From Hyunsoonleella aquatilis (GTDB lineage: Bacteria; Bacteroidota; Bacteroidia; Flavobacteriales; Flavobacteriaceae), in the NCBI RefSeq assembly GCF_014270105.1, contig NZ_JACNMF010000003.1, forward strand, positions 248,001 to 312,000: DNA of 64,000 nt, read 5' to 3'. Positions 1 to 64,000 of the stretch are shown piece by piece. Numbering within the stretch: position 1 is the first letter of the stretch; each line of letters begins with the position of its first letter. The notes beneath the pieces are model-generated. The model did no database searches. It saw only the letters and a list, made by a program, of their open reading frames with translations, and was not told the origin of the DNA. Position numbers and translations under genes: made by a program.

Positions 1-1529
1 AGTTTGTTTCTGAAACTGGATTAGATTTTAGTGTAACCAGTAAATATACTTGGGAGGGTGTTGGGTTGCCATACCATCCCATGGAAATGAGGAAGGGAGA
101 GCTGACTATGTTGTACAACGTTGATAAACGGCAACGCTATGGTTACGCAGATTTTTTAAGCCATTCTCGCAATTTCGATTTTATTTATAGGTTATGGGGC
201 GTTGGTACAATGCGCATGTTTACCTGGGCAGACCCCGACTATGCGCGCCGGTTTTCACAAAGCACTAGTTTTGGTAATGCCAAAGGATTTCAGGTAACGC
301 CGCCATTGGGGAGAAAGCTAAATACCTGGCGTCTTTTCAAGGACGACACCATGGAATATTTCACTTGGGAAGATGAGCGCTATTGGGCATGGTATGTATT
401 ATTTGGAAGGTTAGGGTATTCTAGCAATGTAAAACCTCAGGTTTGGGAGCGGGAATTCAAAGCACGTTACGACAAAGCCTATAAAAATGTTTTGAGCGCT
501 TACAGATCGGCCAGTAAAGTATTGCCCTTAATTACGTCCTCACACCTTACATTTCATCCTGGCAATTATAACTGGGCTGAAATAGAGAGCGGAGGTGCGC
601 TTTTCGTGGCACACAATGCCAATCCCTATTATATTCTGAAAAATAGAACCTATCAATCATCAGAACCGGGTGATCCGGGGCTTTTTTATAGTATAGAGGA
701 TTATGTAAAAGATCAGTTGAAGGATAGTGTCAGGCCAAAAATTACTCCTGGGCAACTGGCAAAACGTTTCAGTATTTTGGCCAAAGATGTATTGCGTTCA
801 TTAGATGGTATCCGCTTGGCAGATATACCTGAAGCTCATAAAAAGGAATTTATTACAAATGAAATTGATCTCAAAATTTTATCAAACCTAGCACAGTACC
901 ATTCTTTTAAAATCAAAGCCGCTACGGACTTTTCATTTTATGAAGAAACGCAAAATAAGGGATATTTGAAGTCATCATTACAACAGATGTATAAGGCTAA
1001 AAGTTGTTGGGCTATCATTGACAGTTTGACAGAACAGCAATATTTTGAATCACCACGATTTTTGCATGACAATGGCTCGTGGAAAGGCCGGTTGGTTGAA
1101 ATAGATAAGGATATAAACAAAATAGAGGGCATTATTAAAGACCCCTCTGGAATAGCCACCTTGACCTATTGGAGAGAATTAGAATCGAAAAATGATGAAT
1201 TTGTTAAAAGTTTAAGGGCTTCTGTTCCTGGTGCGGTATCCTCCAAAGGTAAATTAGCCGTTGCTTTGCTTACTGGAGCGAGATTAGACGATTTCCAACA
1301 GCCAAAAGTACACTACAGAGAAGCAAATATGACCAAAGGTAAATTCAACGAACTGAATATGGAATGGGACGGCACAAAATATGTGGCCAAAATACCCATG
1401 GAAGTGTTGGATTCAAATTATGATGTACTATTATATTTTACGCTGTTGGATACTGATGGGGGGGTCATAGTCTACCCTGGCCTGTACAACGAAATACACA
1501 GCATGCCCTACTTCCATATTGAGAGGTGA
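1..1529 (+). CDS. GH67-like glycosidase-family protein, 5'-truncated by window edge
   Basis: The reading frame is open from the first bases of the window (frame of position 3), so the true start lies outside. The 508 visible residues have no signal peptide and correspond to the C-terminal half of a larger protein. A stretch rich in Trp and Tyr (FTWEDERYWAWYVLFGRLGY, around residues 118-137 of the visible part) matches in pattern the HWYQWLLWGRLSYDP stretch of the protein encoded at 9589-11763. Both also share a following helical segment. The last ~110 residues look like a beta-sandwich. The relation to the alpha-glucuronidase-like (GH67 superfamily) proteins is inferred from this resemblance; substrate is unknown. 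The catalytic half is not visible, so activity cannot be judged. Confidence 0.6.
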   Translation, partial: FVSETGLDFSVTSKYTWEGVGLPYHPMEMRKGELTMLYNVDKRQRYGYADFLSHSRNFDFIYRLWGVGTMRMFTWADPDYARRFSQSTSFGNAKGFQVTPPLGRKLNTWRLFKDDTMEYFTWEDERYWAWYVLFGRLGYSSNVKPQVWEREFKARYDKAYKNVLSAYRSASKVLPLITSSHLTFHPGNYNWAEIESGGALFVAHNANPYYILKNRTYQSSEPGDPGLFYSIEDYVKDQLKDSVRPKITPGQLAKRFSILAKDVLRSLDGIRLADIPEAHKKEFITNEIDLKILSNLAQYHSFKIKAATDFSFYEETQNKGYLKSSLQQMYKAKSCWAIIDSLTEQQYFESPRFLHDNGSWKGRLVEIDKDINKIEGIIKDPSGIATLTYWRELESKNDEFVKSLRASVPGAVSSKGKLAVALLTGARLDDFQQPKVHYREANMTKGKFNELNMEWDGTKYVAKIPMEVLDSNYDVLLYFTLLDTDGGVIVYPGLYNEIHSMPYFHIER

Positions 1530-1675
1530 GGGCTGGAGGCACATACTTTTCTTTGGTATCAAATTGGTGTTCGGCCCCAAAACCAGTATTAATTGAAGGT
1601 ATCAGCTGTAAGGTAAGTAGCCTTAGAAACTAGTTGCACCAAAAACCTCCAACCCAAAATAATTCTGACGCCTTA

Positions 1676-1699
1676 ATCACCTAGTCTTTTTTAGGTGAT
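1676..1699. terminator. possible hairpin terminator after the GH67-like gene
   Basis: ATCACCTA (1676-1683) pairs perfectly with TAGGTGAT (1692-1699) around an 8-nt T-rich loop. No clear T-run follows and it lies ~150 nt after the stop codon, so a terminator role is only possible. Confidence 0.3.
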
Positions 1700-1822
1700 A
1701 GCCAAAAACTTAGTAAACCTGATTTCGAGATCATTCAAATTAGTAACTTATAACTTAAATTAACGTGAGTTCGACGTATTATACATTTAAAACAGGGACC
1801 TCTCCTTTATTAATAATGAATA

Positions 1823-1898
1823 TTGTTATTTCGAGCAAGGGGAAACCACATACCAGTGAGATGTCTCGTCGCTTATGCTGCGCTCTGTCGACATGACA
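1823..1898. repeat. degenerate palindromic intergenic repeat
   Basis: TGTTATTTCGA (1823-1833) is near-complementary to TCGACATGACA (1888-1898; 9 of 11 pairs), and the interior carries a GAGATGTCTCGTCGCTTATG segment. This resembles the small palindromic 'TGTCATTTCGA...' repeats common between genes in Flavobacteriia. It looks eroded. Recognition is from memory of that repeat type. Confidence 0.4.
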
Positions 1899-2181
1899 AA
1901 GCATTGGTTTTTGTGTTTATAAGAGCGTGTGAGGTTAAATATAATATCAAACTTCTTAAGACAAGCGTTGCGTTTTCCTTTCGGAACACTCTGTTTGAAT
2001 ACCCTTAATGGAGTAATTTCGCGAGGTAAAGTTATTCCCTTTTGATAGAACTACAGGGGTGTTTTTAGATTAATCAACTGAAAATCATCTATTTTATATC
2101 GAGCACATAGTTAGTAGCCACAAGGGTTTCCAATTGCAATAAATCCATTTTTTTTGAATTATAACGAATGTTTGTATTGAA

Positions 2182-2227
2182 CCATGATTGTACAGGATAG
2201 CTAAAAAACAAAAGTATTTTATATTGT
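2182..2227 (+). promoter_or_regulatory. regulon promoter 1: direct-repeat operator plus -7 box
   Basis: Half-sites CATGATT (2183-2189) and CAGGATA (2193-2199), then 20 nt, then the -7-like TATATTGT (2220-2227), 63 nt before the ATG at 2291. Same architecture and spacing as seven other promoters in the window. Confidence 0.65.
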
Positions 2228-2290
2228 GTCGGTCTATAGGAGTTTTCTATAGGGTAAAACTATTATTAACTAATAAACATTTAATTTATT

Positions 2291-3157
2291 ATGAAAAAAA
2301 TTACATTAAGAATTAGTGCATTTTTATTATTTGCCATGTTTGCGCTTCAAGTACAAGCTCAACCATGTCCTGAACTATGGCTTGAGCCAGGTACTTATAA
2401 GCTTGCAGTATGTACTGAAACTACTCCTCCTACTGATGCGGCGACCGAGCTTTACATGACCATTAATAGCTCTTCTGGTGCTTTAGAATGGGCTGCATTA
2501 TTACCGGGCGATGATCCAACTCAAGTTTGGACGGTAACAGACCATAGAACGCCAGCTTCTTCTGGGTATGTGGAAATTTGGGCATCAATTCCTGGTGTTG
2601 GAGACTTTACCATGGCTGTAGATCAATCAACTTTAGATGGGTCCGGATCAGATCCTGAAATTACGCTTACTGTTGTACCAGGTCAACCGATTGGTGATAA
2701 CACTGATCCAAACTACGGTTATGACCAGTTTCAAAGAAGAAAAGCGACTGGTTGGTCTGGCTCTGGAAACAATGCATTGTTCGCAAAACCTCCAGGACAA
2801 GGAAACTTAAGATATAGAGACGCTCCAGCTGCAGCAGGTGACCCAGTAAATTTTCAAAGTCCGGGTGCAATTGGCGCACTTCGATTCATTCTTGTATCTA
2901 CATTAAGCAATGATGAGTTTGATACAAGTTCAATATTTGTGTCTAACCCTGTAAATGATGAAATCAGTATTGAAGGTTTGACTTCTAATGTAGAAAAAGT
3001 TACTGTATTCTCACTTGTAGGTAAAGAGGTTTTATCAAGAGAATTAAGTGGCGAAACATCACTTAAATTGGATGTTAGCGCATTTACTAGCGGTATGTAC
3101 TTAGTTAATTTCACTGGAAATGGTGGAAGCTTTACTAAAAAAGTATTAAAGCTGTAA
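2291..3157 (+). CDS. secreted protein of unknown function with T9SS sorting domain
   Basis: The 288-residue product starts with a signal peptide (residues 1-23, ending VQAQ) and ends with a T9SS type A sorting domain (about 212-288; pattern VFSLVGKEV...GMYLVNFTGNGG...KKVLKL). The middle (25-205) is rich in Trp, Pro, Thr and Gly, with two Cys near its start, and looks all-beta. I do not recognise the family. It is likely exported and anchored at the cell surface. It is a single-gene unit: preceded by the regulon operator (2182-2227) and followed by a strong terminator (3191-3232). Its regulation with the rhamnosidases and lyases suggests a role in glycan binding or cleavage, which is inference only. 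Confidence 0.8.
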   Translation: MKKITLRISAFLLFAMFALQVQAQPCPELWLEPGTYKLAVCTETTPPTDAATELYMTINSSSGALEWAALLPGDDPTQVWTVTDHRTPASSGYVEIWASIPGVGDFTMAVDQSTLDGSGSDPEITLTVVPGQPIGDNTDPNYGYDQFQRRKATGWSGSGNNALFAKPPGQGNLRYRDAPAAAGDPVNFQSPGAIGALRFILVSTLSNDEFDTSSIFVSNPVNDEISIEGLTSNVEKVTVFSLVGKEVLSRELSGETSLKLDVSAFTSGMYLVNFTGNGGSFTKKVLKL

Positions 3158-3190
3158 GTAAGGCCAATACCTTATTTAATAAAGTTTTTT

Positions 3191-3232
3191 AAAAACATCC
3201 TATGCTGATATTGAGCATAGGATGTTTTTTTT
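3191..3232 (+). terminator. strong rho-independent terminator
   Basis: A 16-bp stem (3191-3206 with 3214-3229; core ACATCCTATGCT / AGCATAGGATGT) with a 7-nt loop, followed by a T-run. It separates the gene at 2291 from rhaM. Confidence 0.9.
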
Positions 3233-3252
3233 GATTTAAATATTATGATACT

Positions 3253-3567
3253 ATGCAGAGATTAGCATTTAAAATGAAATTGAACAAAGGGCAAAAGGAT
3301 GCCTATAAAAAAAGGCATGACCAGCTATGGCCAGAATTGAAACAACTACTTAAAGACAATGGCGTAAGTGAGTACTCTATATTTTTGGATGAAGAAACCA
3401 GTACGTTATTTGCGTTTCAAAAAGTATCCGGAGAGGGAGGGTCTCAGGATTTAGCCGATAATCCTATTGTTAAAAAGTGGTGGGATTTTATGGCTGATAT
3501 CATGGAAACCAATCCGGACAACTCGCCTGTTTCAATACCTTTGGAGGAGTTGTTTTATTTAGAGTAG
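3253..3567 (+). CDS. rhaM: L-rhamnose mutarotase
   Basis: The 104-residue cytoplasmic protein has the length and pattern of RhaM, which interconverts the alpha and beta anomers of L-rhamnose so that free sugar released by rhamnosidases can enter isomerisation. The family's catalytic His is at position 22 (KKRH22), Tyr41 is in GVSEYSI, and the tandem Trp at 76-77 is in KKWWDFMADIM, all as expected for the family. It lies between a terminator and the operator of the lyase gene at 3693, without a recognisable operator of its own, so it may use a local promoter or read-through. Its presence is one of the best indications that the target glycan contains rhamnose. Confidence 0.92.
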   Translation: MQRLAFKMKLNKGQKDAYKKRHDQLWPELKQLLKDNGVSEYSIFLDEETSTLFAFQKVSGEGGSQDLADNPIVKKWWDFMADIMETNPDNSPVSIPLEELFYLE

Positions 3568-3603
3568 CCTTGTTCCGCAAGTCCAATAACCAGCTTATAA
3601 CTA

Positions 3604-3649
3604 ACAGTATAGGGCAGGACACTTTTTATTTGATATGGATGTAATTTTA
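3604..3649 (+). promoter_or_regulatory. regulon promoter 2: direct-repeat operator plus -7 box
   Basis: Half-sites CAGTATA (3605-3611) and CAGGACA (3615-3621), 20 nt, then TAATTTTA (3642-3649), 43 nt before the ATG at 3693. Confidence 0.7.
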
Positions 3650-3692
3650 TGCAATAATTTTTGTTAAGGTTATTGCTATAAAAAAGAAAATT

Positions 3693-6170
3693 ATGAAAAA
3701 GAATTATTTTAAGATAGGTAGAGCGACAATGGTTGCAAAACTGCTTGTTTTACTTTTGGCTTCCTTTATATCCGAGGCTCAAGTTACCCTAGAGGCAGAA
3801 GTGAAAGTATCAGACTTAGGGCTTCACTTAAATGGGGATAAGGTTGCCGCCAACGCCCCAGATAACGGTGATGATGATAAGTATGACCGTTACTTTGGTT
3901 CTACCATCACTGCAAAGGGGGATTGTATTAAGTCTTATGGTGATTACGTGTTCATGACTTGGTACCGTGGAGGTAAAACAGACCGTCATGTTATGTTGAC
4001 TAGGTACAATACGGTTACTGGCTCCATGGCAACTATAGAGTTTCCTCATAGGCATACAGGATATCTAAATCAATGGTGGATTGGGGAAGCTCATAATGCT
4101 ATTGCTATTGGAATAAGCCCGATAGATGGGACAATACACTTATTGTATGATATGCATGCGTATAGTGCTAACAGGCCTTCTAATGGTAGTTTGGCAAATG
4201 ATTATTTTAGGTACTCCTACTCATTGCCAAATACTGCAGGATTGCCCGATGCCGATTTCACCCTCGATAAGTTCGTGCAAAGTTCAAACGGCATGTACAA
4301 GCATTTAAAAATGCCAGGTATTGCTCCACAGTCAGAGTTTCTTGAATTAACCTACCCGCATTTCTTTTTAAACGATGATGGCGATTTGTTTATGTGGATG
4401 CGTAGAGGGGGGCATACCAACGGGATGTACAAATTTATAAGGTATGATGCTAGTACAGGTAATTGGGGTAATTTCGTGGATTTTAATAGTTTAAATGCTA
4501 ACCGTCAGCCGGGTATCCAGTATAATTGGGGACTATACGGAACCATTAAATATGAAAATGGAAAAATAAGAATTGCATATCAAAGAAGGTTAGGAAATAG
4601 TCAAGATAAGTTTAGCCATCAAAATGGAGTGTATTATGCCTATTCCGATAATCAAAATGGCGTAGGTGGATGGAACAATCATAAAGGCGAAAGTTTTAAC
4701 ACGCCACTGTACGATTCCGATTTTATAAAGGTAATGGAACCAGGTGATTATGTGCAGACTACCGTTAAAGATAAAGTGCATATTGTAGGTGGTTTTGATT
4801 GGACGGTAACTGCTAATGAAGATGTGCATATTATCAGCAGAGTAAAGGACAATGAAAATAACGTTACAAAGTATTTACATACATATAAACCTTCAGGAGC
4901 TACGGATTTTATAACTTCAGAAGATTTTTCAGGTGGTGAAGCGGTTTATACTTCGGGCAATAGTGTGTTTTTAATCGGATTGAAAAATGGACGTGTATTT
5001 GTAGAAAAAGCAGAAGGGGGAACTAACAATTTCACAAGAGTTTATGAAGCAACAACAGGTAAGCACTTTAGGCACGGAAGGGTTCACATAGCTAACGGTA
5101 AAGCTTATTATTATTTAATGGAAAATCTATCCGGTAGCGCGCAACCTATATACCTTCAGATTATCGATTTGGACATTGTGCAAGAACCGTTCAGGGTTGC
5201 TTTAACCAACCCGAGTAACGGAGAAACTGTTTATACAGGTGAAACTGTGCAGATTGCCGCAGATGCAGTTGATGAAAACGGCAGTATTTCAAAGGTAGAG
5301 TTTTTGGTTGATGGTTCGTATTTTGGTGAAGATAGTTCTGAACCCTATTTTGTTGATTGGGCGCCAGCTATTGACGGTAGCTATACCCTTCAGGCAGTAG
5401 CTTACAATGGAAATAATGAAACGGTGTCTTCAACTGAAATAACGGTTAATGCTCAAACTTTTGATCCGACAGATTTAACAGGACAGGTTTATAGAATAAA
5501 AAATGTTGAAACAGGAAAATATCTAGAATCGTCAACAACTAGTGGAGATGTATTTAGTAGTGATTATATTTCCGGTAATGACGCTATAAACTGGACTTTT
5601 GTGAAATCAACAGTGAGTGGAACCGAATATTATAATATAGATAGTGAAGTTCGCGGTGTTTTAAGAGGCGCTGGTGCAGGAGCTGGTAATGCCATAATAA
5701 GCACGACTAGGTCATCACCAAATACAGACGTTGATAAAGTCTGGACAGCCTATTATATTCAAGATGAAGATGTTTATAGGTTTGCAGTTAAAGACGGTAG
5801 TAACTTCTTATATCATGATGCTATTGATGTATTTTATAATAAAACTGCTGACATTACGGATACTCGAAGCAAATGGAAAGTCGAATTAGCGAGTAATGCA
5901 CCTCTTAGTTTAGACGATAAGGAACTTGTGTCGTCATCGATTAAGGTGTATCCTAACCCGAGTTCAAAGCGTTTTACGGTGTTGCTCAATGGGTTTAATA
6001 AGGCCAGTATTGTTATAAATGATATGCTAGGTAAAGAAGTTTATCGAAAAACCATTACCAAGGATAGACTGGAAATTGAAAACAATGGACGCTTTGCCCC
6101 AGGATTATACCTGATAAAGGTAGTTGATGATCTACAGAGGGTAAGCCATACAAAATTAGTAATAAGATAG
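3693..6170 (+). CDS. secreted BNR-propeller ulvan-lyase-like protein, multidomain, T9SS-exported
   Basis: The 825-residue product has a signal peptide (1-30), a BNR-4-type beta-propeller of about 460 residues (30-490), a bacterial Ig-like domain (~498-590; 'LTNPSNGETV... KVEFLVDG'), a ricin-type beta-trefoil-like domain (~598-735; 'YRIKNVETGKYLES'), and a T9SS sorting domain (~745-825; VYPNPSS...). The propeller contains FPHRHTGY and EAHNAIAIG, in the style of the seven-bladed-propeller ulvan lyases (PL24/PL25 families), which cleave rhamnose-3-sulfate to uronic acid linkages by beta-elimination. The lyase assignment is inferred from fold family and context. The trefoil probably binds carbohydrate. 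It is transcribed from its own operator and ends at a terminator. The next gene is a paralogue over the propeller only. Confidence 0.75.
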   Translation: MKKNYFKIGRATMVAKLLVLLLASFISEAQVTLEAEVKVSDLGLHLNGDKVAANAPDNGDDDKYDRYFGSTITAKGDCIKSYGDYVFMTWYRGGKTDRHVMLTRYNTVTGSMATIEFPHRHTGYLNQWWIGEAHNAIAIGISPIDGTIHLLYDMHAYSANRPSNGSLANDYFRYSYSLPNTAGLPDADFTLDKFVQSSNGMYKHLKMPGIAPQSEFLELTYPHFFLNDDGDLFMWMRRGGHTNGMYKFIRYDASTGNWGNFVDFNSLNANRQPGIQYNWGLYGTIKYENGKIRIAYQRRLGNSQDKFSHQNGVYYAYSDNQNGVGGWNNHKGESFNTPLYDSDFIKVMEPGDYVQTTVKDKVHIVGGFDWTVTANEDVHIISRVKDNENNVTKYLHTYKPSGATDFITSEDFSGGEAVYTSGNSVFLIGLKNGRVFVEKAEGGTNNFTRVYEATTGKHFRHGRVHIANGKAYYYLMENLSGSAQPIYLQIIDLDIVQEPFRVALTNPSNGETVYTGETVQIAADAVDENGSISKVEFLVDGSYFGEDSSEPYFVDWAPAIDGSYTLQAVAYNGNNETVSSTEITVNAQTFDPTDLTGQVYRIKNVETGKYLESSTTSGDVFSSDYISGNDAINWTFVKSTVSGTEYYNIDSEVRGVLRGAGAGAGNAIISTTRSSPNTDVDKVWTAYYIQDEDVYRFAVKDGSNFLYHDAIDVFYNKTADITDTRSKWKVELASNAPLSLDDKELVSSSIKVYPNPSSKRFTVLLNGFNKASIVINDMLGKEVYRKTITKDRLEIENNGRFAPGLYLIKVVDDLQRVSHTKLVIR

Positions 6171-6208
6171 ATGAGTATTTAAAGTTTTAAGTACCTATAA
6201 ATTTTATA

Positions 6209-6245
6209 AAACCAGAAAAGCACTGCTTTTTCTGGTTTTTTTTTT
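6209..6245 (+). terminator. rho-independent terminator
   Basis: ACCAGAAAAGCA and TGCTTTTTCTGGT pair (with one bulge) around a very short loop, followed by nine or more T. It ends the lyase unit at 3693. Confidence 0.85.
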
Positions 6246-6387
6246 AAAGAAATGTGGTTGGAAAGATTGAGCAATACAACCTTACGGTAAATTGGAATAT
6301 TAAAAGCGGTATTCCGGACGTAAATTCCAGTAATTCAACACTATCAAAGGTTTAGCGATTAAATAAAAATACTTTGGCCAATGTTCA

Positions 6388-6433
6388 CCCATATACTACA
6401 GGATATTATAAAATCTAATTTTTTGTAATTTCA
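6388..6433 (+). promoter_or_regulatory. regulon promoter 3: direct-repeat operator plus -7 box
   Basis: Half-sites CCATATA (6389-6395) and CAGGATA (6399-6405), 20 nt, then TAATTTCA (6426-6433), 35 nt before the ATG at 6469. The -7 box matches only TAnnTT. Confidence 0.6.
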
Positions 6434-6468
6434 CAGGGTTATTGTTTGCTAGAATAAAAAATCGAACT

Positions 6469-8664
6469 ATGAAAAAAGAATACACGCTTCAAAGTGGCAT
6501 TGGCTTTACTATTTTATTGTTGATGCTTCTTTCACTTTCTAATATTGCAAGTGCCCAGGTTGTCTTAGAAGAGGAAATAAAGATTACCGATCTAGGTTTG
6601 CATTTTGATGGTAGTAAGGTTAGCAGTGGAGCCTCAAACACAGGTGATAATGCGCCTTATGATTTTTTCTTCGGCCGTAGTATTTCCGCACATGGCGATG
6701 CCGTAAAGTCTTATGGAGATTATGTCTTCATGACTTGGTACCGAGGAGGAAAGGCAAATCGTCATTTGATGCTTTCGCGCTACAATAAAGTAACAGGTGT
6801 AGTTGCTACGATTGAATTCCCTCATCGACACACAGGATATCAAAATCAGTACTGGATTGGCGAATCACACAATACCTGTGCCGTTGGCATAAGTCCATTG
6901 GACGGAACCATCCATTTGCTATACGATATGCATGCTTATAGTGCAACAAGACCCTCAAACGGAAGTTTGGCCAATGATTATTTTAGGTATTCCTATTCGG
7001 TAGCAAATGCGGCAACCGTACCGGACAATGAATTTACCTTGGATAAATTTGTTAAAGACAATGGAGTGGACGGAGATTACAAACACTTGCGTACACCTGG
7101 AAACGTGGCACAATCAGAATTTGTAGCATTAACCTATCCTAGCTTTTTTCTAAATGACCAGGGAGACCTTCTGTTTTTTATGCGAGAAGGTGGAAACAAT
7201 AATGGCATGTACAAGTTTAGCAAGTATGATGCAAATACAGGAACTTGGAATAACTTTACAGATTTTAATAGCTTAAATGCAAAAAGTCAGCCTGGTATCA
7301 CTTACAACTGGGGGTTATATGGAGATATTAAATACGTAAATGGAAAAATACGCATTGGTTTTCAGCGTAGGTCTTCTAACAATAATGATAAGTATCAATA
7401 CCAAAACGGTGTGTATTATGCATATTCAGATGATCCAAGTGGTGCCACTGGTTGGAAAAATCACAAAGGAGAGGCTTTTACAGTACCTCTATATGATGCA
7501 GATTTTATAAAAGTTATGGAGCCAGGAGATTATGTGGCAACCACTCAAAAAGACAAAGTTCACATAGTTGGTAATTTCGATTGGACGGTAACGGCCAATG
7601 AAGATATCCATATTATAAGTAGAGTTAAAGATAATGAAAACAATGTCACAAAATTTTTGCATACTTATAAACCGTCAGGGGCAACGGATTTTATTACCTC
7701 TGAGGATTTTTCAGGCGGATCAGCGTTGTATACAGCTGGCAACGATGTGTTTATTGTAGGTTTACAAAACGGAAGAGTTTTTGTCGATAAAACCGAAGGA
7801 GGTACTAATAATTTTCAAAGAGTTTATGAAGCCACATCGGGCAGAACATTTGATCATGGCGTAATACATATACATAGCGGTAAAGTGTATTACTATCTTA
7901 TGGAGGATAAATCGGGTAGCGCCCAACCATTATACCTGCAAATCATAGATTTGGATATAGGGCCTACAGATCCTACTTTACCAAATAATTTTACAATACA
8001 GGCCATAGGGGAGACCTGTGAGAACAAAAACAACGGAAGACTTATCATTAGCGGTGCGGCAGTGCACAACTACACTACAACTATTAATGGAGTGGTTTAC
8101 GACTTTAATAAAGATACAACTATAGAAAATTTAAGTCCTGGTACTTACGATTTCTGTATTGATGTAGTAGGGAAAAATTACAGCCACTGCTACGAGGTAG
8201 AGATAGAAGGTGGCACGAGCCTGACGGGAAAGATGAGATTGGATAAGAAGTCCGTAGAAGTTTCTGTGGATTCAGGAGCACCACCATATACAGTTTATAT
8301 TAATGGCAATCAAATTTTGGAGACCTACCATCCCCGCTTCAATGTGGACGTGAATCACGGGGACGACTTGAAGGTGAAGAGCAAGGATGCCTGTCAAGGG
8401 GAAATGTCCAAAACCATTAACCTTCTTGAGGATGTCAAGGCTTACCCCAACCCTTCAAGTGGTTTGTTTGAGATTTATGTACCGAATAATTTAAAATCCG
8501 TTGATTTAGAAATTTATAGCATGCATTCTCAACTCGTAGGCCATAAAAGATACGATACAAATTCTGGAAAAATCAATTTGAATATAGAAGATAAACCAAA
8601 CGGAATCTATTTTGTTAAAGTGAATTTAGAAGCTCCAGTATTTATAAAATTAATCAAAAAATAA
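6469..8664 (+). CDS. secreted BNR-propeller ulvan-lyase-like protein, T9SS-exported, paralogue of 3693-6170
   Basis: I start at the ATG at 6469 (MKKEYTLQ...), which gives a clean signal peptide ending ASAQ; an upstream in-frame TTG at 6442 is less likely. The 731-residue product repeats the propeller of the preceding lyase-like protein (~22-490) with long identical blocks such as DFIKVMEPGDYV and FDWTVTANED. It lacks the Ig and ricin-like domains. Instead it carries a module with paired Cys (~505-655; 'GETCENKNNGRLIISG... LSPGTYDFCIDVVG') and a T9SS sorting domain (~660-731). Similar Cys modules precede T9SS tails in other flavobacterial enzymes (general knowledge). It is followed one base later by a lipoprotein gene, so the two are co-transcribed. 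Probable endo-acting ulvan lyase. Confidence 0.75.
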   Translation: MKKEYTLQSGIGFTILLLMLLSLSNIASAQVVLEEEIKITDLGLHFDGSKVSSGASNTGDNAPYDFFFGRSISAHGDAVKSYGDYVFMTWYRGGKANRHLMLSRYNKVTGVVATIEFPHRHTGYQNQYWIGESHNTCAVGISPLDGTIHLLYDMHAYSATRPSNGSLANDYFRYSYSVANAATVPDNEFTLDKFVKDNGVDGDYKHLRTPGNVAQSEFVALTYPSFFLNDQGDLLFFMREGGNNNGMYKFSKYDANTGTWNNFTDFNSLNAKSQPGITYNWGLYGDIKYVNGKIRIGFQRRSSNNNDKYQYQNGVYYAYSDDPSGATGWKNHKGEAFTVPLYDADFIKVMEPGDYVATTQKDKVHIVGNFDWTVTANEDIHIISRVKDNENNVTKFLHTYKPSGATDFITSEDFSGGSALYTAGNDVFIVGLQNGRVFVDKTEGGTNNFQRVYEATSGRTFDHGVIHIHSGKVYYYLMEDKSGSAQPLYLQIIDLDIGPTDPTLPNNFTIQAIGETCENKNNGRLIISGAAVHNYTTTINGVVYDFNKDTTIENLSPGTYDFCIDVVGKNYSHCYEVEIEGGTSLTGKMRLDKKSVEVSVDSGAPPYTVYINGNQILETYHPRFNVDVNHGDDLKVKSKDACQGEMSKTINLLEDVKAYPNPSSGLFEIYVPNNLKSVDLEIYSMHSQLVGHKRYDTNSGKINLNIEDKPNGIYFVKVNLEAPVFIKLIKK

Positions 8665-8665
8665 G

Positions 8666-9373
8666 ATGAAAAAGCCATATTTATATTTAATAGTCCTTAC
8701 AAGTATTTTAATGTCCTGTAGCAGTGGAGGAGACGGTGATGGAGAGGGCCCAGGTCCGGATCCGGAAAACACAGCGCCCACTGTACCCGTGCAGGTCTAT
8801 CCGTTGAGCAATACGCTGTGCATCAATAACAGCGTGGTCTTTGAATGGAACGCCTCTACGGACAGCGAGGGCAACCCCATAACCTACACGGTGGAAGTGT
8901 CCGAAAGTAGTGATTTCTCATCGTTGGCTTACGGCGTTCCAAGTTCGTCCACCTCGAGGGTGATTAGCCTTGAAAAGGGCAATTCGTACTATTGGCGGTT
9001 AAAGGCAACCGATACAAAAGGCGCGGAGAGCGCCTATTCGGCCGTTAGCAATTTCCTGACTGAGGGCGACGGTGTTTCGAACCACCTTCCGTTTGCACCG
9101 AGTTTGGTAGAACCGGCATTAAATTCCGAAATAGATGGTACTAGCGCAACACTTAGTTGGACCGCAAGTGATGTGGATAATGACACTTTGAGTTATGATG
9201 TATATCTTGATACTGATAGTGACCCAAGCACGAAAGTATCAGAAAATCAATCAGCAACTACATACGAAGCTACTGGTTTAAGCGCGGCCTCAACATACTA
9301 TTTTAAAATAGTAGTGAAAGATGGTAATGGAGGTGTAACCATAGGGCAAATATGGAGTTTTACTATTAAGTAG
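8666..9373 (+). CDS. lipoprotein with two fibronectin-type-III-like domains
   Basis: The 235-residue product has a lipoprotein signal peptide (ILMSC, Cys at ~18), a Gly/Asp/Pro-rich linker (19-40), and two fibronectin-III-like beta-sandwich domains (~42-132 and ~140-235, each ending in SNFLT or WSFTI). There is no catalytic signature. It starts one base after the lyase gene and ends before a terminator, so it is likely a partner of that exported lyase, perhaps a surface glycan-binding or docking protein (inference). The first domain is visibly more GC-rich than the second domain and the neighbouring genes, suggesting a mosaic origin. Confidence 0.75.
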   Translation: MKKPYLYLIVLTSILMSCSSGGDGDGEGPGPDPENTAPTVPVQVYPLSNTLCINNSVVFEWNASTDSEGNPITYTVEVSESSDFSSLAYGVPSSSTSRVISLEKGNSYYWRLKATDTKGAESAYSAVSNFLTEGDGVSNHLPFAPSLVEPALNSEIDGTSATLSWTASDVDNDTLSYDVYLDTDSDPSTKVSENQSATTYEATGLSAASTYYFKIVVKDGNGGVTIGQIWSFTIK

Positions 9374-9464
9374 ATATGTCGACGATTTAAAACATGTTTG
9401 TAGGTTCCGGTCTTTTGGAAATTTACTAAAAAGCCAATTCATTAATGCCTTCTGAGTATGAAAG

Positions 9465-9497
9465 AGCCAAATAGTTTATAAGCTACTTGGCTTTTTG
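9465..9497 (+). terminator. rho-independent terminator
   Basis: AGCCAA (9465-9470) plus TAG pairs with CTA plus TTGGCT (9487-9492), with one mismatch between the two paired blocks, and is followed by TTTTTGTTTT. Confidence 0.7.
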
Positions 9498-9515
9498 TTT
9501 TATTGAAGTAAGAAA

Positions 9516-9561
9516 ACAGTAAAGAGCAGGATAAATATGTGTTTTTTATGCTTTAGATTTA
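9516..9561 (+). promoter_or_regulatory. regulon promoter 4: direct-repeat operator plus -7 box
   Basis: Half-sites CAGTAAA (9517-9523) and CAGGATA (9527-9533), 20 nt, then TAGATTTA (9554-9561), 27 nt before the ATG at 9589. The 18-nt operator is almost the same as that at 3604. Confidence 0.7.
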
Positions 9562-9588
9562 AGAAATTCAACTTTATTACATTATCGA

Positions 9589-11763
9589 ATGGGAAAAAGA
9601 CCTTTAAGGATCCATGCTGCCCTCTATTTGTTTCATTGTTTTTTGTTTTATGCATGTAACAAAAAGGAAAACAAAGTAAATATTGTTACCTTATCTGACA
9701 CACCGCAGGTTTCATTTGCTTTAAGGGATGTTGAATCGGCTTTGGGCTCGTTGTATAGGGTTATTGATACTAAACTTACGGATAAAGCAGATATAGTTTT
9801 ATCCATAAGAGATATTGACACCCTAAAACATGAAGGTTTTAAAATCGATGTCACCAACAATAAAGTAGAGGTTATTGGGCGTGACGAAGCAGGTTTAATG
9901 TACGGCACCTTGGAACTTGCAGAGCAATTAAAACTTTACGGATTTGATGGTGTAAAACCAATGGTTCGTAATCCCTACTTAGAAATGCGTGGGCCTAAAT
10001 TTAATATACCATTGGATGTACGTACACCTAGTTATACCGATGTTTCTGATGTGGCTCAGCACAATATACCGCACATGTGGGATTTTAGTTTTTGGAAGGA
10101 TTATATTGATTCTATGGCACGTTACCGGTATAACTACATTTCATTATGGAGCTTGCATCCGTTTCCATCTTTGGTAAAGGTGCCAGGATATGAAGATATT
10201 GCGTTAGATGATGTTCAACGTTCTACCGTAGAATGGGAGGAAAATTATAATCTTATGGCCATTGGTTTTGATGCACCAGAAATTTTGGAAAATGTAGAAG
10301 TTTTAAAAAGAATAACGATTGACGAAAAAATAGAATTCTGGAAAAAAGTGATGGCCTACGGAAAGAGCAGGAACATTGATTTTCATATCATCACATGGAA
10401 CATTTTTGACTATGGTACACAAGGGAAATATGGCATCACAGACGATAGAGATAATGAAATTACCACGGATTATTTTAGAAAAAGTACCAAGCAACTGTTT
10501 GTTACTTATCCAGATTTAGCTGGTATTGGGTTGACAACAGGAGAGAACATGAAAGGTGCTAATCACCAAGAACGCGAAGATTGGGCTTATAAGACTTATG
10601 GCCTTGGTATTTTAGATGCAGCCAAGGAAATGCCTGAGCGACAGTTTAAATTTATTCATAGGCAACATCAGTCAGGTGCAAAGGAAATTGCAGAAAAATT
10701 TAAAGCTGTGGTTGAAGCAGACAACGTGGAGTTTTTATTTTGTTTTAAGTATGCAAAAGCGCACGTTTATAGTGCTACCCAGCAACCGTATCACGAAGAT
10801 GCCAACTATTTACAACAGATCGAGGGCATGAAAACCTTATGGGGATTACGTAATGATGATACCTTTTACTTCAGGTGGGGTGCACCAGATTTTACAAGAG
10901 AGTTTATTAATAACCTACCTCATGACGATGTTGCAAAAGGCATTTATTTTGGCTCGGACCAATGGATTTGGGGACGCGATTTTTTGACCAAAGAACCAAT
11001 AAAATCCAATCAAATCGAAGTAGAAAAACATTGGTATCAGTGGCTATTATGGGGCAGGTTAAGTTACGACCCTACGATATCCAATGAACGATTTAAAGAT
11101 ATCTTGGCAGGTCGTTTTTCGGGTATCGATGCAGATAAATTATTTTCCGCATGGCAAAATGCCTCTATGGTTTACCCATTGACTACAGGTTTTCATTGGG
11201 GAAGTCTCGATTTTCAATGGTATATTGAAGGTTGTAAAAGTAGACCCAAACAGGCGGAGAATGAAACCGGGTTTCATGATGTTAATCGGTTTATCTCACT
11301 TGGGGTACATCCTAAATCAGGAAATCAATCCATTCCAGATTATGTAGAAATGATTTCCGGAGGGAACACCACTACTTTAAAAACACCTTTGGAAGTTTCA
11401 GAAAAACTTATTACTGTCGCAGAAAGTGCTTTAAAAGAATTGGAGGGAATTGAAAAAAACAACGATAAAGAATTGCAATTCACATTAAACGATATTAGAA
11501 CTGTATCCTTTTTAGGAAAGCATTATGCCTACAAAATTGAAGGCGCAACTTATTTAGCATTATTTAGAAATTCTAATAAAAAGGAGTACCAAGATTTGGC
11601 AGTGAAAGCCTTAGAAAATGCATTAGGTTTTTGGAAGCAGTACGTACACCAAGCCATGTTGCAAAATCATAATCCTTTATGGACTAATAGAGTGGGCATT
11701 GTAGATTGGAATCAAATTACCAAATGGGTAGAACAGGATATTTATATAGCTAAAAATGAATAG
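9589..11763 (+). CDS. GH67-like (alpha-glucuronidase superfamily) lipoprotein
   Basis: The 724-residue product has a lipoprotein signal peptide (LFYAC, Cys at ~23). An N-terminal GH67/GH20-type domain follows (~30-125; VEVIGRDEAGLMYGTLELAEQL). The next block is a TIM-barrel region (~130-500) containing DFHIITWNIFDYG and GIGLTTGENM, whose Glu is a candidate catalytic acid. The C-terminal part is helical (~500-724). GH67 enzymes remove glucuronic acid from xylan side chains, but this protein is divergent and its substrate is unknown. In this locus a uronic-acid-containing oligosaccharide is plausible (inference). It is first in a four-gene unit driven by the operator at 9516 and overlaps the next gene by 8 bases. 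The truncated gene at the left edge is a distant relative. Confidence 0.65.
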   Translation: MGKRPLRIHAALYLFHCFLFYACNKKENKVNIVTLSDTPQVSFALRDVESALGSLYRVIDTKLTDKADIVLSIRDIDTLKHEGFKIDVTNNKVEVIGRDEAGLMYGTLELAEQLKLYGFDGVKPMVRNPYLEMRGPKFNIPLDVRTPSYTDVSDVAQHNIPHMWDFSFWKDYIDSMARYRYNYISLWSLHPFPSLVKVPGYEDIALDDVQRSTVEWEENYNLMAIGFDAPEILENVEVLKRITIDEKIEFWKKVMAYGKSRNIDFHIITWNIFDYGTQGKYGITDDRDNEITTDYFRKSTKQLFVTYPDLAGIGLTTGENMKGANHQEREDWAYKTYGLGILDAAKEMPERQFKFIHRQHQSGAKEIAEKFKAVVEADNVEFLFCFKYAKAHVYSATQQPYHEDANYLQQIEGMKTLWGLRNDDTFYFRWGAPDFTREFINNLPHDDVAKGIYFGSDQWIWGRDFLTKEPIKSNQIEVEKHWYQWLLWGRLSYDPTISNERFKDILAGRFSGIDADKLFSAWQNASMVYPLTTGFHWGSLDFQWYIEGCKSRPKQAENETGFHDVNRFISLGVHPKSGNQSIPDYVEMISGGNTTTLKTPLEVSEKLITVAESALKELEGIEKNNDKELQFTLNDIRTVSFLGKHYAYKIEGATYLALFRNSNKKEYQDLAVKALENALGFWKQYVHQAMLQNHNPLWTNRVGIVDWNQITKWVEQDIYIAKNE

Positions 11764-13261
11764 TAATATGAATGTTTTAAAACTTATTGCTTTAAGTCTT
11801 TTTATTTGTTTGGGGCAGACTGCCTTGAGTCAATCTTCAAAACATCGGCTGGTTATATTGGCAGATATGGGCAATGAACCCGACGAAGAACAGCAGATGG
11901 TTCACATGCTCATGTGTTCTAATGAATTTGATCTCGAGGGGCTGATAGCCGTTAGCGGAAAGTATTTACATAGCAAACATAGATTGGTTGAGAGACAAAG
12001 ACTCTATCCAGATTTGTTTGAAAATCTTATCGATGGCTATGAAAAGGTTTTTGAAAATTTGAATATACACGCCAAGGGTTATCCAGAACCTGCCTATTTG
12101 CGGAGTATTGTGGCTTCAGGTCAACCTGGATATGGTATGGGAGATGTTGGTGAAGGGAAAAGTACAGAAGGGTCACGGTTATTAATTGATATTTTTAAAC
12201 AAGATGACCCGCGTTTAATTTACATTGTCGTAAATGCGGGTTCCAATACATTAGCGCAAGCCTTGAATGATTTTAAGGCGAGCCATTCTGTACAGGCTCT
12301 CAAGAAGGTGCTCAAAAAACTAAGGGTATTTGAAAATGGAGCGCAAGACAATGCAGGAGCATGGATTTGTGCCAATTATCCAGAAATCCATTGGACACGA
12401 AGTAACTATCAAACCTACGCCTATGGTGGGCCAGCTTGGGCCTGGGGAAATGACCCTGACCCCGATAAAAAAGGGCCTCATACTTGGAAGCCTTATGCCT
12501 ATAATGCCACAGGACAACATCAATGGGCATTGGAACATATTAAAAACCATGGTGCTTTAGGGAGATTGTTTCCACTTAGGCAAACGCCTACCGGTAAATT
12601 GGTTTTTATTGAGGGTGGTGGAACCATTCCTTGGTTGGGGCTTATACATCAGGGATTATCAGATATTAGTCAACCCAGTTGGGGAGGTTGGAGTGGTAGA
12701 TTTTCAGAAAAGCCAATAAAGAATGTACCTTCTCGACATAAAAGTGTTAGAGTGGATGAGGAGACTTATGGAGATTATTACTTATATACCGAAGTTTCAG
12801 AAGAATGGACAGACCCAGAAACTAATGAAGTCTATAACTCAATTTACACGCCGGTTTGGAGGTGGCGACAAGCGTATTACAACGATTTTCAATGCAGAAT
12901 GGATTGGTGTGTAGCAACTTTTGAAAATGCCAATCATCATCCAGTAGCCTCAATTAACGGTGATAATACTGAGAAAATTCATTCTGTAAAAGCTAATGCT
13001 GGTGATAGCATCAAATTAGACGCTTCTGCTTCTTCTGACCCTGATGGTGATAATATCGTTTATAATTGGTGGATTTACAAAGAGGCTGGGTCTTACAATG
13101 GAAATGCCCAAATCATTAAAAATTCATCTCAGTCTATTATAAAATTGAACATCCCTGAAGATGCTTCAGGAAAAACGATTCATATTATTCTGGAAATTAA
13201 AGATGATAGTAGCATTGCTTCATTACACGATTATAGAAGGATAGTTATAACGGTTGAATAA
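11756..13261 (+). CDS. secreted DUF1593 (nucleoside-hydrolase-like) protein, copy 1
   Basis: The 501-residue product has a signal peptide (about 1-26, ending ALSQ); an alternative start is the ATG at 11768. The N-terminal domain (~28-330) is the DUF1593 type, related in fold to nucleoside hydrolases. The acidic motif LADMGNEPDEEQQ sits where nucleoside hydrolases have the calcium-binding DxDxxxDD. A C-terminal Ig-like domain (~400-500; 'LDASASSDPDGDNIVYNWWIYKEAG') follows. DUF1593 proteins are often labelled cellulose-binding, without good proof. The fold suggests cleavage of an N- or O-glycosidic bond of a pentose or related sugar (inference). It overlaps the gene before and is paralogous to the gene after. 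Confidence 0.75.
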   Translation: MNSNMNVLKLIALSLFICLGQTALSQSSKHRLVILADMGNEPDEEQQMVHMLMCSNEFDLEGLIAVSGKYLHSKHRLVERQRLYPDLFENLIDGYEKVFENLNIHAKGYPEPAYLRSIVASGQPGYGMGDVGEGKSTEGSRLLIDIFKQDDPRLIYIVVNAGSNTLAQALNDFKASHSVQALKKVLKKLRVFENGAQDNAGAWICANYPEIHWTRSNYQTYAYGGPAWAWGNDPDPDKKGPHTWKPYAYNATGQHQWALEHIKNHGALGRLFPLRQTPTGKLVFIEGGGTIPWLGLIHQGLSDISQPSWGGWSGRFSEKPIKNVPSRHKSVRVDEETYGDYYLYTEVSEEWTDPETNEVYNSIYTPVWRWRQAYYNDFQCRMDWCVATFENANHHPVASINGDNTEKIHSVKANAGDSIKLDASASSDPDGDNIVYNWWIYKEAGSYNGNAQIIKNSSQSIIKLNIPEDASGKTIHIILEIKDDSSIASLHDYRRIVITVE

Positions 13262-13293
13262 TGGTTTAATTTATGAGGATTGTCAAACTAAAT

Positions 13294-14856
13294 ATGATGA
13301 AAAAGTTAATTGTTTATTGCTTTTCCTTAATCTTCCTAATCTCTTGCATAGATGGAAACGACAAATCTGAAGTTCAATCTACTGATGTTAATATTCCATC
13401 TGAAGATGTCAAATCAGCGTTTCAAACTAGTCAGAATTTAAATAAAAACAGATTCATTTTAATGTCTGATATAGGGCATGACCCTGATGATGAACAGCAA
13501 CTTGTGCACCTTTTGATGTACTCCAACACATTTGATTTAGAAGGTTTAATAGCAGTTACAGGTCGTTATTTTAGACCGAACCCGAAGGATACCGTTAAAG
13601 TTTTGATGCCCGAATTATTTCATTACTACATTGATGGTTACGAAAAAGTATATCCAAACCTCCAATTACATGAAAAAGGTTGGAAAACACCAAAATATCT
13701 ACATAGTATCGTAGCCTCGGGTCAGTCTGGAAATGGGATGAAGGATGTAGGTTTAGGCAAAACCAGTGATGGCGCTAAACTAATTGTAGATGCTGTTCTC
13801 AAAGACGATGACAGACCTATTTTTGTATTATCAAATGGCGGTATGAATACGCTTGCACAGGCTCTGTTCAACCTAAGAGCGAACCATTCAAAAGAAAAAC
13901 TCAAAACACTTCTTTCCAAATTGAGAGTTTATGATAATTCTGGACAAGATGAAAGTGGTGCTTGGATTTGTCATGAATTTCCAGAGGTATTTTACATTCG
14001 AGCCACCCATCAAAACAAAAGTTTTGGTGGTCCGTCTAATTCAAATCTTGGGCCCCATGTATGGGAACCTTATGAATATTCACCATTTGGACAACACCAG
14101 TGGTTTAATGAAAATGTGCAAATCAATCATGGTGCACTAGGAGCCTTATATCCAAATAGAAAAGTAAGCGACACCTATCATTTTATTGGTGGGGGAGGCA
14201 CTATTCCTTGGTTGGTGCTTGTTAATCCTGCTTTATCCGATATTTCAGAACCCTCTTGGGGAGGCTGGGGCGGACGCTATTCAGCTAAAGAACTGCCTAA
14301 TCCACCTTCAGGCTTTTCAATTGTTGAATTAGATGAACAACCGTATTTACCATATAAGGCCTATGCTGATGGAGGTTCAATTCTTGATACTTGGACAAAT
14401 CACGAAGATGGAAAAATATACGCAGATGAATACACTCCTGCCTGGCGCTGGCGAAAAGCAATTTGGAATGATTTAAAAGCTAGAATGGATTGGTGTGTTC
14501 AACCTTTTAGTAAAGCTAATCATCGTCCAGTTGCGGTATTGAATGGTGATAGTTCAAATCAAATTGTAAAGGCAAAATACAATTACCATGAAGAGGTGGT
14601 TCTAGACGCTACGGGTTCCACAGACCCAGACGGGGATAATTTGAGTTATAAGTGGTGGATATACCACGAAGCAGGAAAAAAACCATACAATAAAGCTTTA
14701 AAAATTGAAAACGATACCAGCATTAAAACCTCGTTTAAAATTCCAATTAACGTGGCGACCAAAGAATTGCATGTGATTTTAGAGGTTCGAGATGATAATA
14801 GTATTGTGCCCCTTGTTGATTATAAACGTATGGTTATTATAGTTACTAATTATTAA
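13294..14856 (+). CDS. DUF1593 (nucleoside-hydrolase-like) lipoprotein, copy 2
   Basis: The frame opens at an ATG at 13273, but MMKKLIVYCFSLIFLISC starting at 13294 gives a proper lipoprotein signal peptide, so I choose 13294 (520 residues; 13297 is equally possible). The acidic motif MSDIGHDPDDEQQ and the GGGGTIPWL and PSWGGWGGRYS blocks match copy 1, as does the C-terminal Ig-like domain with SWW/KWWIYHEAG. Copy 1 has a cleavable signal peptide while copy 2 is lipid-anchored, so the two probably work at different places in the envelope. Function unproven. Confidence 0.75.
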   Translation: MMKKLIVYCFSLIFLISCIDGNDKSEVQSTDVNIPSEDVKSAFQTSQNLNKNRFILMSDIGHDPDDEQQLVHLLMYSNTFDLEGLIAVTGRYFRPNPKDTVKVLMPELFHYYIDGYEKVYPNLQLHEKGWKTPKYLHSIVASGQSGNGMKDVGLGKTSDGAKLIVDAVLKDDDRPIFVLSNGGMNTLAQALFNLRANHSKEKLKTLLSKLRVYDNSGQDESGAWICHEFPEVFYIRATHQNKSFGGPSNSNLGPHVWEPYEYSPFGQHQWFNENVQINHGALGALYPNRKVSDTYHFIGGGGTIPWLVLVNPALSDISEPSWGGWGGRYSAKELPNPPSGFSIVELDEQPYLPYKAYADGGSILDTWTNHEDGKIYADEYTPAWRWRKAIWNDLKARMDWCVQPFSKANHRPVAVLNGDSSNQIVKAKYNYHEEVVLDATGSTDPDGDNLSYKWWIYHEAGKKPYNKALKIENDTSIKTSFKIPINVATKELHVILEVRDDNSIVPLVDYKRMVIIVTNY

Positions 14857-14870
14857 AACTTTAAGATATT

Positions 14871-15692
14871 ATGAAAAATAGAATAGTGCTTTTCGGTCTA
14901 GTTTTAACATTACTTTTAAGTTGCAAAGAAAATTCTAAGCTCACTGAATCAGTAGATGAGGAAAAAGTTGCGCAAACATCTAATACAGATAGTGAGTCAA
15001 AGCCAGATATATTTTATCAATACTCAATATGGTTCGCCTTCGTAAACAAGGTTTTTGATGGTGATTTAAAAGTTTCGGAACTTAAAACAAAAGGTGATAT
15101 TGGTTTAGGTTCATTTGATTATCTGGACGGTGAATTAGTCATGCTCGATGGCGTTCCTTACCGAATCAGGGAAAACGGAGAAATAACAGTAGGGCAAGAT
15201 GATGACGAAATTGTGTATTCCGATGCTACCTTTTTTAATCAGGATGGTAGCTTTCAAGTAAAAGGACCAATAGATTATACATCGTTCCAAAAAAGGCTAA
15301 ATACCGAAATGGAATCTGAGCATTACTTTTATGCTTATAGAGTACCTGTAAAATTGGATTATATAAAACTGGGTGGAGTGCCAAAGGTAGAAAAGCCATT
15401 TACAGATGGGCTTGATGTATTGTTGCCGATACGTCCTGTGTTTGAAGCTGAAAATATAAGTGGCACTTTAGTTGGTTTCTATTGTCCGGAATATATTGGT
15501 AATATAAATGCCTTCGGTCACCATTTTCATTTTATTTCTGATGACCGTAAGTGGGGTGGTCATGTTATGGATTTTAAGACTACACATGATATAGAGGTGC
15601 CGTGGGACCAAAAAACAAGTTATGCATTTGACCTTCCCAAAAATGAAACCTTTGAAAACGTCAAACTTGATAGCGAGTTTCAGTATAATTAA
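14871..15692 (+). CDS. acetolactate-decarboxylase-like lipoprotein
   Basis: The 273-residue product has a lipoprotein signal (LLLSC, Cys at ~18). The mature part follows alpha-acetolactate decarboxylase closely: FDGDLKVSELKTKGDIGLGSFDYLDGELV with the family's active-site Glu, then GTLVGFYCPEYIGNINAFG, then the zinc ligands His218, His220 and His231 (GHHFHF...GGH), with the family's 11-residue spacing. However, the conserved active-site Arg of the RTVPKQ segment appears to be Gly (LGGVPKVEKPF), and the C-terminal Glu-bearing tail is short. A lipid-anchored member inside a glycan locus is unexpected. It may be a metal enzyme repurposed for a sugar-derived keto acid or lactone (inference). It is last in the 9589 unit. 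Confidence 0.8.
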   Translation: MKNRIVLFGLVLTLLLSCKENSKLTESVDEEKVAQTSNTDSESKPDIFYQYSIWFAFVNKVFDGDLKVSELKTKGDIGLGSFDYLDGELVMLDGVPYRIRENGEITVGQDDDEIVYSDATFFNQDGSFQVKGPIDYTSFQKRLNTEMESEHYFYAYRVPVKLDYIKLGGVPKVEKPFTDGLDVLLPIRPVFEAENISGTLVGFYCPEYIGNINAFGHHFHFISDDRKWGGHVMDFKTTHDIEVPWDQKTSYAFDLPKNETFENVKLDSEFQYN

Positions 15693-15812
15693 ACGACTTT
15701 TGAAATAAAGATAGACTTGTAAACATTTTTTAAGGAAATTTCTTTGTGTTCCGTTTTCCTTCTGAATTAATATATCAACGGCCTGTTCAACTGATTGGGA
15801 ATTTTTGTAAAA

Positions 15813-15858
15813 TGGAGATACATCAGGACAGTTTTCGAAAAAAAAAATAGGATATTGC
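15813..15858 (+). promoter_or_regulatory. regulon promoter 5: direct-repeat operator plus weak -7 box
   Basis: Half-sites GGAGATA (15814-15820) and CAGGACA (15824-15830), 20 nt, then GATATTGC (15851-15858), 36 nt before the ATG at 15895. This is the weakest -7 match, but its ATATTG core lines up with promoter 1. Confidence 0.5.
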
Positions 15859-15894
15859 TCTATTATATTCAGTATTAATATTTATTCAAGATTA

Positions 15895-18618
15895 ATGAAG
15901 CGTCTGTCTCTATTTTTTAAAATTCCGTTGTTATTTATTTTTTTAGTGACTGTATCTTGCGAAGAAGCACTAATCTATCAGGCTAATAATTTAACCATCT
16001 CTGAAGGCTTTAAAAACCCTATTGGATTTTACAACCCGAAACCTACCTTTTCATGGCAATTACCTGTTTCAACAGATGTTGTGTCTCAATCGGGGTATCA
16101 AGTTGTTGTCGCTTCTTCGGAAGAATTACTGCCAAATAATCCAGATTTATGGGATTCTCAAAAACAAGAAAGTTCACAGTCCAGCTTTGTAAAGTACGAG
16201 GGAGCCGATTTGCAATCCCGTCAAAAAGTGTATTGGCAGGTTAGATTTTGGAATCAAGATGGTATCCCATCAGCATGGAGTGCCATTAATTCCTTTGAAT
16301 TGGGCTTACTGAATAACTCTGACTGGAAAGCAAAATGGGCTGGTTTGGATACTGCAAAAGATAGCATAAAAGGGGTGCGTAATTTTTTAATGCATAGACC
16401 TCAATATTTGCGAAAAGGGTTCGATTTGCCATCAGATATAGCATCAGCAAGATTATACATCACCTCGAAAGGCGTTTTTGATGTGCATTTGAACGGAAAA
16501 GATGTTAGTGATGATGTGTTAACACCTGGCTGGACACCCTATAACAAACGTTTTGAAACACTAACCTATGATGTAACCGATATGTTAACTTCAGGAAAAA
16601 ACGCAATTTCTGTAGAATTAGCATCTGGTTGGCATTCAGGAAGAATTACCAGAGGAACAGCTATTTATGACTATTTAGCATCTCCAAAAGTGTTATGTCA
16701 GTTAGAAATCACTTTAAAAGATGGTTCAAAAAAAACCATTATTTCTGATGAAACTTGGAAAGGCACAACCAATGGGCCAATACGATTAGCAGGTCTGTTC
16801 GATGGTGAAGTGTATGATGCCAATTTGGAAATGCCCAATTGGACAATGAATACGTTTGATGATGCCTCTTGGGAAAATACAGAAATAGAACCCATAGCTG
16901 ATAGTGTAACCTTAGAACCAAAACGTCATGAAACTGTAAAAACAATGGCAGTTTTAGAGGATGCAGAAATTGTATCGACTACAGCATCTTCCGTAATTTT
17001 CAATTTGAAACAAAATATGGTAGGTGTGCCAAAGGTAACAGTGCCCATGAAAAAAGGCGATACGTTAAAGATTCGCTTTTCTGAAATGTTATTGTCTGAT
17101 GGTACGTTTTATACAACAAATTATCGTTCAGCAAAATCAACAGATTATTATATCGCATCAAAAGATGGCGTTATCGAGTACACGCCAAAATTCACCTTTC
17201 ACGGATTTCAATATTTAGAATTGTCAGGATTTGATACCTCGGCAACTCCAAATTCAACTTGGGTAAAAGGATTGGTGCAACATTCTAATTTTGAAAAAAA
17301 TGGAACGTTTACATCATCACATGATAAATTAAATCAACTGCAAAAAAACATCACTTGGGGTTTAAGAGACAACCTTTTAGATATACCAACCGATTGCCCG
17401 CAACGTGATGAGCGTTTGGGTTGGACTGGTGATGCGCAGGTGATTTCGCCAACAGCCATGTTTAATTTTAAAGGGCATGCGTTTTGGACGGCATGGTTGC
17501 AAAGTATGCGCGAAACCCAATCTGAACACGATAATGGTTTAGTGCCATTTGTTATCCCTGATATATTGCAAAGAAATAGTGCCAGTTCTGGGTGGGGCGA
17601 TGCCTGTGTTATTATTCCTTGGGATATTTACAATATCACAGGAGATACATCAGTTTTGGAAGAGAATTATGATATGGGAAAAAAATGGGTTGGTTACTAT
17701 CAATCTAAATCAAAAGATTTTATTCCCAATATTTACTCCTATACAGATTGGTTACAGCCTTACCCATCAAAATCTGGAAAAGAAGGTAATAAAGGCGATA
17801 CACCAAGATTATTTGTAAATACAGCATATTTTGCCCATTCGGCGCACTTAGTTTCGAAAATGGCAGGTGTTCTTGGTAAAACTGAAGATGAAAAAAAATA
17901 CAAGGACTTATATAAAGAAATTGCTCTAGCTTTTGAAAACACGTTTTTTGATACAAACGGAAAATTTATAAATGAAAAACAAACCCAAACTAGCTATTTA
18001 TTAGCCATATATTTTGATTTGCTTCAACCAGCAACCAAAGCAAAAGCGCAACAACATTTATTGGAAGAAATTAAAAAAGCAGACAATCATTTAGGAACTG
18101 GTTTTTTAGGAACGCCAATCTTGCCAAAGGTTTTGGATGATATTGGAGAAATTGATTTGATGTATGGCATCTTGTTTAAGGAAACCTATCCATCGTGGTT
18201 TTACTCCATAAATCAAGGCGCTACCACCATGTGGGAACGTTGGAATAGCTATAGTATAGAAGAAGGTTATAATAAACAGCCCATGAACAGCTTAAACCAT
18301 TACGCGTATGGGGCCGTTGGGCAATGGATGTACGAGCGTATTGCAGGTATCGCACCTCTGGCACCAGGCTATAAAAAAATAAAAATTGCACCTGTGCCCA
18401 ATGTAGATTTCTTAACATCGGCATCAGCTAGTGTAACTACACCTTTCGGCAAAGCATCATCCTCTTGGGAAGTAAAGGACAATCTGTTTAATTTAGAGGT
18501 AATAATTCCTCCTAACACAACAGCTGAAATTTACCTTCCATATACTTCTGAAAACGAGGCTCAAAAACTAAAAAATGTAGGTGCAGGTACCTATAAATTT
18601 CAAACGAAGCTAAATTAA
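15895..18618 (+). CDS. GH78 alpha-L-rhamnosidase, lipoprotein, copy 1
   Basis: The 907-residue product has a lipoprotein signal (VTVSC, Cys at ~22). The domain order is typical for GH78: fibronectin-like N-domain (~35-140), Bac_rhamnosid_N jelly roll (~160-340), concanavalin-like domain (~345-455), six-hairpin catalytic barrel (~470-800) and C-terminal beta-domain (~810-907). The catalytic signature DCPQRDERLGW spans residues 500-510, with the general acid expected at Glu506. GH78 removes terminal alpha-L-rhamnose by inversion. Location is probably periplasmic or outer-membrane. It leads an operon: GH78, GH78, GH43, sulfatase, sulfatase, with gaps of only a few bases. Confidence 0.93.
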   Translation: MKRLSLFFKIPLLFIFLVTVSCEEALIYQANNLTISEGFKNPIGFYNPKPTFSWQLPVSTDVVSQSGYQVVVASSEELLPNNPDLWDSQKQESSQSSFVKYEGADLQSRQKVYWQVRFWNQDGIPSAWSAINSFELGLLNNSDWKAKWAGLDTAKDSIKGVRNFLMHRPQYLRKGFDLPSDIASARLYITSKGVFDVHLNGKDVSDDVLTPGWTPYNKRFETLTYDVTDMLTSGKNAISVELASGWHSGRITRGTAIYDYLASPKVLCQLEITLKDGSKKTIISDETWKGTTNGPIRLAGLFDGEVYDANLEMPNWTMNTFDDASWENTEIEPIADSVTLEPKRHETVKTMAVLEDAEIVSTTASSVIFNLKQNMVGVPKVTVPMKKGDTLKIRFSEMLLSDGTFYTTNYRSAKSTDYYIASKDGVIEYTPKFTFHGFQYLELSGFDTSATPNSTWVKGLVQHSNFEKNGTFTSSHDKLNQLQKNITWGLRDNLLDIPTDCPQRDERLGWTGDAQVISPTAMFNFKGHAFWTAWLQSMRETQSEHDNGLVPFVIPDILQRNSASSGWGDACVIIPWDIYNITGDTSVLEENYDMGKKWVGYYQSKSKDFIPNIYSYTDWLQPYPSKSGKEGNKGDTPRLFVNTAYFAHSAHLVSKMAGVLGKTEDEKKYKDLYKEIALAFENTFFDTNGKFINEKQTQTSYLLAIYFDLLQPATKAKAQQHLLEEIKKADNHLGTGFLGTPILPKVLDDIGEIDLMYGILFKETYPSWFYSINQGATTMWERWNSYSIEEGYNKQPMNSLNHYAYGAVGQWMYERIAGIAPLAPGYKKIKIAPVPNVDFLTSASASVTTPFGKASSSWEVKDNLFNLEVIIPPNTTAEIYLPYTSENEAQKLKNVGAGTYKFQTKLN

Positions 18619-18624
18619 AATCTA

Positions 18625-21375
18625 ATGAATATTCAATCCAAACAAAAGGTATTTTTACTAACGCTTTTAAGCATTGTCTTTTTAAGTTTTATTTCTTGTG
18701 AAGAAAAGAAAACCATAGAAAAAGCAAACGATTTAACGGTTTCCGAAGGTTTTAAAAATCCGTTAGGATTTTATGATGCTACTCCAACATTTTCTTGGAA
18801 ATTACCAGTTGCTGAAGGTGTAAAACATCAGTCAGCATACCAAATTGTGGTAGCATCTAGTGAAGATTTGTTACCTGATAATGCCGATTTATGGGATTCT
18901 GGTAAGCAAATGACAGACCAGTCTGTTTGGGTAAAATATGAAGGTAAACCCTTAGAGTCTCGCCAAAAAGTATGTTGGCAGGTAAAATATTGGAATCAGG
19001 ATGAAGATGCTTCAGCGTGGAGTGCTGTAAATCATTTTGAATTAGGATTACTGAATAATAGTGATTGGAAAGCAAAGTGGATTGGTTTAGATACTAAAAA
19101 AGAAAAAATATTAGGAAGTCAAGATAATATTATTCATCGGCCACAATATTTAAGAAAAGGTTTTGAGCTATCTAACGATGTGGAATCTGCAAGATTATAT
19201 ATTACAGCAAAAGGTGTTTTTGATGTTGCTATTAATGGCGAAGATGTAAGTGACGATGTAATGCCTCCCGGATACACACCTTACAAAGAACGCATAGAAA
19301 CCATTACTTATGATATTGGCGATTTAATTGAATCAGGTCAGAATACTATTGGAGTAGAATTAGCTTCAGGTTGGCATTCCAGTAGATTAGGTTGGAGAAA
19401 AGAATTGTGGGTTGACACAGAAGCTCCAAAAATATTATGTCAGTTAGAATTGACTATGAAAGATGGTTCTAAAAAAGTGATTGTATCTGATGAAAGTTGG
19501 AAAGCTACAACCAACGGCCCAATAAGACTTTCAGAAATTTATGATGGCGAAACTTACGATGCTAATTTAGAAATGCCCAATTGGACAACCAATAATTTTA
19601 GTGATAGAAATTGGGAAATGGTTAATACATTTCCTGTAACAGATGCTATTCGTTTAGAACCAAAAAGACACACTACCGTAAAATCTAAAATTGAATTAAA
19701 AGCTAAGGAAGTTGTAGAAAAAGATGGTGCTTTTATTTTCGATTTTCAACAAAATATGGTTGGAGTACCGTTACTTAAAGTACCAATGAAAAAAGGGGAG
19801 ACGCTTAAAATTCGTTTTGCAGAAAAGTTATCTCCAGATGGTTCGTTCTATACAAAAAACTATAGAACAGCTTTGTCAACAAACTATTACACGGCATCAA
19901 AAGATGGCGTGATAGAATGGATGCCAAAATTTACATTTCACGGGTTTCAGTATATAGAGTTAAGCGGATTTGATACCTCAAAAACACCATCAACTGATTG
20001 GGTGACAGGGTTGGTGCAGTATTCAGATTTTGAAGAAAATGGAACATTTGCATCCTCTCACGAAAAATTAAATCAGTTGCAAAGTAATATTGTTTGGGGC
20101 TTAAGAGGTAACTTTTTTGATATTCCAACCGATTGCCCACAACGTGATGAGCGTATGGGATGGACTGCTGATGCACAGGTATTTGGTCCAACTTCTATTT
20201 TTAATGCCGATGTCTATAAATTCTGGGCAAGTTGGTTGCAAAGTGTTCGTGAATCCCAATATGAAAATGGTGGAATACCTTGGGTAGTTCCAGATGTTTT
20301 GTTTAATAACAAAGTAAGTGCCGGTTGGGGAGATGCCTGCGCCATAATTCCTTGGGATATATACAACAGAACTGGGGATAAAAGAATTCTTGAAGAAAAC
20401 TTTGAAACTATGAAGGGTTGGGTAGCATACCATCAGGCTACTACCAAAGATTATATTTCCTCTATGGGATTTTTTGCAGACTGGTTGCAACCACTGCCTA
20501 AAAACGGCGATAATAGAGGGGATACATCTAAAAGCTTAATTGGAACAGCATTTTTTGCACATTCAGCAAAATTAACAGCGCAAACTGCTGAGGTATTAGG
20601 TAAAAAAGAAGAGCAAGCTAAATATGAGGCTTTATTTAAAACTGTTGCAAACGCTTTTGAAAATAAGTTTTTTGATGAAACGGGAAAAGTAAAAGGCGTT
20701 GAAGAAACACAAACCTCATATTTATTAGCATTAGCTTATGATTTATTGTCTGAAGGTAAACAAGGCAATGCAAAAAAGTACCTATTAGAAAAAATTGCAG
20801 AAGCGGATAATCACTTACGAACAGGCTTTTTAGGTACACCACTATTATCACGAGTTTTGGACGAAATGGGGGATACAGATTTAATGTATAAACTATTATT
20901 TAATGAAACCTATCCATCGTGGTTTTATTCTATTAATCAAGGAGCCACAACTATTTGGGAACGTTGGAACAGCTATAGTAAGGCAGAGGGTTTTAACCCT
21001 CAAAAAATGAATAGCTTAAATCATTATGCTTACGGAGCGATAGGCGAATGGGTGTATGAACGAATAGGAGGCATTGAACCATTAGAGGCGGGTTATAAAG
21101 TCATTCGTATTGCTCCAGAACCTAAAAGTCCATTAACTTCAGCATCAGCAGAATTAAATACACCGTATGGGAAAGTTGCTTCTTCATGGGAAATTAATGA
21201 AGGCACTTTTACTATAAATGTCACTATTCCGCCAAATACAACAGCAAAAGTTATATTACCTGGAACTGCCGAATCGATTGAAGAAACGAATAACATAAAA
21301 GCGATAAGCTCAGAAACTGGTAGTGAAGAATTATTAGTGCAACCGGGAACATACACGTTTAAGTCTAAATTATAA
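18625..21375 (+). CDS. GH78 alpha-L-rhamnosidase, lipoprotein, copy 2
   Basis: The 916-residue product is a clear tandem paralogue of the preceding GH78 and begins 6 bases after it. Lipoprotein signal ends FISC. The catalytic motif DCPQRDERMGW starts at Asp503, with Glu509 as expected general acid. Other shared blocks are CAIIPWDIYN, NETYPSWFYSINQGATT and WERWNSYS. A short extra tail (~885-916) is absent from copy 1. The two may differ in tolerance for sulfate or in linkage (inference). The stop codon overlaps the start of the GH43 gene by one base (TAATG), indicating translational coupling. Confidence 0.93.
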   Translation: MNIQSKQKVFLLTLLSIVFLSFISCEEKKTIEKANDLTVSEGFKNPLGFYDATPTFSWKLPVAEGVKHQSAYQIVVASSEDLLPDNADLWDSGKQMTDQSVWVKYEGKPLESRQKVCWQVKYWNQDEDASAWSAVNHFELGLLNNSDWKAKWIGLDTKKEKILGSQDNIIHRPQYLRKGFELSNDVESARLYITAKGVFDVAINGEDVSDDVMPPGYTPYKERIETITYDIGDLIESGQNTIGVELASGWHSSRLGWRKELWVDTEAPKILCQLELTMKDGSKKVIVSDESWKATTNGPIRLSEIYDGETYDANLEMPNWTTNNFSDRNWEMVNTFPVTDAIRLEPKRHTTVKSKIELKAKEVVEKDGAFIFDFQQNMVGVPLLKVPMKKGETLKIRFAEKLSPDGSFYTKNYRTALSTNYYTASKDGVIEWMPKFTFHGFQYIELSGFDTSKTPSTDWVTGLVQYSDFEENGTFASSHEKLNQLQSNIVWGLRGNFFDIPTDCPQRDERMGWTADAQVFGPTSIFNADVYKFWASWLQSVRESQYENGGIPWVVPDVLFNNKVSAGWGDACAIIPWDIYNRTGDKRILEENFETMKGWVAYHQATTKDYISSMGFFADWLQPLPKNGDNRGDTSKSLIGTAFFAHSAKLTAQTAEVLGKKEEQAKYEALFKTVANAFENKFFDETGKVKGVEETQTSYLLALAYDLLSEGKQGNAKKYLLEKIAEADNHLRTGFLGTPLLSRVLDEMGDTDLMYKLLFNETYPSWFYSINQGATTIWERWNSYSKAEGFNPQKMNSLNHYAYGAIGEWVYERIGGIEPLEAGYKVIRIAPEPKSPLTSASAELNTPYGKVASSWEINEGTFTINVTIPPNTTAKVILPGTAESIEETNNIKAISSETGSEELLVQPGTYTFKSKL

Positions 21376-22358
21376 TGAAAAAGGGATTTCGAATAGTTGC
21401 TGGTGTTTTGATTTTTAGCTTATTTGTTATAAGCTGTAAAAATGAAAAAAAAGAACAGCAAGCTAATAACCCTATAGTTGAAGTAGAATCTTCTATACAA
21501 AGTGAAGGCAATAATCCAGTAATTCGTCATATTCGCACCGCAGACCCTTCCGCACACATTTGGAACGACGGTAAAGTGTGGATGTACACCTCTCGTGATA
21601 TGGAGGACGCTACATTTTACGATTCTATGGATGGGTATCGTGCGTTTTCATCAACAGATATGGTAAATTGGATAGACCATGGCGAAGTATTGCATTCCAG
21701 AGCTATTCCTTGGGGTGCTAGTGGATGGATGTGGGCGCCAACGGCTATCTATAAGAATGATAAGTACTATTTATTATATCCACATTCTGTTAAAGGCTCC
21801 AAAGACGATATGCGATGTGGGGTTGCCGTTAGTAATGTTCCAGAAGGCCCGTTTAAAGATTTAGGATGGATTGAAGGCGTTGAAGGCCAATGGCTAGACC
21901 CTTGTGTGTTTGAGGATGATGATGGAAAAGTGTATTTATACTGGGGCGTAAAAGTCCCGAAAGTAGCACGCTTAAAAGATAACCTTTTAGAGTTAGCGGA
22001 AGCACCAAGAACCATTGAATATGAAAGCGATAACTTCTTTGAAGCAAGTTACATGCACAAGCGTAATGGCAAATATTATTTCTCCTATAATGCTGGTTTA
22101 GGGGGTTTTTACGGGATGGCAGACAATCCTTATGGCCCTTTTGAATACAAAGGTGCTATCAACCCTAAACAAAGACAAGACCATCATTCTATCGTAAACT
22201 ACAAAGGGCAAGATTACTTTTTTTATCACTGGCAAAATTGGAATGGCGGTTCAAAGTTTAGTAGAAATACTTGTATAGAATATTTGTATTACAATGAAGA
22301 TGGTACGATACAAGAGATTGTTGCTACAACGGAAGGCGTGCAAAAGATAAATCAATAA
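21375..22358 (+). CDS. GH43-family glycosidase, lipoprotein
   Basis: The 327-residue product has a lipoprotein signal (FVISC, Cys at ~17) and one five-bladed-propeller GH43 domain. The catalytic triad is visible: base Asp57 (RTADPSAHIW), pKa-setting Asp175 (WLDPCVFEDDDG) and acid Glu223 (FFEASYMHKRNGKYY). GH43 members act mainly as beta-xylosidases or alpha-L-arabinofuranosidases. If the substrate is ulvan, xylose removal is the likeliest job (inference). There is no extra C-terminal beta-sandwich. Confidence 0.9.
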   Translation: MKKGFRIVAGVLIFSLFVISCKNEKKEQQANNPIVEVESSIQSEGNNPVIRHIRTADPSAHIWNDGKVWMYTSRDMEDATFYDSMDGYRAFSSTDMVNWIDHGEVLHSRAIPWGASGWMWAPTAIYKNDKYYLLYPHSVKGSKDDMRCGVAVSNVPEGPFKDLGWIEGVEGQWLDPCVFEDDDGKVYLYWGVKVPKVARLKDNLLELAEAPRTIEYESDNFFEASYMHKRNGKYYFSYNAGLGGFYGMADNPYGPFEYKGAINPKQRQDHHSIVNYKGQDYFFYHWQNWNGGSKFSRNTCIEYLYYNEDGTIQEIVATTEGVQKINQ

Positions 22359-22383
22359 ACAAACAGACAATTCAATCATAAAA

Positions 22384-23913
22384 ATGAAAATTAAATTATT
22401 TTCAGTAGTTGTTTTAGTACTAGTATTTTCTTTATCGAGTTGTAAAAAAGAAGTAAAGCAAAACGAAGACAAAACTTCAGTAGAAACCAAGCAAAAGAAA
22501 CCAAACATCGTTTACATTCTTACAGACCAATGGCGAGGTTCAGCTTTAGGTTATGCAGGTAATCCCGATGTTAAAACGCCTAATTTAGATGCTTTTGCTA
22601 AAGAAGCTATTAATTTTACAAATGCCGTTTCGGTATTACCCGTATGCACACCTCATAGAGCATCATTACTTACCGGTAAGTTTCCAACAACAACAGGTAT
22701 GTTTTTAAATGATTTGTATTTGCCTAGTGAAGAATTGTGTATGGCAGAAATCTTTAAGGAAGCGGGTTACAATACAGCCTATTGGGGCAAATGGCATTTA
22801 GACGGTCATGGGCGTTCAAGTTATATTCCGAAGGAAAGACGCCAAGGTTTTGATTATTGGAAGGCCTTAGAGTGTTCGCATAACTACACAAAAATGCCTT
22901 ACTATGATAATGATAATCCTGAATTGAAACATTGGGATGAGTATTCGCCATTTGCAATTGTAAAGGATGCTAACAATTATATTAGTGAACATGCAAATGA
23001 TGGAAAACCGTTTTTAGCTCTTATTTCTATTGCAACGCCACATTATCCGCATAATAGTGCGCCAAAAAAATATAAGGATATGTATCCCCCTGAGTCATTA
23101 ACATTAAGTCCAAATATTCCAAATGAATTTGAGGAACGGTGTCGCAAAGAATTACAAGGCTATTATGCGCATGCTACGGCAACAGATGAAGCTATTGGAG
23201 CTGTTTTGGATAAGCTGAAAGAGCTTGAATTAATAGATAATACCATTGTCGTATTTTCAGCCGACCATGGCGAAATGATGGGGGCGCACGGTGTAAAACC
23301 ATTTGTAAAGCAATTGGCTTGGGACGAAGCGGTTAGAGTGCCTTTTTTAATTCGTTATCCGTCTATTGGGGAGCATAAAGGAAGTACCGTAAATGCACCT
23401 CTAACCACACCGGATATTTTACCATCTTTATTGGGGCTTACAGATATTGAAATACCTGAAGATATAGAGGGCGAAAATTTGGAACAGCTCATAAAAGATC
23501 CCAATCCAAATATTGATAGAGTAGCTTTAGTAATGAATCCAGCACCTTTTGGCGCTAATTTCAAAGATGAACCTTATCGAGCTATTAAAACCAAACAGTA
23601 TACTTATGCCAGAACTCCAAGTGGACCAAGTATGTTTTATGATAATATTGCGGATCCTTTTCAACAAAATAATTTACTAGGAAAAGCTGAATTAAGTGAT
23701 ATTCAAATCGATTTAGATAACAAATTAAATAAAGCCTTAACTCAGATTAACGACGAGTTTGGAACACGTGACTTCTATTTGAAAAAGTATAATTATATAT
23801 TGGACGAAAAGAAAAAAGCGATACCACACTGGGGCTTTAATGAAGGAGTAGGAGCGCTTAAGAATGTAGGAACTACAAAAATGGTGCAATCACCAAAACC
23901 AATCTCTAATTAA
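22384..23913 (+). CDS. S1-family sulfatase (CTPHR motif), lipoprotein
   Basis: The 509-residue product has a lipoprotein signal (SLSSC). The formylglycine motif Cys88-Thr-Pro-His-Arg92 is intact, and FSADHGEMMGAHG and the N-terminal DQWRG give metal-binding Asp/His residues. S1 sulfatases hydrolyse sulfate esters after Cys is converted to formylglycine by a separate maturase. A monooxygenated sugar sulfate in the locus is the probable target. The fourth gene of the 15895 operon; the next sulfatase starts 9 bases later. Confidence 0.92.
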   Translation: MKIKLFSVVVLVLVFSLSSCKKEVKQNEDKTSVETKQKKPNIVYILTDQWRGSALGYAGNPDVKTPNLDAFAKEAINFTNAVSVLPVCTPHRASLLTGKFPTTTGMFLNDLYLPSEELCMAEIFKEAGYNTAYWGKWHLDGHGRSSYIPKERRQGFDYWKALECSHNYTKMPYYDNDNPELKHWDEYSPFAIVKDANNYISEHANDGKPFLALISIATPHYPHNSAPKKYKDMYPPESLTLSPNIPNEFEERCRKELQGYYAHATATDEAIGAVLDKLKELELIDNTIVVFSADHGEMMGAHGVKPFVKQLAWDEAVRVPFLIRYPSIGEHKGSTVNAPLTTPDILPSLLGLTDIEIPEDIEGENLEQLIKDPNPNIDRVALVMNPAPFGANFKDEPYRAIKTKQYTYARTPSGPSMFYDNIADPFQQNNLLGKAELSDIQIDLDNKLNKALTQINDEFGTRDFYLKKYNYILDEKKKAIPHWGFNEGVGALKNVGTTKMVQSPKPISN

Positions 23914-23922
23914 AATTAAATT

Positions 23923-25353
23923 ATGAAAAATTATTTAGCGCTAATTGCACTTATGTTTTGCATTTCAAATATGCTTTGTCAAAGTGAAAAACCTAATATT
24001 CTTATCTTTTATATTGATGATTTACGAGCGGAATTAGGATGTTACGGAAGTGAAACAGCAATTACTCCGAATATTGATAAGTTGGCATCAGAAGGTATAA
24101 TGTTTAACAAAGCCTACACCCAACAAGCCATTTGCGCCCCTTCAAGAATGAGCACCTTAACGGGTTTAAGACCTGAAACATTAGGGATTTATAGCATCTT
24201 TACACCATTACGTAAAGTACATAAAGATGTTGTAACGCTTCCGCAATTGTTTAAGCAAAACGGATACAAAACAATTAGTACGGGTAAAGTATATCATCAT
24301 TTTGTGGATGATAAAGAAAGTTGGACAGAACTTGTAAAAAGGCCTTCCAATATATACCTAAAACCAGAGAGTCTTGAGGCTATGGCTGGAAAACGCGCTA
24401 AAGGTCCTGCTTATGAAGATGCGGACGTAGCAGATGATGGATACAAAGATGGTATTGTTGCAAACGATGCTATTAGAATGTTACATCAATATAAGGATGA
24501 CAAATTTTTAATGTTTGTTGGATTAATGAAACCGCATTTGCCTTTTAATGCGCCAAAAAAATATTGGGATTTGCATGATAAAAGTAAGTTTGAAATTCCA
24601 TTAAAGGAAAAGCCACAAGACATGTACAGGTTGGCTTTAAGTAAATGGGGAGAGCTTAAGAACTATAATGGAATCCCAAAGGAAGACCCTTTGAATGATG
24701 ATATTACAAGAACCTTAATTCATGGGTATCACGCTTGTGTAAGTTATATGGATGCCCAAGTAGGTAAAGTATTGCAAACTCTTGAAGATTTAGATTTACT
24801 CAAAAACACTATGATTATTTTTATGAGCGACCATGGCTATAAAATTGGAGAATATGGAGCGTGGTGCAAGCATTCTAATATGGAAATAGACACGAGGGTT
24901 CCTTTAATTATAAGTAGAGAAGGAAACTACAAAAAGAGAAATGCGGGCGAATTATCAAATGCATTGGTAGAAAATGTAGATATCTTTTCAACATTAACCG
25001 AAATATGTGGTTTTGAGACGCCAAAGTCCGACGGAAAAAGTTTAGTTCCTGTATTAGATAATCCTGATTTAAAATGGGATGAGGTTGCTACAAGCGTTTT
25101 TGCAAGAGGTAAAAATATTATGGGCTGTACTGCCACAGATGGAAATTGGAGATATACCGAATGGCGAGATTCTAAAACTCATGAAATTCTTGGCGCAGAA
25201 TTATATGAGCATAAAAACAGCCTTTTATCATTTAAAAATCTTTCAGGAAATAAAAATTATATAGAAGTAGAGGAACGAATGAGAGCACTTTTGGAATCTC
25301 AGTTCCCAAGAAGCGGAGTTCCATTTCTACAATACGATAGTCCAAGGAAATAA
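23923..25353 (+). CDS. S1-family sulfatase, iduronate-2-sulfatase-like (CAPSR motif)
   Basis: The 476-residue product has a signal peptide (about 1-20, ending MLCQ) rather than a lipobox with a clear anchor. The motif Cys71-Ala-Pro-Ser-Arg75 is intact, and [12 protein letters not shown] and [19 protein letters not shown] are typical of iduronate-2-sulfatase-like members of S1. Such enzymes in marine Bacteroidota often desulfate rhamnose- or fucose-containing oligosaccharides (general knowledge). It is last in the operon starting at 15895. Confidence 0.9.
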
Positions 25354-25402
25354 AAGCTAGTTGAAAATGAACAAAACATAGTTTAGCATAGTCTTTAGGC
25401 AG

Positions 25403-25436
25403 TTAAACACCCCTAAGTAGTGTTAAAAAATTTTTG
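25403..25436 (+). terminator. possible weak terminator
   Basis: TTAAACAC (25403-25410) can pair with GTGTTAA (25420-25426), with one bulged A, followed by A-rich then TTTTT sequence. The hairpin is short. Confidence 0.35.
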
Positions 25437-25474
25437 GTTACCCTATTTTAGATTATTGGTTTAAGAGGCTTTAA

Positions 25475-25482
25475 TAACTTTG
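25475..25482 (+). promoter_or_regulatory. -7 box of the GntR-type regulator gene
   Basis: TAACTTTG matches the Bacteroidota -7 consensus TAnnTTTG exactly and lies 22 nt before the ATG at 25505. The -33 region (TTGG near 25456) is weak, and the regulon operator is absent. Confidence 0.5.
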
Positions 25483-25504
25483 GGCTGACTAAACTAATTA
25501 AGCT

Positions 25505-26545
25505 ATGTTAAACTACATTCGGATAGATGGCAACTCAATGGTGCCAAAATATATTCAGATTATCAATTCTATAATTGATAACGTATCCTCGGGAAACATT
25601 AAGATTGGAGATAAAATACCATCCATAAATACTTTAAGCCAAGAATTTTATCTATCAAGAGATACCGTAGAGCGGGCTTACAATATTTTAAAGAAAAAAA
25701 ATGTTGTGGTTTCCGTCCGTGGTAGAGGGACCTATATAGCTCAAGCCGATTTAGTTAGAGACAAAAAAATATTGTTTTTGGTAAACAAGCTGAGTCCGTA
25801 TAAAATGAAGGTATATAATGCCTTTGTGGATGCTATCGGTGACAACTGTCAAGTGGATATACACAGCTTCCATTGTGACCAAGCACTATTTGTAGAGTTA
25901 ATGGGTAAGTACAAATCTGCCTATGATTACTTTGTGATTCTGCCTCATTTTAGGACAGAAAATTTGTCATATACCGGTTTTACCGAAGAAGTGAATAATG
26001 CTATTAATGGTATCCCAAAGGAGCAGTTAGTTTTATTGGATAATAACAATCATCAACTGCCAGGTGATTTTATTGAGGTATATCAAGATTTTGAAAACGA
26101 TATATTTACAGCTTTAGAAACGGGTCATGAAAAAATTTCTAAATATGATAAGCTGAACTTAGTTTGCCCGAGGAAAACCTTCTATCCTTATCCAACAAAA
26201 ATTTTGGATGGTTTCAGGAAATACTGTTCGTTTAATAATCTTCACTTTGAAATACTTGAGGAAATTTCAATGGAATTTGAGGTAGCTCCAAAAAATCTTT
26301 ATATCACAATTGAAGAAGAGGATCTTGTAAAAGTCATATCTCGAATTAGAAAAAATGGTTTTAAGTTGGGGTCGGACGTTGGAGTAATATCATACAATGA
26401 CGCGCCTCTAAAACAAGTGTCCAATATTACGGTTATTACTACAGATTTTGAGGATATTGGAATCAGGGCTGCCAAAATGATTTTAGAAAGTAGAATAGAA
26501 AAGGAAAAAGTAGCCTTTAGATTTATTGACAGAGGATCTGCTTAG
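25505..26545 (+). CDS. GntR-type regulator with periplasmic-binding-protein-like effector domain, copy 1
   Basis: The 346-residue product has an N-terminal GntR winged helix (1-75; KIPSINTLSQEFYLSRDTVERAYNIL), in which the recognition helix is readable. A LacI/periplasmic-binding-like sugar-sensing domain follows (~85-345; VGVISYNDAPLKQVSNITVITTDFEDIG). This combination is common for sugar-responsive regulators in Bacteroidota. No signal peptide, so cytoplasmic. It is paralogous to the two minus-strand genes at 59398-60447 and 60593-61633. Single-gene unit with its own -7 box and a terminator. A role in sensing rhamnose or an oligosaccharide is inferred from position. Confidence 0.85.
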   Translation: MLNYIRIDGNSMVPKYIQIINSIIDNVSSGNIKIGDKIPSINTLSQEFYLSRDTVERAYNILKKKNVVVSVRGRGTYIAQADLVRDKKILFLVNKLSPYKMKVYNAFVDAIGDNCQVDIHSFHCDQALFVELMGKYKSAYDYFVILPHFRTENLSYTGFTEEVNNAINGIPKEQLVLLDNNNHQLPGDFIEVYQDFENDIFTALETGHEKISKYDKLNLVCPRKTFYPYPTKILDGFRKYCSFNNLHFEILEEISMEFEVAPKNLYITIEEEDLVKVISRIRKNGFKLGSDVGVISYNDAPLKQVSNITVITTDFEDIGIRAAKMILESRIEKEKVAFRFIDRGSA

Positions 26546-26565
26546 TACATGGTTGTTTTCATACT

Positions 26566-26597
26566 AAAGGGAAGCTCTTGGCTTCCCTTTCTTGTTT
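26566..26597 (+). terminator. rho-independent terminator
   Basis: Perfect 10-bp stem AAAGGGAAGC (26566-26575) with GCTTCCCTTT (26581-26590), 5-nt loop, then a T-rich stretch. Confidence 0.88.
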
Positions 26598-26757
26598 AAC
26601 CCATTTAACTACAGGGATAAAATCTTAGCCATAATTAAAAGGAAAATATGGAGGGTGTATTTTTAGAATATAATGCTACGTCTATTCATTTTTGGAATAA
26701 ATTACCGAGAACTCTAAAACATTTTTTAAATTGTACTTTAGGTTATATAAGCTACAA

Positions 26758-29700
26758 ATGAAACGCAGTATATTTTATTGTTTTTTTTTATTTCAGATTG
26801 GTTTTTTACAATCTCAGGTTAGTGATTTTAATTTCAAAAATTTTAATTTATCTGATGGTTTATCAAGCAGTACTGTAAATTATATAAAGCAGGATAAACT
26901 GGGGCAAATCTGGTTGGCTACAAATAATGGTCTAAATAAATTTAATGGAGAAGAGTTTGTTGTCTATAGAAATACTCCAGAAGATAAATCAACGATAAGC
27001 AGCAACGATGTTCATAATATCCTAGAGGATAAAGAAGGAAATTTATGGATAGGGACTTACAACGGTTTAAATAAATATGAACCTCAAAAAGATAAATTTA
27101 AAAGATATTTCAAAACATCTGATAAAAATTCATTAAGTGGAGATAGGATTTTTACCAGTTTCGAAATGAAAAATGGAAATATATGGTTTGGAACAGAAGA
27201 TGGTATTTCTATTTATATAAAGAAACAAGACAGTTTTATAAGGTTTCTAAAAAACAGAAAAAAACGTACACTGTTTTTAGACATATATGTAGATAAGAAA
27301 AACACCGTTTGGTTGGCTACTTTTAATGGAATTATACAAGTAGATAGGAGTAAAGAAGGGAAATTTAAATATCAAGAATACCGCTTAAACAATTTGAAAA
27401 AGCGGTTTTTTATATACAAAATATTAGAGGTAGAACCAGGTGTCTTAGCACTAGCAACAAAGTATCACGGGTTTTTATTATTCGATAAAAAAACAAAGAA
27501 ATTCAGTTGTCCTGAAGAATTGAATTTTTTTAAAAATATAGAAATTAAAGATTTATATAAAGATGAGGAAAAAAATCTTTGGTTAGCTACAACTACTGGC
27601 CTTTTTATCGTAACACCTTCAAAAGAAATAATTACTGTTAATAGTAGTGTTTACGAAGATATTGGAAGTGTAAAAAACCATTTTAAAAAAATATATAAAG
27701 ATAATAATGGTTCAATTTGGATAGGTACCCAAGATATTGGTGTTATGACTTGGCACAAATTTAATCAGAACTTTAAAAGATTTAAAAATTCCAGGACCTT
27801 CAATAACATTGCCAATTGTATAGCTTCGGATAATGAAAAAAATATTTACTACGGTACAGAGGGAGGAGATTTAAATAAAATAGATAGTAATGGTATAGTA
27901 ACAAAAGTTTTTGATGTTCAAAATCAAATAAAAACAACAGTTTATCCTATTAAGACTTTATACAGAGATGGAAATTTACTCTGGATTGGAGCAATGAAAA
28001 ATGGTATTAAGATTTATGATTTGCAATCAAAAAAAGAGCTTAAAAACTATCTTTCCCCTAAGCTGAGAAATTTTTTAAAAGATGTATCTGTTTTAGATAT
28101 TAAAAAAGGATTTGGTAATAATGTATGGATAGCAACCATAGGCAGAGGTTTGATTAAATACGAAATCAAACAGAAAAAAATGCGGGTTTTCAATTCACGT
28201 CAGTTAAAAAGTAGTTACTTTAAAGTTATTTATAAAGACAAAAAAAACTTAATTGTTGTTGGTTCAGATCATTTAAGTTTTTTAGAGGCAAAAGAGAAAG
28301 GGAGTTTTAAAATATTGAATTATCCAACCATAGTAGACTCCAGTAGGTTAGATATTGTTTCAGTACATAAAGATAAAGCAGGAATGGTCTGGGTAGGTTC
28401 TAGAACAAGAGGGCTTTATAAATTCACAAAAGATAAGAAATACGAAAGTGTAATTGTTTCTGCTAAAAATAGAATTTTTACAGTCAATGCAATTTTGGAG
28501 AGCAAGAAGGGGTTACTTTGGCTAAGTACAGATAAGGGTATTGTTAAGTATGATCCATTAAAACAAGAGAGCATAATTTATAATCAACAAACCATAGCTC
28601 AGGATAACGATTTTAGAGTAAATGCCGCTCTTAAAGAAAACAACAAATTTTATTTTGGAGCAAAGCAAGGAGTAATAACTTTTGAACCCGATAATATTGT
28701 TACATTAAAAAACATGCCAAGGGTAATTTTATCTTACCTTAAAATAAAAAACAATGAAACGGGTGCTTTAAATAAAAATGAAAGCATATTAAAAAATATA
28801 AGTTATTCCAAGGAAATTGTTTTGCCCCATAATAATGCTAGTTTTTCTATAAATTATGCTTTACCTAATTACATCAATACCAATAATAATCAATACGCAT
28901 ATAGGCTCAAAGGGTTAGATGATAATTGGTTGTATACAAAACAAACCGAAGCATTTTATACCTTACAAAATGCAGGTACTTATACTTTTCAAGTCAAAGC
29001 TGCCAGTTATGATGGTGTTTGGAATAATAAAATAACAGAGCTTGATATAACAATTCAACCTGCGCCTTGGCTAACATGGTGGGCTTATACGATTTACTTT
29101 ATTTTGTTTTCTAGTTTAGTGTTCGGTATTTCATGGATTGTTCAATCAAAAGCAAGACTTAAGGACAAACTGGAATTAGAGTTAATTACAAAACGAAATA
29201 GCGACGAATTAAACAAAGCCAAACTTCAATTTTTTACAAATATTTCCCATGAGTTTAGAACACCACTAACTTTAATTTTAGGGCCACTTCAAAACATTCT
29301 CAATGATTATTCTGGCCCTAAGTCTGTTTACAAAAAGTTAAAAATAATGGATGGTAGCGCCAATCATTTACTGAGACTGATTAATAGATTAATGGATTTT
29401 AGAAAATTAGAAAGTAATCAGTTGAAACTAGAAGCTGCAGAAGGAAATATCGTTAAATTTTTACAAGAAATATTTTTGTCTTTTACAGAATATGCTAAAA
29501 ATGGTAGTTATGACTATAATTTTAATACATCACATGACGAAATTCTAGCTTTTTATGATGGGTATAAATTAGAGAGAGTATTCTATAATTTAATATCGAA
29601 CGCTTTTAAGTACACAAAGAATGGAGGTAGTATTAACGTTAGTATTTCTAAAACAGAAGAGGGCGTTGTTATAGAAGTTAAAGATTCTGGACCAGGAATA

Positions 29701-30804
29701 CCTGAGGAGTTTTTAGATAAGATCTTTGATCGGTTTTTTGAAGTTCCAAATTCCAACGAAATGAACAAGGATTTTAATAAAGGTACGGGCATAGGGCTAT
29801 CAATTGCCAGTGGCATTGTCAAATTGCATAAGGGAGAGATAAAAGTTAATAATATAAAACCGCAGGGGGCTGTTTTCACAGTAAAATTAAAGCTTGGCAA
29901 AGTGCATCTGGCTGAAAGCGAAATATTGAAGAGTTTTAAAATGAGTGATGATGTATCCCAGTACGCTACTCAAATTAGTATTTCAGATATAGAAATGAAT
30001 GCTAATACCCCTGAAGATTTAATGATTGAGGAGAAGAAATACACAATTCTTGTTGCCGAGGACAACACTGTTCTAAGGTCATTTATAAAAGAAATACTAA
30101 AGCCAAAATATAACGTCATTCAGGCTGAAAACGGAAAGGTGGCCTTGCAAAAAGCTATAGAGCATTGCCCAGATTTAATTATTAGTGATGTTATGATGCC
30201 CGAGATGGTCGGCACCGAGCTTTGCTCTAAAATAAAGACAACCTTGGCCACAAGCCATATTCCGGTAATCCTATTGACGTCCCGTTCTGCTCTAGTCTAT
30301 AAATTTGAAGGTCTTGAAAGTGGGGCTGATGACTACATTAGCAAACCCTTTAATCTCAAGGAATTTGGTCTTAAAATCCAGAATTTGCTGGAGTTTAAAG
30401 AACGTTTGAAAGGTAAATTTTCATCAAATAAAAACTTTGAAAATCTAGATGTCTCCCTAACATCTTTGGACCAACAGTTGTTTGATAAAGCCCTGGCAGT
30501 AGTAAAAAATAATATCTCAAACCAGGATTTTAACATCGCCCATTTCTGTGAAGAACTGGGAGTTAGCCGTTCAATGCTTTTTACGAAAATAAAAGCCTGG
30601 ACTAATTCAACACCAAACGACTTCATTCAAGACGTGCGATTGAATCAGGCTGCCAAATTGCTAGAGTTGAACAGATTAAACATTGCCGAGATTTCTTATG
30701 AAGTCGGTTTTAAACGGCCCAAATACTTTAGCCAACGTTTTCAAAAAAAGTTTGGCTTGACGCCATCGGAATTTTCGAAGAAATTTACTGGAACTTTCAA
30801 GTAA
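26758..30804 (+). CDS. hybrid two-component system regulator (sensor kinase, receiver, AraC output)
   Basis: I start at the ATG at 26758 (MKRSIFYCFFLFQIGFLQSQ, a signal peptide); an in-frame TTG at 26731 is less likely. The 1348-residue product has a two-component-regulator propeller region (~25-690; repeated LGQIWLAT and GNLWIGT motifs). Next come a Y_Y_Y domain (~700-775), a membrane helix (~780-805), a HisKA domain with His831 (NISHEFRTPL), a HATPase domain (~925-1045; DSGPGIPEEFLDKIFDRF), a receiver with phospho-acceptor Asp1144 (IISDVMMPEM), and an AraC-type DNA-binding domain (~1240-1348). Such proteins sense glycan fragments in the periplasm and activate utilization loci. The AraC domain is the leading candidate to bind the direct-repeat operators. 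Confidence 0.95.
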   Translation: MKRSIFYCFFLFQIGFLQSQVSDFNFKNFNLSDGLSSSTVNYIKQDKLGQIWLATNNGLNKFNGEEFVVYRNTPEDKSTISSNDVHNILEDKEGNLWIGTYNGLNKYEPQKDKFKRYFKTSDKNSLSGDRIFTSFEMKNGNIWFGTEDGISIYIKKQDSFIRFLKNRKKRTLFLDIYVDKKNTVWLATFNGIIQVDRSKEGKFKYQEYRLNNLKKRFFIYKILEVEPGVLALATKYHGFLLFDKKTKKFSCPEELNFFKNIEIKDLYKDEEKNLWLATTTGLFIVTPSKEIITVNSSVYEDIGSVKNHFKKIYKDNNGSIWIGTQDIGVMTWHKFNQNFKRFKNSRTFNNIANCIASDNEKNIYYGTEGGDLNKIDSNGIVTKVFDVQNQIKTTVYPIKTLYRDGNLLWIGAMKNGIKIYDLQSKKELKNYLSPKLRNFLKDVSVLDIKKGFGNNVWIATIGRGLIKYEIKQKKMRVFNSRQLKSSYFKVIYKDKKNLIVVGSDHLSFLEAKEKGSFKILNYPTIVDSSRLDIVSVHKDKAGMVWVGSRTRGLYKFTKDKKYESVIVSAKNRIFTVNAILESKKGLLWLSTDKGIVKYDPLKQESIIYNQQTIAQDNDFRVNAALKENNKFYFGAKQGVITFEPDNIVTLKNMPRVILSYLKIKNNETGALNKNESILKNISYSKEIVLPHNNASFSINYALPNYINTNNNQYAYRLKGLDDNWLYTKQTEAFYTLQNAGTYTFQVKAASYDGVWNNKITELDITIQPAPWLTWWAYTIYFILFSSLVFGISWIVQSKARLKDKLELELITKRNSDELNKAKLQFFTNISHEFRTPLTLILGPLQNILNDYSGPKSVYKKLKIMDGSANHLLRLINRLMDFRKLESNQLKLEAAEGNIVKFLQEIFLSFTEYAKNGSYDYNFNTSHDEILAFYDGYKLERVFYNLISNAFKYTKNGGSINVSISKTEEGVVIEVKDSGPGIPEEFLDKIFDRFFEVPNSNEMNKDFNKGTGIGLSIASGIVKLHKGEIKVNNIKPQGAVFTVKLKLGKVHLAESEILKSFKMSDDVSQYATQISISDIEMNANTPEDLMIEEKKYTILVAEDNTVLRSFIKEILKPKYNVIQAENGKVALQKAIEHCPDLIISDVMMPEMVGTELCSKIKTTLATSHIPVILLTSRSALVYKFEGLESGADDYISKPFNLKEFGLKIQNLLEFKERLKGKFSSNKNFENLDVSLTSLDQQLFDKALAVVKNNISNQDFNIAHFCEELGVSRSMLFTKIKAWTNSTPNDFIQDVRLNQAAKLLELNRLNIAEISYEVGFKRPKYFSQRFQKKFGLTPSEFSKKFTGTFK

Positions 30805-30921
30805 TTTTAACACTAACACAAGGTGCTCTCGGGGAAAAATGCAAGAAACTGTAAGCATTAAAACAAGGGACGTTTTTATATTACATAAAATCTCTTTAAT
30901 TTGAATGGTTTTCCCAAAACC

Positions 30922-30967
30922 ACAGGACACCTCAGGATTAGATTTACCCCTTAATATGTTAAGTTTG
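30922..30967 (+). promoter_or_regulatory. regulon promoter 6: best direct-repeat operator plus perfect -7 box
   Basis: Half-sites CAGGACA (30923-30929) and CAGGATT (30933-30939) are nearly identical to each other. After 20 nt comes TAAGTTTG (30960-30967), an exact -7 consensus, 38 nt before the ATG at 31006. Confidence 0.8.
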
Positions 30968-31005
30968 TTTTTATAGAATATCACAAGAAAACCAATCAAT
31001 TCAAA

Positions 31006-34000
31006 ATGAATAAAGTATCAAAGTGTTCGAAAATTTATACCCGAGTCAGTGTCCTTTTATTGATCATTTCGCTATCCTGTTCTCCCCAACAAACGGAAAT
31101 TTCAAGTGCAAATTTTAACGATAACTGGCTCTTTATTTTAGATGAAGATAATGCCGATTTTTCAAATGAAGAACTAGACGATAGTTCATGGACTAACCTT
31201 GATTTACCTCATGATTGGTCATTTGAAAAAGGTGTTCGTAAAGGAGGCGACCAAGGTCAAGGTGGTGGTTATCATGATGGCGGAATTGGTTGGTACCGTA
31301 AGTACTTCAATGTTTCAAAAGAAAGCTTATCCAAAACAACGTACATCAATTTTGATGGGGTATATATGAATAGCGAAGTTTGGGTAAATGGTAACCGTCT
31401 TGGTAAAAGGCCTTATGGTTACATTAGCTTTAGATACGATATTTCAAAATATTTAAAGGCAGGACAAAATACTATTGCCGTGCGTGTAGATAATAGTTTA
31501 GAGCCCTCTGCGCGTTGGTATCATCCTTGTGGTATTTACGCAGGTGTTTCTTTAATTGAAAAGAATCTAACTCACATTGAGCTTAATAGTATTTTTATTA
31601 CGACGCCCAGTATAGCAGAAGATAAAGCTTCTGTAAATGTAAAACTTAATGTTGTAAATGCCTCTGACAATTTAGAAACTAAAATTACAATTCAAGCGTC
31701 GGATGGTACGGTTTTAACATCAGCCAAAAGTGGCGTTGAAGCATCAAAATCAGAAATAAATTTAGAGGTTGAAACTCCTAAGTTGTGGAGTCCAGAATCA
31801 CCAAACTTATACAAAGCAGTGACTCAAATTCTTAATGGTGAAGAAGTCCTGGATGAAAAAACGACCGTTTTCGGATTTAAAACTGTGGAGTGGAAAACCG
31901 AAACAGGCTTTTGGTTAAACGGAGAAAACGTCAAACTAAAAGGTGTTTGCGAACACTGGGAAGGTGGCCCTGTTGGAGGTGCTTGGACGAAGCCTATGTT
32001 ACGTTGGAAGTTAAAGTTGCTAAAAGGTATGGGAATTAACGCCATTCGTCCGTCACACAATCCAACACCACCTATGTTTTACGATATCTGTGACGAAATT
32101 GGATTGTTGGTAATGGATGAGATTTTTGATGGGTGGCATAAAAAAGCACCTCAAGATTATGGAAAACAAGCCTTTGACGAATGGTGGCAACGCGATGTTG
32201 AAGAGTGGATTACCAGAGACCGTAACCACCCAAGTATTTTTGTGTGGAGTTTGGGGAATGAAACCCACAGTGATGTGGCACCAGAAATGGTGAAATTTGG
32301 AAAAGGTTTGGACCCGACCCGCTTGTTTACTTCAGGTGCAGGAAACCCAGAGGATATGGATATTCAAGGTGTGAATGGAGGTTCTGAAACTAAATCGTTT
32401 ATTGAGAATAATAAATTGACCAAACCATTTATTTCTACCGAAGCACCACATACATGGCAAACCAGAGGCTATTACCGTACGCAAACATGGTGGCGAGATA
32501 ATGAGTTACCCGGAACCTACGAATTGCCTAATCTTACCGATAAAGAGATTTTCTTCTACGAAGGCCTAAATCCTAAAGATTGGAGAAATAGAAAACAACG
32601 CTTTAACTCATCCTATGATAATGCTACGGTGCGCGTTTCAGCAAGAAAATATTGGGAGGTGATGCGCGATACGCCATGGCATAGTGGGCATTTCCGGTGG
32701 ACAGGATTTGATTATTACGGAGAAGCAGGTTTAGTACATGGTGGTTTGCCTTTTAATTTATTTATGGGCGGTGCTATTGATGTAGCTGGTTTTGAAAAGG
32801 ATTTATATCATTTTTATAGAAGCCAGTGGACTGAAGAGCCAATGATTCACATATTACCACATTGGACACATCCAAGAATGGAAAAAGGTACCAAAATTCC
32901 AGTTTGGGTATATTCCAATACCGATGAGGTGGAGCTTTTCCTAAATGGGAAATCATTAGGAAAAGACAAACCAGGTACCGTTTGGAACGAAATGCAATGT
33001 GAATGGCTAGTGCCTTACGAAGAAGGAACCATAGAAGCCGTTGGCTACATTGATGGAAAAGAAGTGAATAGAACGTCTTTTTTAACAGCAAAACAACCTT
33101 CAACTTTACAGAATACAGTAAATAAATTGGACGCAGAAGGAGATTTTAGAGCGAGCTACATTTTAACTTCAGAAGGAATGGATGCCGACGATAATTTAAA
33201 TCCTTATGCTGAAAATAGGGTGTATTATAACATTGTTGGTGATGTGGACAAAGTATCCATGGAAAATGGAAACCCCATTGACCCTACCAGCAGAACAAAA
33301 GCCGATTACAGAAGTTTATTTTTTGGGAAAACCAGATTATTTTTAGAAGAGGGGCAAAATGCAAAAGAGGCCTCTGTAGTTGTAGGTTCTATTTTGGGCG
33401 ATAAAGCCTTATATGTTTCCAATGAAATTACTATTGATGTGCAATCTGTATCGTTATTTGGAAATGATACTTCTAACGATTTTGAGGTGCTTTACACGTT
33501 AGATGGCAAAAATCCTGAAACAGATGGTCTAGCTTACAACCAACCTTTTAAAGTTGAAGATGGCACTACCGTAAAGGCTATAGTGAAACAAAATGGAGCT
33601 CTTGTTTTAACCATGAAAGAAACATTCGGTAAAAACGAAGGCTTATTCTGGGGTGATGAGCGCTCCGCCGACATGTGGATTGGTAGAGGTGTTAATATTT
33701 CTGCAGAAGAAGGTATCTTAACAGGTTCAGCAAAACCAAGCAGAGACGCACGTCGTTTTAAAGGAAGTGGCTTTGTGGACTTTAAAGGCGGTGAAGGCTC
33801 AATTACTTGGTATCAAGAAAATGATGGTGAACCCGGAGATTATAGTATTCGCTTTAGATACATGCACAACAATGAAGGGAAATTACACCCTATGAAACTC
33901 TATGTAAACGACGAATACGTTAGGAATATAGAGTTCAAGGCCACAGGTGGTTGGGAAAAAGAATGGAAGTTTGTACCCACCATTATCGTACTGCAATCTG

Positions 34001-34071
34001 GAGCTAATAATATCAAATTAGAAACCACGGGAGAGAGCGCACCCTACATTGACGAGTTGTTTATAGATTAA
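31006..34071 (+). CDS. GH2-family glycosidase, lipoprotein, with C-terminal binding-type domains
   Basis: The 1021-residue product has a lipoprotein signal (ISLSC, Cys at ~25). Domains: GH2 jelly roll (~33-195; FDGVYMNSEVWVNG), Ig-like (~200-300), TIM barrel (~300-600) with acid/base Glu419 (SLGNETHSD) and likely nucleophile Glu479 (ISTEAPHTW), further beta-domains (~615-800), a chitobiase-C-like segment (~815-870; VLYTLDGKNPETDG) and a CBM6/35-like C-terminus (~885-1021). GH2 includes beta-galactosidases, beta-glucuronidases and related retaining enzymes; the exact substrate cannot be told. First gene of the 31006-42484 unit, directly behind the best operator. Confidence 0.9.
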   Translation: MNKVSKCSKIYTRVSVLLLIISLSCSPQQTEISSANFNDNWLFILDEDNADFSNEELDDSSWTNLDLPHDWSFEKGVRKGGDQGQGGGYHDGGIGWYRKYFNVSKESLSKTTYINFDGVYMNSEVWVNGNRLGKRPYGYISFRYDISKYLKAGQNTIAVRVDNSLEPSARWYHPCGIYAGVSLIEKNLTHIELNSIFITTPSIAEDKASVNVKLNVVNASDNLETKITIQASDGTVLTSAKSGVEASKSEINLEVETPKLWSPESPNLYKAVTQILNGEEVLDEKTTVFGFKTVEWKTETGFWLNGENVKLKGVCEHWEGGPVGGAWTKPMLRWKLKLLKGMGINAIRPSHNPTPPMFYDICDEIGLLVMDEIFDGWHKKAPQDYGKQAFDEWWQRDVEEWITRDRNHPSIFVWSLGNETHSDVAPEMVKFGKGLDPTRLFTSGAGNPEDMDIQGVNGGSETKSFIENNKLTKPFISTEAPHTWQTRGYYRTQTWWRDNELPGTYELPNLTDKEIFFYEGLNPKDWRNRKQRFNSSYDNATVRVSARKYWEVMRDTPWHSGHFRWTGFDYYGEAGLVHGGLPFNLFMGGAIDVAGFEKDLYHFYRSQWTEEPMIHILPHWTHPRMEKGTKIPVWVYSNTDEVELFLNGKSLGKDKPGTVWNEMQCEWLVPYEEGTIEAVGYIDGKEVNRTSFLTAKQPSTLQNTVNKLDAEGDFRASYILTSEGMDADDNLNPYAENRVYYNIVGDVDKVSMENGNPIDPTSRTKADYRSLFFGKTRLFLEEGQNAKEASVVVGSILGDKALYVSNEITIDVQSVSLFGNDTSNDFEVLYTLDGKNPETDGLAYNQPFKVEDGTTVKAIVKQNGALVLTMKETFGKNEGLFWGDERSADMWIGRGVNISAEEGILTGSAKPSRDARRFKGSGFVDFKGGEGSITWYQENDGEPGDYSIRFRYMHNNEGKLHPMKLYVNDEYVRNIEFKATGGWEKEWKFVPTIIVLQSGANNIKLETTGESAPYIDELFID

Positions 34072-34170
34072 GCTTAAGTAATAGATATGGGGTTTGTATA
34101 TGTAATTGCAGTTTTATTGGTATTAAATATGCTGTTATTTAGGTTTAGTTGTAATAGAAATAGTAAATAA

Positions 34171-37100
34171 ATGAACGTTGATTTCAGTTTTAGCATAAAA
34201 CAGATGGTGTTATTATTCTGTTTGATTTCAATTTTGACTTCTTGCCAAAATCAGAACGTTAACAGCAATTCAGAAAACAAAGTCAGTCTTGAAAAAGGCT
34301 TTAAAAATCCACCACAAAACACCAAACCCAGAACATGGTATCATATCAATAGTGGTAATGCATCAAAAGAAGGATTTACTAAAGATTTAAAAGCCATAAA
34401 AGAGGCAGGTATTGGTGGGGTTTTAGTGTTTAACGTATCTATGGGTTTGCCAGAAGGCGATGTAAAATACAATTCTCAAGAACATCGAGATATTTTAACA
34501 CATGCGGCCAAAGAATGTGAAAAGCTAGGTTTGAGTTTTGGGGTTCATAATTGTGATGGTTGGACCTCTAGTGGCGGGCCTTGGGTTACTCCGGAAAATG
34601 CCATGAAAGTTGTTGTTAATAGTCAAGTGATTGCAGAAGGAGGTAAGCAGGTTAACTTAAAATTACCACAACCACCAGCAAGACATAATTTTTACAAGGA
34701 TATTGCTGTTGTGGCGTATCCCACGTTAGAAACAGAATTGATTGACGACAGTGTAAACCCCATAATCACATCTTCAGACGAAGCATTTAATGCAGATTTA
34801 GCCACAGACCATCAAACCAATACCCATGCCGATTTAAAGGCGGACCAATGGGTGCAATACGATTACGGAAAACCGCGTACCCTTAGGTCTATAAATGTTT
34901 TTATCAACAAACGAAAAGGGAGGTTTACCTTATTAAAATCAAATGATGGCATTAATTTTACAGTAGTGCACAAGCCTAAGGAAGCACGTATAGGAAAAGA
35001 CGAATGTTATTTCTATGAAAGTTTCAAACCTATTACAGCGCGTTATTTTAGAATAAAAACCGAAATGGATGCAGGCATTTATGAAATGCAACTTTCTGCA
35101 AATCCAGTGTTAGGAAATGTGATGGAATACACGTCATACAGAAAAAATAGGCGCCCTATTACTGAAGCAGATGCAAATGCTTACATCAAAAAAGAAGACA
35201 TCATTGTGTTGAGTGACCAAATGGATGCAAATGGTGTTCTGAAAGCGACACTACCCAAAGGAAATTGGACCATTATGCGTTTTGGTTTTACAGCTTCAGG
35301 GTCAACAAACGAACCAGCGTCTGATGAAGGCACAGGGCTTGAAGTCGATAAATTCAGCAAAAAAGCATTAAAAATACATTATGATGCCTTTGTTGGGAAA
35401 CTTGTAAAGCAAGCCAAAATTGATGCACCAAATGCCTTGCAGTATGTTGAAATTGATAGCTACGAAGTTGGTCCACAAAATTGGACTGGCGATATGGAAC
35501 AACTATTTGAAGAACGTTTTAATTATGATTTTGTGCCGTTTTTACCATTGTTTGCTGGGAAACACATAGAAAATGAAGCTACTATTGAATCTGTTTTTTG
35601 GGATATGAAACAGTTGGTAAGCGATTTAATGGTAACCAATTATTTCGATTATTTTACAGAATTATGTCATCAAGATGGTTTAATATCTTATGTAGAACCT
35701 TACGGATTTGTGGGGCCTTTTAACAGTTTAGATGCGGGGCGACGTGCTGACATTCCTATGGGAGAGTTCTGGTTGGGAAAACCGAATAATCACAAAAGGG
35801 CACCAGTATCTTCAGCACATATTTATGGCAAAAATGTCATTTCTGCTGAAGCTTTTACAAGTACCAAATTAAATTGGAGTTTCCATCCAGCGTTAGCAAA
35901 ACAAAAAGGCGATTACGAATGGACGAATGGAATTAACGAATACATGTTTCATCGTTTCGCACATCAATCCAATACCCACGTAAAACCAGGAATGAGTATG
36001 AGTTTTGTAGGGTCTCATATAGACCGCACGCAAACTTGGTGGGACAATGCAGGACCAGAATGGTTCAATTATTTAGCTAGAGGTTCATACATGTTACGTC
36101 AAGGAAATCCTGTGTTAGATGTATTGGTTTTTGTTGGGGATAGAGCACCAAGTCACGTGATACACGCAAAACAAATGCGTCCTAAATTACCTGCATCATA
36201 TAAATATGATTGTGTAAATTCAGATGTGATTATCAATCGTTTAAGCGTAGAAGATGGGAAACTGAAATTACCTAATGGCATTACATACAATGCCTTGTCT
36301 TTGCAACGAAACGATATCATCAATCTAGAAACCTTAAAAGGTATTCATAAATTATCACAACAAGGTGCTTTAGTCGTTGGTAAGAAGCCTCAAAAATTGG
36401 GAGGTTATGTTGTAACTGAAGCAATGCAAAAGGAGTTTGATACATTGGTCAATGAAATTTGGTCGAGTAAAAGAACTTATAGTACAGGCGAATGGGAAGA
36501 AATTTTTAAAGAGAATAATATTCAGAAAGACTTGATTGTAGAAGGTCAACCAGACTTTAATTTCTACCACAGACGTACTGAAAAAGAGGATATCTATTTC
36601 GTGTACAATCATAATCTAACTGAATCAGAAACCCTAAATTGTAGCTTTTTAATAGAAGGTAAAGTACCAGAATTATGGAATGCTGAAACTGGAGAGATTA
36701 CCAAATTAGTGGAATACACTACCAAAAATGGAAGAACTAATATTTCCATTGAAATGCATCTGCAAGAATCGGTTTTTGTTGTATTTAAAGAGGCAGAAAC
36801 AGTGCAACCAAGAGTTACGTATAATCAATCTGAGGATGCATCTAAACCTGCATTTAGTTTAGATGGCGATAATAATTTACAGGCTGAGGTTTTTGAAAAT
36901 GGAAATTACTCAGCTTCAGTTAATGATTCTGAAAATTGGAATATTGAAGTAAACGATATTCCTAATCCTCTAGAAATTACAGGCAATTGGGACATCAATT
37001 TTAGGGAACAAGACTTTTATAAAGCCACCATACAAACTGATAAATTGTTTGATTGGTCAACACATGATACAGAACAAATCAAACATTACTCAGGAACAGC

Positions 37101-37575
37101 CATTTATAAAACAACATTTAATATTGAAAAAGGAATGTTGCAATCCGACAGACAATTTCAACTCAATTTAGGAGAAGTAAATGTGATAGCTAAAGTACTT
37201 GTAAACGGACAAGATATTGGTGTGAGTTGGATAGCGCCTCATACGTTAAATGTGACTGACGTTTTAAAAGAGGGTGAGAATGCATTAGAAATACAAGTTA
37301 CTAACCAATGGACAAATCGTTTAATTGGTGATGAAAAATTACCAAATCAAACGGGTTATGACGTTAGAAGAGGAAGTCCAGGTTTTGGCGATTCAGAATT
37401 TAGAGGCAAGTTTAAAAAAATGCCAGAGTGGTACAGAAACAATAAACCATTACCAGAAGGACCACGCAAAACATTTAGCGTTTATGGTTTTCAAAAAGCG
37501 ACAGATAAATTATTACCATCAGGTTTATTAGGTCCAGTGACTATAACCACTTCAAAAATTATAAAAAGGAAATAA
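34171..37575 (+). CDS. GH106 alpha-L-rhamnosidase with inserted discoidin-like module, lipoprotein
   Basis: The 1134-residue product has a lipoprotein signal (ILTSC, Cys at ~25). The GH106 N-terminal signature is present (FKNPPQNTKPRTWYHINSG... GWTSSGGPWVTPENAM). Acidic motifs typical of the barrel are VEIDSYE (Glu432), YVEPYG (Glu509) and SAEAFTS (Glu560). Residues ~201-307 form an F5/8-type-C (discoidin)-like insertion (QWVQYDYGKPRTLRSINVFI... ARYFRIKTEMDAG) that the adjacent GH106 lacks. A C-terminal jelly roll (~960-1120; LNLGEVNVIAKVLVNGQDIG) completes the protein. GH106 releases alpha-L-rhamnose by inversion, with calcium. Confidence 0.9.
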   Translation: MNVDFSFSIKQMVLLFCLISILTSCQNQNVNSNSENKVSLEKGFKNPPQNTKPRTWYHINSGNASKEGFTKDLKAIKEAGIGGVLVFNVSMGLPEGDVKYNSQEHRDILTHAAKECEKLGLSFGVHNCDGWTSSGGPWVTPENAMKVVVNSQVIAEGGKQVNLKLPQPPARHNFYKDIAVVAYPTLETELIDDSVNPIITSSDEAFNADLATDHQTNTHADLKADQWVQYDYGKPRTLRSINVFINKRKGRFTLLKSNDGINFTVVHKPKEARIGKDECYFYESFKPITARYFRIKTEMDAGIYEMQLSANPVLGNVMEYTSYRKNRRPITEADANAYIKKEDIIVLSDQMDANGVLKATLPKGNWTIMRFGFTASGSTNEPASDEGTGLEVDKFSKKALKIHYDAFVGKLVKQAKIDAPNALQYVEIDSYEVGPQNWTGDMEQLFEERFNYDFVPFLPLFAGKHIENEATIESVFWDMKQLVSDLMVTNYFDYFTELCHQDGLISYVEPYGFVGPFNSLDAGRRADIPMGEFWLGKPNNHKRAPVSSAHIYGKNVISAEAFTSTKLNWSFHPALAKQKGDYEWTNGINEYMFHRFAHQSNTHVKPGMSMSFVGSHIDRTQTWWDNAGPEWFNYLARGSYMLRQGNPVLDVLVFVGDRAPSHVIHAKQMRPKLPASYKYDCVNSDVIINRLSVEDGKLKLPNGITYNALSLQRNDIINLETLKGIHKLSQQGALVVGKKPQKLGGYVVTEAMQKEFDTLVNEIWSSKRTYSTGEWEEIFKENNIQKDLIVEGQPDFNFYHRRTEKEDIYFVYNHNLTESETLNCSFLIEGKVPELWNAETGEITKLVEYTTKNGRTNISIEMHLQESVFVVFKEAETVQPRVTYNQSEDASKPAFSLDGDNNLQAEVFENGNYSASVNDSENWNIEVNDIPNPLEITGNWDINFREQDFYKATIQTDKLFDWSTHDTEQIKHYSGTAIYKTTFNIEKGMLQSDRQFQLNLGEVNVIAKVLVNGQDIGVSWIAPHTLNVTDVLKEGENALEIQVTNQWTNRLIGDEKLPNQTGYDVRRGSPGFGDSEFRGKFKKMPEWYRNNKPLPEGPRKTFSVYGFQKATDKLLPSGLLGPVTITTSKIIKRK

Positions 37576-37578
37576 GGA

Positions 37579-40500
37579 ATGAAAAAACTAGCCATTTTAG
37601 GTATACTCTTTTTATGTTTTGGGTGTAATAACCAGTCTTTAGAAACAGAGAAGCAATTTATAACTTTAGAAGCAGGGTTTCAAAATCCACCAAACCAAGC
37701 TAAAGCCAGAACCTGGTGGCATTGGATAAGCGGAAATGTTTCTAAATCTGGAATTACCAGAGATTTAGAAGCGATGAAAGCGGTTGGTATACAAGAAGCA
37801 CAATTGTTTAATGTGCATTTGGGTTTTCCACAAGGGCCAGTGAAATATTTAAGTGAGGAATGGCTGGACTTATTTAAATTTTCTGCGGAAGAAGCACAAC
37901 GTTTAGGTTTAGAAATGGCATTTCATAACAGCGCAGGTTGGTCGTCTTCTGGAGGGCCTTGGGTTACTCAAGAACATGCGATGCAAACAGTGGTGTTTAG
38001 TGAACTAGCAATTGAAGGAGGAAAAACAATAACCCAAAAATTACCTCGACCAGAAACCAAATTCGATTTCTATAAAGACATCGCGGTTTTAGCGTTTCCA
38101 AAACCTAAGGAAATCAAAAAGATAGATGGTTTAGACTATAAAATGCTATCAGAGCGCATTCGAAATCATTTATTACCTGATACTAAATCAATTTCAAAAG
38201 AGGCTATTATTCAAAAAGGAACCATTATTAATTTAACTTCAAAACTATCTGAAGATGGGGTATTAAATTGGGAAGTACCTCAAGGCGATTGGGTTATTTT
38301 ACGATTAGGGCATACACCAATTGGCACAACCAACAGGCCAGCACCACCAGAAGCTAAAGGTTTAGAGGTGGATAAAATGAGTAAAACAGCCCTAGATGCC
38401 TATTGGGAAGCTGGTGTGCAACCGATTATTGATAAACTGGGCGATTTAGTAGGCACAACAGTTAATAATTGCTTAATAGATAGTTATGAAGTAGAAACTA
38501 CCAATTGGACCACTGGTTTCGATATGCAGTTTGAAAGTTTAAGAGGTTATGATTTAACAGCATATTTACCAACTTTAGCAGGCTATTATGTGGAAAGTGG
38601 AGAAGTTTCAGAACGATTTCTTTGGGATTTTAGAAGAACTATTGGCGACTTAATCGCAGAGAATTATTATGGGCATTTTGGAGAATTATGTCATAAAAAT
38701 AATTTGAAATTTTCTGTAGAACCTTATTGGGGACCTTTTGATAACATGCAGGTAGGTGCTCAAGGCGATATCGTTATGTGCGAATTTTGGAGTGGCGGTT
38801 ATCCCTTTTTCGATTCGCCTAAATTTGTGTCCTCCATAGCACACTTAAATGGCAGTACTATTGTTGGAGCTGAATCTTTTACAGGCATTGGTGGTTGGGA
38901 CAAACACCCAGCAAACATAAAATCGATTGGCGATAGAGCTTGGGCAGAAGGCATTACACGGTTTATTTTTCATACCTATGTACATCAACCTTGGGATGTC
39001 GCACCAGGTTTGGCCTTAAGTTATCATGGTTTTGATTTTAATCGTTTAAACACTTGGTGGAAACAAAGTAAAGGCTATATGGATTATTTGGCACGCTCAC
39101 AGTTTTTATTACAACAAGGTGAAAATGTAGCCGATGTTTTGGTATTTACCGGAGAATCATCGCCAAATACAGGCTATATTAAACCTGAAATTAAAGCTAT
39201 TGGTTTCGATTATGATTTGATTGGAGCAAATAAGTTAAAAGATCTAACCGTTAAAAACGGAACAATATATTCATCCGTTGGCAATACATATAAGCTTTTA
39301 GTCTTACCAGAATCAGGCTTTATAAAACCTGAAACTTTAGAAAAAATAAAAGAATTGGTTGATGGTGGCGCAAAAGTAATTGGTAAAAAACCGATGCAAT
39401 CGCCAAGTTTAACCAATTATCCAAACTGTGATGATGCCGTTACAACTTATGTTGGTGCATTATGGGGAAGTGATTTGGTAAAGGACATGACTATTGAAGA
39501 AGCCCTAAGCGATACAACACCAGATTTTAAAATTGAAAGTAGTGATAGTTCAGATTTGAGTTTTATCCACAGAAAAACAGCAGATGCAGATATTTATTTT
39601 ATTGCGAATGCTAGAAAAGAAGCCAGAGAAATTACAGCACGTTTTCGAGTTTCAGGAAAGCAACCAGAACTATGGAACTCAGAAAAAGGTACTATAAAAG
39701 ATGCGGTAGTGTTTAAAGAAAATAAAGATGGAACAACAACAGTGCCGTTATCCTTAGGTATGGAAGAATCAGTTTCTGTTGTCTTTAAAAAACCTGTGAA
39801 TTCTAATCATATAGTAGAAGTTTCAACAGAATTAGAACCTTCACAAGTAGAACCACTTTCAAATTTAGAAATTGTAAAAGCAGAATACGGTACGTTTTTA
39901 CAAGAGGGCTTGATTGATATTACAGATAAAGTAAATAAGGCTATTAAAAAGGGTACTTTAGATTTTAAAATGAGTAGGGCTTTTTGCGATTGTGATCCTG
40001 CAATGGGTTATAAAAAAGAGTTTAGAATGGAGTATCAAATTGGTGATACCAAAAAGCAGATTTATGCGGAAGAACGCGAGCATATTCATATTGACGCTGG
40101 AGATAAATCTCTAAAAGTTTTAAAAGCGGTATTTGGAAAATTTAAAGGAGAAACGACGGGTATTCCTCAGCATTATAAAACTTTTGATGTTACCAAAACG
40201 ATTAAAAATATAGTAAATTCTGGAACTTATGATATTTTGGTGTCTAATCAATTAATTGAGAATAAAATTCCAGAAGGAGATAAAACCGTTTTAAAAATCA
40301 GCTATAAAACTGATGGAGAAGAACGAACTATGTTTATTTCAAAAGGTCAATTTTTAAAATTATCTAAAGATGTAGCAAAACCAAAATTAGAATTTAAAAA
40401 TGATGCCATAAGCTGGACAACGCCTTATGCAGGAAAGATAACTTACAAGACACCATCAGGAGAAACAAAAACCGTAGAAGTGACATCTTCTGTTACGCAA

Positions 40501-41079
40501 CCAATGGATTTGTCAAGTAATTGGGAAGTTTCTTTTCCGATAAATTCGGAAGCTTCAAAAAAAGAAACATTTCCTAATTTGATATCGTGGACCGATGCAC
40601 AAGACGAAGTGATTCAGCATTTTTCTGGAACAGCATCTTACAAAAAAGATTTTGAATTATCCGAAGAGACGATGCAACCTAATAAAAGGTTAACCTTAGA
40701 TTTAGGAAGTGTATCTGTTATTGCGGAAGTTATCATTAACGGTAAAAATGTTGTAACTTTATGGAAGGCTCCTTTCAGAGTAAACATTGATGAGTTTGTG
40801 AAAGAAGGGAAGAATACCTTAGAAGTTAAGGTGACCAATTTATGGACTAATCGGTTGATTGGTGACGAAAAACTAAAATTAGATTATCCAAGACAAGGTA
40901 AACGCGCAAAACCACTTCCAGATTGGTTACTAAATCATACAGAACGACCATCTAAAAGAACAACATTTGCTAGTTGGAATCATTATAGCAAGAATGATGA
41001 TTTGCTAAAGTCTGGTCTACTAGGACCTGTAAAAATTATATTTTTTGATACTGTAAAACTAGAAAGTAATAATGAATAA
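37579..41079 (+). CDS. GH106 alpha-L-rhamnosidase, lipoprotein, copy 2
   Basis: The 1166-residue product starts 3 bases after the previous GH106 and has a lipoprotein signal (LFLCFGC, Cys at ~16). GH106 blocks are clear: ARTWWHWISGNVSKSGITRDLEAMKAVGI, HNSAGWSSSGGPWVTQEHAMQ, LIDSYEVE, SVEPYWGPF and VGAESFTG. It lacks the discoidin-like insertion, but carries an extra domain of about 150 residues (~765-930; 'KAEYGTFLQEGLIDITDKVNKAIKKGTLDF') before the C-terminal jelly roll (~970-1150). It overlaps the following gene by 8 bases. The two neighbouring copies probably attack different rhamnose contexts (inference). Confidence 0.9.
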   Translation: MKKLAILGILFLCFGCNNQSLETEKQFITLEAGFQNPPNQAKARTWWHWISGNVSKSGITRDLEAMKAVGIQEAQLFNVHLGFPQGPVKYLSEEWLDLFKFSAEEAQRLGLEMAFHNSAGWSSSGGPWVTQEHAMQTVVFSELAIEGGKTITQKLPRPETKFDFYKDIAVLAFPKPKEIKKIDGLDYKMLSERIRNHLLPDTKSISKEAIIQKGTIINLTSKLSEDGVLNWEVPQGDWVILRLGHTPIGTTNRPAPPEAKGLEVDKMSKTALDAYWEAGVQPIIDKLGDLVGTTVNNCLIDSYEVETTNWTTGFDMQFESLRGYDLTAYLPTLAGYYVESGEVSERFLWDFRRTIGDLIAENYYGHFGELCHKNNLKFSVEPYWGPFDNMQVGAQGDIVMCEFWSGGYPFFDSPKFVSSIAHLNGSTIVGAESFTGIGGWDKHPANIKSIGDRAWAEGITRFIFHTYVHQPWDVAPGLALSYHGFDFNRLNTWWKQSKGYMDYLARSQFLLQQGENVADVLVFTGESSPNTGYIKPEIKAIGFDYDLIGANKLKDLTVKNGTIYSSVGNTYKLLVLPESGFIKPETLEKIKELVDGGAKVIGKKPMQSPSLTNYPNCDDAVTTYVGALWGSDLVKDMTIEEALSDTTPDFKIESSDSSDLSFIHRKTADADIYFIANARKEAREITARFRVSGKQPELWNSEKGTIKDAVVFKENKDGTTTVPLSLGMEESVSVVFKKPVNSNHIVEVSTELEPSQVEPLSNLEIVKAEYGTFLQEGLIDITDKVNKAIKKGTLDFKMSRAFCDCDPAMGYKKEFRMEYQIGDTKKQIYAEEREHIHIDAGDKSLKVLKAVFGKFKGETTGIPQHYKTFDVTKTIKNIVNSGTYDILVSNQLIENKIPEGDKTVLKISYKTDGEERTMFISKGQFLKLSKDVAKPKLEFKNDAISWTTPYAGKITYKTPSGETKTVEVTSSVTQPMDLSSNWEVSFPINSEASKKETFPNLISWTDAQDEVIQHFSGTASYKKDFELSEETMQPNKRLTLDLGSVSVIAEVIINGKNVVTLWKAPFRVNIDEFVKEGKNTLEVKVTNLWTNRLIGDEKLKLDYPRQGKRAKPLPDWLLNHTERPSKRTTFASWNHYSKNDDLLKSGLLGPVKIIFFDTVKLESNNE

Positions 41080-42484
41080 ATGTTTAGTTATAAATTTTAT
41101 GATTTGTTTTTGTTTGTTGGGTTGTGCCAATAAAGCCAAAGAACAAAAGACAATCGACGCTGGTAGCGAAATGGTAGATTATTTTGCCAATAATGGCTTT
41201 GGAAATGCCGTCGCCATTGTGCAACATCCATCAGGGGTGTATCACAAAGGCATTACTTACGTGGCCTACCAAGGCACTTTGGAAGATCCTTATGTAGCTT
41301 CATACAATCATACTACCAAAGAGTGGAAAGGCCCATTTAAAGTGGGCGTTAGTGAAATGGGGAAAGATCCAAACCGTAAAAAGAAAATAGACAATCATGG
41401 GAAACCAGCTATTCTTATTGATGATGCCGACTATATTCATATAGCTTTTGGAGGGCATGGAGGAACACCCGATGATGGTAAAAACCCATTAGGAAATCAT
41501 CATTATGGAAAAAATTTACATGCGGTTTCTAAAAAGCCTTTAGATATTTCTGAATGGGAAACACTTGATAATATTTCATTATTTGGAACCTACAGTCAGT
41601 TTATAAAAATGGATAATGGTGATATCTATTTGTTTTATCGCCATGGCGCACATAGGAGTAATTGGGTGTATCAAAAATCAACTGATAATGGCAAAACATT
41701 TGATGAGCCAATTTCCTTTTTAAAGCATAAAAGAAGAACTGATATAGAAGCAGAAGATTCTTGGTATCCTTGGCTTTCTAAAGGGAATGGAGACGATATT
41801 ATTGTAGCATTTGATTACCATATTTGTAGAGACAATAAAAATGCGCAAGACCCACGAGGTCATATCCCAGAACGACATAATTTATATTATATGCTTTTTG
41901 ATACAAAAACAGGTGTCTGGAAAAATGTTAAAAACGAACCTTTAGCAATGCCTTTAACCAAAGAAATGGCAGACGAAAAAACTTTGGTTAAGCAAATACC
42001 CAATGATTGGACATTTCAAGCTATAGCGGATATAGATTCCAATGGGAATCCGCAGGTTGGTGTAATGGTTGGTCCAGATATAGGTGCTAAAAGAAGTGGG
42101 CCTAAGCGCATACAGCATTTTAGATGGGATGGACAAGAATGGTTACAAGGTAATACCAATAATTTACCTAAAGGTGATGCAGATATTGAAGTAAAATCTG
42201 CTTCAGAAGTAAGCCTGTATTTAGAAAGCAAAGCGCAAGAAGATGTAGGGGAAATTAGCAGATGGGATAGTTCTGATGGTGGAAAAACGTTCAAAAAGAA
42301 TACTGTTTTTTTAAGTCGAAAACATTCTGGATTTGTGATATCTTCTCTTATCGATAATCCACATCCGGATGCTAGGATTATTGTTGCAGAAAAAGAAGAA
42401 GGATCCGATTTTAGAAAGATGTATCTTTTAGGAGATAGTGGGGCTGTTAAACGAAATAAGAAGAAAGTTGATCGTACAAAATAG
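41072..42484 (+). CDS. BNR-4-type beta-propeller lipoprotein, possible ulvan lyase
   Basis: The 470-residue product has a lipoprotein signal (CFCLLGC, Cys at ~17). The body is a single BNR-type propeller with IDNHGKPAILIDDADYIHIAFGGHGG, SQFIKMDNGDIYLFYRHGAHRSNW and FDYHICRDN. These His-rich turns resemble the seven-bladed-propeller ulvan lyases (PL24/PL25-like), but the sequence differs clearly from the two T9SS-exported proteins upstream and has no accessory domains. As a lipid-anchored, single-domain member it might act on oligosaccharides at the membrane (inference). Last gene of the 31006 unit. Confidence 0.65.
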   Translation: MNKCLVINFMICFCLLGCANKAKEQKTIDAGSEMVDYFANNGFGNAVAIVQHPSGVYHKGITYVAYQGTLEDPYVASYNHTTKEWKGPFKVGVSEMGKDPNRKKKIDNHGKPAILIDDADYIHIAFGGHGGTPDDGKNPLGNHHYGKNLHAVSKKPLDISEWETLDNISLFGTYSQFIKMDNGDIYLFYRHGAHRSNWVYQKSTDNGKTFDEPISFLKHKRRTDIEAEDSWYPWLSKGNGDDIIVAFDYHICRDNKNAQDPRGHIPERHNLYYMLFDTKTGVWKNVKNEPLAMPLTKEMADEKTLVKQIPNDWTFQAIADIDSNGNPQVGVMVGPDIGAKRSGPKRIQHFRWDGQEWLQGNTNNLPKGDADIEVKSASEVSLYLESKAQEDVGEISRWDSSDGGKTFKKNTVFLSRKHSGFVISSLIDNPHPDARIIVAEKEEGSDFRKMYLLGDSGAVKRNKKKVDRTK

Positions 42485-42599
42485 GAATAATTTAGTAGTA
42501 AGTATTAAATTACAAACTATACAATTTACATACTGAGAATATTTGTTTGCATAGAACATAGTAAGTATATTTATTGGTTATTAACTTAAACAATTTTTA

Positions 42600-44111
42600 A
42601 TGAAAAAAACTATTTTTTTAACCTTTGCCTTATTAAGTATAAGCCTAGGTTTTTCCCAAACATTTACAGTCAACAACATTGAATACCAAGTTACCAGCAC
42701 TTCCCCCGCGGAGGTAGAAATAACAGACTATGACCGTCCAGGAACAGCCACCACGGTAAACATTCCTGCGAGTGTAGATAATGAGAGTGTTACGTATAGT
42801 ATTACCAGTATTGGATATAGGGCTTTTAGTTCTAGTTTTTTGACCTTGGTCACCATTCCTGATAGCGTTACTGATATTGGAGTTTTGGCTTTTGCTTCTA
42901 ATGACTTAACCACCGTTACCATTCCTGATAGCGTTACCAGTATTGGAGATGGTGCTTTTAATTCTAATGACTTAACCACGGTTACCATTCCTGATAGCGT
43001 TACCAGTATTGGAGATGGTGCTTTTTCTAGGAATTCCTTAACCTCGGTTGCTATTGGTTCAGGAGTTACCAGTATTGGAGATAATACTTTTGCTTATAAT
43101 TCCTTAATCTCGGTAACAATTCCTAGTAGTGTTACCAGTATTGGAAATTTTGCTTTTGCTGATAATTCCCTAACCTCGGTTGCTATTGGTTCAGGAGTTA
43201 CCAGTATTGGAGATAATACTTTTGCTTATAATTCCTTAACCTCGGTAACAATTCCTAATAGCGTTACCGATATTGGAGAGTTTGCATTTGCTAATAATTC
43301 CTTAACCTCGGTTGCTATTGGTTCAGGAGTTACCAGTATTGGAGAGTTTGCTTTTGAATCTAATTCCTTAACCTCGGTAACCATTCCTAATAGCGTTATT
43401 AGTATTGGAAATTTTGCTTTTAGTGTGAATTCCTTAACTTCAGTTACTATTCCTAATAGTGTAACCAGTATTGGAGCCGGTGCTTTTGCTTATAATTTTA
43501 ATTCCTTAACCTCGGTTACTATTGGTTCAGGAGTTACCAGTATTGGAAATTGGGCTTTTAGGAATAATTCTTTAACCTCAGTTACGATTCCAGATAACGT
43601 TACCAGTATTGGAGATCATGCTTTTTATGGTAATTCCTTAACCTCGGTTACTATTGGTTCAGGAGTTACCAGTATTAAAGATAATGCTTTTCAAAATAAT
43701 ATCGGTTTGGTTGCTGTAAATTCTACTAGCGCGGATCCTGCTACATTGCCATCTAATGCTTTTGATGACAATAGTGCCATAGATTTATGCATTCCTTTAG
43801 GAGCTACTGCAAATTATACTGCTAAAAGTTGGACAGGATTTAAAAGTGTTAATGAGGATTGTGTTTTGAGTACATCTACAGCATTTATAGAAAAAAACAT
43901 ACGGGTATATGTTGCTTCTAATAAATTATACCTACACACCAGCAACACTTTGGATATAGAAGCAGTAAAGCTTTATAGCATACACGGAAGTCGTATAGCA
44001 AGTACAAAAGAAACTACCATAAACCTTAGTGGCTTTGCACAAGGAATGTATATAGCCCTTATTAAAACAAACAAAGGAACGGTTTCTAAAAAGTTTGTGT
44101 TAAGGAATTAA
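42600..44111 (+). CDS. secreted leucine-rich-repeat (BspA-like, LRR_5) protein with T9SS sorting domain
   Basis: The 503-residue product has a signal peptide (1-19, ending FSQ), a short N-domain (~20-65), 14 LRR_5 repeats of 22 residues (~66-375) of the form TSIGxxAFxxNSLTSVTIPxSV, and a T9SS sorting domain (~425-503; VKLYSIHGSRI...GMYIALI...KKFVLRN). One repeat is 24 residues long. BspA-like proteins are surface adhesins or binding proteins; no enzymatic role is expected. It lacks the regulon operator and is bounded by a terminator, so it may be functionally separate from the glycan enzymes around it. Confidence 0.88.
   Translation: MKKTIFLTFALLSISLGFSQTFTVNNIEYQVTSTSPAEVEITDYDRPGTATTVNIPASVDNESVTYSITSIGYRAFSSSFLTLVTIPDSVTDIGVLAFASNDLTTVTIPDSVTSIGDGAFNSNDLTTVTIPDSVTSIGDGAFSRNSLTSVAIGSGVTSIGDNTFAYNSLISVTIPSSVTSIGNFAFADNSLTSVAIGSGVTSIGDNTFAYNSLTSVTIPNSVTDIGEFAFANNSLTSVAIGSGVTSIGEFAFESNSLTSVTIPNSVISIGNFAFSVNSLTSVTIPNSVTSIGAGAFAYNFNSLTSVTIGSGVTSIGNWAFRNNSLTSVTIPDNVTSIGDHAFYGNSLTSVTIGSGVTSIKDNAFQNNIGLVAVNSTSADPATLPSNAFDDNSAIDLCIPLGATANYTAKSWTGFKSVNEDCVLSTSTAFIEKNIRVYVASNKLYLHTSNTLDIEAVKLYSIHGSRIASTKETTINLSGFAQGMYIALIKTNKGTVSKKFVLRN
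42840..43690 (+). repeat. 66-bp tandem repeat tract inside the LRR gene
   Basis: Thirteen or so 66-bp units encode the LRR array. Units beginning near 43040 and 43172 are identical over about 67 bases, offset by 132 bp, indicating recent duplication of a two-unit block. Confidence 0.8.
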
Positions 44112-44137
44112 AAAATAGAAAAAAAAGAGCTAAGAAC

Positions 44138-44174
44138 CAAGATTTTATAATGAAAAAATCTTGATTATTTTTTT
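44138..44174 (+). terminator. rho-independent terminator
   Basis: CAAGATTTT (44138-44146) pairs with AAAATCTTG (44155-44163), followed by ATTATTTTTTT. It ends the LRR gene. Confidence 0.75.
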
Positions 44175-44244
44175 ATAAAGTAGAAGATTGTTACAGCACA
44201 AATAGTTAAAGAATAATAAATAACAAAACAATAAAGTAACAACG

Positions 44245-45573
44245 ATGAACAAATTGAACAAACTAGGTTATGTTGTATTATTGGTAATATGTTTCTCTTG
44301 TGGAAACAAAACCAAAACATCAGAAGCCAAAACCCAAGAATCTGATAAGACAAATGAAACCCCGAACATTGTATTTATTTTGTCTGATGACCAATCATGG
44401 ACAGATTATAGTTTTATGGGTGATGAAAATATTGAAACACCGCGTATAGATCAATTTGCTTCAGAAAGTTTAACCTTCACACAATCCTATGTGCCAACAC
44501 CATTATGTTCGCCTTCTTTGGCAACAATCATCACAGGCTTATATCCTAAAGACCATGGCATTTTAGGAAATGATAAGGTCTACGACCGTGGAAATATCCG
44601 TGGAAAAGAAAGGGCAGAAGCCTATAAGCCTGTTATTTCTGCTTTTGAAAAGAAAACGACACTTCCAGATATGTTAAAAGAGAAAGGCTATTTGTCTTTT
44701 CAAACAGGTAAATGGTGGCATGGTAGCCACAAAATTGGTGGTTTCGATTATGGTATGACCCATGGAGATCCAACACGTGGTGGAAGGCATGGTGATTATG
44801 GCTTGGAAATAGGTAGAAAGGGCTTAGATACGATTAACAGCTATGTGGATTTGGCATTAAAAGAAAAGAAACCCTTCTTTTTATGGTATGCGCCATTTTT
44901 ACCACATAGACCGCATAATCCTCCGCAACGCTTATTTGAAAAGTATCAAAATAAAACACACTCAGAACATTTGGCAAAGTATTGGGCGATGTGTGAGTGG
45001 TTTGATGAAACTTGTGGACAATTATTTGACATGTTTGAAGAAAAAGGCTTAACAGAAAACACACTTTTTGTATATGTATGTGATAACGGTTGGGCGCAAA
45101 ATCCTGAAAAAAGTGGGTATTTAAAACATTCTAAGCGTGCCCCTTATGACATGGGTATACGTACACCAATCATGTACAAGTGGAAAGGAAAAATTACACC
45201 TAAAATGGATAAAAATACAATAACAAGCAGTATCGATATGGTGCCAACAGTACTGGATGTTTTAGGTATTGAAAAACCAGATAATTTACCAGGAGTAAGT
45301 GTGTTGGATGAAAAAGCATTAACCGAACGTAAAGGTGTTTTTGGAGAAGTATATGCACATGATTTTGATACCATTGAAAATAGTATGTTTTATAATATGG
45401 CGATTTTCCCGCCGTATAAAATTATTGTTCCAGACCCTGTTAGAAAGAAAGACGAAGTGGTACAACTCTTTAATATTGAAGAAGATCCATTCGAGAAAAA
45501 TAACATTGCAGAAGCAAACCCAGATATTGTAAAAGATTTACAGGATAAAATTACCACGTTTAGGGCTGAATAA
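44245..45573 (+). CDS. S1-family sulfatase with atypical CSPSL active-site motif, lipoprotein
   Basis: The 442-residue product has a lipoprotein signal (VICFSC). It keeps the S1 fold markers: FILSDDQSWTDYSFMG for metal-binding Asp, QTGKWWHG, and VYVCDNGWAQNPEKSGY. The maturation motif reads Cys88-Ser-Pro-Ser-Leu92 instead of C-x-P-x-R, so the usual Arg, which takes part in both maturase recognition and catalysis, is Leu. It may be inactive, matured in an unusual way, or act on a different substrate. It begins a unit with the sulfatase at 45586 and DUF1961. Confidence 0.85.
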   Translation: MNKLNKLGYVVLLVICFSCGNKTKTSEAKTQESDKTNETPNIVFILSDDQSWTDYSFMGDENIETPRIDQFASESLTFTQSYVPTPLCSPSLATIITGLYPKDHGILGNDKVYDRGNIRGKERAEAYKPVISAFEKKTTLPDMLKEKGYLSFQTGKWWHGSHKIGGFDYGMTHGDPTRGGRHGDYGLEIGRKGLDTINSYVDLALKEKKPFFLWYAPFLPHRPHNPPQRLFEKYQNKTHSEHLAKYWAMCEWFDETCGQLFDMFEEKGLTENTLFVYVCDNGWAQNPEKSGYLKHSKRAPYDMGIRTPIMYKWKGKITPKMDKNTITSSIDMVPTVLDVLGIEKPDNLPGVSVLDEKALTERKGVFGEVYAHDFDTIENSMFYNMAIFPPYKIIVPDPVRKKDEVVQLFNIEEDPFEKNNIAEANPDIVKDLQDKITTFRAE

Positions 45574-45585
45574 AAAGCTTTTATT

Positions 45586-47076
45586 ATGAATAAAACACAC
45601 TTGATATTATTGGTAGTATTGACATTCTTTTTTTCGTGTAATAATAAAAAAAAGAATGTAGTAGTAAATGAAACGTCGAAGCCAAATGTTTTATTTATAG
45701 CAGTTGATGATTTAAACAATATGATTGGACCCATCGATAACTTTTCAAATGTAAAAACACCAAATTTTGATAGGTTGGCCAACATGGGAGTTACGTTTAC
45801 CAATGCTCATGTTCAAGCGCCACTTTGTGGACCATCGAGAGCATCAATTATGACTGGTTTGCGCCCATCAACTACTGGTATTTATGGAATGGCGCCAGAC
45901 AATGAAGTCCGTCGAGATGGCAATCCTGCAACAAAAGATATTACCTTTCTTCCAGAGTATTTTAAAAATAACGGCTATCACACTATGGGAATAGGTAAGT
46001 TGTTTCATATACATGCTCCAGACAGCCTTTTTGATGAATCAGGAGGACGTGTTAGAGGTTTTGGGCCATTGCCAGAAAAACGTTTTGTTTGGGATGGTAG
46101 AGGTAAAGGTATTAAAGGTATTCATGGTAAAACAAGTACAGATTGGGGTGCTTTTCCTGAAAACGATACATTAATGCCAGACCATGCTTCTGCAAATTGG
46201 GCTATTGAACGTTTACAAAGAGATTATGACCAACCATTCTTTTTAGGGGTTGGTTTTTTACGTGTGCACGTACCGTTATATGTACCTCAAAAATGGTTCG
46301 ATTTATATCCTTTAGAATCTATTGAAACACCTCCATACAAGTCTGATGATTTAAATGATATTCCTCCTGTAGGTATGAAAATTAACGATTTGCCTATGAT
46401 GCCATCTACAGAATGGGCCAAAGAAAGTGGGGAGTGGAAAAAAATTGTACAGGCATATTTGGCTTGTATAAGTTTTGTAGATTATGAATTAGGTCGTGTT
46501 TTTGATGCTTTAGAAAATAGTGAATATGCCGACAATACTGTAATTGTTTTATGGTCCGACCACGGTTATCGATTAGGAGAAAAAGGAACTTTTGCAAAAC
46601 ATGCCCTTTGGGAAACCGCTACAAAAGCGCCATTACTATTTGCAGGACCGAACTTGCCAAAAGGGAAGAAGATAGATGCACCAGTAGAGATGTTATCTAT
46701 TTATCCAACATTATTAGAGCTGAGTGAATTACCTGCTTATGAGAGAAATGAAGGCAGTAGTTTGGTTGCTATGATGCAAAATGATGAAGGTCTTAACGAA
46801 GCACGGGCTATTACAACTTTTGGAATGAATAACCATGCTATCAAGATGAATGGTTATAGGTATATTCAATATGAGGATGGTAAAGAAGAGTTCTACGACC
46901 ATCTTTCCGACCCAAATGAATGGACAAACGAAGCTGAAAACCTTAAATACAGGGTTCAAATAGAAAAAATGAAAGTGCTTTTGCCTAAGGTAAATTCAAA
47001 ATGGGATGAAGCGTCTAAATATACATTTCAACCCTATTTTGTGGAGCAAAAGGCGAGAACCAGCTCAGAAAAATAA
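45586..47076 (+). CDS. S1-family sulfatase, iduronate-2-sulfatase-like (CGPSR motif), lipoprotein
   Basis: The 496-residue product has a lipoprotein signal (TFFFSC). The motif Cys81-Gly-Pro-Ser-Arg85 is intact. VDDLNNMIGP, LWSDHGYRLGEKGTFAKHALWE and LSDPNEWTNEAENL are typical of iduronate-2-sulfatase-like S1 enzymes. It starts 12 bases after the CSPSL sulfatase and precedes the DUF1961 gene by 21 bases. Likely removes a sulfate from a rhamnose- or uronate-containing oligosaccharide (inference). Confidence 0.92.
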   Translation: MNKTHLILLVVLTFFFSCNNKKKNVVVNETSKPNVLFIAVDDLNNMIGPIDNFSNVKTPNFDRLANMGVTFTNAHVQAPLCGPSRASIMTGLRPSTTGIYGMAPDNEVRRDGNPATKDITFLPEYFKNNGYHTMGIGKLFHIHAPDSLFDESGGRVRGFGPLPEKRFVWDGRGKGIKGIHGKTSTDWGAFPENDTLMPDHASANWAIERLQRDYDQPFFLGVGFLRVHVPLYVPQKWFDLYPLESIETPPYKSDDLNDIPPVGMKINDLPMMPSTEWAKESGEWKKIVQAYLACISFVDYELGRVFDALENSEYADNTVIVLWSDHGYRLGEKGTFAKHALWETATKAPLLFAGPNLPKGKKIDAPVEMLSIYPTLLELSELPAYERNEGSSLVAMMQNDEGLNEARAITTFGMNNHAIKMNGYRYIQYEDGKEEFYDHLSDPNEWTNEAENLKYRVQIEKMKVLLPKVNSKWDEASKYTFQPYFVEQKARTSSEK

Positions 47077-47097
47077 ATAGGTGTAACGTTCTTTTTT

Positions 47098-47889
47098 ATG
47101 AAAATTACTTTGCTCTTTTTAATAGTAACTAGTTTTTTGTTTTCGTGTAAAAAAGACAAGACTGCAAATTTTACAAAAATTAATAAAGACCAACATTGGA
47201 CGTTGGTTTTTGATGACGATTGTACCAAAGACTGGACAAAAAACTGGACGTTAGATGGTCTAATTGCAACTGTTGAAAACTCAAAAGATGGTATGCATTT
47301 TAAAGCTGGTTCAGAGGCTTACAATGACGCTCATCATGCTGTGTTATGGACGAAAGATGCTTACAGTGGAGATGTGAAAATTGAATTTGATTACATCAAA
47401 ACAGACGATGAAAATCGATTTGTAAACATTCTCTACATTCAAGCAACTGGAGATGGAGAAGGTGTTCATGAAAAAGATATCTCAAAATGGAAAAAAAAGC
47501 GTGAAGTTCCTGCCATGAGAGAATATTTTGAAAATATGAATACGTTTCATATCAGTTTTTCGGCTTTTGGTAATAAAGGTGATGGTTTTTACTATGTTAG
47601 AGCAAGGAGGTATCCTAAAGCCAAAGGTCAACCTTTCAACTCAATTGTAGTTGAACCTTCTTATGATTTGCAAGGGTTTTTTGAAACGGGCAAAACCTAT
47701 CATATCACGGCTGTTAAAACTTCGGAAAAATTAAGTTTTAAAATGGAGCTTGAAGGTAAAGCAGAATATTTTGAATGGGACATTTCAAAAATAGCACCGA
47801 TAAAAGAGGGAAAAATAGGTTTACGCCACATGTACACGCGTTCTGCGATTTATAAGAATTTCAAGATTTACACAAAAGGTGCAAGATAG
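47098..47889 (+). CDS. DUF1961-family lipoprotein, concanavalin-like fold
   Basis: The 263-residue product has a lipoprotein signal (FLFSC). The mature part (~28-260) resembles DUF1961: HWTLVFDDDCTKDWTKNWTLDG at the start, then HHAVLWTKDAYSGDVKIEFDYIKTD, and KEGKIGLRHMYTRSAIYKNFKIY at the end, a layout typical of a concanavalin-A-like jelly roll. Function in the family is unproven; such proteins appear in glycan loci of Bacteroidota and may bind or cleave carbohydrate. The operator for the next unit begins inside its last codons. Confidence 0.75.
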   Translation: MKITLLFLIVTSFLFSCKKDKTANFTKINKDQHWTLVFDDDCTKDWTKNWTLDGLIATVENSKDGMHFKAGSEAYNDAHHAVLWTKDAYSGDVKIEFDYIKTDDENRFVNILYIQATGDGEGVHEKDISKWKKKREVPAMREYFENMNTFHISFSAFGNKGDGFYYVRARRYPKAKGQPFNSIVVEPSYDLQGFFETGKTYHITAVKTSEKLSFKMELEGKAEYFEWDISKIAPIKEGKIGLRHMYTRSAIYKNFKIYTKGAR

Positions 47890-47926
47890 TTCAGGATGGT
47901 TTTTTAGTGCTGAACTCATACATTGT
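47881..47926 (+). promoter_or_regulatory. regulon promoter 7: direct-repeat operator plus -7 box
   Basis: Half-sites CAAGATA (47882-47888, overlapping the end of the DUF1961 gene) and CAGGATG (47892-47898), 20 nt, then TACATTGT (47919-47926), 38 nt before the ATG at 47965. Confidence 0.65.
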
Positions 47927-47964
47927 GAAGTGATAGTACTTACCTTTTTCTTTTTAGATTAACT

Positions 47965-50853
47965 ATGCAATCACCAAAACTCACTTTGAATAAAATATAT
48001 GTTTTAGTAGTGCTACTACTTTTTTTAAGTATTTGTTGCGATTCCAAAGCGACTGAAAGTGAGCGAACAAACAATGCTTCAACCCAAGATTTATTTTCAG
48101 GTTTTCAAAATCCGCCTGCAGATGCAAGGCCTTTTGTACGTTGGTGGTGGAATGGAAACAAAATAAAAAAGGAAGAATTGGATAGACAATTGGAGTCTTT
48201 AAAAAGTGTTGGTTTTGGAGGTGTTGAAATCAACCCGATTGCAATGCCAATCGCTCCTCCAACAGAAGATAAATCTTTAGTTTGGATGAGCGATGAATGG
48301 ATTGACCTTGTAGTGCATGCCTGCAAAAAAACACAAGATCTGGGTATGATTGCTGATATGATTGCTGGCACTGGATGGCCTTTTGGGGGAGAGTTTCTAA
48401 CCCAGGATGAAACCTGTCAACGGATGGTGACAGATATGATTTCTTACAGGAATGGTGATGTAATAGAGGTAGATGAGGACTATTTAATATCATTTTACAA
48501 AAAGAAATATAAAGATAATCGCAACGAGAGACATAATAGCACCCGTACAAAATTGAGTCTTGCAGGAGTTTCACTGATCCCATTAAACTGCAGTTCTCCA
48601 AATGAAATTATTAATCTTAAAGATTATTTAAATGACGATGGTAACATTAAATACACCATTCAAGGTAAGGGCGATTATTTTCTGTCCTATCAATTATTGC
48701 AACAAGATTTTAGAGACGTTACCTTAGGTGCGCCCGGAGGCGCTGGTCCGGTAATTGACCATTACAAATCAGAAATGACAATGGCGTACCTCAATAGGAT
48801 GAAGAGAATTTCAGAACGTTCGGGTATTCCATTAAGCAATCTAATTCGAGCCCTGTTTTGCGATAGTATTGAGGTGTCTGGTGCCAATTGGAGTGATGGG
48901 TTTTCAGAATTATTTTTCAAAACATACGGATATGAATTAGCACCTTGGATAACTTTTGTGTTTTATCAAGGACATCAAGATTATTCGCAAAGTAAATATG
49001 CGGATAACTTTTCAAAGGATTTCAAAGATCAAATAAAGCGTGTACGTTTTGATTATAATACATTTTTGGTGGAAACTTTTTTGGAGAATTTCACTCGAAC
49101 CTATAAAAGGTTCTGCGAGGATAATGGCATTCTATGTCGTTATCAAGCCTATGGCACCCCATTTTTAATGGGTATGCTGGATGGGTATTTAATTCCTGAT
49201 ATTCCTGAAAGCAATAATTGGATTTACTCGGCTGAAATGAAAAATTCTCTTTGGCATTGGCGTCAGTCCCATGGATACATGATCTGGAATTTATACGCCT
49301 CTTCCGGTGCCCATTTAACGGGTAAAAAAATTACAAGTTGTGAAACTATGACCAACACGAATGGTGTTTTTAGAACCACCCTCGAGGAAGTTAAACAACA
49401 TGACGATATGAATTTTATAACAGGTATTAACCATTCTGTTTTGCACGGTTATAACTATTCGCCACAGGACGTGCCGTTTCCGGGGTGGATCCGCTACGGT
49501 GCTTATTTTAGTGAGCAGAATCCTTGGTGGAAACATTTAAGCAGTTGGGTAGATTATAATGCGCGGTTGTCCTATGTATTTCAAAATTCTAAAGCAGAAA
49601 AATCCATTGCCATTTTAGGGCCAACTTCGGATTTGTGGGGTGATAAAGGGCTGGCAAGGGAACCTTTTCATTTAGAACCTGAATATTTATATCGATTATG
49701 GGAGCCTATAAGTCAATTAGGGTATTCTTGTGACTATATTAACCAAAATGTGTTGGCTACTGCGACAGTCAAAGACGGGGTTATTTCGTGTGGAAATATG
49801 GATTTTAAGTTGCTGATTTTGGCCAGTTTGAAATCGGTTGATATTGCTGTGGCAAGAACACTAAAAGATTTTGTGGCTTCCGGGGGAAAAGTTTTAGTAA
49901 TTAATGGTTTGCCTAGTAAGTCCTTAGGGTTTAAAAATTATCGTGAAAATGACCTTGCCGTGTCGGATATTATGAATGACATTCAAGCTAATTATCCATC
50001 ATCAATAATTAGTGTGAAGCAACCAAAATCCATTGACGAATTATTACCTTGGACGAATGAAGTTTTGCAGAAGACGGAGCTTTCGCCTGATGTTGAGATT
50101 AGTAATACTAGTAAAAATGTATTTCAAATACATCAATCAACCTCAAAAGAAATTATTTATTTCTTCACGAATATTAATCGTTATGAAACTTCAAATTTTA
50201 AGGCAAAGTTCCCTTTTCAAAATAAATATCCGTACCAGTGGAATCCGGAAACAGGAGAACGAAAACCCTATTATTTTGAAACGGCTTCAAACGAAATGGA
50301 AATACATTTAGAACCCCTTCAATCTTTATTATTAGTGTTTGAAGATGAAAAACCTTCAATAAAAATTGAAAATACCAATGTTCAATGGGTAGATTCCCAA
50401 ACTATAAAAACTAACTGGACCGTAATTGGGCACAGAGTTGACAGCAAAAGTTTTACATGGGAAATGGGTGACTTACTGGATTTTGGTGAATCAAAAGATA
50501 CTACCCAAAATACCTTCGCAGGAGAAATCATTTATAAAACGAAAATTAACGTTGAAAAGGATTTTACGCATTTGGATTTAGGTGAAGTAAACGAAGGGAT
50601 TACAGAATTATTCATAAACGGAAACAAAGTAGGTAAACGTTGGTACGGGAAAGCGATTTACCCGATAGCTGACATTTTAAAAAACGGTGAAAACGATATT
50701 GAAATACACTACACCACGGTTTTAGCCAACTATTGTCGGTCATTAGACAATCCTTCAGTAAATAGATGGACAAATAGGTACAAAAATGAGCCACTAACTC
50801 CGGTGGGTATAGAAGGTCCAGTAAAACTAATGGCTAAAAAATCAGCAAAGTAA
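47965..50853 (+). CDS. divergent GH106-like alpha-L-rhamnosidase, lipoprotein
   Basis: The 962-residue product has a lipoprotein signal (LSICC). The GH106 plan is recognisable: FQNPPADARPFVRWWWNGNKI at the start, DMIAGTGWPFGGEF, DSIEVSGANWSDGF, KKITSCETMTNT, and a C-terminal jelly roll (LDLGEVNEGITELFINGNKVG). It is shorter than the two GH106 proteins at 34171 and 37579. Where those have VEPY, this one has RYQAYG, with Gln394 at the position of Glu. It may have a different specificity or mechanism. First gene of the unit driven by the operator at 47881; its stop overlaps the next start (TAATG). Confidence 0.8.
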   Translation: MQSPKLTLNKIYVLVVLLLFLSICCDSKATESERTNNASTQDLFSGFQNPPADARPFVRWWWNGNKIKKEELDRQLESLKSVGFGGVEINPIAMPIAPPTEDKSLVWMSDEWIDLVVHACKKTQDLGMIADMIAGTGWPFGGEFLTQDETCQRMVTDMISYRNGDVIEVDEDYLISFYKKKYKDNRNERHNSTRTKLSLAGVSLIPLNCSSPNEIINLKDYLNDDGNIKYTIQGKGDYFLSYQLLQQDFRDVTLGAPGGAGPVIDHYKSEMTMAYLNRMKRISERSGIPLSNLIRALFCDSIEVSGANWSDGFSELFFKTYGYELAPWITFVFYQGHQDYSQSKYADNFSKDFKDQIKRVRFDYNTFLVETFLENFTRTYKRFCEDNGILCRYQAYGTPFLMGMLDGYLIPDIPESNNWIYSAEMKNSLWHWRQSHGYMIWNLYASSGAHLTGKKITSCETMTNTNGVFRTTLEEVKQHDDMNFITGINHSVLHGYNYSPQDVPFPGWIRYGAYFSEQNPWWKHLSSWVDYNARLSYVFQNSKAEKSIAILGPTSDLWGDKGLAREPFHLEPEYLYRLWEPISQLGYSCDYINQNVLATATVKDGVISCGNMDFKLLILASLKSVDIAVARTLKDFVASGGKVLVINGLPSKSLGFKNYRENDLAVSDIMNDIQANYPSSIISVKQPKSIDELLPWTNEVLQKTELSPDVEISNTSKNVFQIHQSTSKEIIYFFTNINRYETSNFKAKFPFQNKYPYQWNPETGERKPYYFETASNEMEIHLEPLQSLLLVFEDEKPSIKIENTNVQWVDSQTIKTNWTVIGHRVDSKSFTWEMGDLLDFGESKDTTQNTFAGEIIYKTKINVEKDFTHLDLGEVNEGITELFINGNKVGKRWYGKAIYPIADILKNGENDIEIHYTTVLANYCRSLDNPSVNRWTNRYKNEPLTPVGIEGPVKLMAKKSAK

Positions 50854-52334
50854 TGCATAGAAACTTTTCAATATTAGTTTTTTTCACGGCAATAGTGTTA
50901 AGTTTAATTTCATGTAAAGGAAATGAAAATCAAACGGTTTCCAAAGAAGACAGCCTTCAAAAGGAGAATGTAAAACCTAATATCATTTTCTATTTAGCAG
51001 ACGACCAAGACGTGTATGATTACGGTTGTTATGGTAATGAAAAAGTGAATACCTCGAGTGTAGATAGGCTAGCAAAAGAAGGCATGCTGTTCACTAATGC
51101 CTTTACGGCCCAAGCTATTTGTGCGCCGAGTAGGTCGCAATTATTCACAGGTAAATACCCATTAAAGAATGGCTGTTTTGCGAACCATACAGCCACAAAA
51201 CCTGATGTTAAAAGTGTAACCACACAAATGAAAAACCTAGGTTATGAGGTGATTTTGGCAGGTAAAAGTCATGTTAAACCTGAAAGTGTGTATCAATGGG
51301 ATAGAGAATGGGAGCCCGTTCCCAAAAAAGATGTGCCAAGAGATTATATTCCCTTGGACAGTATAGAGGGTTATTTCAAAACGACCAAAAAACCGTTTTG
51401 TATGTTTATCACATCAAAGTATCCTCACGGAAAGTATTTTGATGTTGAAAACCCAAATTCTGATGATATAAAGTTTTATCCATTTAATGCACAAAAAAAA
51501 ACGGATAACGCATATGTAAAATCTAAAGCAGGCTATTACCGAAGTATTGAGGAAGATAACACGCAAATAGAAAAAGTTTTAGAATTGGTTGATACATATT
51601 TAGATGATAACACCCTATTTATTTACAGCGCAGATCACGGTGTTTCAGGGAAATTCACAGTTAAAGATATTGGTTTAAAAGTACCGTTTGTAGCACGTTG
51701 GCCAAAAGTGATTAAGCATGGGACTACTTCAAATGAACTCATTCATTATACTGATGTTTTGCCAACATTCATGAATATTGCAGGAGGTAAATCTACAGAA
51801 GGTATGGATGGGAAAAGTTTTTTACCACTATTGCAGGGCGATGATGTTGAAGTAAACAAATATGTGTATGGGGTAAGAACCAATCAAAACATATTGAATT
51901 CTGAAATTTTTCCGTCAAGGATGATTCGGGATAAGCGTTACAAATACATTCGAAATTTTAACTCTTTAGAAGTCGTTGAACAAAATTTAACAGGAAAACC
52001 TAATGTAGATTATTTTATCAAAAGAGGTGCAAATGCCCATAAAAATGAACCTCTTGAAGAATTATACGATTTACAAAATGACCCTTATGAACAAAACAAT
52101 TTAGCTCAAAATCCAGAATTACAATCTATAAAAGAAAGACTAAAAAAAGACATGTTTAGTTGGATGAAAGCACAAGGGGATTTTTTAGATGATTCCGTTG
52201 GAAACATGCCAATCATCACACCAAAAGGAAAAAAAGGTTTCAAACTAGACCAAGATACACCTAGGCGAAAAATTCCTGATTCTATAAAAAACACCCTTAA
52301 AAAAGACGATTATATTGTAATTGAACATTGGTAA
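50853..52334 (+). CDS. S1-family sulfatase (CAPSR motif), lipoprotein
   Basis: The 493-residue product has a lipoprotein signal (LSLISC). The formylglycine motif Cys90-Ala-Pro-Ser-Arg94 is intact, with [16 protein letters not shown] and [13 protein letters not shown] providing metal ligands. The start codon overlaps the stop of the GH106-like gene by one base, indicating translational coupling, so desulfation and rhamnose removal are likely sequential steps on the same oligosaccharide (inference). Confidence 0.92.
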
Positions 52335-52348
52335 AAAAACATCATAAA

Positions 52349-53764
52349 ATGAATAAATTCTTCACATACACATTTGGTTTAGTAATCCTTTTCATGTCAT
52401 GCAAAAATGAAAAAAAGAAAACCGTTGAGACCCAAGATCAAAAACCCATGAACATTTTATTTATCGCAGTTGACGATTTGCGTCCAGAATTAAATTTCTA
52501 CGGTGCCAATCATATCCAATCTCCCAATTTAGATAAACTCGCCATCGAAAGCTTGGTGTTTAACAGGGCCTATTGTAACGTGCCAGTTTGTGGGGCTTCT
52601 AGAGCGAGTTTGCTTACAGGTGTAAGACCTGCACGGCATCGATTTATTGATGCTAGAACAGAGAAGGACGTAGATGCTCCAGATGCGGTATCATTGCCTT
52701 TGCTTTTAAAGCAAAATGGATATACCACCATTTCAAATGGAAAAATTTATCATAGTGGAAAAGATGATAATAATGCTTGGGATTCTAGATGGTTTCCTAA
52801 AGGAAATGTTAGAGACTATCAATTATCTGAAAGTGCAAAACAAGCTATTGTGACAAGCTATGGACCACCTTTTGAAAATGTAGCTGTAGAAGATGATGCC
52901 TATTTTGATGGAAAAATTGCTAAAAAAGGGATAGAAGACTTACAAAAACTAAAAGAAGGAAATCAACCATTTTTTCTGGCACTCGGTTTTATGAAACCGC
53001 ATTTACCATTTAATGCCCCGAAAAAATATTGGGATTTATACGATAGAAGTACTATTGAACTTCCTGAAAGTTACGTACAGCCTGCTTCTACACCAAAACA
53101 GGCTTTTCATAAATTTGGTGAACTGCGTAAATATCATAATATCCCTAAAAAAGGCGATTTGCCAGAAGATTTAGCTAAAGAATTGATTCATGGATATTAT
53201 GCTTGCGTAAGCTATGTTGATGCGCAAATAGGATTGGTGCTTGATGAATTGAAACGTTTAGAGCTGGAAGAAGATACCATTGTGATTTTATGGGGCGACC
53301 ATGGTTGGAATTTAGGCGATCATAAACTATGGTGTAAACACGTCACGTTTGAAACTGCCCTAAGAACACCACTAATCATAAAAGTACCAGGTAAAACAAG
53401 CGGACAACAAACAAATGCCATAATAGAGTATATAGATATTTATCCAAGTTTAGCTGAGTTAGTTGGTTTGGATAGTCCTGAAACTGTTGAAGGGCAAAGT
53501 TTTGTGCCCGTTATAAATGGAGAAACGCCACAAAAAGATTGGGGAGTATCCAAATTTAAAGATATGGTTACCTTAATTAAAGGCGATTTGTTTTATACAG
53601 AATGGGTTAAAGATGATGGTATAGCTTATGCCCGTATGCTGTTCGACCATAAAACAGACCCTTTAGAATTGGATAATCTAGCTGAAAAACCAGAGTATCA
53701 AGACACTGTACATCAACTTGCTGTGGAGTTAAGAGCTAAATGGGGGAAAGATTTTCTTAACTAA
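52349..53764 (+). CDS. S1-family sulfatase, iduronate-2-sulfatase-like (CGASR motif), lipoprotein
   Basis: I start at the ATG at 52349 ([18 protein letters not shown], a lipoprotein signal); an in-frame TTG at 52328 would overlap the previous gene. The 471-residue product has Cys81-Gly-Ala-Ser-Arg85, the C-x-A-x-R variant accepted for formylglycine formation. [12 protein letters not shown] and [18 protein letters not shown] are typical iduronate-2-sulfatase-like motifs. It is the sixth S1 sulfatase of the window. The RhaD gene follows after 22 bases. Confidence 0.92.
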
Positions 53765-53786
53765 TTAACAACTTTGATAAACAGTT

Positions 53787-54581
53787 ATGCATGCTATAAA
53801 ACTACCCTTAAAGGTTGAGAATGAATTAAAAAAGGTGTCTAAAGTTGCGGGATATTTGTGGCAACGTGAATGGGCAGAACGAAATGCAGGCAATATATCT
53901 ATCAATTTAACATCATTTTTTAAAAATGAAGACCTTCAGGGTATAGGGGAAGAAGTGCCTTTTAATTTCCCTAAAGGACTAGGAGGATTTATAATATATA
54001 TAACAGGAACAGGTTGCTATTTGAGGGATTTGGTAGATCAAATTGAGGCGGTTTCTTGTATATTATATATAAATGAAAAAGCCAATGCGTACTCCATCGT
54101 TTGGGGAGGAAAACGAGCTAATTTCAGCCCTACTTGTGAATTGATTTCACATTCAAGTATACATCTTTTTAATTCTATTAATCAACCAGAGAACTTAGCT
54201 ATTGTTCATACGCATCCCTTGGAGTTGATATGTTTGAGTCATCACGAATTATTTAATGATGAAGAAGAATTGAATAGACAGGTTTGGATGATGTGTCCTG
54301 AAGTCAAGGTGTTTGTTCCAAAAGGTATTCATTGTACACCTTACGCCTTATCCAGTACCGCAGATTTAGCTAAAGTAACTATTGAAGCTTTTAAAAAAAG
54401 AAACGTATCTTTATGGGAAAAGCATGGTGCTACGGCTACTGCACCAGATGTTGAAAAAGCATGGGACTTTTTGGATGTAGCCAATAAGGGCGCTAAGCTT
54501 TTAATGATGTGTTGGTCAGCAGGTTTTAAACCTAGTGGGCTTTCTGACGAGCAGTTAAAGGAATTGGAGCAATTTGTTTAA
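53787..54581 (+). CDS. rhaD: L-rhamnulose-1-phosphate aldolase
   Basis: The 264-residue cytoplasmic protein matches class II zinc-dependent rhamnulose-1-phosphate aldolase, which splits L-rhamnulose 1-phosphate into dihydroxyacetone phosphate and L-lactaldehyde. Zinc ligands are in place: His141 and His143 (VHTHP) and His213 (WEKHG), with catalytic Glu118 (CELISHSS), numbered almost as in the E. coli enzyme. The phosphate-binding ITGTG and N-terminal ERNAGNIS are also present. It lies inside the extracytoplasmic enzyme operon, so its expression is tied to glycan breakdown. A second, unrelated-architecture aldolase fusion is encoded at 62124. Confidence 0.93.
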   Translation: MHAIKLPLKVENELKKVSKVAGYLWQREWAERNAGNISINLTSFFKNEDLQGIGEEVPFNFPKGLGGFIIYITGTGCYLRDLVDQIEAVSCILYINEKANAYSIVWGGKRANFSPTCELISHSSIHLFNSINQPENLAIVHTHPLELICLSHHELFNDEEELNRQVWMMCPEVKVFVPKGIHCTPYALSSTADLAKVTIEAFKKRNVSLWEKHGATATAPDVEKAWDFLDVANKGAKLLMMCWSAGFKPSGLSDEQLKELEQFV

Positions 54582-54667
54582 CGTCACTAAATCTTGCTTG
54601 TAAAATTTAAGACAACTTCCTATTGCGTCATTAGAAAAGGGTTGAGGATTTTTTAAATAGAATAAGT

Positions 54668-57166
54668 ATGAAAACTATGAAGTACAAAAAAGCCCTAGTA
54701 TCGCTGTTAATCATTTCACTTTGTGGAAATATTTTTAGTCAAGAATTAGAACGTCCTTTTATCTTAGTAAAATCTAGTGAGCGTAATCAAATCCTAGAAA
54801 AAATAGACACCCAATCCTGGGCTCAACAAATTTATGATACGCTAAAATTAACAACCGACGCTGAGTTCGCGAAATTTTACAAAAACCCGTCAGTATATAT
54901 CAAACAATTGCCCTTTGATTGGTCTAAAAAACAACAAAACCATTTTCCGCCATTTTTTAAAACAACACATATACGGAATGGTGTTCAAGAAAATTTGGAT
55001 AATGCGACCGAGGAAGACTGGAAACCTGCCGAACTTTTAATTACACATTTGCAAGTGGCTTTAGATTGTGGTACCATGTACTACATCACCCAAGATGAGA
55101 AATATGCATACATGGCAAGCAGTATTTTATATTCATTTTTAAAATCAGTACAGCAATCTGAGGTATCTACTTGGAGAGGTAGGGGCGGTTGGTTATTTCC
55201 GTATGATGGCTTTCGAGAAGTTCGTGTCATCGGGTATAGACTACCGTTGATTTATGATTTTATCCATTCTTATCTGAAAGAAGAAGGAAAAGCTTTTGAT
55301 ATTATTAAAGACAAAAACGTAAATTTTCCTTTTGAAGATGCTCAGGAAGTGTTTAAGGCCTATGCAAACATAACGGTAAATTACGGGCAATCGGGTTCAA
55401 ATCATAGTGTTTTAGAAGCACCAAGTTTGGTGTATAATGCCTTGGCGATGGATGATGAAACGGATCGAGAAAAGTGGTTGTCCTATTTCTTCACTGAAAG
55501 TACCGAAAACCAAGATGCGCTAAACGTTATGGTTAAAAATTATAAAAATGAAGGTGATATCTGGCCAGAAACCTCTCAATATTTAAATCATACAACATCC
55601 ATTTTAGCAAGATTGATGTTGGTACTGAATAAATACGATCCGTCTTTAAAATTGGGGGAAAAGCACTCCAATATTTTGCATGCCCTACCTCGACTGGATT
55701 ATTTTGTATATCCTAACAATGAAATTGTACGTTGGGGAGATGGACACAGGCATGCGCATGTGCCTTATGAAGCTTATGATGATGCCTATGCCGTGGCTAA
55801 GATGGATGGGTTGACGGAAATTCAAAATAAATTTGCACCACTTATTAATAGGGCAATTAGCAAAGGGAAATATAAAAGAAAAGGTACTGAGGCTTTATTT
55901 TGGTACGATGGTAGTTTTGATAATGCATCTACCAATGTAGAGTTGTCGCGGACGGATAGAGTGTATCATGCTGGTATTGTTTTACAACGTAATTTAAGTA
56001 ACACAAATAACCCCAAAGATGGTTTAATGTGTTTTGTTGGCGGTGCGCACATGGTACATGGGCATGCGGAAGGCATGAATATTGAATTATACGGTGAGGG
56101 GCAAGTTTTAGGGGTAGATAACGGCAGAAATCGCTATGGGGTTGACCTTCATGAAAACTACTCCAGAATTTTTGCAGGGCACAACACTGTTATTGTAAAT
56201 GGAAGCTCTCGAGGTGAAGGTGGATGGGTTGATTTGGAAATTAATAAAATTCAACTGATTTCCATGGAACCCGAAGTTGGGCAGGAAGGAGTGTCTCCTA
56301 ATCATTCTTTTAGTTTAACAAGTTTTGAAGATGATAAAGGAGATAAGGCCGAAGCCACACAAGAACGCACCTTGGCTTTGATTAGAACGTCTCCAACAAC
56401 AGGCTATTATGTAGATGTATTCCGCTCAAAATCCAGACTACCGAATGAATATCATGATTATTTGTATCATAATATAGGAGACAAACTCACTTTTGAAAAT
56501 AAGGATTTAGATTTTCAAAAAACACCTGAAAGATATATGGCGAATGCAGATTTACCATGGAAACGTAACAAAGTTTATAGGCATCCAGGATGGCATTTCT
56601 TCGAAGATGTAAATACTTCAAAAACTTATGCAAGTGATGTAAAAGCCACATTTCAGACAGAAAAATTAAAACAAGGCGATATTTTTATGCAATTGCATAT
56701 TCCGGGTTTTGAAAATAGAACTTATACAAAAGTAAAGGCGCCAATTACCTTTGAGTCTCCAGAGCCCTATGATAGTTTACCAACACCAACTTTGGTCATT
56801 AGAAAAGAAGGCGAGGCATGGAAAAACCCATTTGTAGTGGTTTTTGAACCCTATAACGAAACGGAAACGCCATCCATTCAATCCGTTACTAAAATTGAGC
56901 AGGATGGATTGTATAAAGGCTTAAAAGTTGTGAGTAAAACACCTTCCGAAACTTTAATTCAGTATGTGATTGCGCAGTCGAAAAATGATATCTTTCAGAA
57001 TGAAGTATTGGATATTTATTTTGAAGGGACTTTAGCAATAATCACCTTAAATGAAGATGAAACGTTAAAAAGTATTTACGTTGGAGAAGGTGAAAAACTT
57101 TCTTATAAAAATGAGGATATTACTACCAATTCATCAAAATCATATTATAAAGAGTACACTAAATAA
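54668..57166 (+). CDS. secreted heparinase II/III-like protein (lyase or oligosaccharide dehydratase)
   Basis: The 832-residue product has a signal peptide (1-25, ending IFSQ), a helical toroid region (~30-420; QSGSNHSVLEAPSLVYNALAM, HALPRLDYFVYPNNEIVRWGDGHRHAH) and a heparinase II/III-type beta-sandwich (~430-830; GGAHMVHGHAEGMNIELYGEGQVLGVDNGRNRYG). This alpha/alpha-toroid plus beta-sandwich plan belongs to several lyase families. In ulvan loci a protein of this general architecture has been reported as an oligosaccharide dehydratase acting on rhamnose-containing ulvan oligomers, so that is an alternative to a polysaccharide lyase. Which it is cannot be decided here. Confidence 0.8.
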   Translation: MKTMKYKKALVSLLIISLCGNIFSQELERPFILVKSSERNQILEKIDTQSWAQQIYDTLKLTTDAEFAKFYKNPSVYIKQLPFDWSKKQQNHFPPFFKTTHIRNGVQENLDNATEEDWKPAELLITHLQVALDCGTMYYITQDEKYAYMASSILYSFLKSVQQSEVSTWRGRGGWLFPYDGFREVRVIGYRLPLIYDFIHSYLKEEGKAFDIIKDKNVNFPFEDAQEVFKAYANITVNYGQSGSNHSVLEAPSLVYNALAMDDETDREKWLSYFFTESTENQDALNVMVKNYKNEGDIWPETSQYLNHTTSILARLMLVLNKYDPSLKLGEKHSNILHALPRLDYFVYPNNEIVRWGDGHRHAHVPYEAYDDAYAVAKMDGLTEIQNKFAPLINRAISKGKYKRKGTEALFWYDGSFDNASTNVELSRTDRVYHAGIVLQRNLSNTNNPKDGLMCFVGGAHMVHGHAEGMNIELYGEGQVLGVDNGRNRYGVDLHENYSRIFAGHNTVIVNGSSRGEGGWVDLEINKIQLISMEPEVGQEGVSPNHSFSLTSFEDDKGDKAEATQERTLALIRTSPTTGYYVDVFRSKSRLPNEYHDYLYHNIGDKLTFENKDLDFQKTPERYMANADLPWKRNKVYRHPGWHFFEDVNTSKTYASDVKATFQTEKLKQGDIFMQLHIPGFENRTYTKVKAPITFESPEPYDSLPTPTLVIRKEGEAWKNPFVVVFEPYNETETPSIQSVTKIEQDGLYKGLKVVSKTPSETLIQYVIAQSKNDIFQNEVLDIYFEGTLAIITLNEDETLKSIYVGEGEKLSYKNEDITTNSSKSYYKEYTK

Positions 57167-57190
57167 TTCTAATAACAAACACTATTTAAA

Positions 57191-58324
57191 ATGAAGCAAT
57201 TACTCGTCTTATTATTAACGATTACTCTTTTTGGTTGCCAAACAAGTACTAACGAAACCTTGCTTTTTGTGGGTAGTTATACTGATAAACAACCAGGTGA
57301 AGGCATTCATGTTTACCAGTTTAACAACGAAACTGGAGAAAGCGTTTTAAAGTTTACTTTGGATAGTATAACAAACACCTCTTTTTTAAAGCTATCCGAT
57401 AACGGCGAATATTTGTATTCTGTTGTAGAAAGTCAAATGCCACACCACGGTAAAGTAGCTTCGTTCAAAGTGGATGCTAAAAATCAAAAAATAGAATTAC
57501 TAAATATGCAGGACTGTGGCGGGCTGAACCCTGTGCATTTGCAAATTGACCACACAGGAAATTATTTAACCAATTCAAATTACTCCGATGGAAGTTTAAG
57601 CTTATTTAAGATTAATAAAGATGGAAGTCTTAATGAGGCAAGTCAAGTGCTAAAATTTAAGGATAGCAGTATTATAAAAGGGCGTCAGGATAAGTCTCAT
57701 ATTCATTCATCATATTTTTCACCTGATAATAAGTACTTGTTTACTCAGGATTTAGGAGCAGATAAGATGAGAAGATTTAGCTTTTCCGATAAGGATAAAG
57801 GCTTATTAGAAAATGAAATGGATATTAAAGCTAAACTAGGTAGCGGACCTAGGCATTTTGCCTTTCATCCCAATGGGAAATTTGGATATTTAGCAAACGA
57901 ATTGAGTGGTAAAGTTGATGCGTATCAATATGTAAATGGAGATTTGGTTTTTATAGAAGATTACCTTTCTTACGGTCAACAACAAGATATTTACAGAACA
58001 GCAGATATCCATACCTCACCAGATGGCAAGTTTTTGTATGTTTCAAATAGAGGGCCCGAAGAAGATACTATTACCGTGTTTCAAATTAATCAAGACAACG
58101 GCAAACTAACTTTGGTAGAAAGAACGGATACGGGAGGCCAACACCCTAGAAACTTTGCGATTCACCCTTCAGGAAAATATTTGTTGGTTACAAACATGTT
58201 TACCGATAATGTTGTTGTGTTTCGGAGAGACATCGAAACAGGAAAACTAACAAAACTAGATAAGGAGATTAAAGTGAAAACGCCGTCTAGTGTTCAGATA
58301 TTCACCTATGCAATTTCGGAGTAA
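57191..58324 (+). CDS. beta-propeller lactonase-family lipoprotein
   Basis: The 377-residue product has a lipoprotein signal (ITLFGC, Cys at ~16) and a seven-bladed propeller of the 6-phosphogluconolactonase (YbhE-like) type (~20-375). Repeated family motifs are FVGSYTDKQPGEGIHVYQFN, GGLNPVHLQIDHTGNYL, GSGPRHFAFHPNGKFGYLANEL and GGQHPRNFAIHPSGKYLLVTNM. Cytoplasmic relatives hydrolyse sugar lactones; this one is exported. In the locus it could open an aldonolactone or have a binding role (inference). Last gene of the 47965 unit, facing the ppx gene convergently. Confidence 0.82.
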   Translation: MKQLLVLLLTITLFGCQTSTNETLLFVGSYTDKQPGEGIHVYQFNNETGESVLKFTLDSITNTSFLKLSDNGEYLYSVVESQMPHHGKVASFKVDAKNQKIELLNMQDCGGLNPVHLQIDHTGNYLTNSNYSDGSLSLFKINKDGSLNEASQVLKFKDSSIIKGRQDKSHIHSSYFSPDNKYLFTQDLGADKMRRFSFSDKDKGLLENEMDIKAKLGSGPRHFAFHPNGKFGYLANELSGKVDAYQYVNGDLVFIEDYLSYGQQQDIYRTADIHTSPDGKFLYVSNRGPEEDTITVFQINQDNGKLTLVERTDTGGQHPRNFAIHPSGKYLLVTNMFTDNVVVFRRDIETGKLTKLDKEIKVKTPSSVQIFTYAISE

Positions 58325-58373
58325 TAAGCGAAATTTGCGATGGTGAAATAGGCAGGCAACCTCTTAAAGTAGT

Positions 58374-59285
58374 CTATTGGTATCCCAAATATTCAATCTT
58401 GTTTAAGTTGCGTTGGGTGTTTTGCTCGTACAGTTCGTAAACCAATCCATCTTTCAAGCCTACTTTCGGTACCAATATTTGATCGCTACCCATTTCTTTC
58501 ATCACCCTAAGGTATATTTCGGATGCAGGTATGATTACGTCCGCCCTGTCCGGGTTCATTTTCAGGATGGACATGCGTTCCTCATAGCTAAACTCTTTTA
58601 CATAAGCCCTCAATGCTTTAAGCTCTGCATACGAGATTGCCATATTCGATGCTTTATTGGCCAATTTGTACAGGCGGTTGATGTTACCGCCAGTGCCTAT
58701 GCCAATTATATTTTTTGATTTGTAGAATGGCGTGGCGCGCAACCATTCTCTTATGGAGTTAAAAACTTCCGCTCTTTCATCTGCGGAAAGTTGACGAACC
58801 GAACCAATTCTAAAAGATTGGTTTTCAATAAGCTGTCCGTTTTCTATCAGGTTGAGTTCAGTACTACCTCCCCCTACATCTATATGAACGTACTTCTTGT
58901 CGCTTAAAGTGTGCAAAATAGCTTTGTTTAATATGCTGGCTTCCTTTTTACCGGGGATAATGTCTATTTTTAAACCTACGCTATTGTTTATGGTCTGTTG
59001 AATTTCGTCTCCGTTAGTGGCCTCCCGCATGGCCGATGTAGCAACTGCGTAATAACCTTCAACCTCGTACAGATCGATCAAATGCTTAAATGTGCTCATT
59101 AATTTTATGAACTTCTCCCTTGTGGCTGGAGAAATTTCGCCTTTGGAAAACACATCATGGCCCAGGCGCAAGGGAAATCTTAGCAATTGCAGGTTTTTAA
59201 AACTTACCAAATCTTGGTCTTCATATACTCTTACTACCTGAAGCCTAATGGCATTCGACCCGATATCAACTGAAGCTAATTTCAT
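58374..59285 (-). CDS. Ppx/GppA-family phosphatase
   Basis: The 303-residue cytoplasmic protein is a short Ppx/GppA (exopolyphosphatase / pppGpp phosphatase) member with an actin-like ATPase fold. SVDIGSNAIRLQVV at the start is the first phosphate-binding loop and HIDVGGGSTEL the second; GIGTGGNINRL follows. It lacks the C-terminal HD domain of longer proteins. It is a housekeeping-type gene, convergent with the glycan operon, and separates it from the two GntR-type genes. Not obviously linked to glycan use. Confidence 0.88.
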   Translation of the reverse strand: MKLASVDIGSNAIRLQVVRVYEDQDLVSFKNLQLLRFPLRLGHDVFSKGEISPATREKFIKLMSTFKHLIDLYEVEGYYAVATSAMREATNGDEIQQTINNSVGLKIDIIPGKKEASILNKAILHTLSDKKYVHIDVGGGSTELNLIENGQLIENQSFRIGSVRQLSADERAEVFNSIREWLRATPFYKSKNIIGIGTGGNINRLYKLANKASNMAISYAELKALRAYVKEFSYEERMSILKMNPDRADVIIPASEIYLRVMKEMGSDQILVPKVGLKDGLVYELYEQNTQRNLNKIEYLGYQ

Positions 59286-59397
59286 GTTCGTACAAATTTT
59301 AAATGGTTATATCAATTCATAAATATAAAAACAATTATTTCAAAACATTAAAATGTAGGGCTTTCGGTATTCCAATTTTCAGGTGAGGCAAAATTGG

Positions 59398-60447
59398 CTA
59401 CAGCGATTCTCTTTCAACAAAATTAAACGGGACCTTTACTTTAATTCCGCAGGACTTATTCAAAATAATCTCGGCCGCTGATTCACCCATAACCTTGAAG
59501 TCTGTAGAAATTGTAGTGATGCCAAGTAATTCCTTTAAAGGCGTTTCGTTATAAGAAATTATGCCAATATCTTTGCCAAGAATGAACTCATCCTCGCGTA
59601 ATTGCTTAACAAGGCTTACCAGATCGGATTCTTCAATAGTAATAAACAAATCGCCACGTTTCAAAATCATATCATCATATACCTTGTCTAATACCTCGAA
59701 TTCGAATTTGTGCTCCACACAAAACTTCCTGAAACCATGTAAAATACGCCTAGGATAAGGATAAACGGCTTTCTCGGGGTATATCAATACAAGCTTTTCG
59801 TATCGCTTAATTTTTTGAAGGCCCTCCGTCAAGGCAAAGTAAATGTCATTTTCAAAGTCTTGATAAATTTCATTTGTCTTTCCGTTAAAGATGGGTTTGC
59901 TATTATCGAGCAAAATAAATTTTTCGGGGGGCAAGGACAGTAATTTTTCCAAAACTTTATCCGTAAAGCTAACATGCTTCAAGTCCTCTGCCTTAAAATG
60001 AGGCATAATTACAAAGTAGTCATATGCCGCTTTATTTTTATCCAATAAATTGAGAAACAAAGTTTCATCACAATGATACACATGTAAATCGGTATGCGAA
60101 TTGGCACCAATACTGTTGATAAAGTGATTGTAGGCTCTTAATTTATAGGTGCTTAGCTTGTTTATTAGGAAAAGTATGTTGACTTTGGAAATTAATTTGG
60201 TCCTGGTTATGTAGAACCCTTTTCCGCGTATTGAGGTAATTATATTGCGCTCCTTTAATATGCTATAGGCCTTTTCGACAGTATCACGAGATAGATAAAA
60301 CTCTTCGCTAAACATATTTATGGATGGGATCTTTTGATCCATCGTCAAGTTTCCAATTGAAATATTATGGATAATTGAATCTATGATCTGCTGGTATTTT
60401 GGCACCCTAGAGTTTTCATCAATCGTTATGAATTTCATCATTTCCAT
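59398..60447 (-). CDS. GntR-type regulator with sugar-binding-like domain, copy 2
   Basis: I choose the ATG at 60447 (MEMMKFITIDEN); the reading frame extends to a TTG at 60471, and 60441 or 60438 are also possible. The 349-residue product has the GntR winged helix (QKIPSINMFSEEFYLSRDTVEKAYSIL) and a LacI/periplasmic-binding-like effector domain (IGIISYNETPLKELLGITTISTDFK). It is strongly similar to the neighbouring gene at 60593-61633 and less so to 25505-26545. The two adjacent genes are a tandem duplication. Confidence 0.85.
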   Translation of the reverse strand: MEMMKFITIDENSRVPKYQQIIDSIIHNISIGNLTMDQKIPSINMFSEEFYLSRDTVEKAYSILKERNIITSIRGKGFYITRTKLISKVNILFLINKLSTYKLRAYNHFINSIGANSHTDLHVYHCDETLFLNLLDKNKAAYDYFVIMPHFKAEDLKHVSFTDKVLEKLLSLPPEKFILLDNSKPIFNGKTNEIYQDFENDIYFALTEGLQKIKRYEKLVLIYPEKAVYPYPRRILHGFRKFCVEHKFEFEVLDKVYDDMILKRGDLFITIEESDLVSLVKQLREDEFILGKDIGIISYNETPLKELLGITTISTDFKVMGESAAEIILNKSCGIKVKVPFNFVERESL

Positions 60448-60592
60448 TAGGGAGGGAGATTTACGAGTCAAAAAATTTTAATTACTGAAAAGTAAAACTT
60501 TTTTTTGAAAAAATTCAATAAAGAAGCAACTCTTTATGGAGTTTTTGTATGCGAATAAGGCAGTATGTTCTGGGGTAAAGAGATTTGCCAAC

Positions 60593-61633
60593 CTACATTG
60601 AATTCCTATTTGTAAACCTGAAAGGAACTTTAACTTTACCTTTTTTATTGTCCAGAATCATATGCGCTGCGGCTTCTCCCATTAACTTAAAGTCCGTGGA
60701 TATTGTTGAAATACCCAGAAGTGCTTTTAAGGGTGTTTCGTTGTAAGATATAATACCAATATCTTTTCCCAGAGAAAGTTTCTTCTCTTTTAGTAATCCC
60801 ATTAAGTTTATCAGATCATTTTCTTCAATTGTGATAAACAAATCCCCTTTAAACAGGATCATATCATCATGTACCTTATCAAAAATATCAAAATCTAAAT
60901 TATGCTTTACGCAAAACCGTGTGAAGCCTCGAGTAATTCTTTTTGGATACGGATGTACCGCTTTTCTTGGATATATTAGGATTATCTTTTTGTACCGGGC
61001 TATCTTTTTTACCCCCTTGTTAAGTGCATTGAAAATGTCCTGTTCATAATCCTCATAAACCGTAATTGGGTTATCTTCAATTGGGATTTGTGCGTTACCC
61101 ATAATCACAAGTTTGTTCCGGGGAATTTTGCTCATGGCCTGGGTTACATCCACTGTTGTACTCGTATGTTGTTGATCTTCAGTTTTAAAGTGGGGCATAA
61201 TAACGTAATGGTCGTAGGTCCTTTTATGTTTTTCCAATAAATTCAGAAATAGGGATTCGTCACAATGGTAGATGTGAAGATCGACGTAAGCGTTGGGGCC
61301 AATACTTTTCATAAAGGAATAGTATATTTCCATCTTGTACCAACTCAATTTATTAATGAGAAATAAAATATTTAGTTTGTTGATCAGTTTGGTACGGGAA
61401 ATATAAAAGCCCTTTCCTTGTATCGAGGTAATTATATTGCGTTCTTTTAGTATGCTGTAAGCCTTTTCTACGGTATCTCTGGAAAGGTAAAATTCTTCAC
61501 TAAAACTATTGATTGAAGGAATCTTTTGGTCCATCTTAAGATTTCCCATTGAAATATTAAGGATTATCGAATCAATAATCTGCTGGTATTTGGGTACCCT
61601 GGAATTTTTGTCAATCTTTATAAACTTCATCAT
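60593..61633 (-). CDS. GntR-type regulator with sugar-binding-like domain, copy 3
   Basis: The 346-residue product (start MMKFIKIDKNSRVPKYQQ) has the same architecture as copy 2, including the identical recognition-helix segment EEFYLSRDTVEKAYSIL. That identity implies the two tandem copies bind the same or a very similar DNA site. The effector domains differ more, so they may answer to different sugars (inference). It is divergent from the bifunctional aldolase/dehydrogenase gene, with a 490-bp region between them, which makes it a candidate regulator of that gene. No regulon operator is seen in front of it. Confidence 0.85.
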   Translation of the reverse strand: MMKFIKIDKNSRVPKYQQIIDSIILNISMGNLKMDQKIPSINSFSEEFYLSRDTVEKAYSILKERNIITSIQGKGFYISRTKLINKLNILFLINKLSWYKMEIYYSFMKSIGPNAYVDLHIYHCDESLFLNLLEKHKRTYDHYVIMPHFKTEDQQHTSTTVDVTQAMSKIPRNKLVIMGNAQIPIEDNPITVYEDYEQDIFNALNKGVKKIARYKKIILIYPRKAVHPYPKRITRGFTRFCVKHNLDFDIFDKVHDDMILFKGDLFITIEENDLINLMGLLKEKKLSLGKDIGIISYNETPLKALLGISTISTDFKLMGEAAAHMILDNKKGKVKVPFRFTNRNSM

Positions 61634-62123
61634 TTCCTTGATATTTTAATCTCAATTTTCTAATAAGCAAAGTTGCCATGCCAACATTTTGGGAGATATG
61701 CCATTTAGGCAAGCATATCGATGATGAAAGCAATAATTTAGAATATGTGCTTATCATAATTCATATGATTACAGTTGCAAAAATATAAAAGAAACTGATT
61801 GTTAAACTTACGACAAAAATAATTGTTGATTGTGTCCTTCTGTACTTTAAATTTACTGTTGGTTCTTATGGTACGAATTCCGTTGCTTGCTGTTACAATG
61901 GCTTTAGCATAAGCCAAATATTTCTAGGGTGTTCATTTTATATGACGGAATCGGACAGTTTATTTTTAAAGGAATTGGGCTGCGAAGTATTCTGCAAGGC
62001 AATGTTAAAAAATCTATATCTAATACAGTTTTGATATCAATGGCGTCTCAAACGGTACAGTACAGGATAGGAATGTTTGTCCCCTACAGTATTTTTGGTT
62101 TTATAACTTATTTTAATAAAAAA
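61634..62123. other. 490-bp divergent regulatory region
   Basis: No gene seen. It lies between the minus-strand GntR-type gene (start 61633) and the plus-strand aldolase/dehydrogenase gene (start 62124). On the minus strand CAAAAATA near 61775 and again near 61815 read as TATTTTTG, possible -7 boxes for the GntR-type gene. The plus-strand operator and -7 box lie at 62052-62097. Confidence 0.55.
62052..62097 (+). promoter_or_regulatory. regulon promoter 8: direct-repeat operator plus perfect -7 box
   Basis: Half-sites CGGTACA (62053-62059) and CAGGATA (62063-62069), 20 nt, then TATTTTTG (62090-62097), an exact TAnnTTTG, 26 nt before the ATG at 62124. Confidence 0.75.
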
Positions 62124-64000
62124 ATGAAAAACACTACAAAAACCTTCGAATATGTCGATTATTTATGGGATGAGGCAAAAGCGGCATCTTTGGGCGACAA
62201 TCAAGTAGAATTATTTCTCTACCGCTCAAATATTTTGGGAGCCGATTTAAGAATAACAAATTATGGTGGCGGAAATACCAGTTGCAAGACAATTGAAACC
62301 GATCCATTGACAAACGAAGAGGTTGAAGTAATGTGGGTAAAAGGTTCTGGTGGCGATATTGGGACTTTAACAAGATCCGGTATCGCTGGATTATATACCA
62401 AAAGGCTGAGAGACCTTAAAAATGTGTATCAAGGTCTGCATGATGAAGACAGGATGGTGGGGCTTTTTAACCACTGTATATATGATTTGGACAGTAAAGC
62501 GCCATCTATTGATACGCCTTTACATGGTTTATTGCCATTTGCACATATAGATCACTTACACCCGGATGCTTTAATTGCTGTAGCGGCCGCTAAGGATAGT
62601 GAGAAAGTAACCAAAGAAATTTGGGGAGATACTATGGGATGGGTACCATGGCAAAAGCCAGGGTTCGATTTAGGTCTTCAGTTGGAAAAATGCCTGGCCG
62701 ATAATCCTGGAATACGAGGTATCGTTTTAGGTAGCCATGGTCTATTCACTTGGGGAGACACGTCTTACGAATGTTATATGAACAGTTTAGAAGTTATTGA
62801 AATGGCCTCTGACTATATTGCGAAGAAAATTGAATCCGGCGGGCCAGTTTTTGGTGGCGAAAAAGTATCAAGCCTTCCTAAAGATGAGCGCGTGGAAAAG
62901 GCGGCGCAATTAATGCCATTGCTTAGAGGCTTGTGTTCTTCTGAAAATCGCATGATAGGACACTTCTCTGATTCTGATGTCGTAATGCAATATATCAATA
63001 GTCATGACCTGGAGCGATTGGCCCCAATGGGTACATCTTGCCCAGACCACTTCTTAAGAACAAAAATCCAACCTTTGGTATTGGATTTAGATAAAAATGA
63101 AGACCTGTCAGATACGGAAGCTGTTTTAAAGAAATTGGAACCTGCATTTGAGGCATACCGCCAGGAATATGTTGACTATTACAACACTTGTAAAGTAGAT
63201 AATAGTCCAGCAATTCGAGATGCAAATCCTGTAATCATTATTTATCCGGGGGTTGGTATGTTTAGTTTCGCTAAAAACAAACAAACAACACGTGTTGCTA
63301 GTGAGTTTTATATAAACGCCATAAACGTAATGCGCGGTGCGGAGGCTATTACATCTTACACGTCTTTGCCAAGGCAAGAAGCATTTAATATTGAGTATTG
63401 GTTATTGGAAGAGGCAAAGTTGCAGCGTATGCCCAAAGAGAAGCCACTATCGCGTAAAGTAGCATTGGTTACAGGTGCTGGTGGTGGTATTGGTAAAGCT
63501 ATTGCTGATAAATTGGCTGCGGAAGGTGCAAACGTTGTGCTGACCGATATCAATGAAGAAGCACTTATTGAGGCCAATGGCACTTATGCAAGGGATGTTT
63601 CCGCTTATGCCATTTGCGATGTAACCAATACCGAATCTATAGCAAGTGCCTACAAAAAGGCTGTTATGGAGTTTGGTGGTGTAGATATCGTAGTGCACAG
63701 CGCAGGTTTGGCAATTTCCAAACCATTAGAGGATACTACCGATAAGGATTGGAATATTTTACAAAATATTCTTGTTAAAGGTCAGTTTGATTTGGCCAAG
63801 CAATTTTCAGCTATTACGCGCAAGCAAGGTTTAGGTGGAGATTACATTGCTATAGCAAGTAAAAATGGATTAGTTGCGGGGCCAAACAATGTGGCTTACG
63901 GTACGGCAAAGGCAGCCCAACAGCACATGGTACGCCTGCTGGCGGCCGAATTGGCAAAAGATAAAGTTAGGGTTAATACCGTTAACCCTGATGGCGTAAT
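62124..64000 (+). CDS. bifunctional rhamnulose-1-phosphate aldolase / short-chain dehydrogenase, 3'-truncated by window edge
   Basis: The frame runs open from the ATG at 62124 past the window end (625 residues visible). Residues ~1-400 are a class II aldolase/adducin domain (ITNYGGGNTSCK, His141 / His144 / His146 in AHIDHLHPD, GSHGLFTWGD). Residues ~440 onward are a short-chain dehydrogenase with the NAD-binding TGAGGGIG starting at Thr450 and the catalytic Tyr592-x-x-x-Lys596 (VAYGTAKAA). Proteins of this build (as RhaEW in Bacillus) cleave rhamnulose 1-phosphate and oxidise the lactaldehyde to lactate. It is the first gene of a unit under the regulon operator, so cytoplasmic rhamnose catabolism appears co-regulated with the enzymes outside. 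Confidence 0.9.
   Translation, partial: MKNTTKTFEYVDYLWDEAKAASLGDNQVELFLYRSNILGADLRITNYGGGNTSCKTIETDPLTNEEVEVMWVKGSGGDIGTLTRSGIAGLYTKRLRDLKNVYQGLHDEDRMVGLFNHCIYDLDSKAPSIDTPLHGLLPFAHIDHLHPDALIAVAAAKDSEKVTKEIWGDTMGWVPWQKPGFDLGLQLEKCLADNPGIRGIVLGSHGLFTWGDTSYECYMNSLEVIEMASDYIAKKIESGGPVFGGEKVSSLPKDERVEKAAQLMPLLRGLCSSENRMIGHFSDSDVVMQYINSHDLERLAPMGTSCPDHFLRTKIQPLVLDLDKNEDLSDTEAVLKKLEPAFEAYRQEYVDYYNTCKVDNSPAIRDANPVIIIYPGVGMFSFAKNKQTTRVASEFYINAINVMRGAEAITSYTSLPRQEAFNIEYWLLEEAKLQRMPKEKPLSRKVALVTGAGGGIGKAIADKLAAEGANVVLTDINEEALIEANGTYARDVSAYAICDVTNTESIASAYKKAVMEFGGVDIVVHSAGLAISKPLEDTTDKDWNILQNILVKGQFDLAKQFSAITRKQGLGGDYIAIASKNGLVAGPNNVAYGTAKAAQQHMVRLLAAELAKDKVRVNTVNPDGV

Follow-up and report, generated by a model that had tools for sequence, protein, structure and literature searches.

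In a marine bacterium, we found that a composite DNA motif marks about 28 gene groups for the digestion of ulvan, a sugar of green seaweed. Across ten genomes, the motif logo, based on sites that match TA..TT in three or more of its four letters, reads CAGKAYAGTACAGGATAG-N19-TAnnTTTR. Judging from sequence, a pair of GntR/LacI-type regulators (59398-60471 and 60593-61633) probably controls this regulon, using the motif as both operator and core promoter and activating the genes behind it. A little less firmly, we lean toward a more specific form of this proposal, in which the regulator would be an obligate class II GntR/LacI-type activator whose operator replaces the -33 element, and in which one composite code, a Flavobacteriaceae rhamnose core copied onto dozens of ulvan genes, would command a 190-kb super-locus and unlinked lyases. 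The relevant sites and genes in the window (the whole 64,000-nucleotide stretch analyzed, from Hyunsoonleella aquatilis) are as follows.

2183..2227, + strand: operator-promoter, CATGATT-gta-CAGGATA, 20 nt, TATATTGT; 23.9 bits; targets 2291-3157 (T9SS-sorted protein) and rhaM (3253-3567)
3605..3649, + strand: operator-promoter, CAGTATA-ggg-CAGGACA, 20 nt, TAATTTTA; 30.6 bits; target 3693-6170 (BNR_4 plus ulvan-lyase beta-trefoil)
6389..6433, + strand: operator-promoter, CCATATA-cta-CAGGATA, 20 nt, TAATTTCA; 23.5 bits; target the gene with its ATG at 6469 (BNR_4, T9SS)
9517..9561, + strand: operator-promoter, CAGTAAA-gag-CAGGATA, 20 nt, TAGATTTA; 26.3 bits; targets 9589-11763, then further genes
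15814..15858, + strand: weak, doubtful site, GGAGATA-cat-CAGGACA, 20 nt, GATATTGC; only 11.4 bits; followed by a GH78 rhamnosidase gene (15895-18618)
25505..26545, + strand: GntR-family paralogue of 346 aa with 47-50% identity and recognition helix SRDTVERAY; may be a second protein reading these sites
26731..30804, + strand: hybrid two-component system (HTCS) with AraC-type domain; earlier candidate binder (as the 26758 protein), not supported
30923..30967, + strand: operator-promoter, CAGGACA-cct-CAGGATT, 20 nt, TAAGTTTG; 25.0 bits; targets GH2 (31006-34071) and GH106 genes
47882..47926, + strand: operator-promoter, CAAGATA-gtt-CAGGATG, 20 nt, TACATTGT; 24.3 bits; targets a GH106-like gene (47965-50853) and sulfatases
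59398..60471, - strand: GntR-family paralogue, 357 aa, recognition helix as in the 60593 protein (SRDTVEKAYSILKERN); proposed binder
60593..61633, - strand: proposed binder, a 346-aa GntR-family regulator whose sensor is of the LacI type; its gene diverges from rhaEW
62053..62097, + strand: operator-promoter, CGGTACA-gta-CAGGATA, 20 nt, TATTTTTG; 34.2 bits; targets rhaEW and the rhamnose operon
62124..64000, + strand: rhaEW-like gene, 701 aa, combining a class II aldolase with a short-chain dehydrogenase; it extends beyond the window to C15:312229 and has rhamnose isomerase-like, rhamnulokinase-like kinase, aldolase, and lactate dehydrogenase-like genes downstream

A first-pass annotation of this DNA had described eight promoters with second half-sites starting at 2193, 3615, 6399, 9527, 15824, 30933, 47892, and 62063, and all eight were found where it placed them. 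In every one, the half-sites are 3 nt apart and the -7 octamer follows after exactly 20 nt; this octamer fits TAnnTT in seven cases and is a perfect TAnnTTTG in two (30933 and 62063); the distances from octamer to ATG are, in order, 63, 43, 35, 27, 36, 38, 38, and 26 nt. Seven of the sites are strong (23.5 to 34.2 bits) and the one at 15824 is weak. The first half-site, given as CARKATA, is better written CAGKAYA. The first box of the 47882..47926 site overlaps the 3' end of the preceding open reading frame (47098-47889). With up to two mismatches, the repeat as originally defined occurs 10 times in the window (the same eight plus 26880 and 31608), compared with a chance expectation of 2.62 +/- 1.65, and 10 was reached in none of 100 shuffles. 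The prospect that such matches are scattered at random through the genome was not borne out: when the repeat, the 20-nt spacing, and TAnnTT were searched for together with up to two mismatches, 22 of 26 matches genome-wide fell in a 190-kb stretch that makes up 4.8% of the genome, which favors a regulon. The eight units do form part of a coherent regulon, of which they are a small fraction. We identified 28 sites above 17 bits in C15:100001-347000, every one within 133520-322829 and seven of them in the window. These sites line the 190-kb ulvan/rhamnose/glucuronate locus, and their neighbors, by family (assigned for part of the open reading frames in the locus), include ulvan-lyase, GH78, GH106, GH2/3/43, sulfatase, SusC/D, UxaC, UxuA, RhaT, and rha genes.

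The distance between repeat and -7 box is a fixed property of the motif. A matrix built from the repeat alone gave 175 matches above 14 bits in the ten genomes, and in 130 of these a perfect TAnnTT followed at a distance of exactly 20 nt; at other spacings the corresponding count averaged 3.2 (maximum, 12), and on the opposite strand upstream it averaged 3.2 (maximum, 7). Excluding G000, the genome on which this repeat-only matrix was trained, 105 of 143 matches had TAnnTT at 20 nt, compared with a mean of 2.7 elsewhere. At the lower threshold of 12 bits, 35 of 206 repeat matches had no -7 box at the 20-nt distance. These 35 include additional repeat registers and 21-nt cases, and others apparently lie in coding sequence. 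Scanning 80 named loci with the full matrix (above 19 bits: 149 matches at 20 nt, 90 at 21 nt, and 9 to 63 at 13 other spacings) was uninformative about spacing, because the repeat alone nearly reaches the 19-bit threshold.

The motif is a direct repeat: the logo correlates with itself at 0.94 at a 10-bp offset, compared with 0.41 for the best inverted alignment, which rules out a hidden palindrome. No further conserved box was seen upstream of the repeat in 170 aligned sites, whose flanks are nearly flat. If T-12 is taken as the first base of the -7 box, the second repeat box spans -39 to -33, and its last four positions read GATA rather than the TTTG of a -33 box, while the -7 box of these promoters is of the Bacteroidetes housekeeping (sigma ABfr) type, TAnnTTTG. 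The second box thus covers the -33 position, and activation is therefore the best reading; the earlier proposal that a half-site stands where the -33 element would be agrees with this, as such a pattern would be expected of an activator substituting for a weak -33.

Which protein would bind the motif was approached through domains and co-occurrence. The N-terminal GntR winged helix-turn-helix (PF00392; cut-off, 27) was matched by the 59398, 60593, 25505, and 133612 proteins at 41.6, 42.2, 48.7, and 37.5 bits. PF13377, representing the C-terminal periplasmic-binding/LacI-type sensor, was above its cut-off in the 60593, 25505, and 133612 proteins and was not listed for the 59398 protein at E 1e-6. 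The Pfam domains of the GntR/LacI-type regulator are thus GntR and Peripla_BP_3, its DNA-binding domain matches the AraR entry 4egy, and Foldseek matched the 60593 protein to LacI-type chains with probability 1.00. No Pfam match to an aminotransferase-like C-terminal domain was found in the GntR proteins, a LacI-type fold taking its place, and NCBIfam MocR models aligned with the N-terminal 70 to 80 residues only, far below cut-off.

The motif and the GntR protein occur together. The comparison covered 119 genomes, counting the window's own. Of the 18 relatives whose GntR orthologue reaches at least 54% identity, 16 had three or more sites, whereas 0 of the 100 genomes lacking such an orthologue did; the Fisher p of about 7e-18, uncorrected for phylogeny, overstates this evidence because related genomes are not independent. 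Among genomes with RhaEW and a close GntR, a site of at least 25 bits precedes RhaEW in 18 of 19 (the exception runs into a contig edge), its first base lying 68 to 94 nt before the RhaEW match; 9 of these 18 genomes played no part in matrix training. Close GntR relatives were also used to fetch 80 named loci around them, and all 80 had a site above 19 bits (149 matches, compared with 0.2 on average for ten column-permuted matrices); this set was picked by GntR similarity, contains many nearly duplicate Flavobacterium rows, and includes loci (L250, L315, and L327 at the least) from matrix-training genomes. Because the GntR and rhaEW genes sit together, co-occurrence with GntR is partly co-occurrence with rhaEW, and only three genomes (G048, G035, and G031) separate the two. 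G031 has a half-degenerate site of 15.4 bits before rhaEW and a 25.4-bit match elsewhere in the locus. No site was found before rhaEW in G048 and G035; a same-strand open frame ends 46 nt (G048) or 65 nt (G035) before the rhaEW match there, and rhaEW may thus be operon-internal in these genomes.

These observations suggest a model in which the GntR protein would sense L-rhamnose or an early rhamnose metabolite and bind head-to-tail on two CAGKAYAG boxes one helical turn apart. The downstream box, on the -33 position, would put the protein beside the housekeeping RNA polymerase, so that promoters keeping only the TAnnTTTR -7 box could be activated by it. One regulator would in this way turn on the entire ulvan pathway, from lyases, rhamnosidases, and sulfatases through SusC/D-type transporters to the breakdown of rhamnose and glucuronate. 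Among the nearest known systems is the MocR-type activator TauR (PMC5320631), which shares the GntR helix-turn-helix, helix-turn-spaced direct repeats (operator, CTGGACYTAA), and a gene divergent from its target, with activation in common if our reading is right. The 10-bp period agrees with the direct repeats at whole helix turns of MocR proteins. These proteins, however, carry an aminotransferase-like domain in place of the LacI-type sensor, and their repeat distances vary slightly (PMC5320631), whereas the promoter lies at a distance of 20 nt in nearly all cases here. According to PMC4494728, palindromes make up most of the GntR operators known, which counts against a GntR protein on a direct repeat.

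The first-pass annotation had offered three GntR-type proteins as binders; the pair at 59398-60471 and 60593-61633 appears to be the best candidate, and the third (25505-26545) is its paralogue. Several paralogues (59398, 60593, 25505, and perhaps 133612) might read one operator, each with its own sugar, as an OR-gate for ulvan building blocks. We regard this as possible, if tentative, and as an extension of the proposed GntR control that does not exclude it. Their recognition helices hardly differ (two proteins have SRDTVEKAY, the third SRDTVERAY, and the fourth SRDTVYKAY), and the GntR gene at C15:133612, upstream of the window, has its own motif site. However, 133612-like GntRs are also present where sites are scarce or absent (G028, for example, has none), and some genomes have one close GntR yet many sites (12 in G056). 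The paralogues may share or divide the sites.

It is unlikely, on balance, that the GntR protein acts at these sites as a repressor, blocking RNA polymerase at -33 until rhamnose releases it. GntR proteins with a LacI-type sensor are better known as repressors, AraR among them, and the site overlaps the promoter. The -33 motif is also "much less evident" in Flavobacterium johnsoniae (PMC6847099), so that a promoter with a -7 box alone might need no activator. A repressor would nevertheless have no need of one exact spacing and orientation, yet 130 of 175 repeat matches share both, compared with about 3 otherwise, and divergent promoters each carry their own oppositely oriented site (322704/322829 and 239756/239822). 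AraR-like regulators have the same domain architecture and a palindromic operator, whereas the operator here is a direct repeat and the regulator a presumptive activator.

That the HTCS protein (26731-30804) binds the repeats through its AraC-type domain, as first proposed, is very improbable. Its gene sits inside the cluster, and HTCS and SusR regulons of Bacteroides likewise have direct-repeat operators before polysaccharide utilization genes, but in sections of PMC3878776 the distances average about 21 bp for HTCS sites and are 67 or 77 bp for SusR, compared with 10 bp here, which rules out both motif types; the protein family differs as well. With five candidates scored per genome, no match to the HTCS protein was found at E 1e-200 in G005 (15 sites) or G009 (17 sites), and seven relatives without PL28 still have both sites and GntR. 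Two further candidates fared similarly as sole binders. The AraC-cupin protein C15:195960, the one AraC protein traced in this way, had no match at E 1e-20 in G005, G006, G010, G022, and G056 (up to 20 candidates scored per genome). For the 133612 GntR, G013, G022, and G056 yielded no orthologue above 35%, and a match at E 1e-40 was likewise missing from G041. All three proteins were rejected as sole binder because close orthologues were not found in site-rich genomes.

A promoter element of an alternative sigma factor, with no regulator involved, is least credible of all: it would account for the fixed spacing to a -7-like box, but that box is of the housekeeping TAnnTTTG type, the co-occurrence with GntR would be left unexplained, and we know of no sigma-factor element in which two or three boxes recur every 10 bp.

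To our knowledge, little has been mapped of how marine polysaccharide loci are regulated outside Bacteroides. Searches of an open-access paper library listed no account of this motif. RhaR proteins of the AraC and DeoR families also control rhamnose catabolism genes, and DeoR-type motifs are direct repeats with a 10- to 11-bp period, whereas RhaR of Bacteroides belongs to the AraC type and has a 21-bp period (PMC3870299); here the candidate is of the GntR family and the period is 10 bp, and the one AraC-cupin protein traced does not track the motif. The word GntR is absent from the main text of PMC3870299. The present system would add a GntR-type rhamnose regulator for Flavobacteriaceae to the AraC, DeoR, and LacI types given there. 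It would also be an example of an activator replacing the -33 element of Bacteroidetes promoters and could possibly serve in the design of inducible promoters for Flavobacterium.

The motif is precise enough for predicting regulon members from sequence, and it picked out an unlinked ulvan lyase: a 29th site, located on a different contig, immediately precedes a PL28 ulvan lyase gene. An upstream site was present in 22 of 30 PL28 loci fetched and absent, at a threshold of 19 bits, from the other 8. Among other low-mismatch matches in the genome, C12:761184 is in an open reading frame, C15:409888 is in an open frame, and C17:61731 falls inside the span of another GntR gene.

The first-pass annotation had described eight promoters in the window with one shared architecture: a direct repeat (CARKATA and CAGGAYA boxes with a 3-nt gap), 20 nt, and then a -7 box fitting TAnnTT in seven of the eight. 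All eight were recovered with this gap, spacing, and -7 box, their second boxes beginning at 2193, 3615, 6399, 9527, 15824, 30933, 47892, and 62063. Seven are strong sites, scoring 23.5 to 34.2 bits with the final matrix; the site at 15824 scored 11.4 bits and is weak. When up to two mismatches were allowed, the repeat occurred 10 times in the window, compared with 2.62 expected, and 10 occurrences were reached in none of 100 shuffles. The gene for a BspA-type leucine-rich repeat protein with a T9SS tail (window 42600-44111) contains DNA repeats that give weak, false matches to the motif.

Across the 3.93-Mb genome, the sites are concentrated in one large locus on contig C15, of which the window (C15:248001-312000) is a part. 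The first-pass pattern with its fixed spacing and at most two mismatches gave 26 matches genome-wide, 22 of which fall in C15:133-323 kb (4.8% of the genome). One further match, at C12:311612, immediately precedes a PL28 ulvan lyase gene on a different contig:

C12:310656-311591 (L042:10656-11591), PL28 ulvan lyase outside the large locus, site upstream

The remaining three (C12:761184, C15:409888, and C17:61731) fall within coding sequence or an open frame, the last of them inside the span of a GntR gene. A matrix scan of C15:100001-347000 found 28 sites scoring more than 17 bits, none of them outside 133520-322829. The second box starts outside all mechanically called open reading frames (ORFs) in 27 of these 28 sites; such ORFs cover 93% of the stretch. 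The exception, at 310063 (window 62063), is within the longest reading of rhaEW, an aldolase-dehydrogenase fusion gene, and ahead of its conserved start at 310124. For the site at 235663, the following ORF in its longest form starts upstream of the -7 box; for that at 295892, the preceding ORF extends into the first box. Two divergent intergenic regions hold one site per direction. A site with three mismatches at C15:530717 (L044) precedes a gene for a T9SS-sorted protein lacking any further Pfam domain, which is possibly another regulon member.

To examine the geometry of the site, we used a matrix for the repeat only, built from 24 sites in the window's genome, on approximately 1.36 Mb from ten genomes. 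A perfect TAnnTT was found at 20 nt in 130 of 175 matches above 14 bits; at other spacings the count averaged 3.2 (maximum, 12), and on the upstream opposite strand it averaged 3.2 (maximum, 7). Because the training sites had been chosen using the -7 box, the cleaner figure is that without the window's genome, in which 105 of 143 matches had TAnnTT at 20 nt and the mean elsewhere was 2.7. The logo from 170 distinct sites reads CAGKAYAGTACAGGATAG-N19-TAnnTTTR with nearly flat flanks; its -7 columns are not independent evidence, since a site was included only if it matched three or more of the four TA..TT letters. Its self-correlation is 0.94 at 10 bp, as for a direct repeat, and the best inverted alignment reached just 0.41, indicating that the motif is not inverted. 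The logo also has a weaker 5-bp period (correlation, 0.59), which can be written CAGKA-YAGTA-CAGGA-TAG. Among 206 matches above 12 bits, 35 lacked even three of the four TA..TT letters at 20 nt; several of these are extra registers of repeats with at least three boxes or are spaced at 21 nt; others appear to be located in coding sequence. Some promoters, at C15:191831 and in three relatives (G007, G013, and G055), have more than two boxes at 10-bp steps, which hints at cooperative oligomers.

To ask which protein tracks the sites, we traced five regulators through 118 relatives. For a pair of GntR-family regulators with LacI-type sensors (window 59398-60471 and 60593-61633), 18 relatives have an orthologue that is at least 54% identical. 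Three or more sites were found in 16 of these 18 (the exceptions being G012, with two, and G060, with one), compared with 0 of the 100 relatives without the orthologue, where the highest count was two. The other candidates were rejected as the sole binder. For the hybrid two-component system protein (window 26731-30804), no close orthologue was found among the five candidates scored per genome in G005 (15 sites) or G009 (17 sites); for the AraC-cupin protein at C15:195960, none was found among up to 20 candidates per genome in G005, G006, G010, G022, or G056. For a more distant GntR protein (C15:133612-134613), no orthologue above 35% was found in G013, G022, or G056 and no match in G041. The gene for this last protein, which lies beside glucuronate genes, carries its own site at C15:133520 (L032), and this suggests a regulatory cascade.

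The gene rhaEW is divergent from the 60593 gene. In 18 of 19 genomes that have both rhaEW and the GntR orthologue, including the window's own, the RhaEW match is preceded by a site that scores at least 25 bits and starts 68 to 94 nt upstream of it; nine of these 18 were outside matrix training, and in the 19th (G013) rhaEW begins at a contig edge. Three genomes have rhaEW with only a distant GntR (37 to 41%). In G048 and G035, whose recognition helices are altered, no site was found before rhaEW; its promoter may lie elsewhere in these two, because an open frame ends shortly before the gene. In G031, whose helix is still SRDTVEKAY, one box remains good (15.4 bits), and a match of 25.4 bits lies elsewhere in the locus. 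In named genomes, the loci surrounding close relatives of the GntR (the best 80 of 550) all contained a site, with 149 matches compared with an average of 0.2 over ten permuted matrices; L295, from Flavobacterium johnsoniae CI04, is one of these loci. The 80 were selected by GntR similarity, the Flavobacterium entries include many near duplicates, and three or more entries are from genomes used in training.

The AlphaFold model of the 60593 protein is confident (mean pLDDT, 88; pTM, 0.69). Foldseek ranks LacI-type regulators as the best matches to this model, and by sequence comparison the DNA-binding domain of the protein matches GntR structures, including AraR. If the first T of the -7 box is numbered -12, as in PMC6847099, the second box spans -39 to -33. 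A box placed in this way at the -33 position is the hallmark of an activator in contact with RNA polymerase. We infer that the GntR regulator acts in this manner because the sites have one preferred distance and orientation, with the box exactly at the would-be -33; that it instead binds there as a repressor seems unlikely. Rhamnose is the presumed signal, since rhaEW is a near-constant neighbor.

GntR proteins that use direct repeats include NanR, FarR, and NagQ and the MocR-type GabR, TauR, and PdxR (PMC4494728 and PMC5320631), and one catalogue (PMC3870299) lists rhamnose regulators of the AraC, DeoR, and LacI types. No description of the present motif was found in the open-access literature searched.

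The content of the locus was assessed by a Pfam run on a subset of ORFs (69 from the locus plus a few more). It includes PL28 ulvan lyases and other BNR-type lyase-like proteins, GH78 and GH106 rhamnosidases, GH2, GH3, and GH43 enzymes, many sulfatases, SusC/SusD-type transporters, RhaT, rhamnose mutarotase, glucuronate isomerase, mannonate dehydratase, and KduI. At its downstream end are rhaEW and three genes resembling those for rhamnose isomerase, rhamnulokinase, and lactate dehydrogenase, which match below curated NCBIfam cutoffs. As assigned from these families, the locus encodes a predicted route from ulvan to central metabolism. Apart from the window's genome, PL28 was found in 11 of the 118 relatives; seven relatives (G001, G012, G022, G041, G060, G061, and G075) have the GntR regulator and 1 to 10 sites each but lack PL28. 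Among the 40 PL28 matches listed, 30 had loci that could be scanned, and 22 of these 30 had a site above 19 bits within 1,200 nt upstream. G002, G007, G008, and G009 likewise have PL28 genes that are preceded by a site and lie on a different contig from the main cluster. In other genera, the ten site-adjacent genes searched include two SusC-type receptors, two sulfatases, GH78, GH43, a GDSL esterase, and three DUF-domain proteins. In the locus itself, one protein (C15:159457-162990; L034:5457-8990) fuses a sulfatase to a GH78 rhamnosidase.
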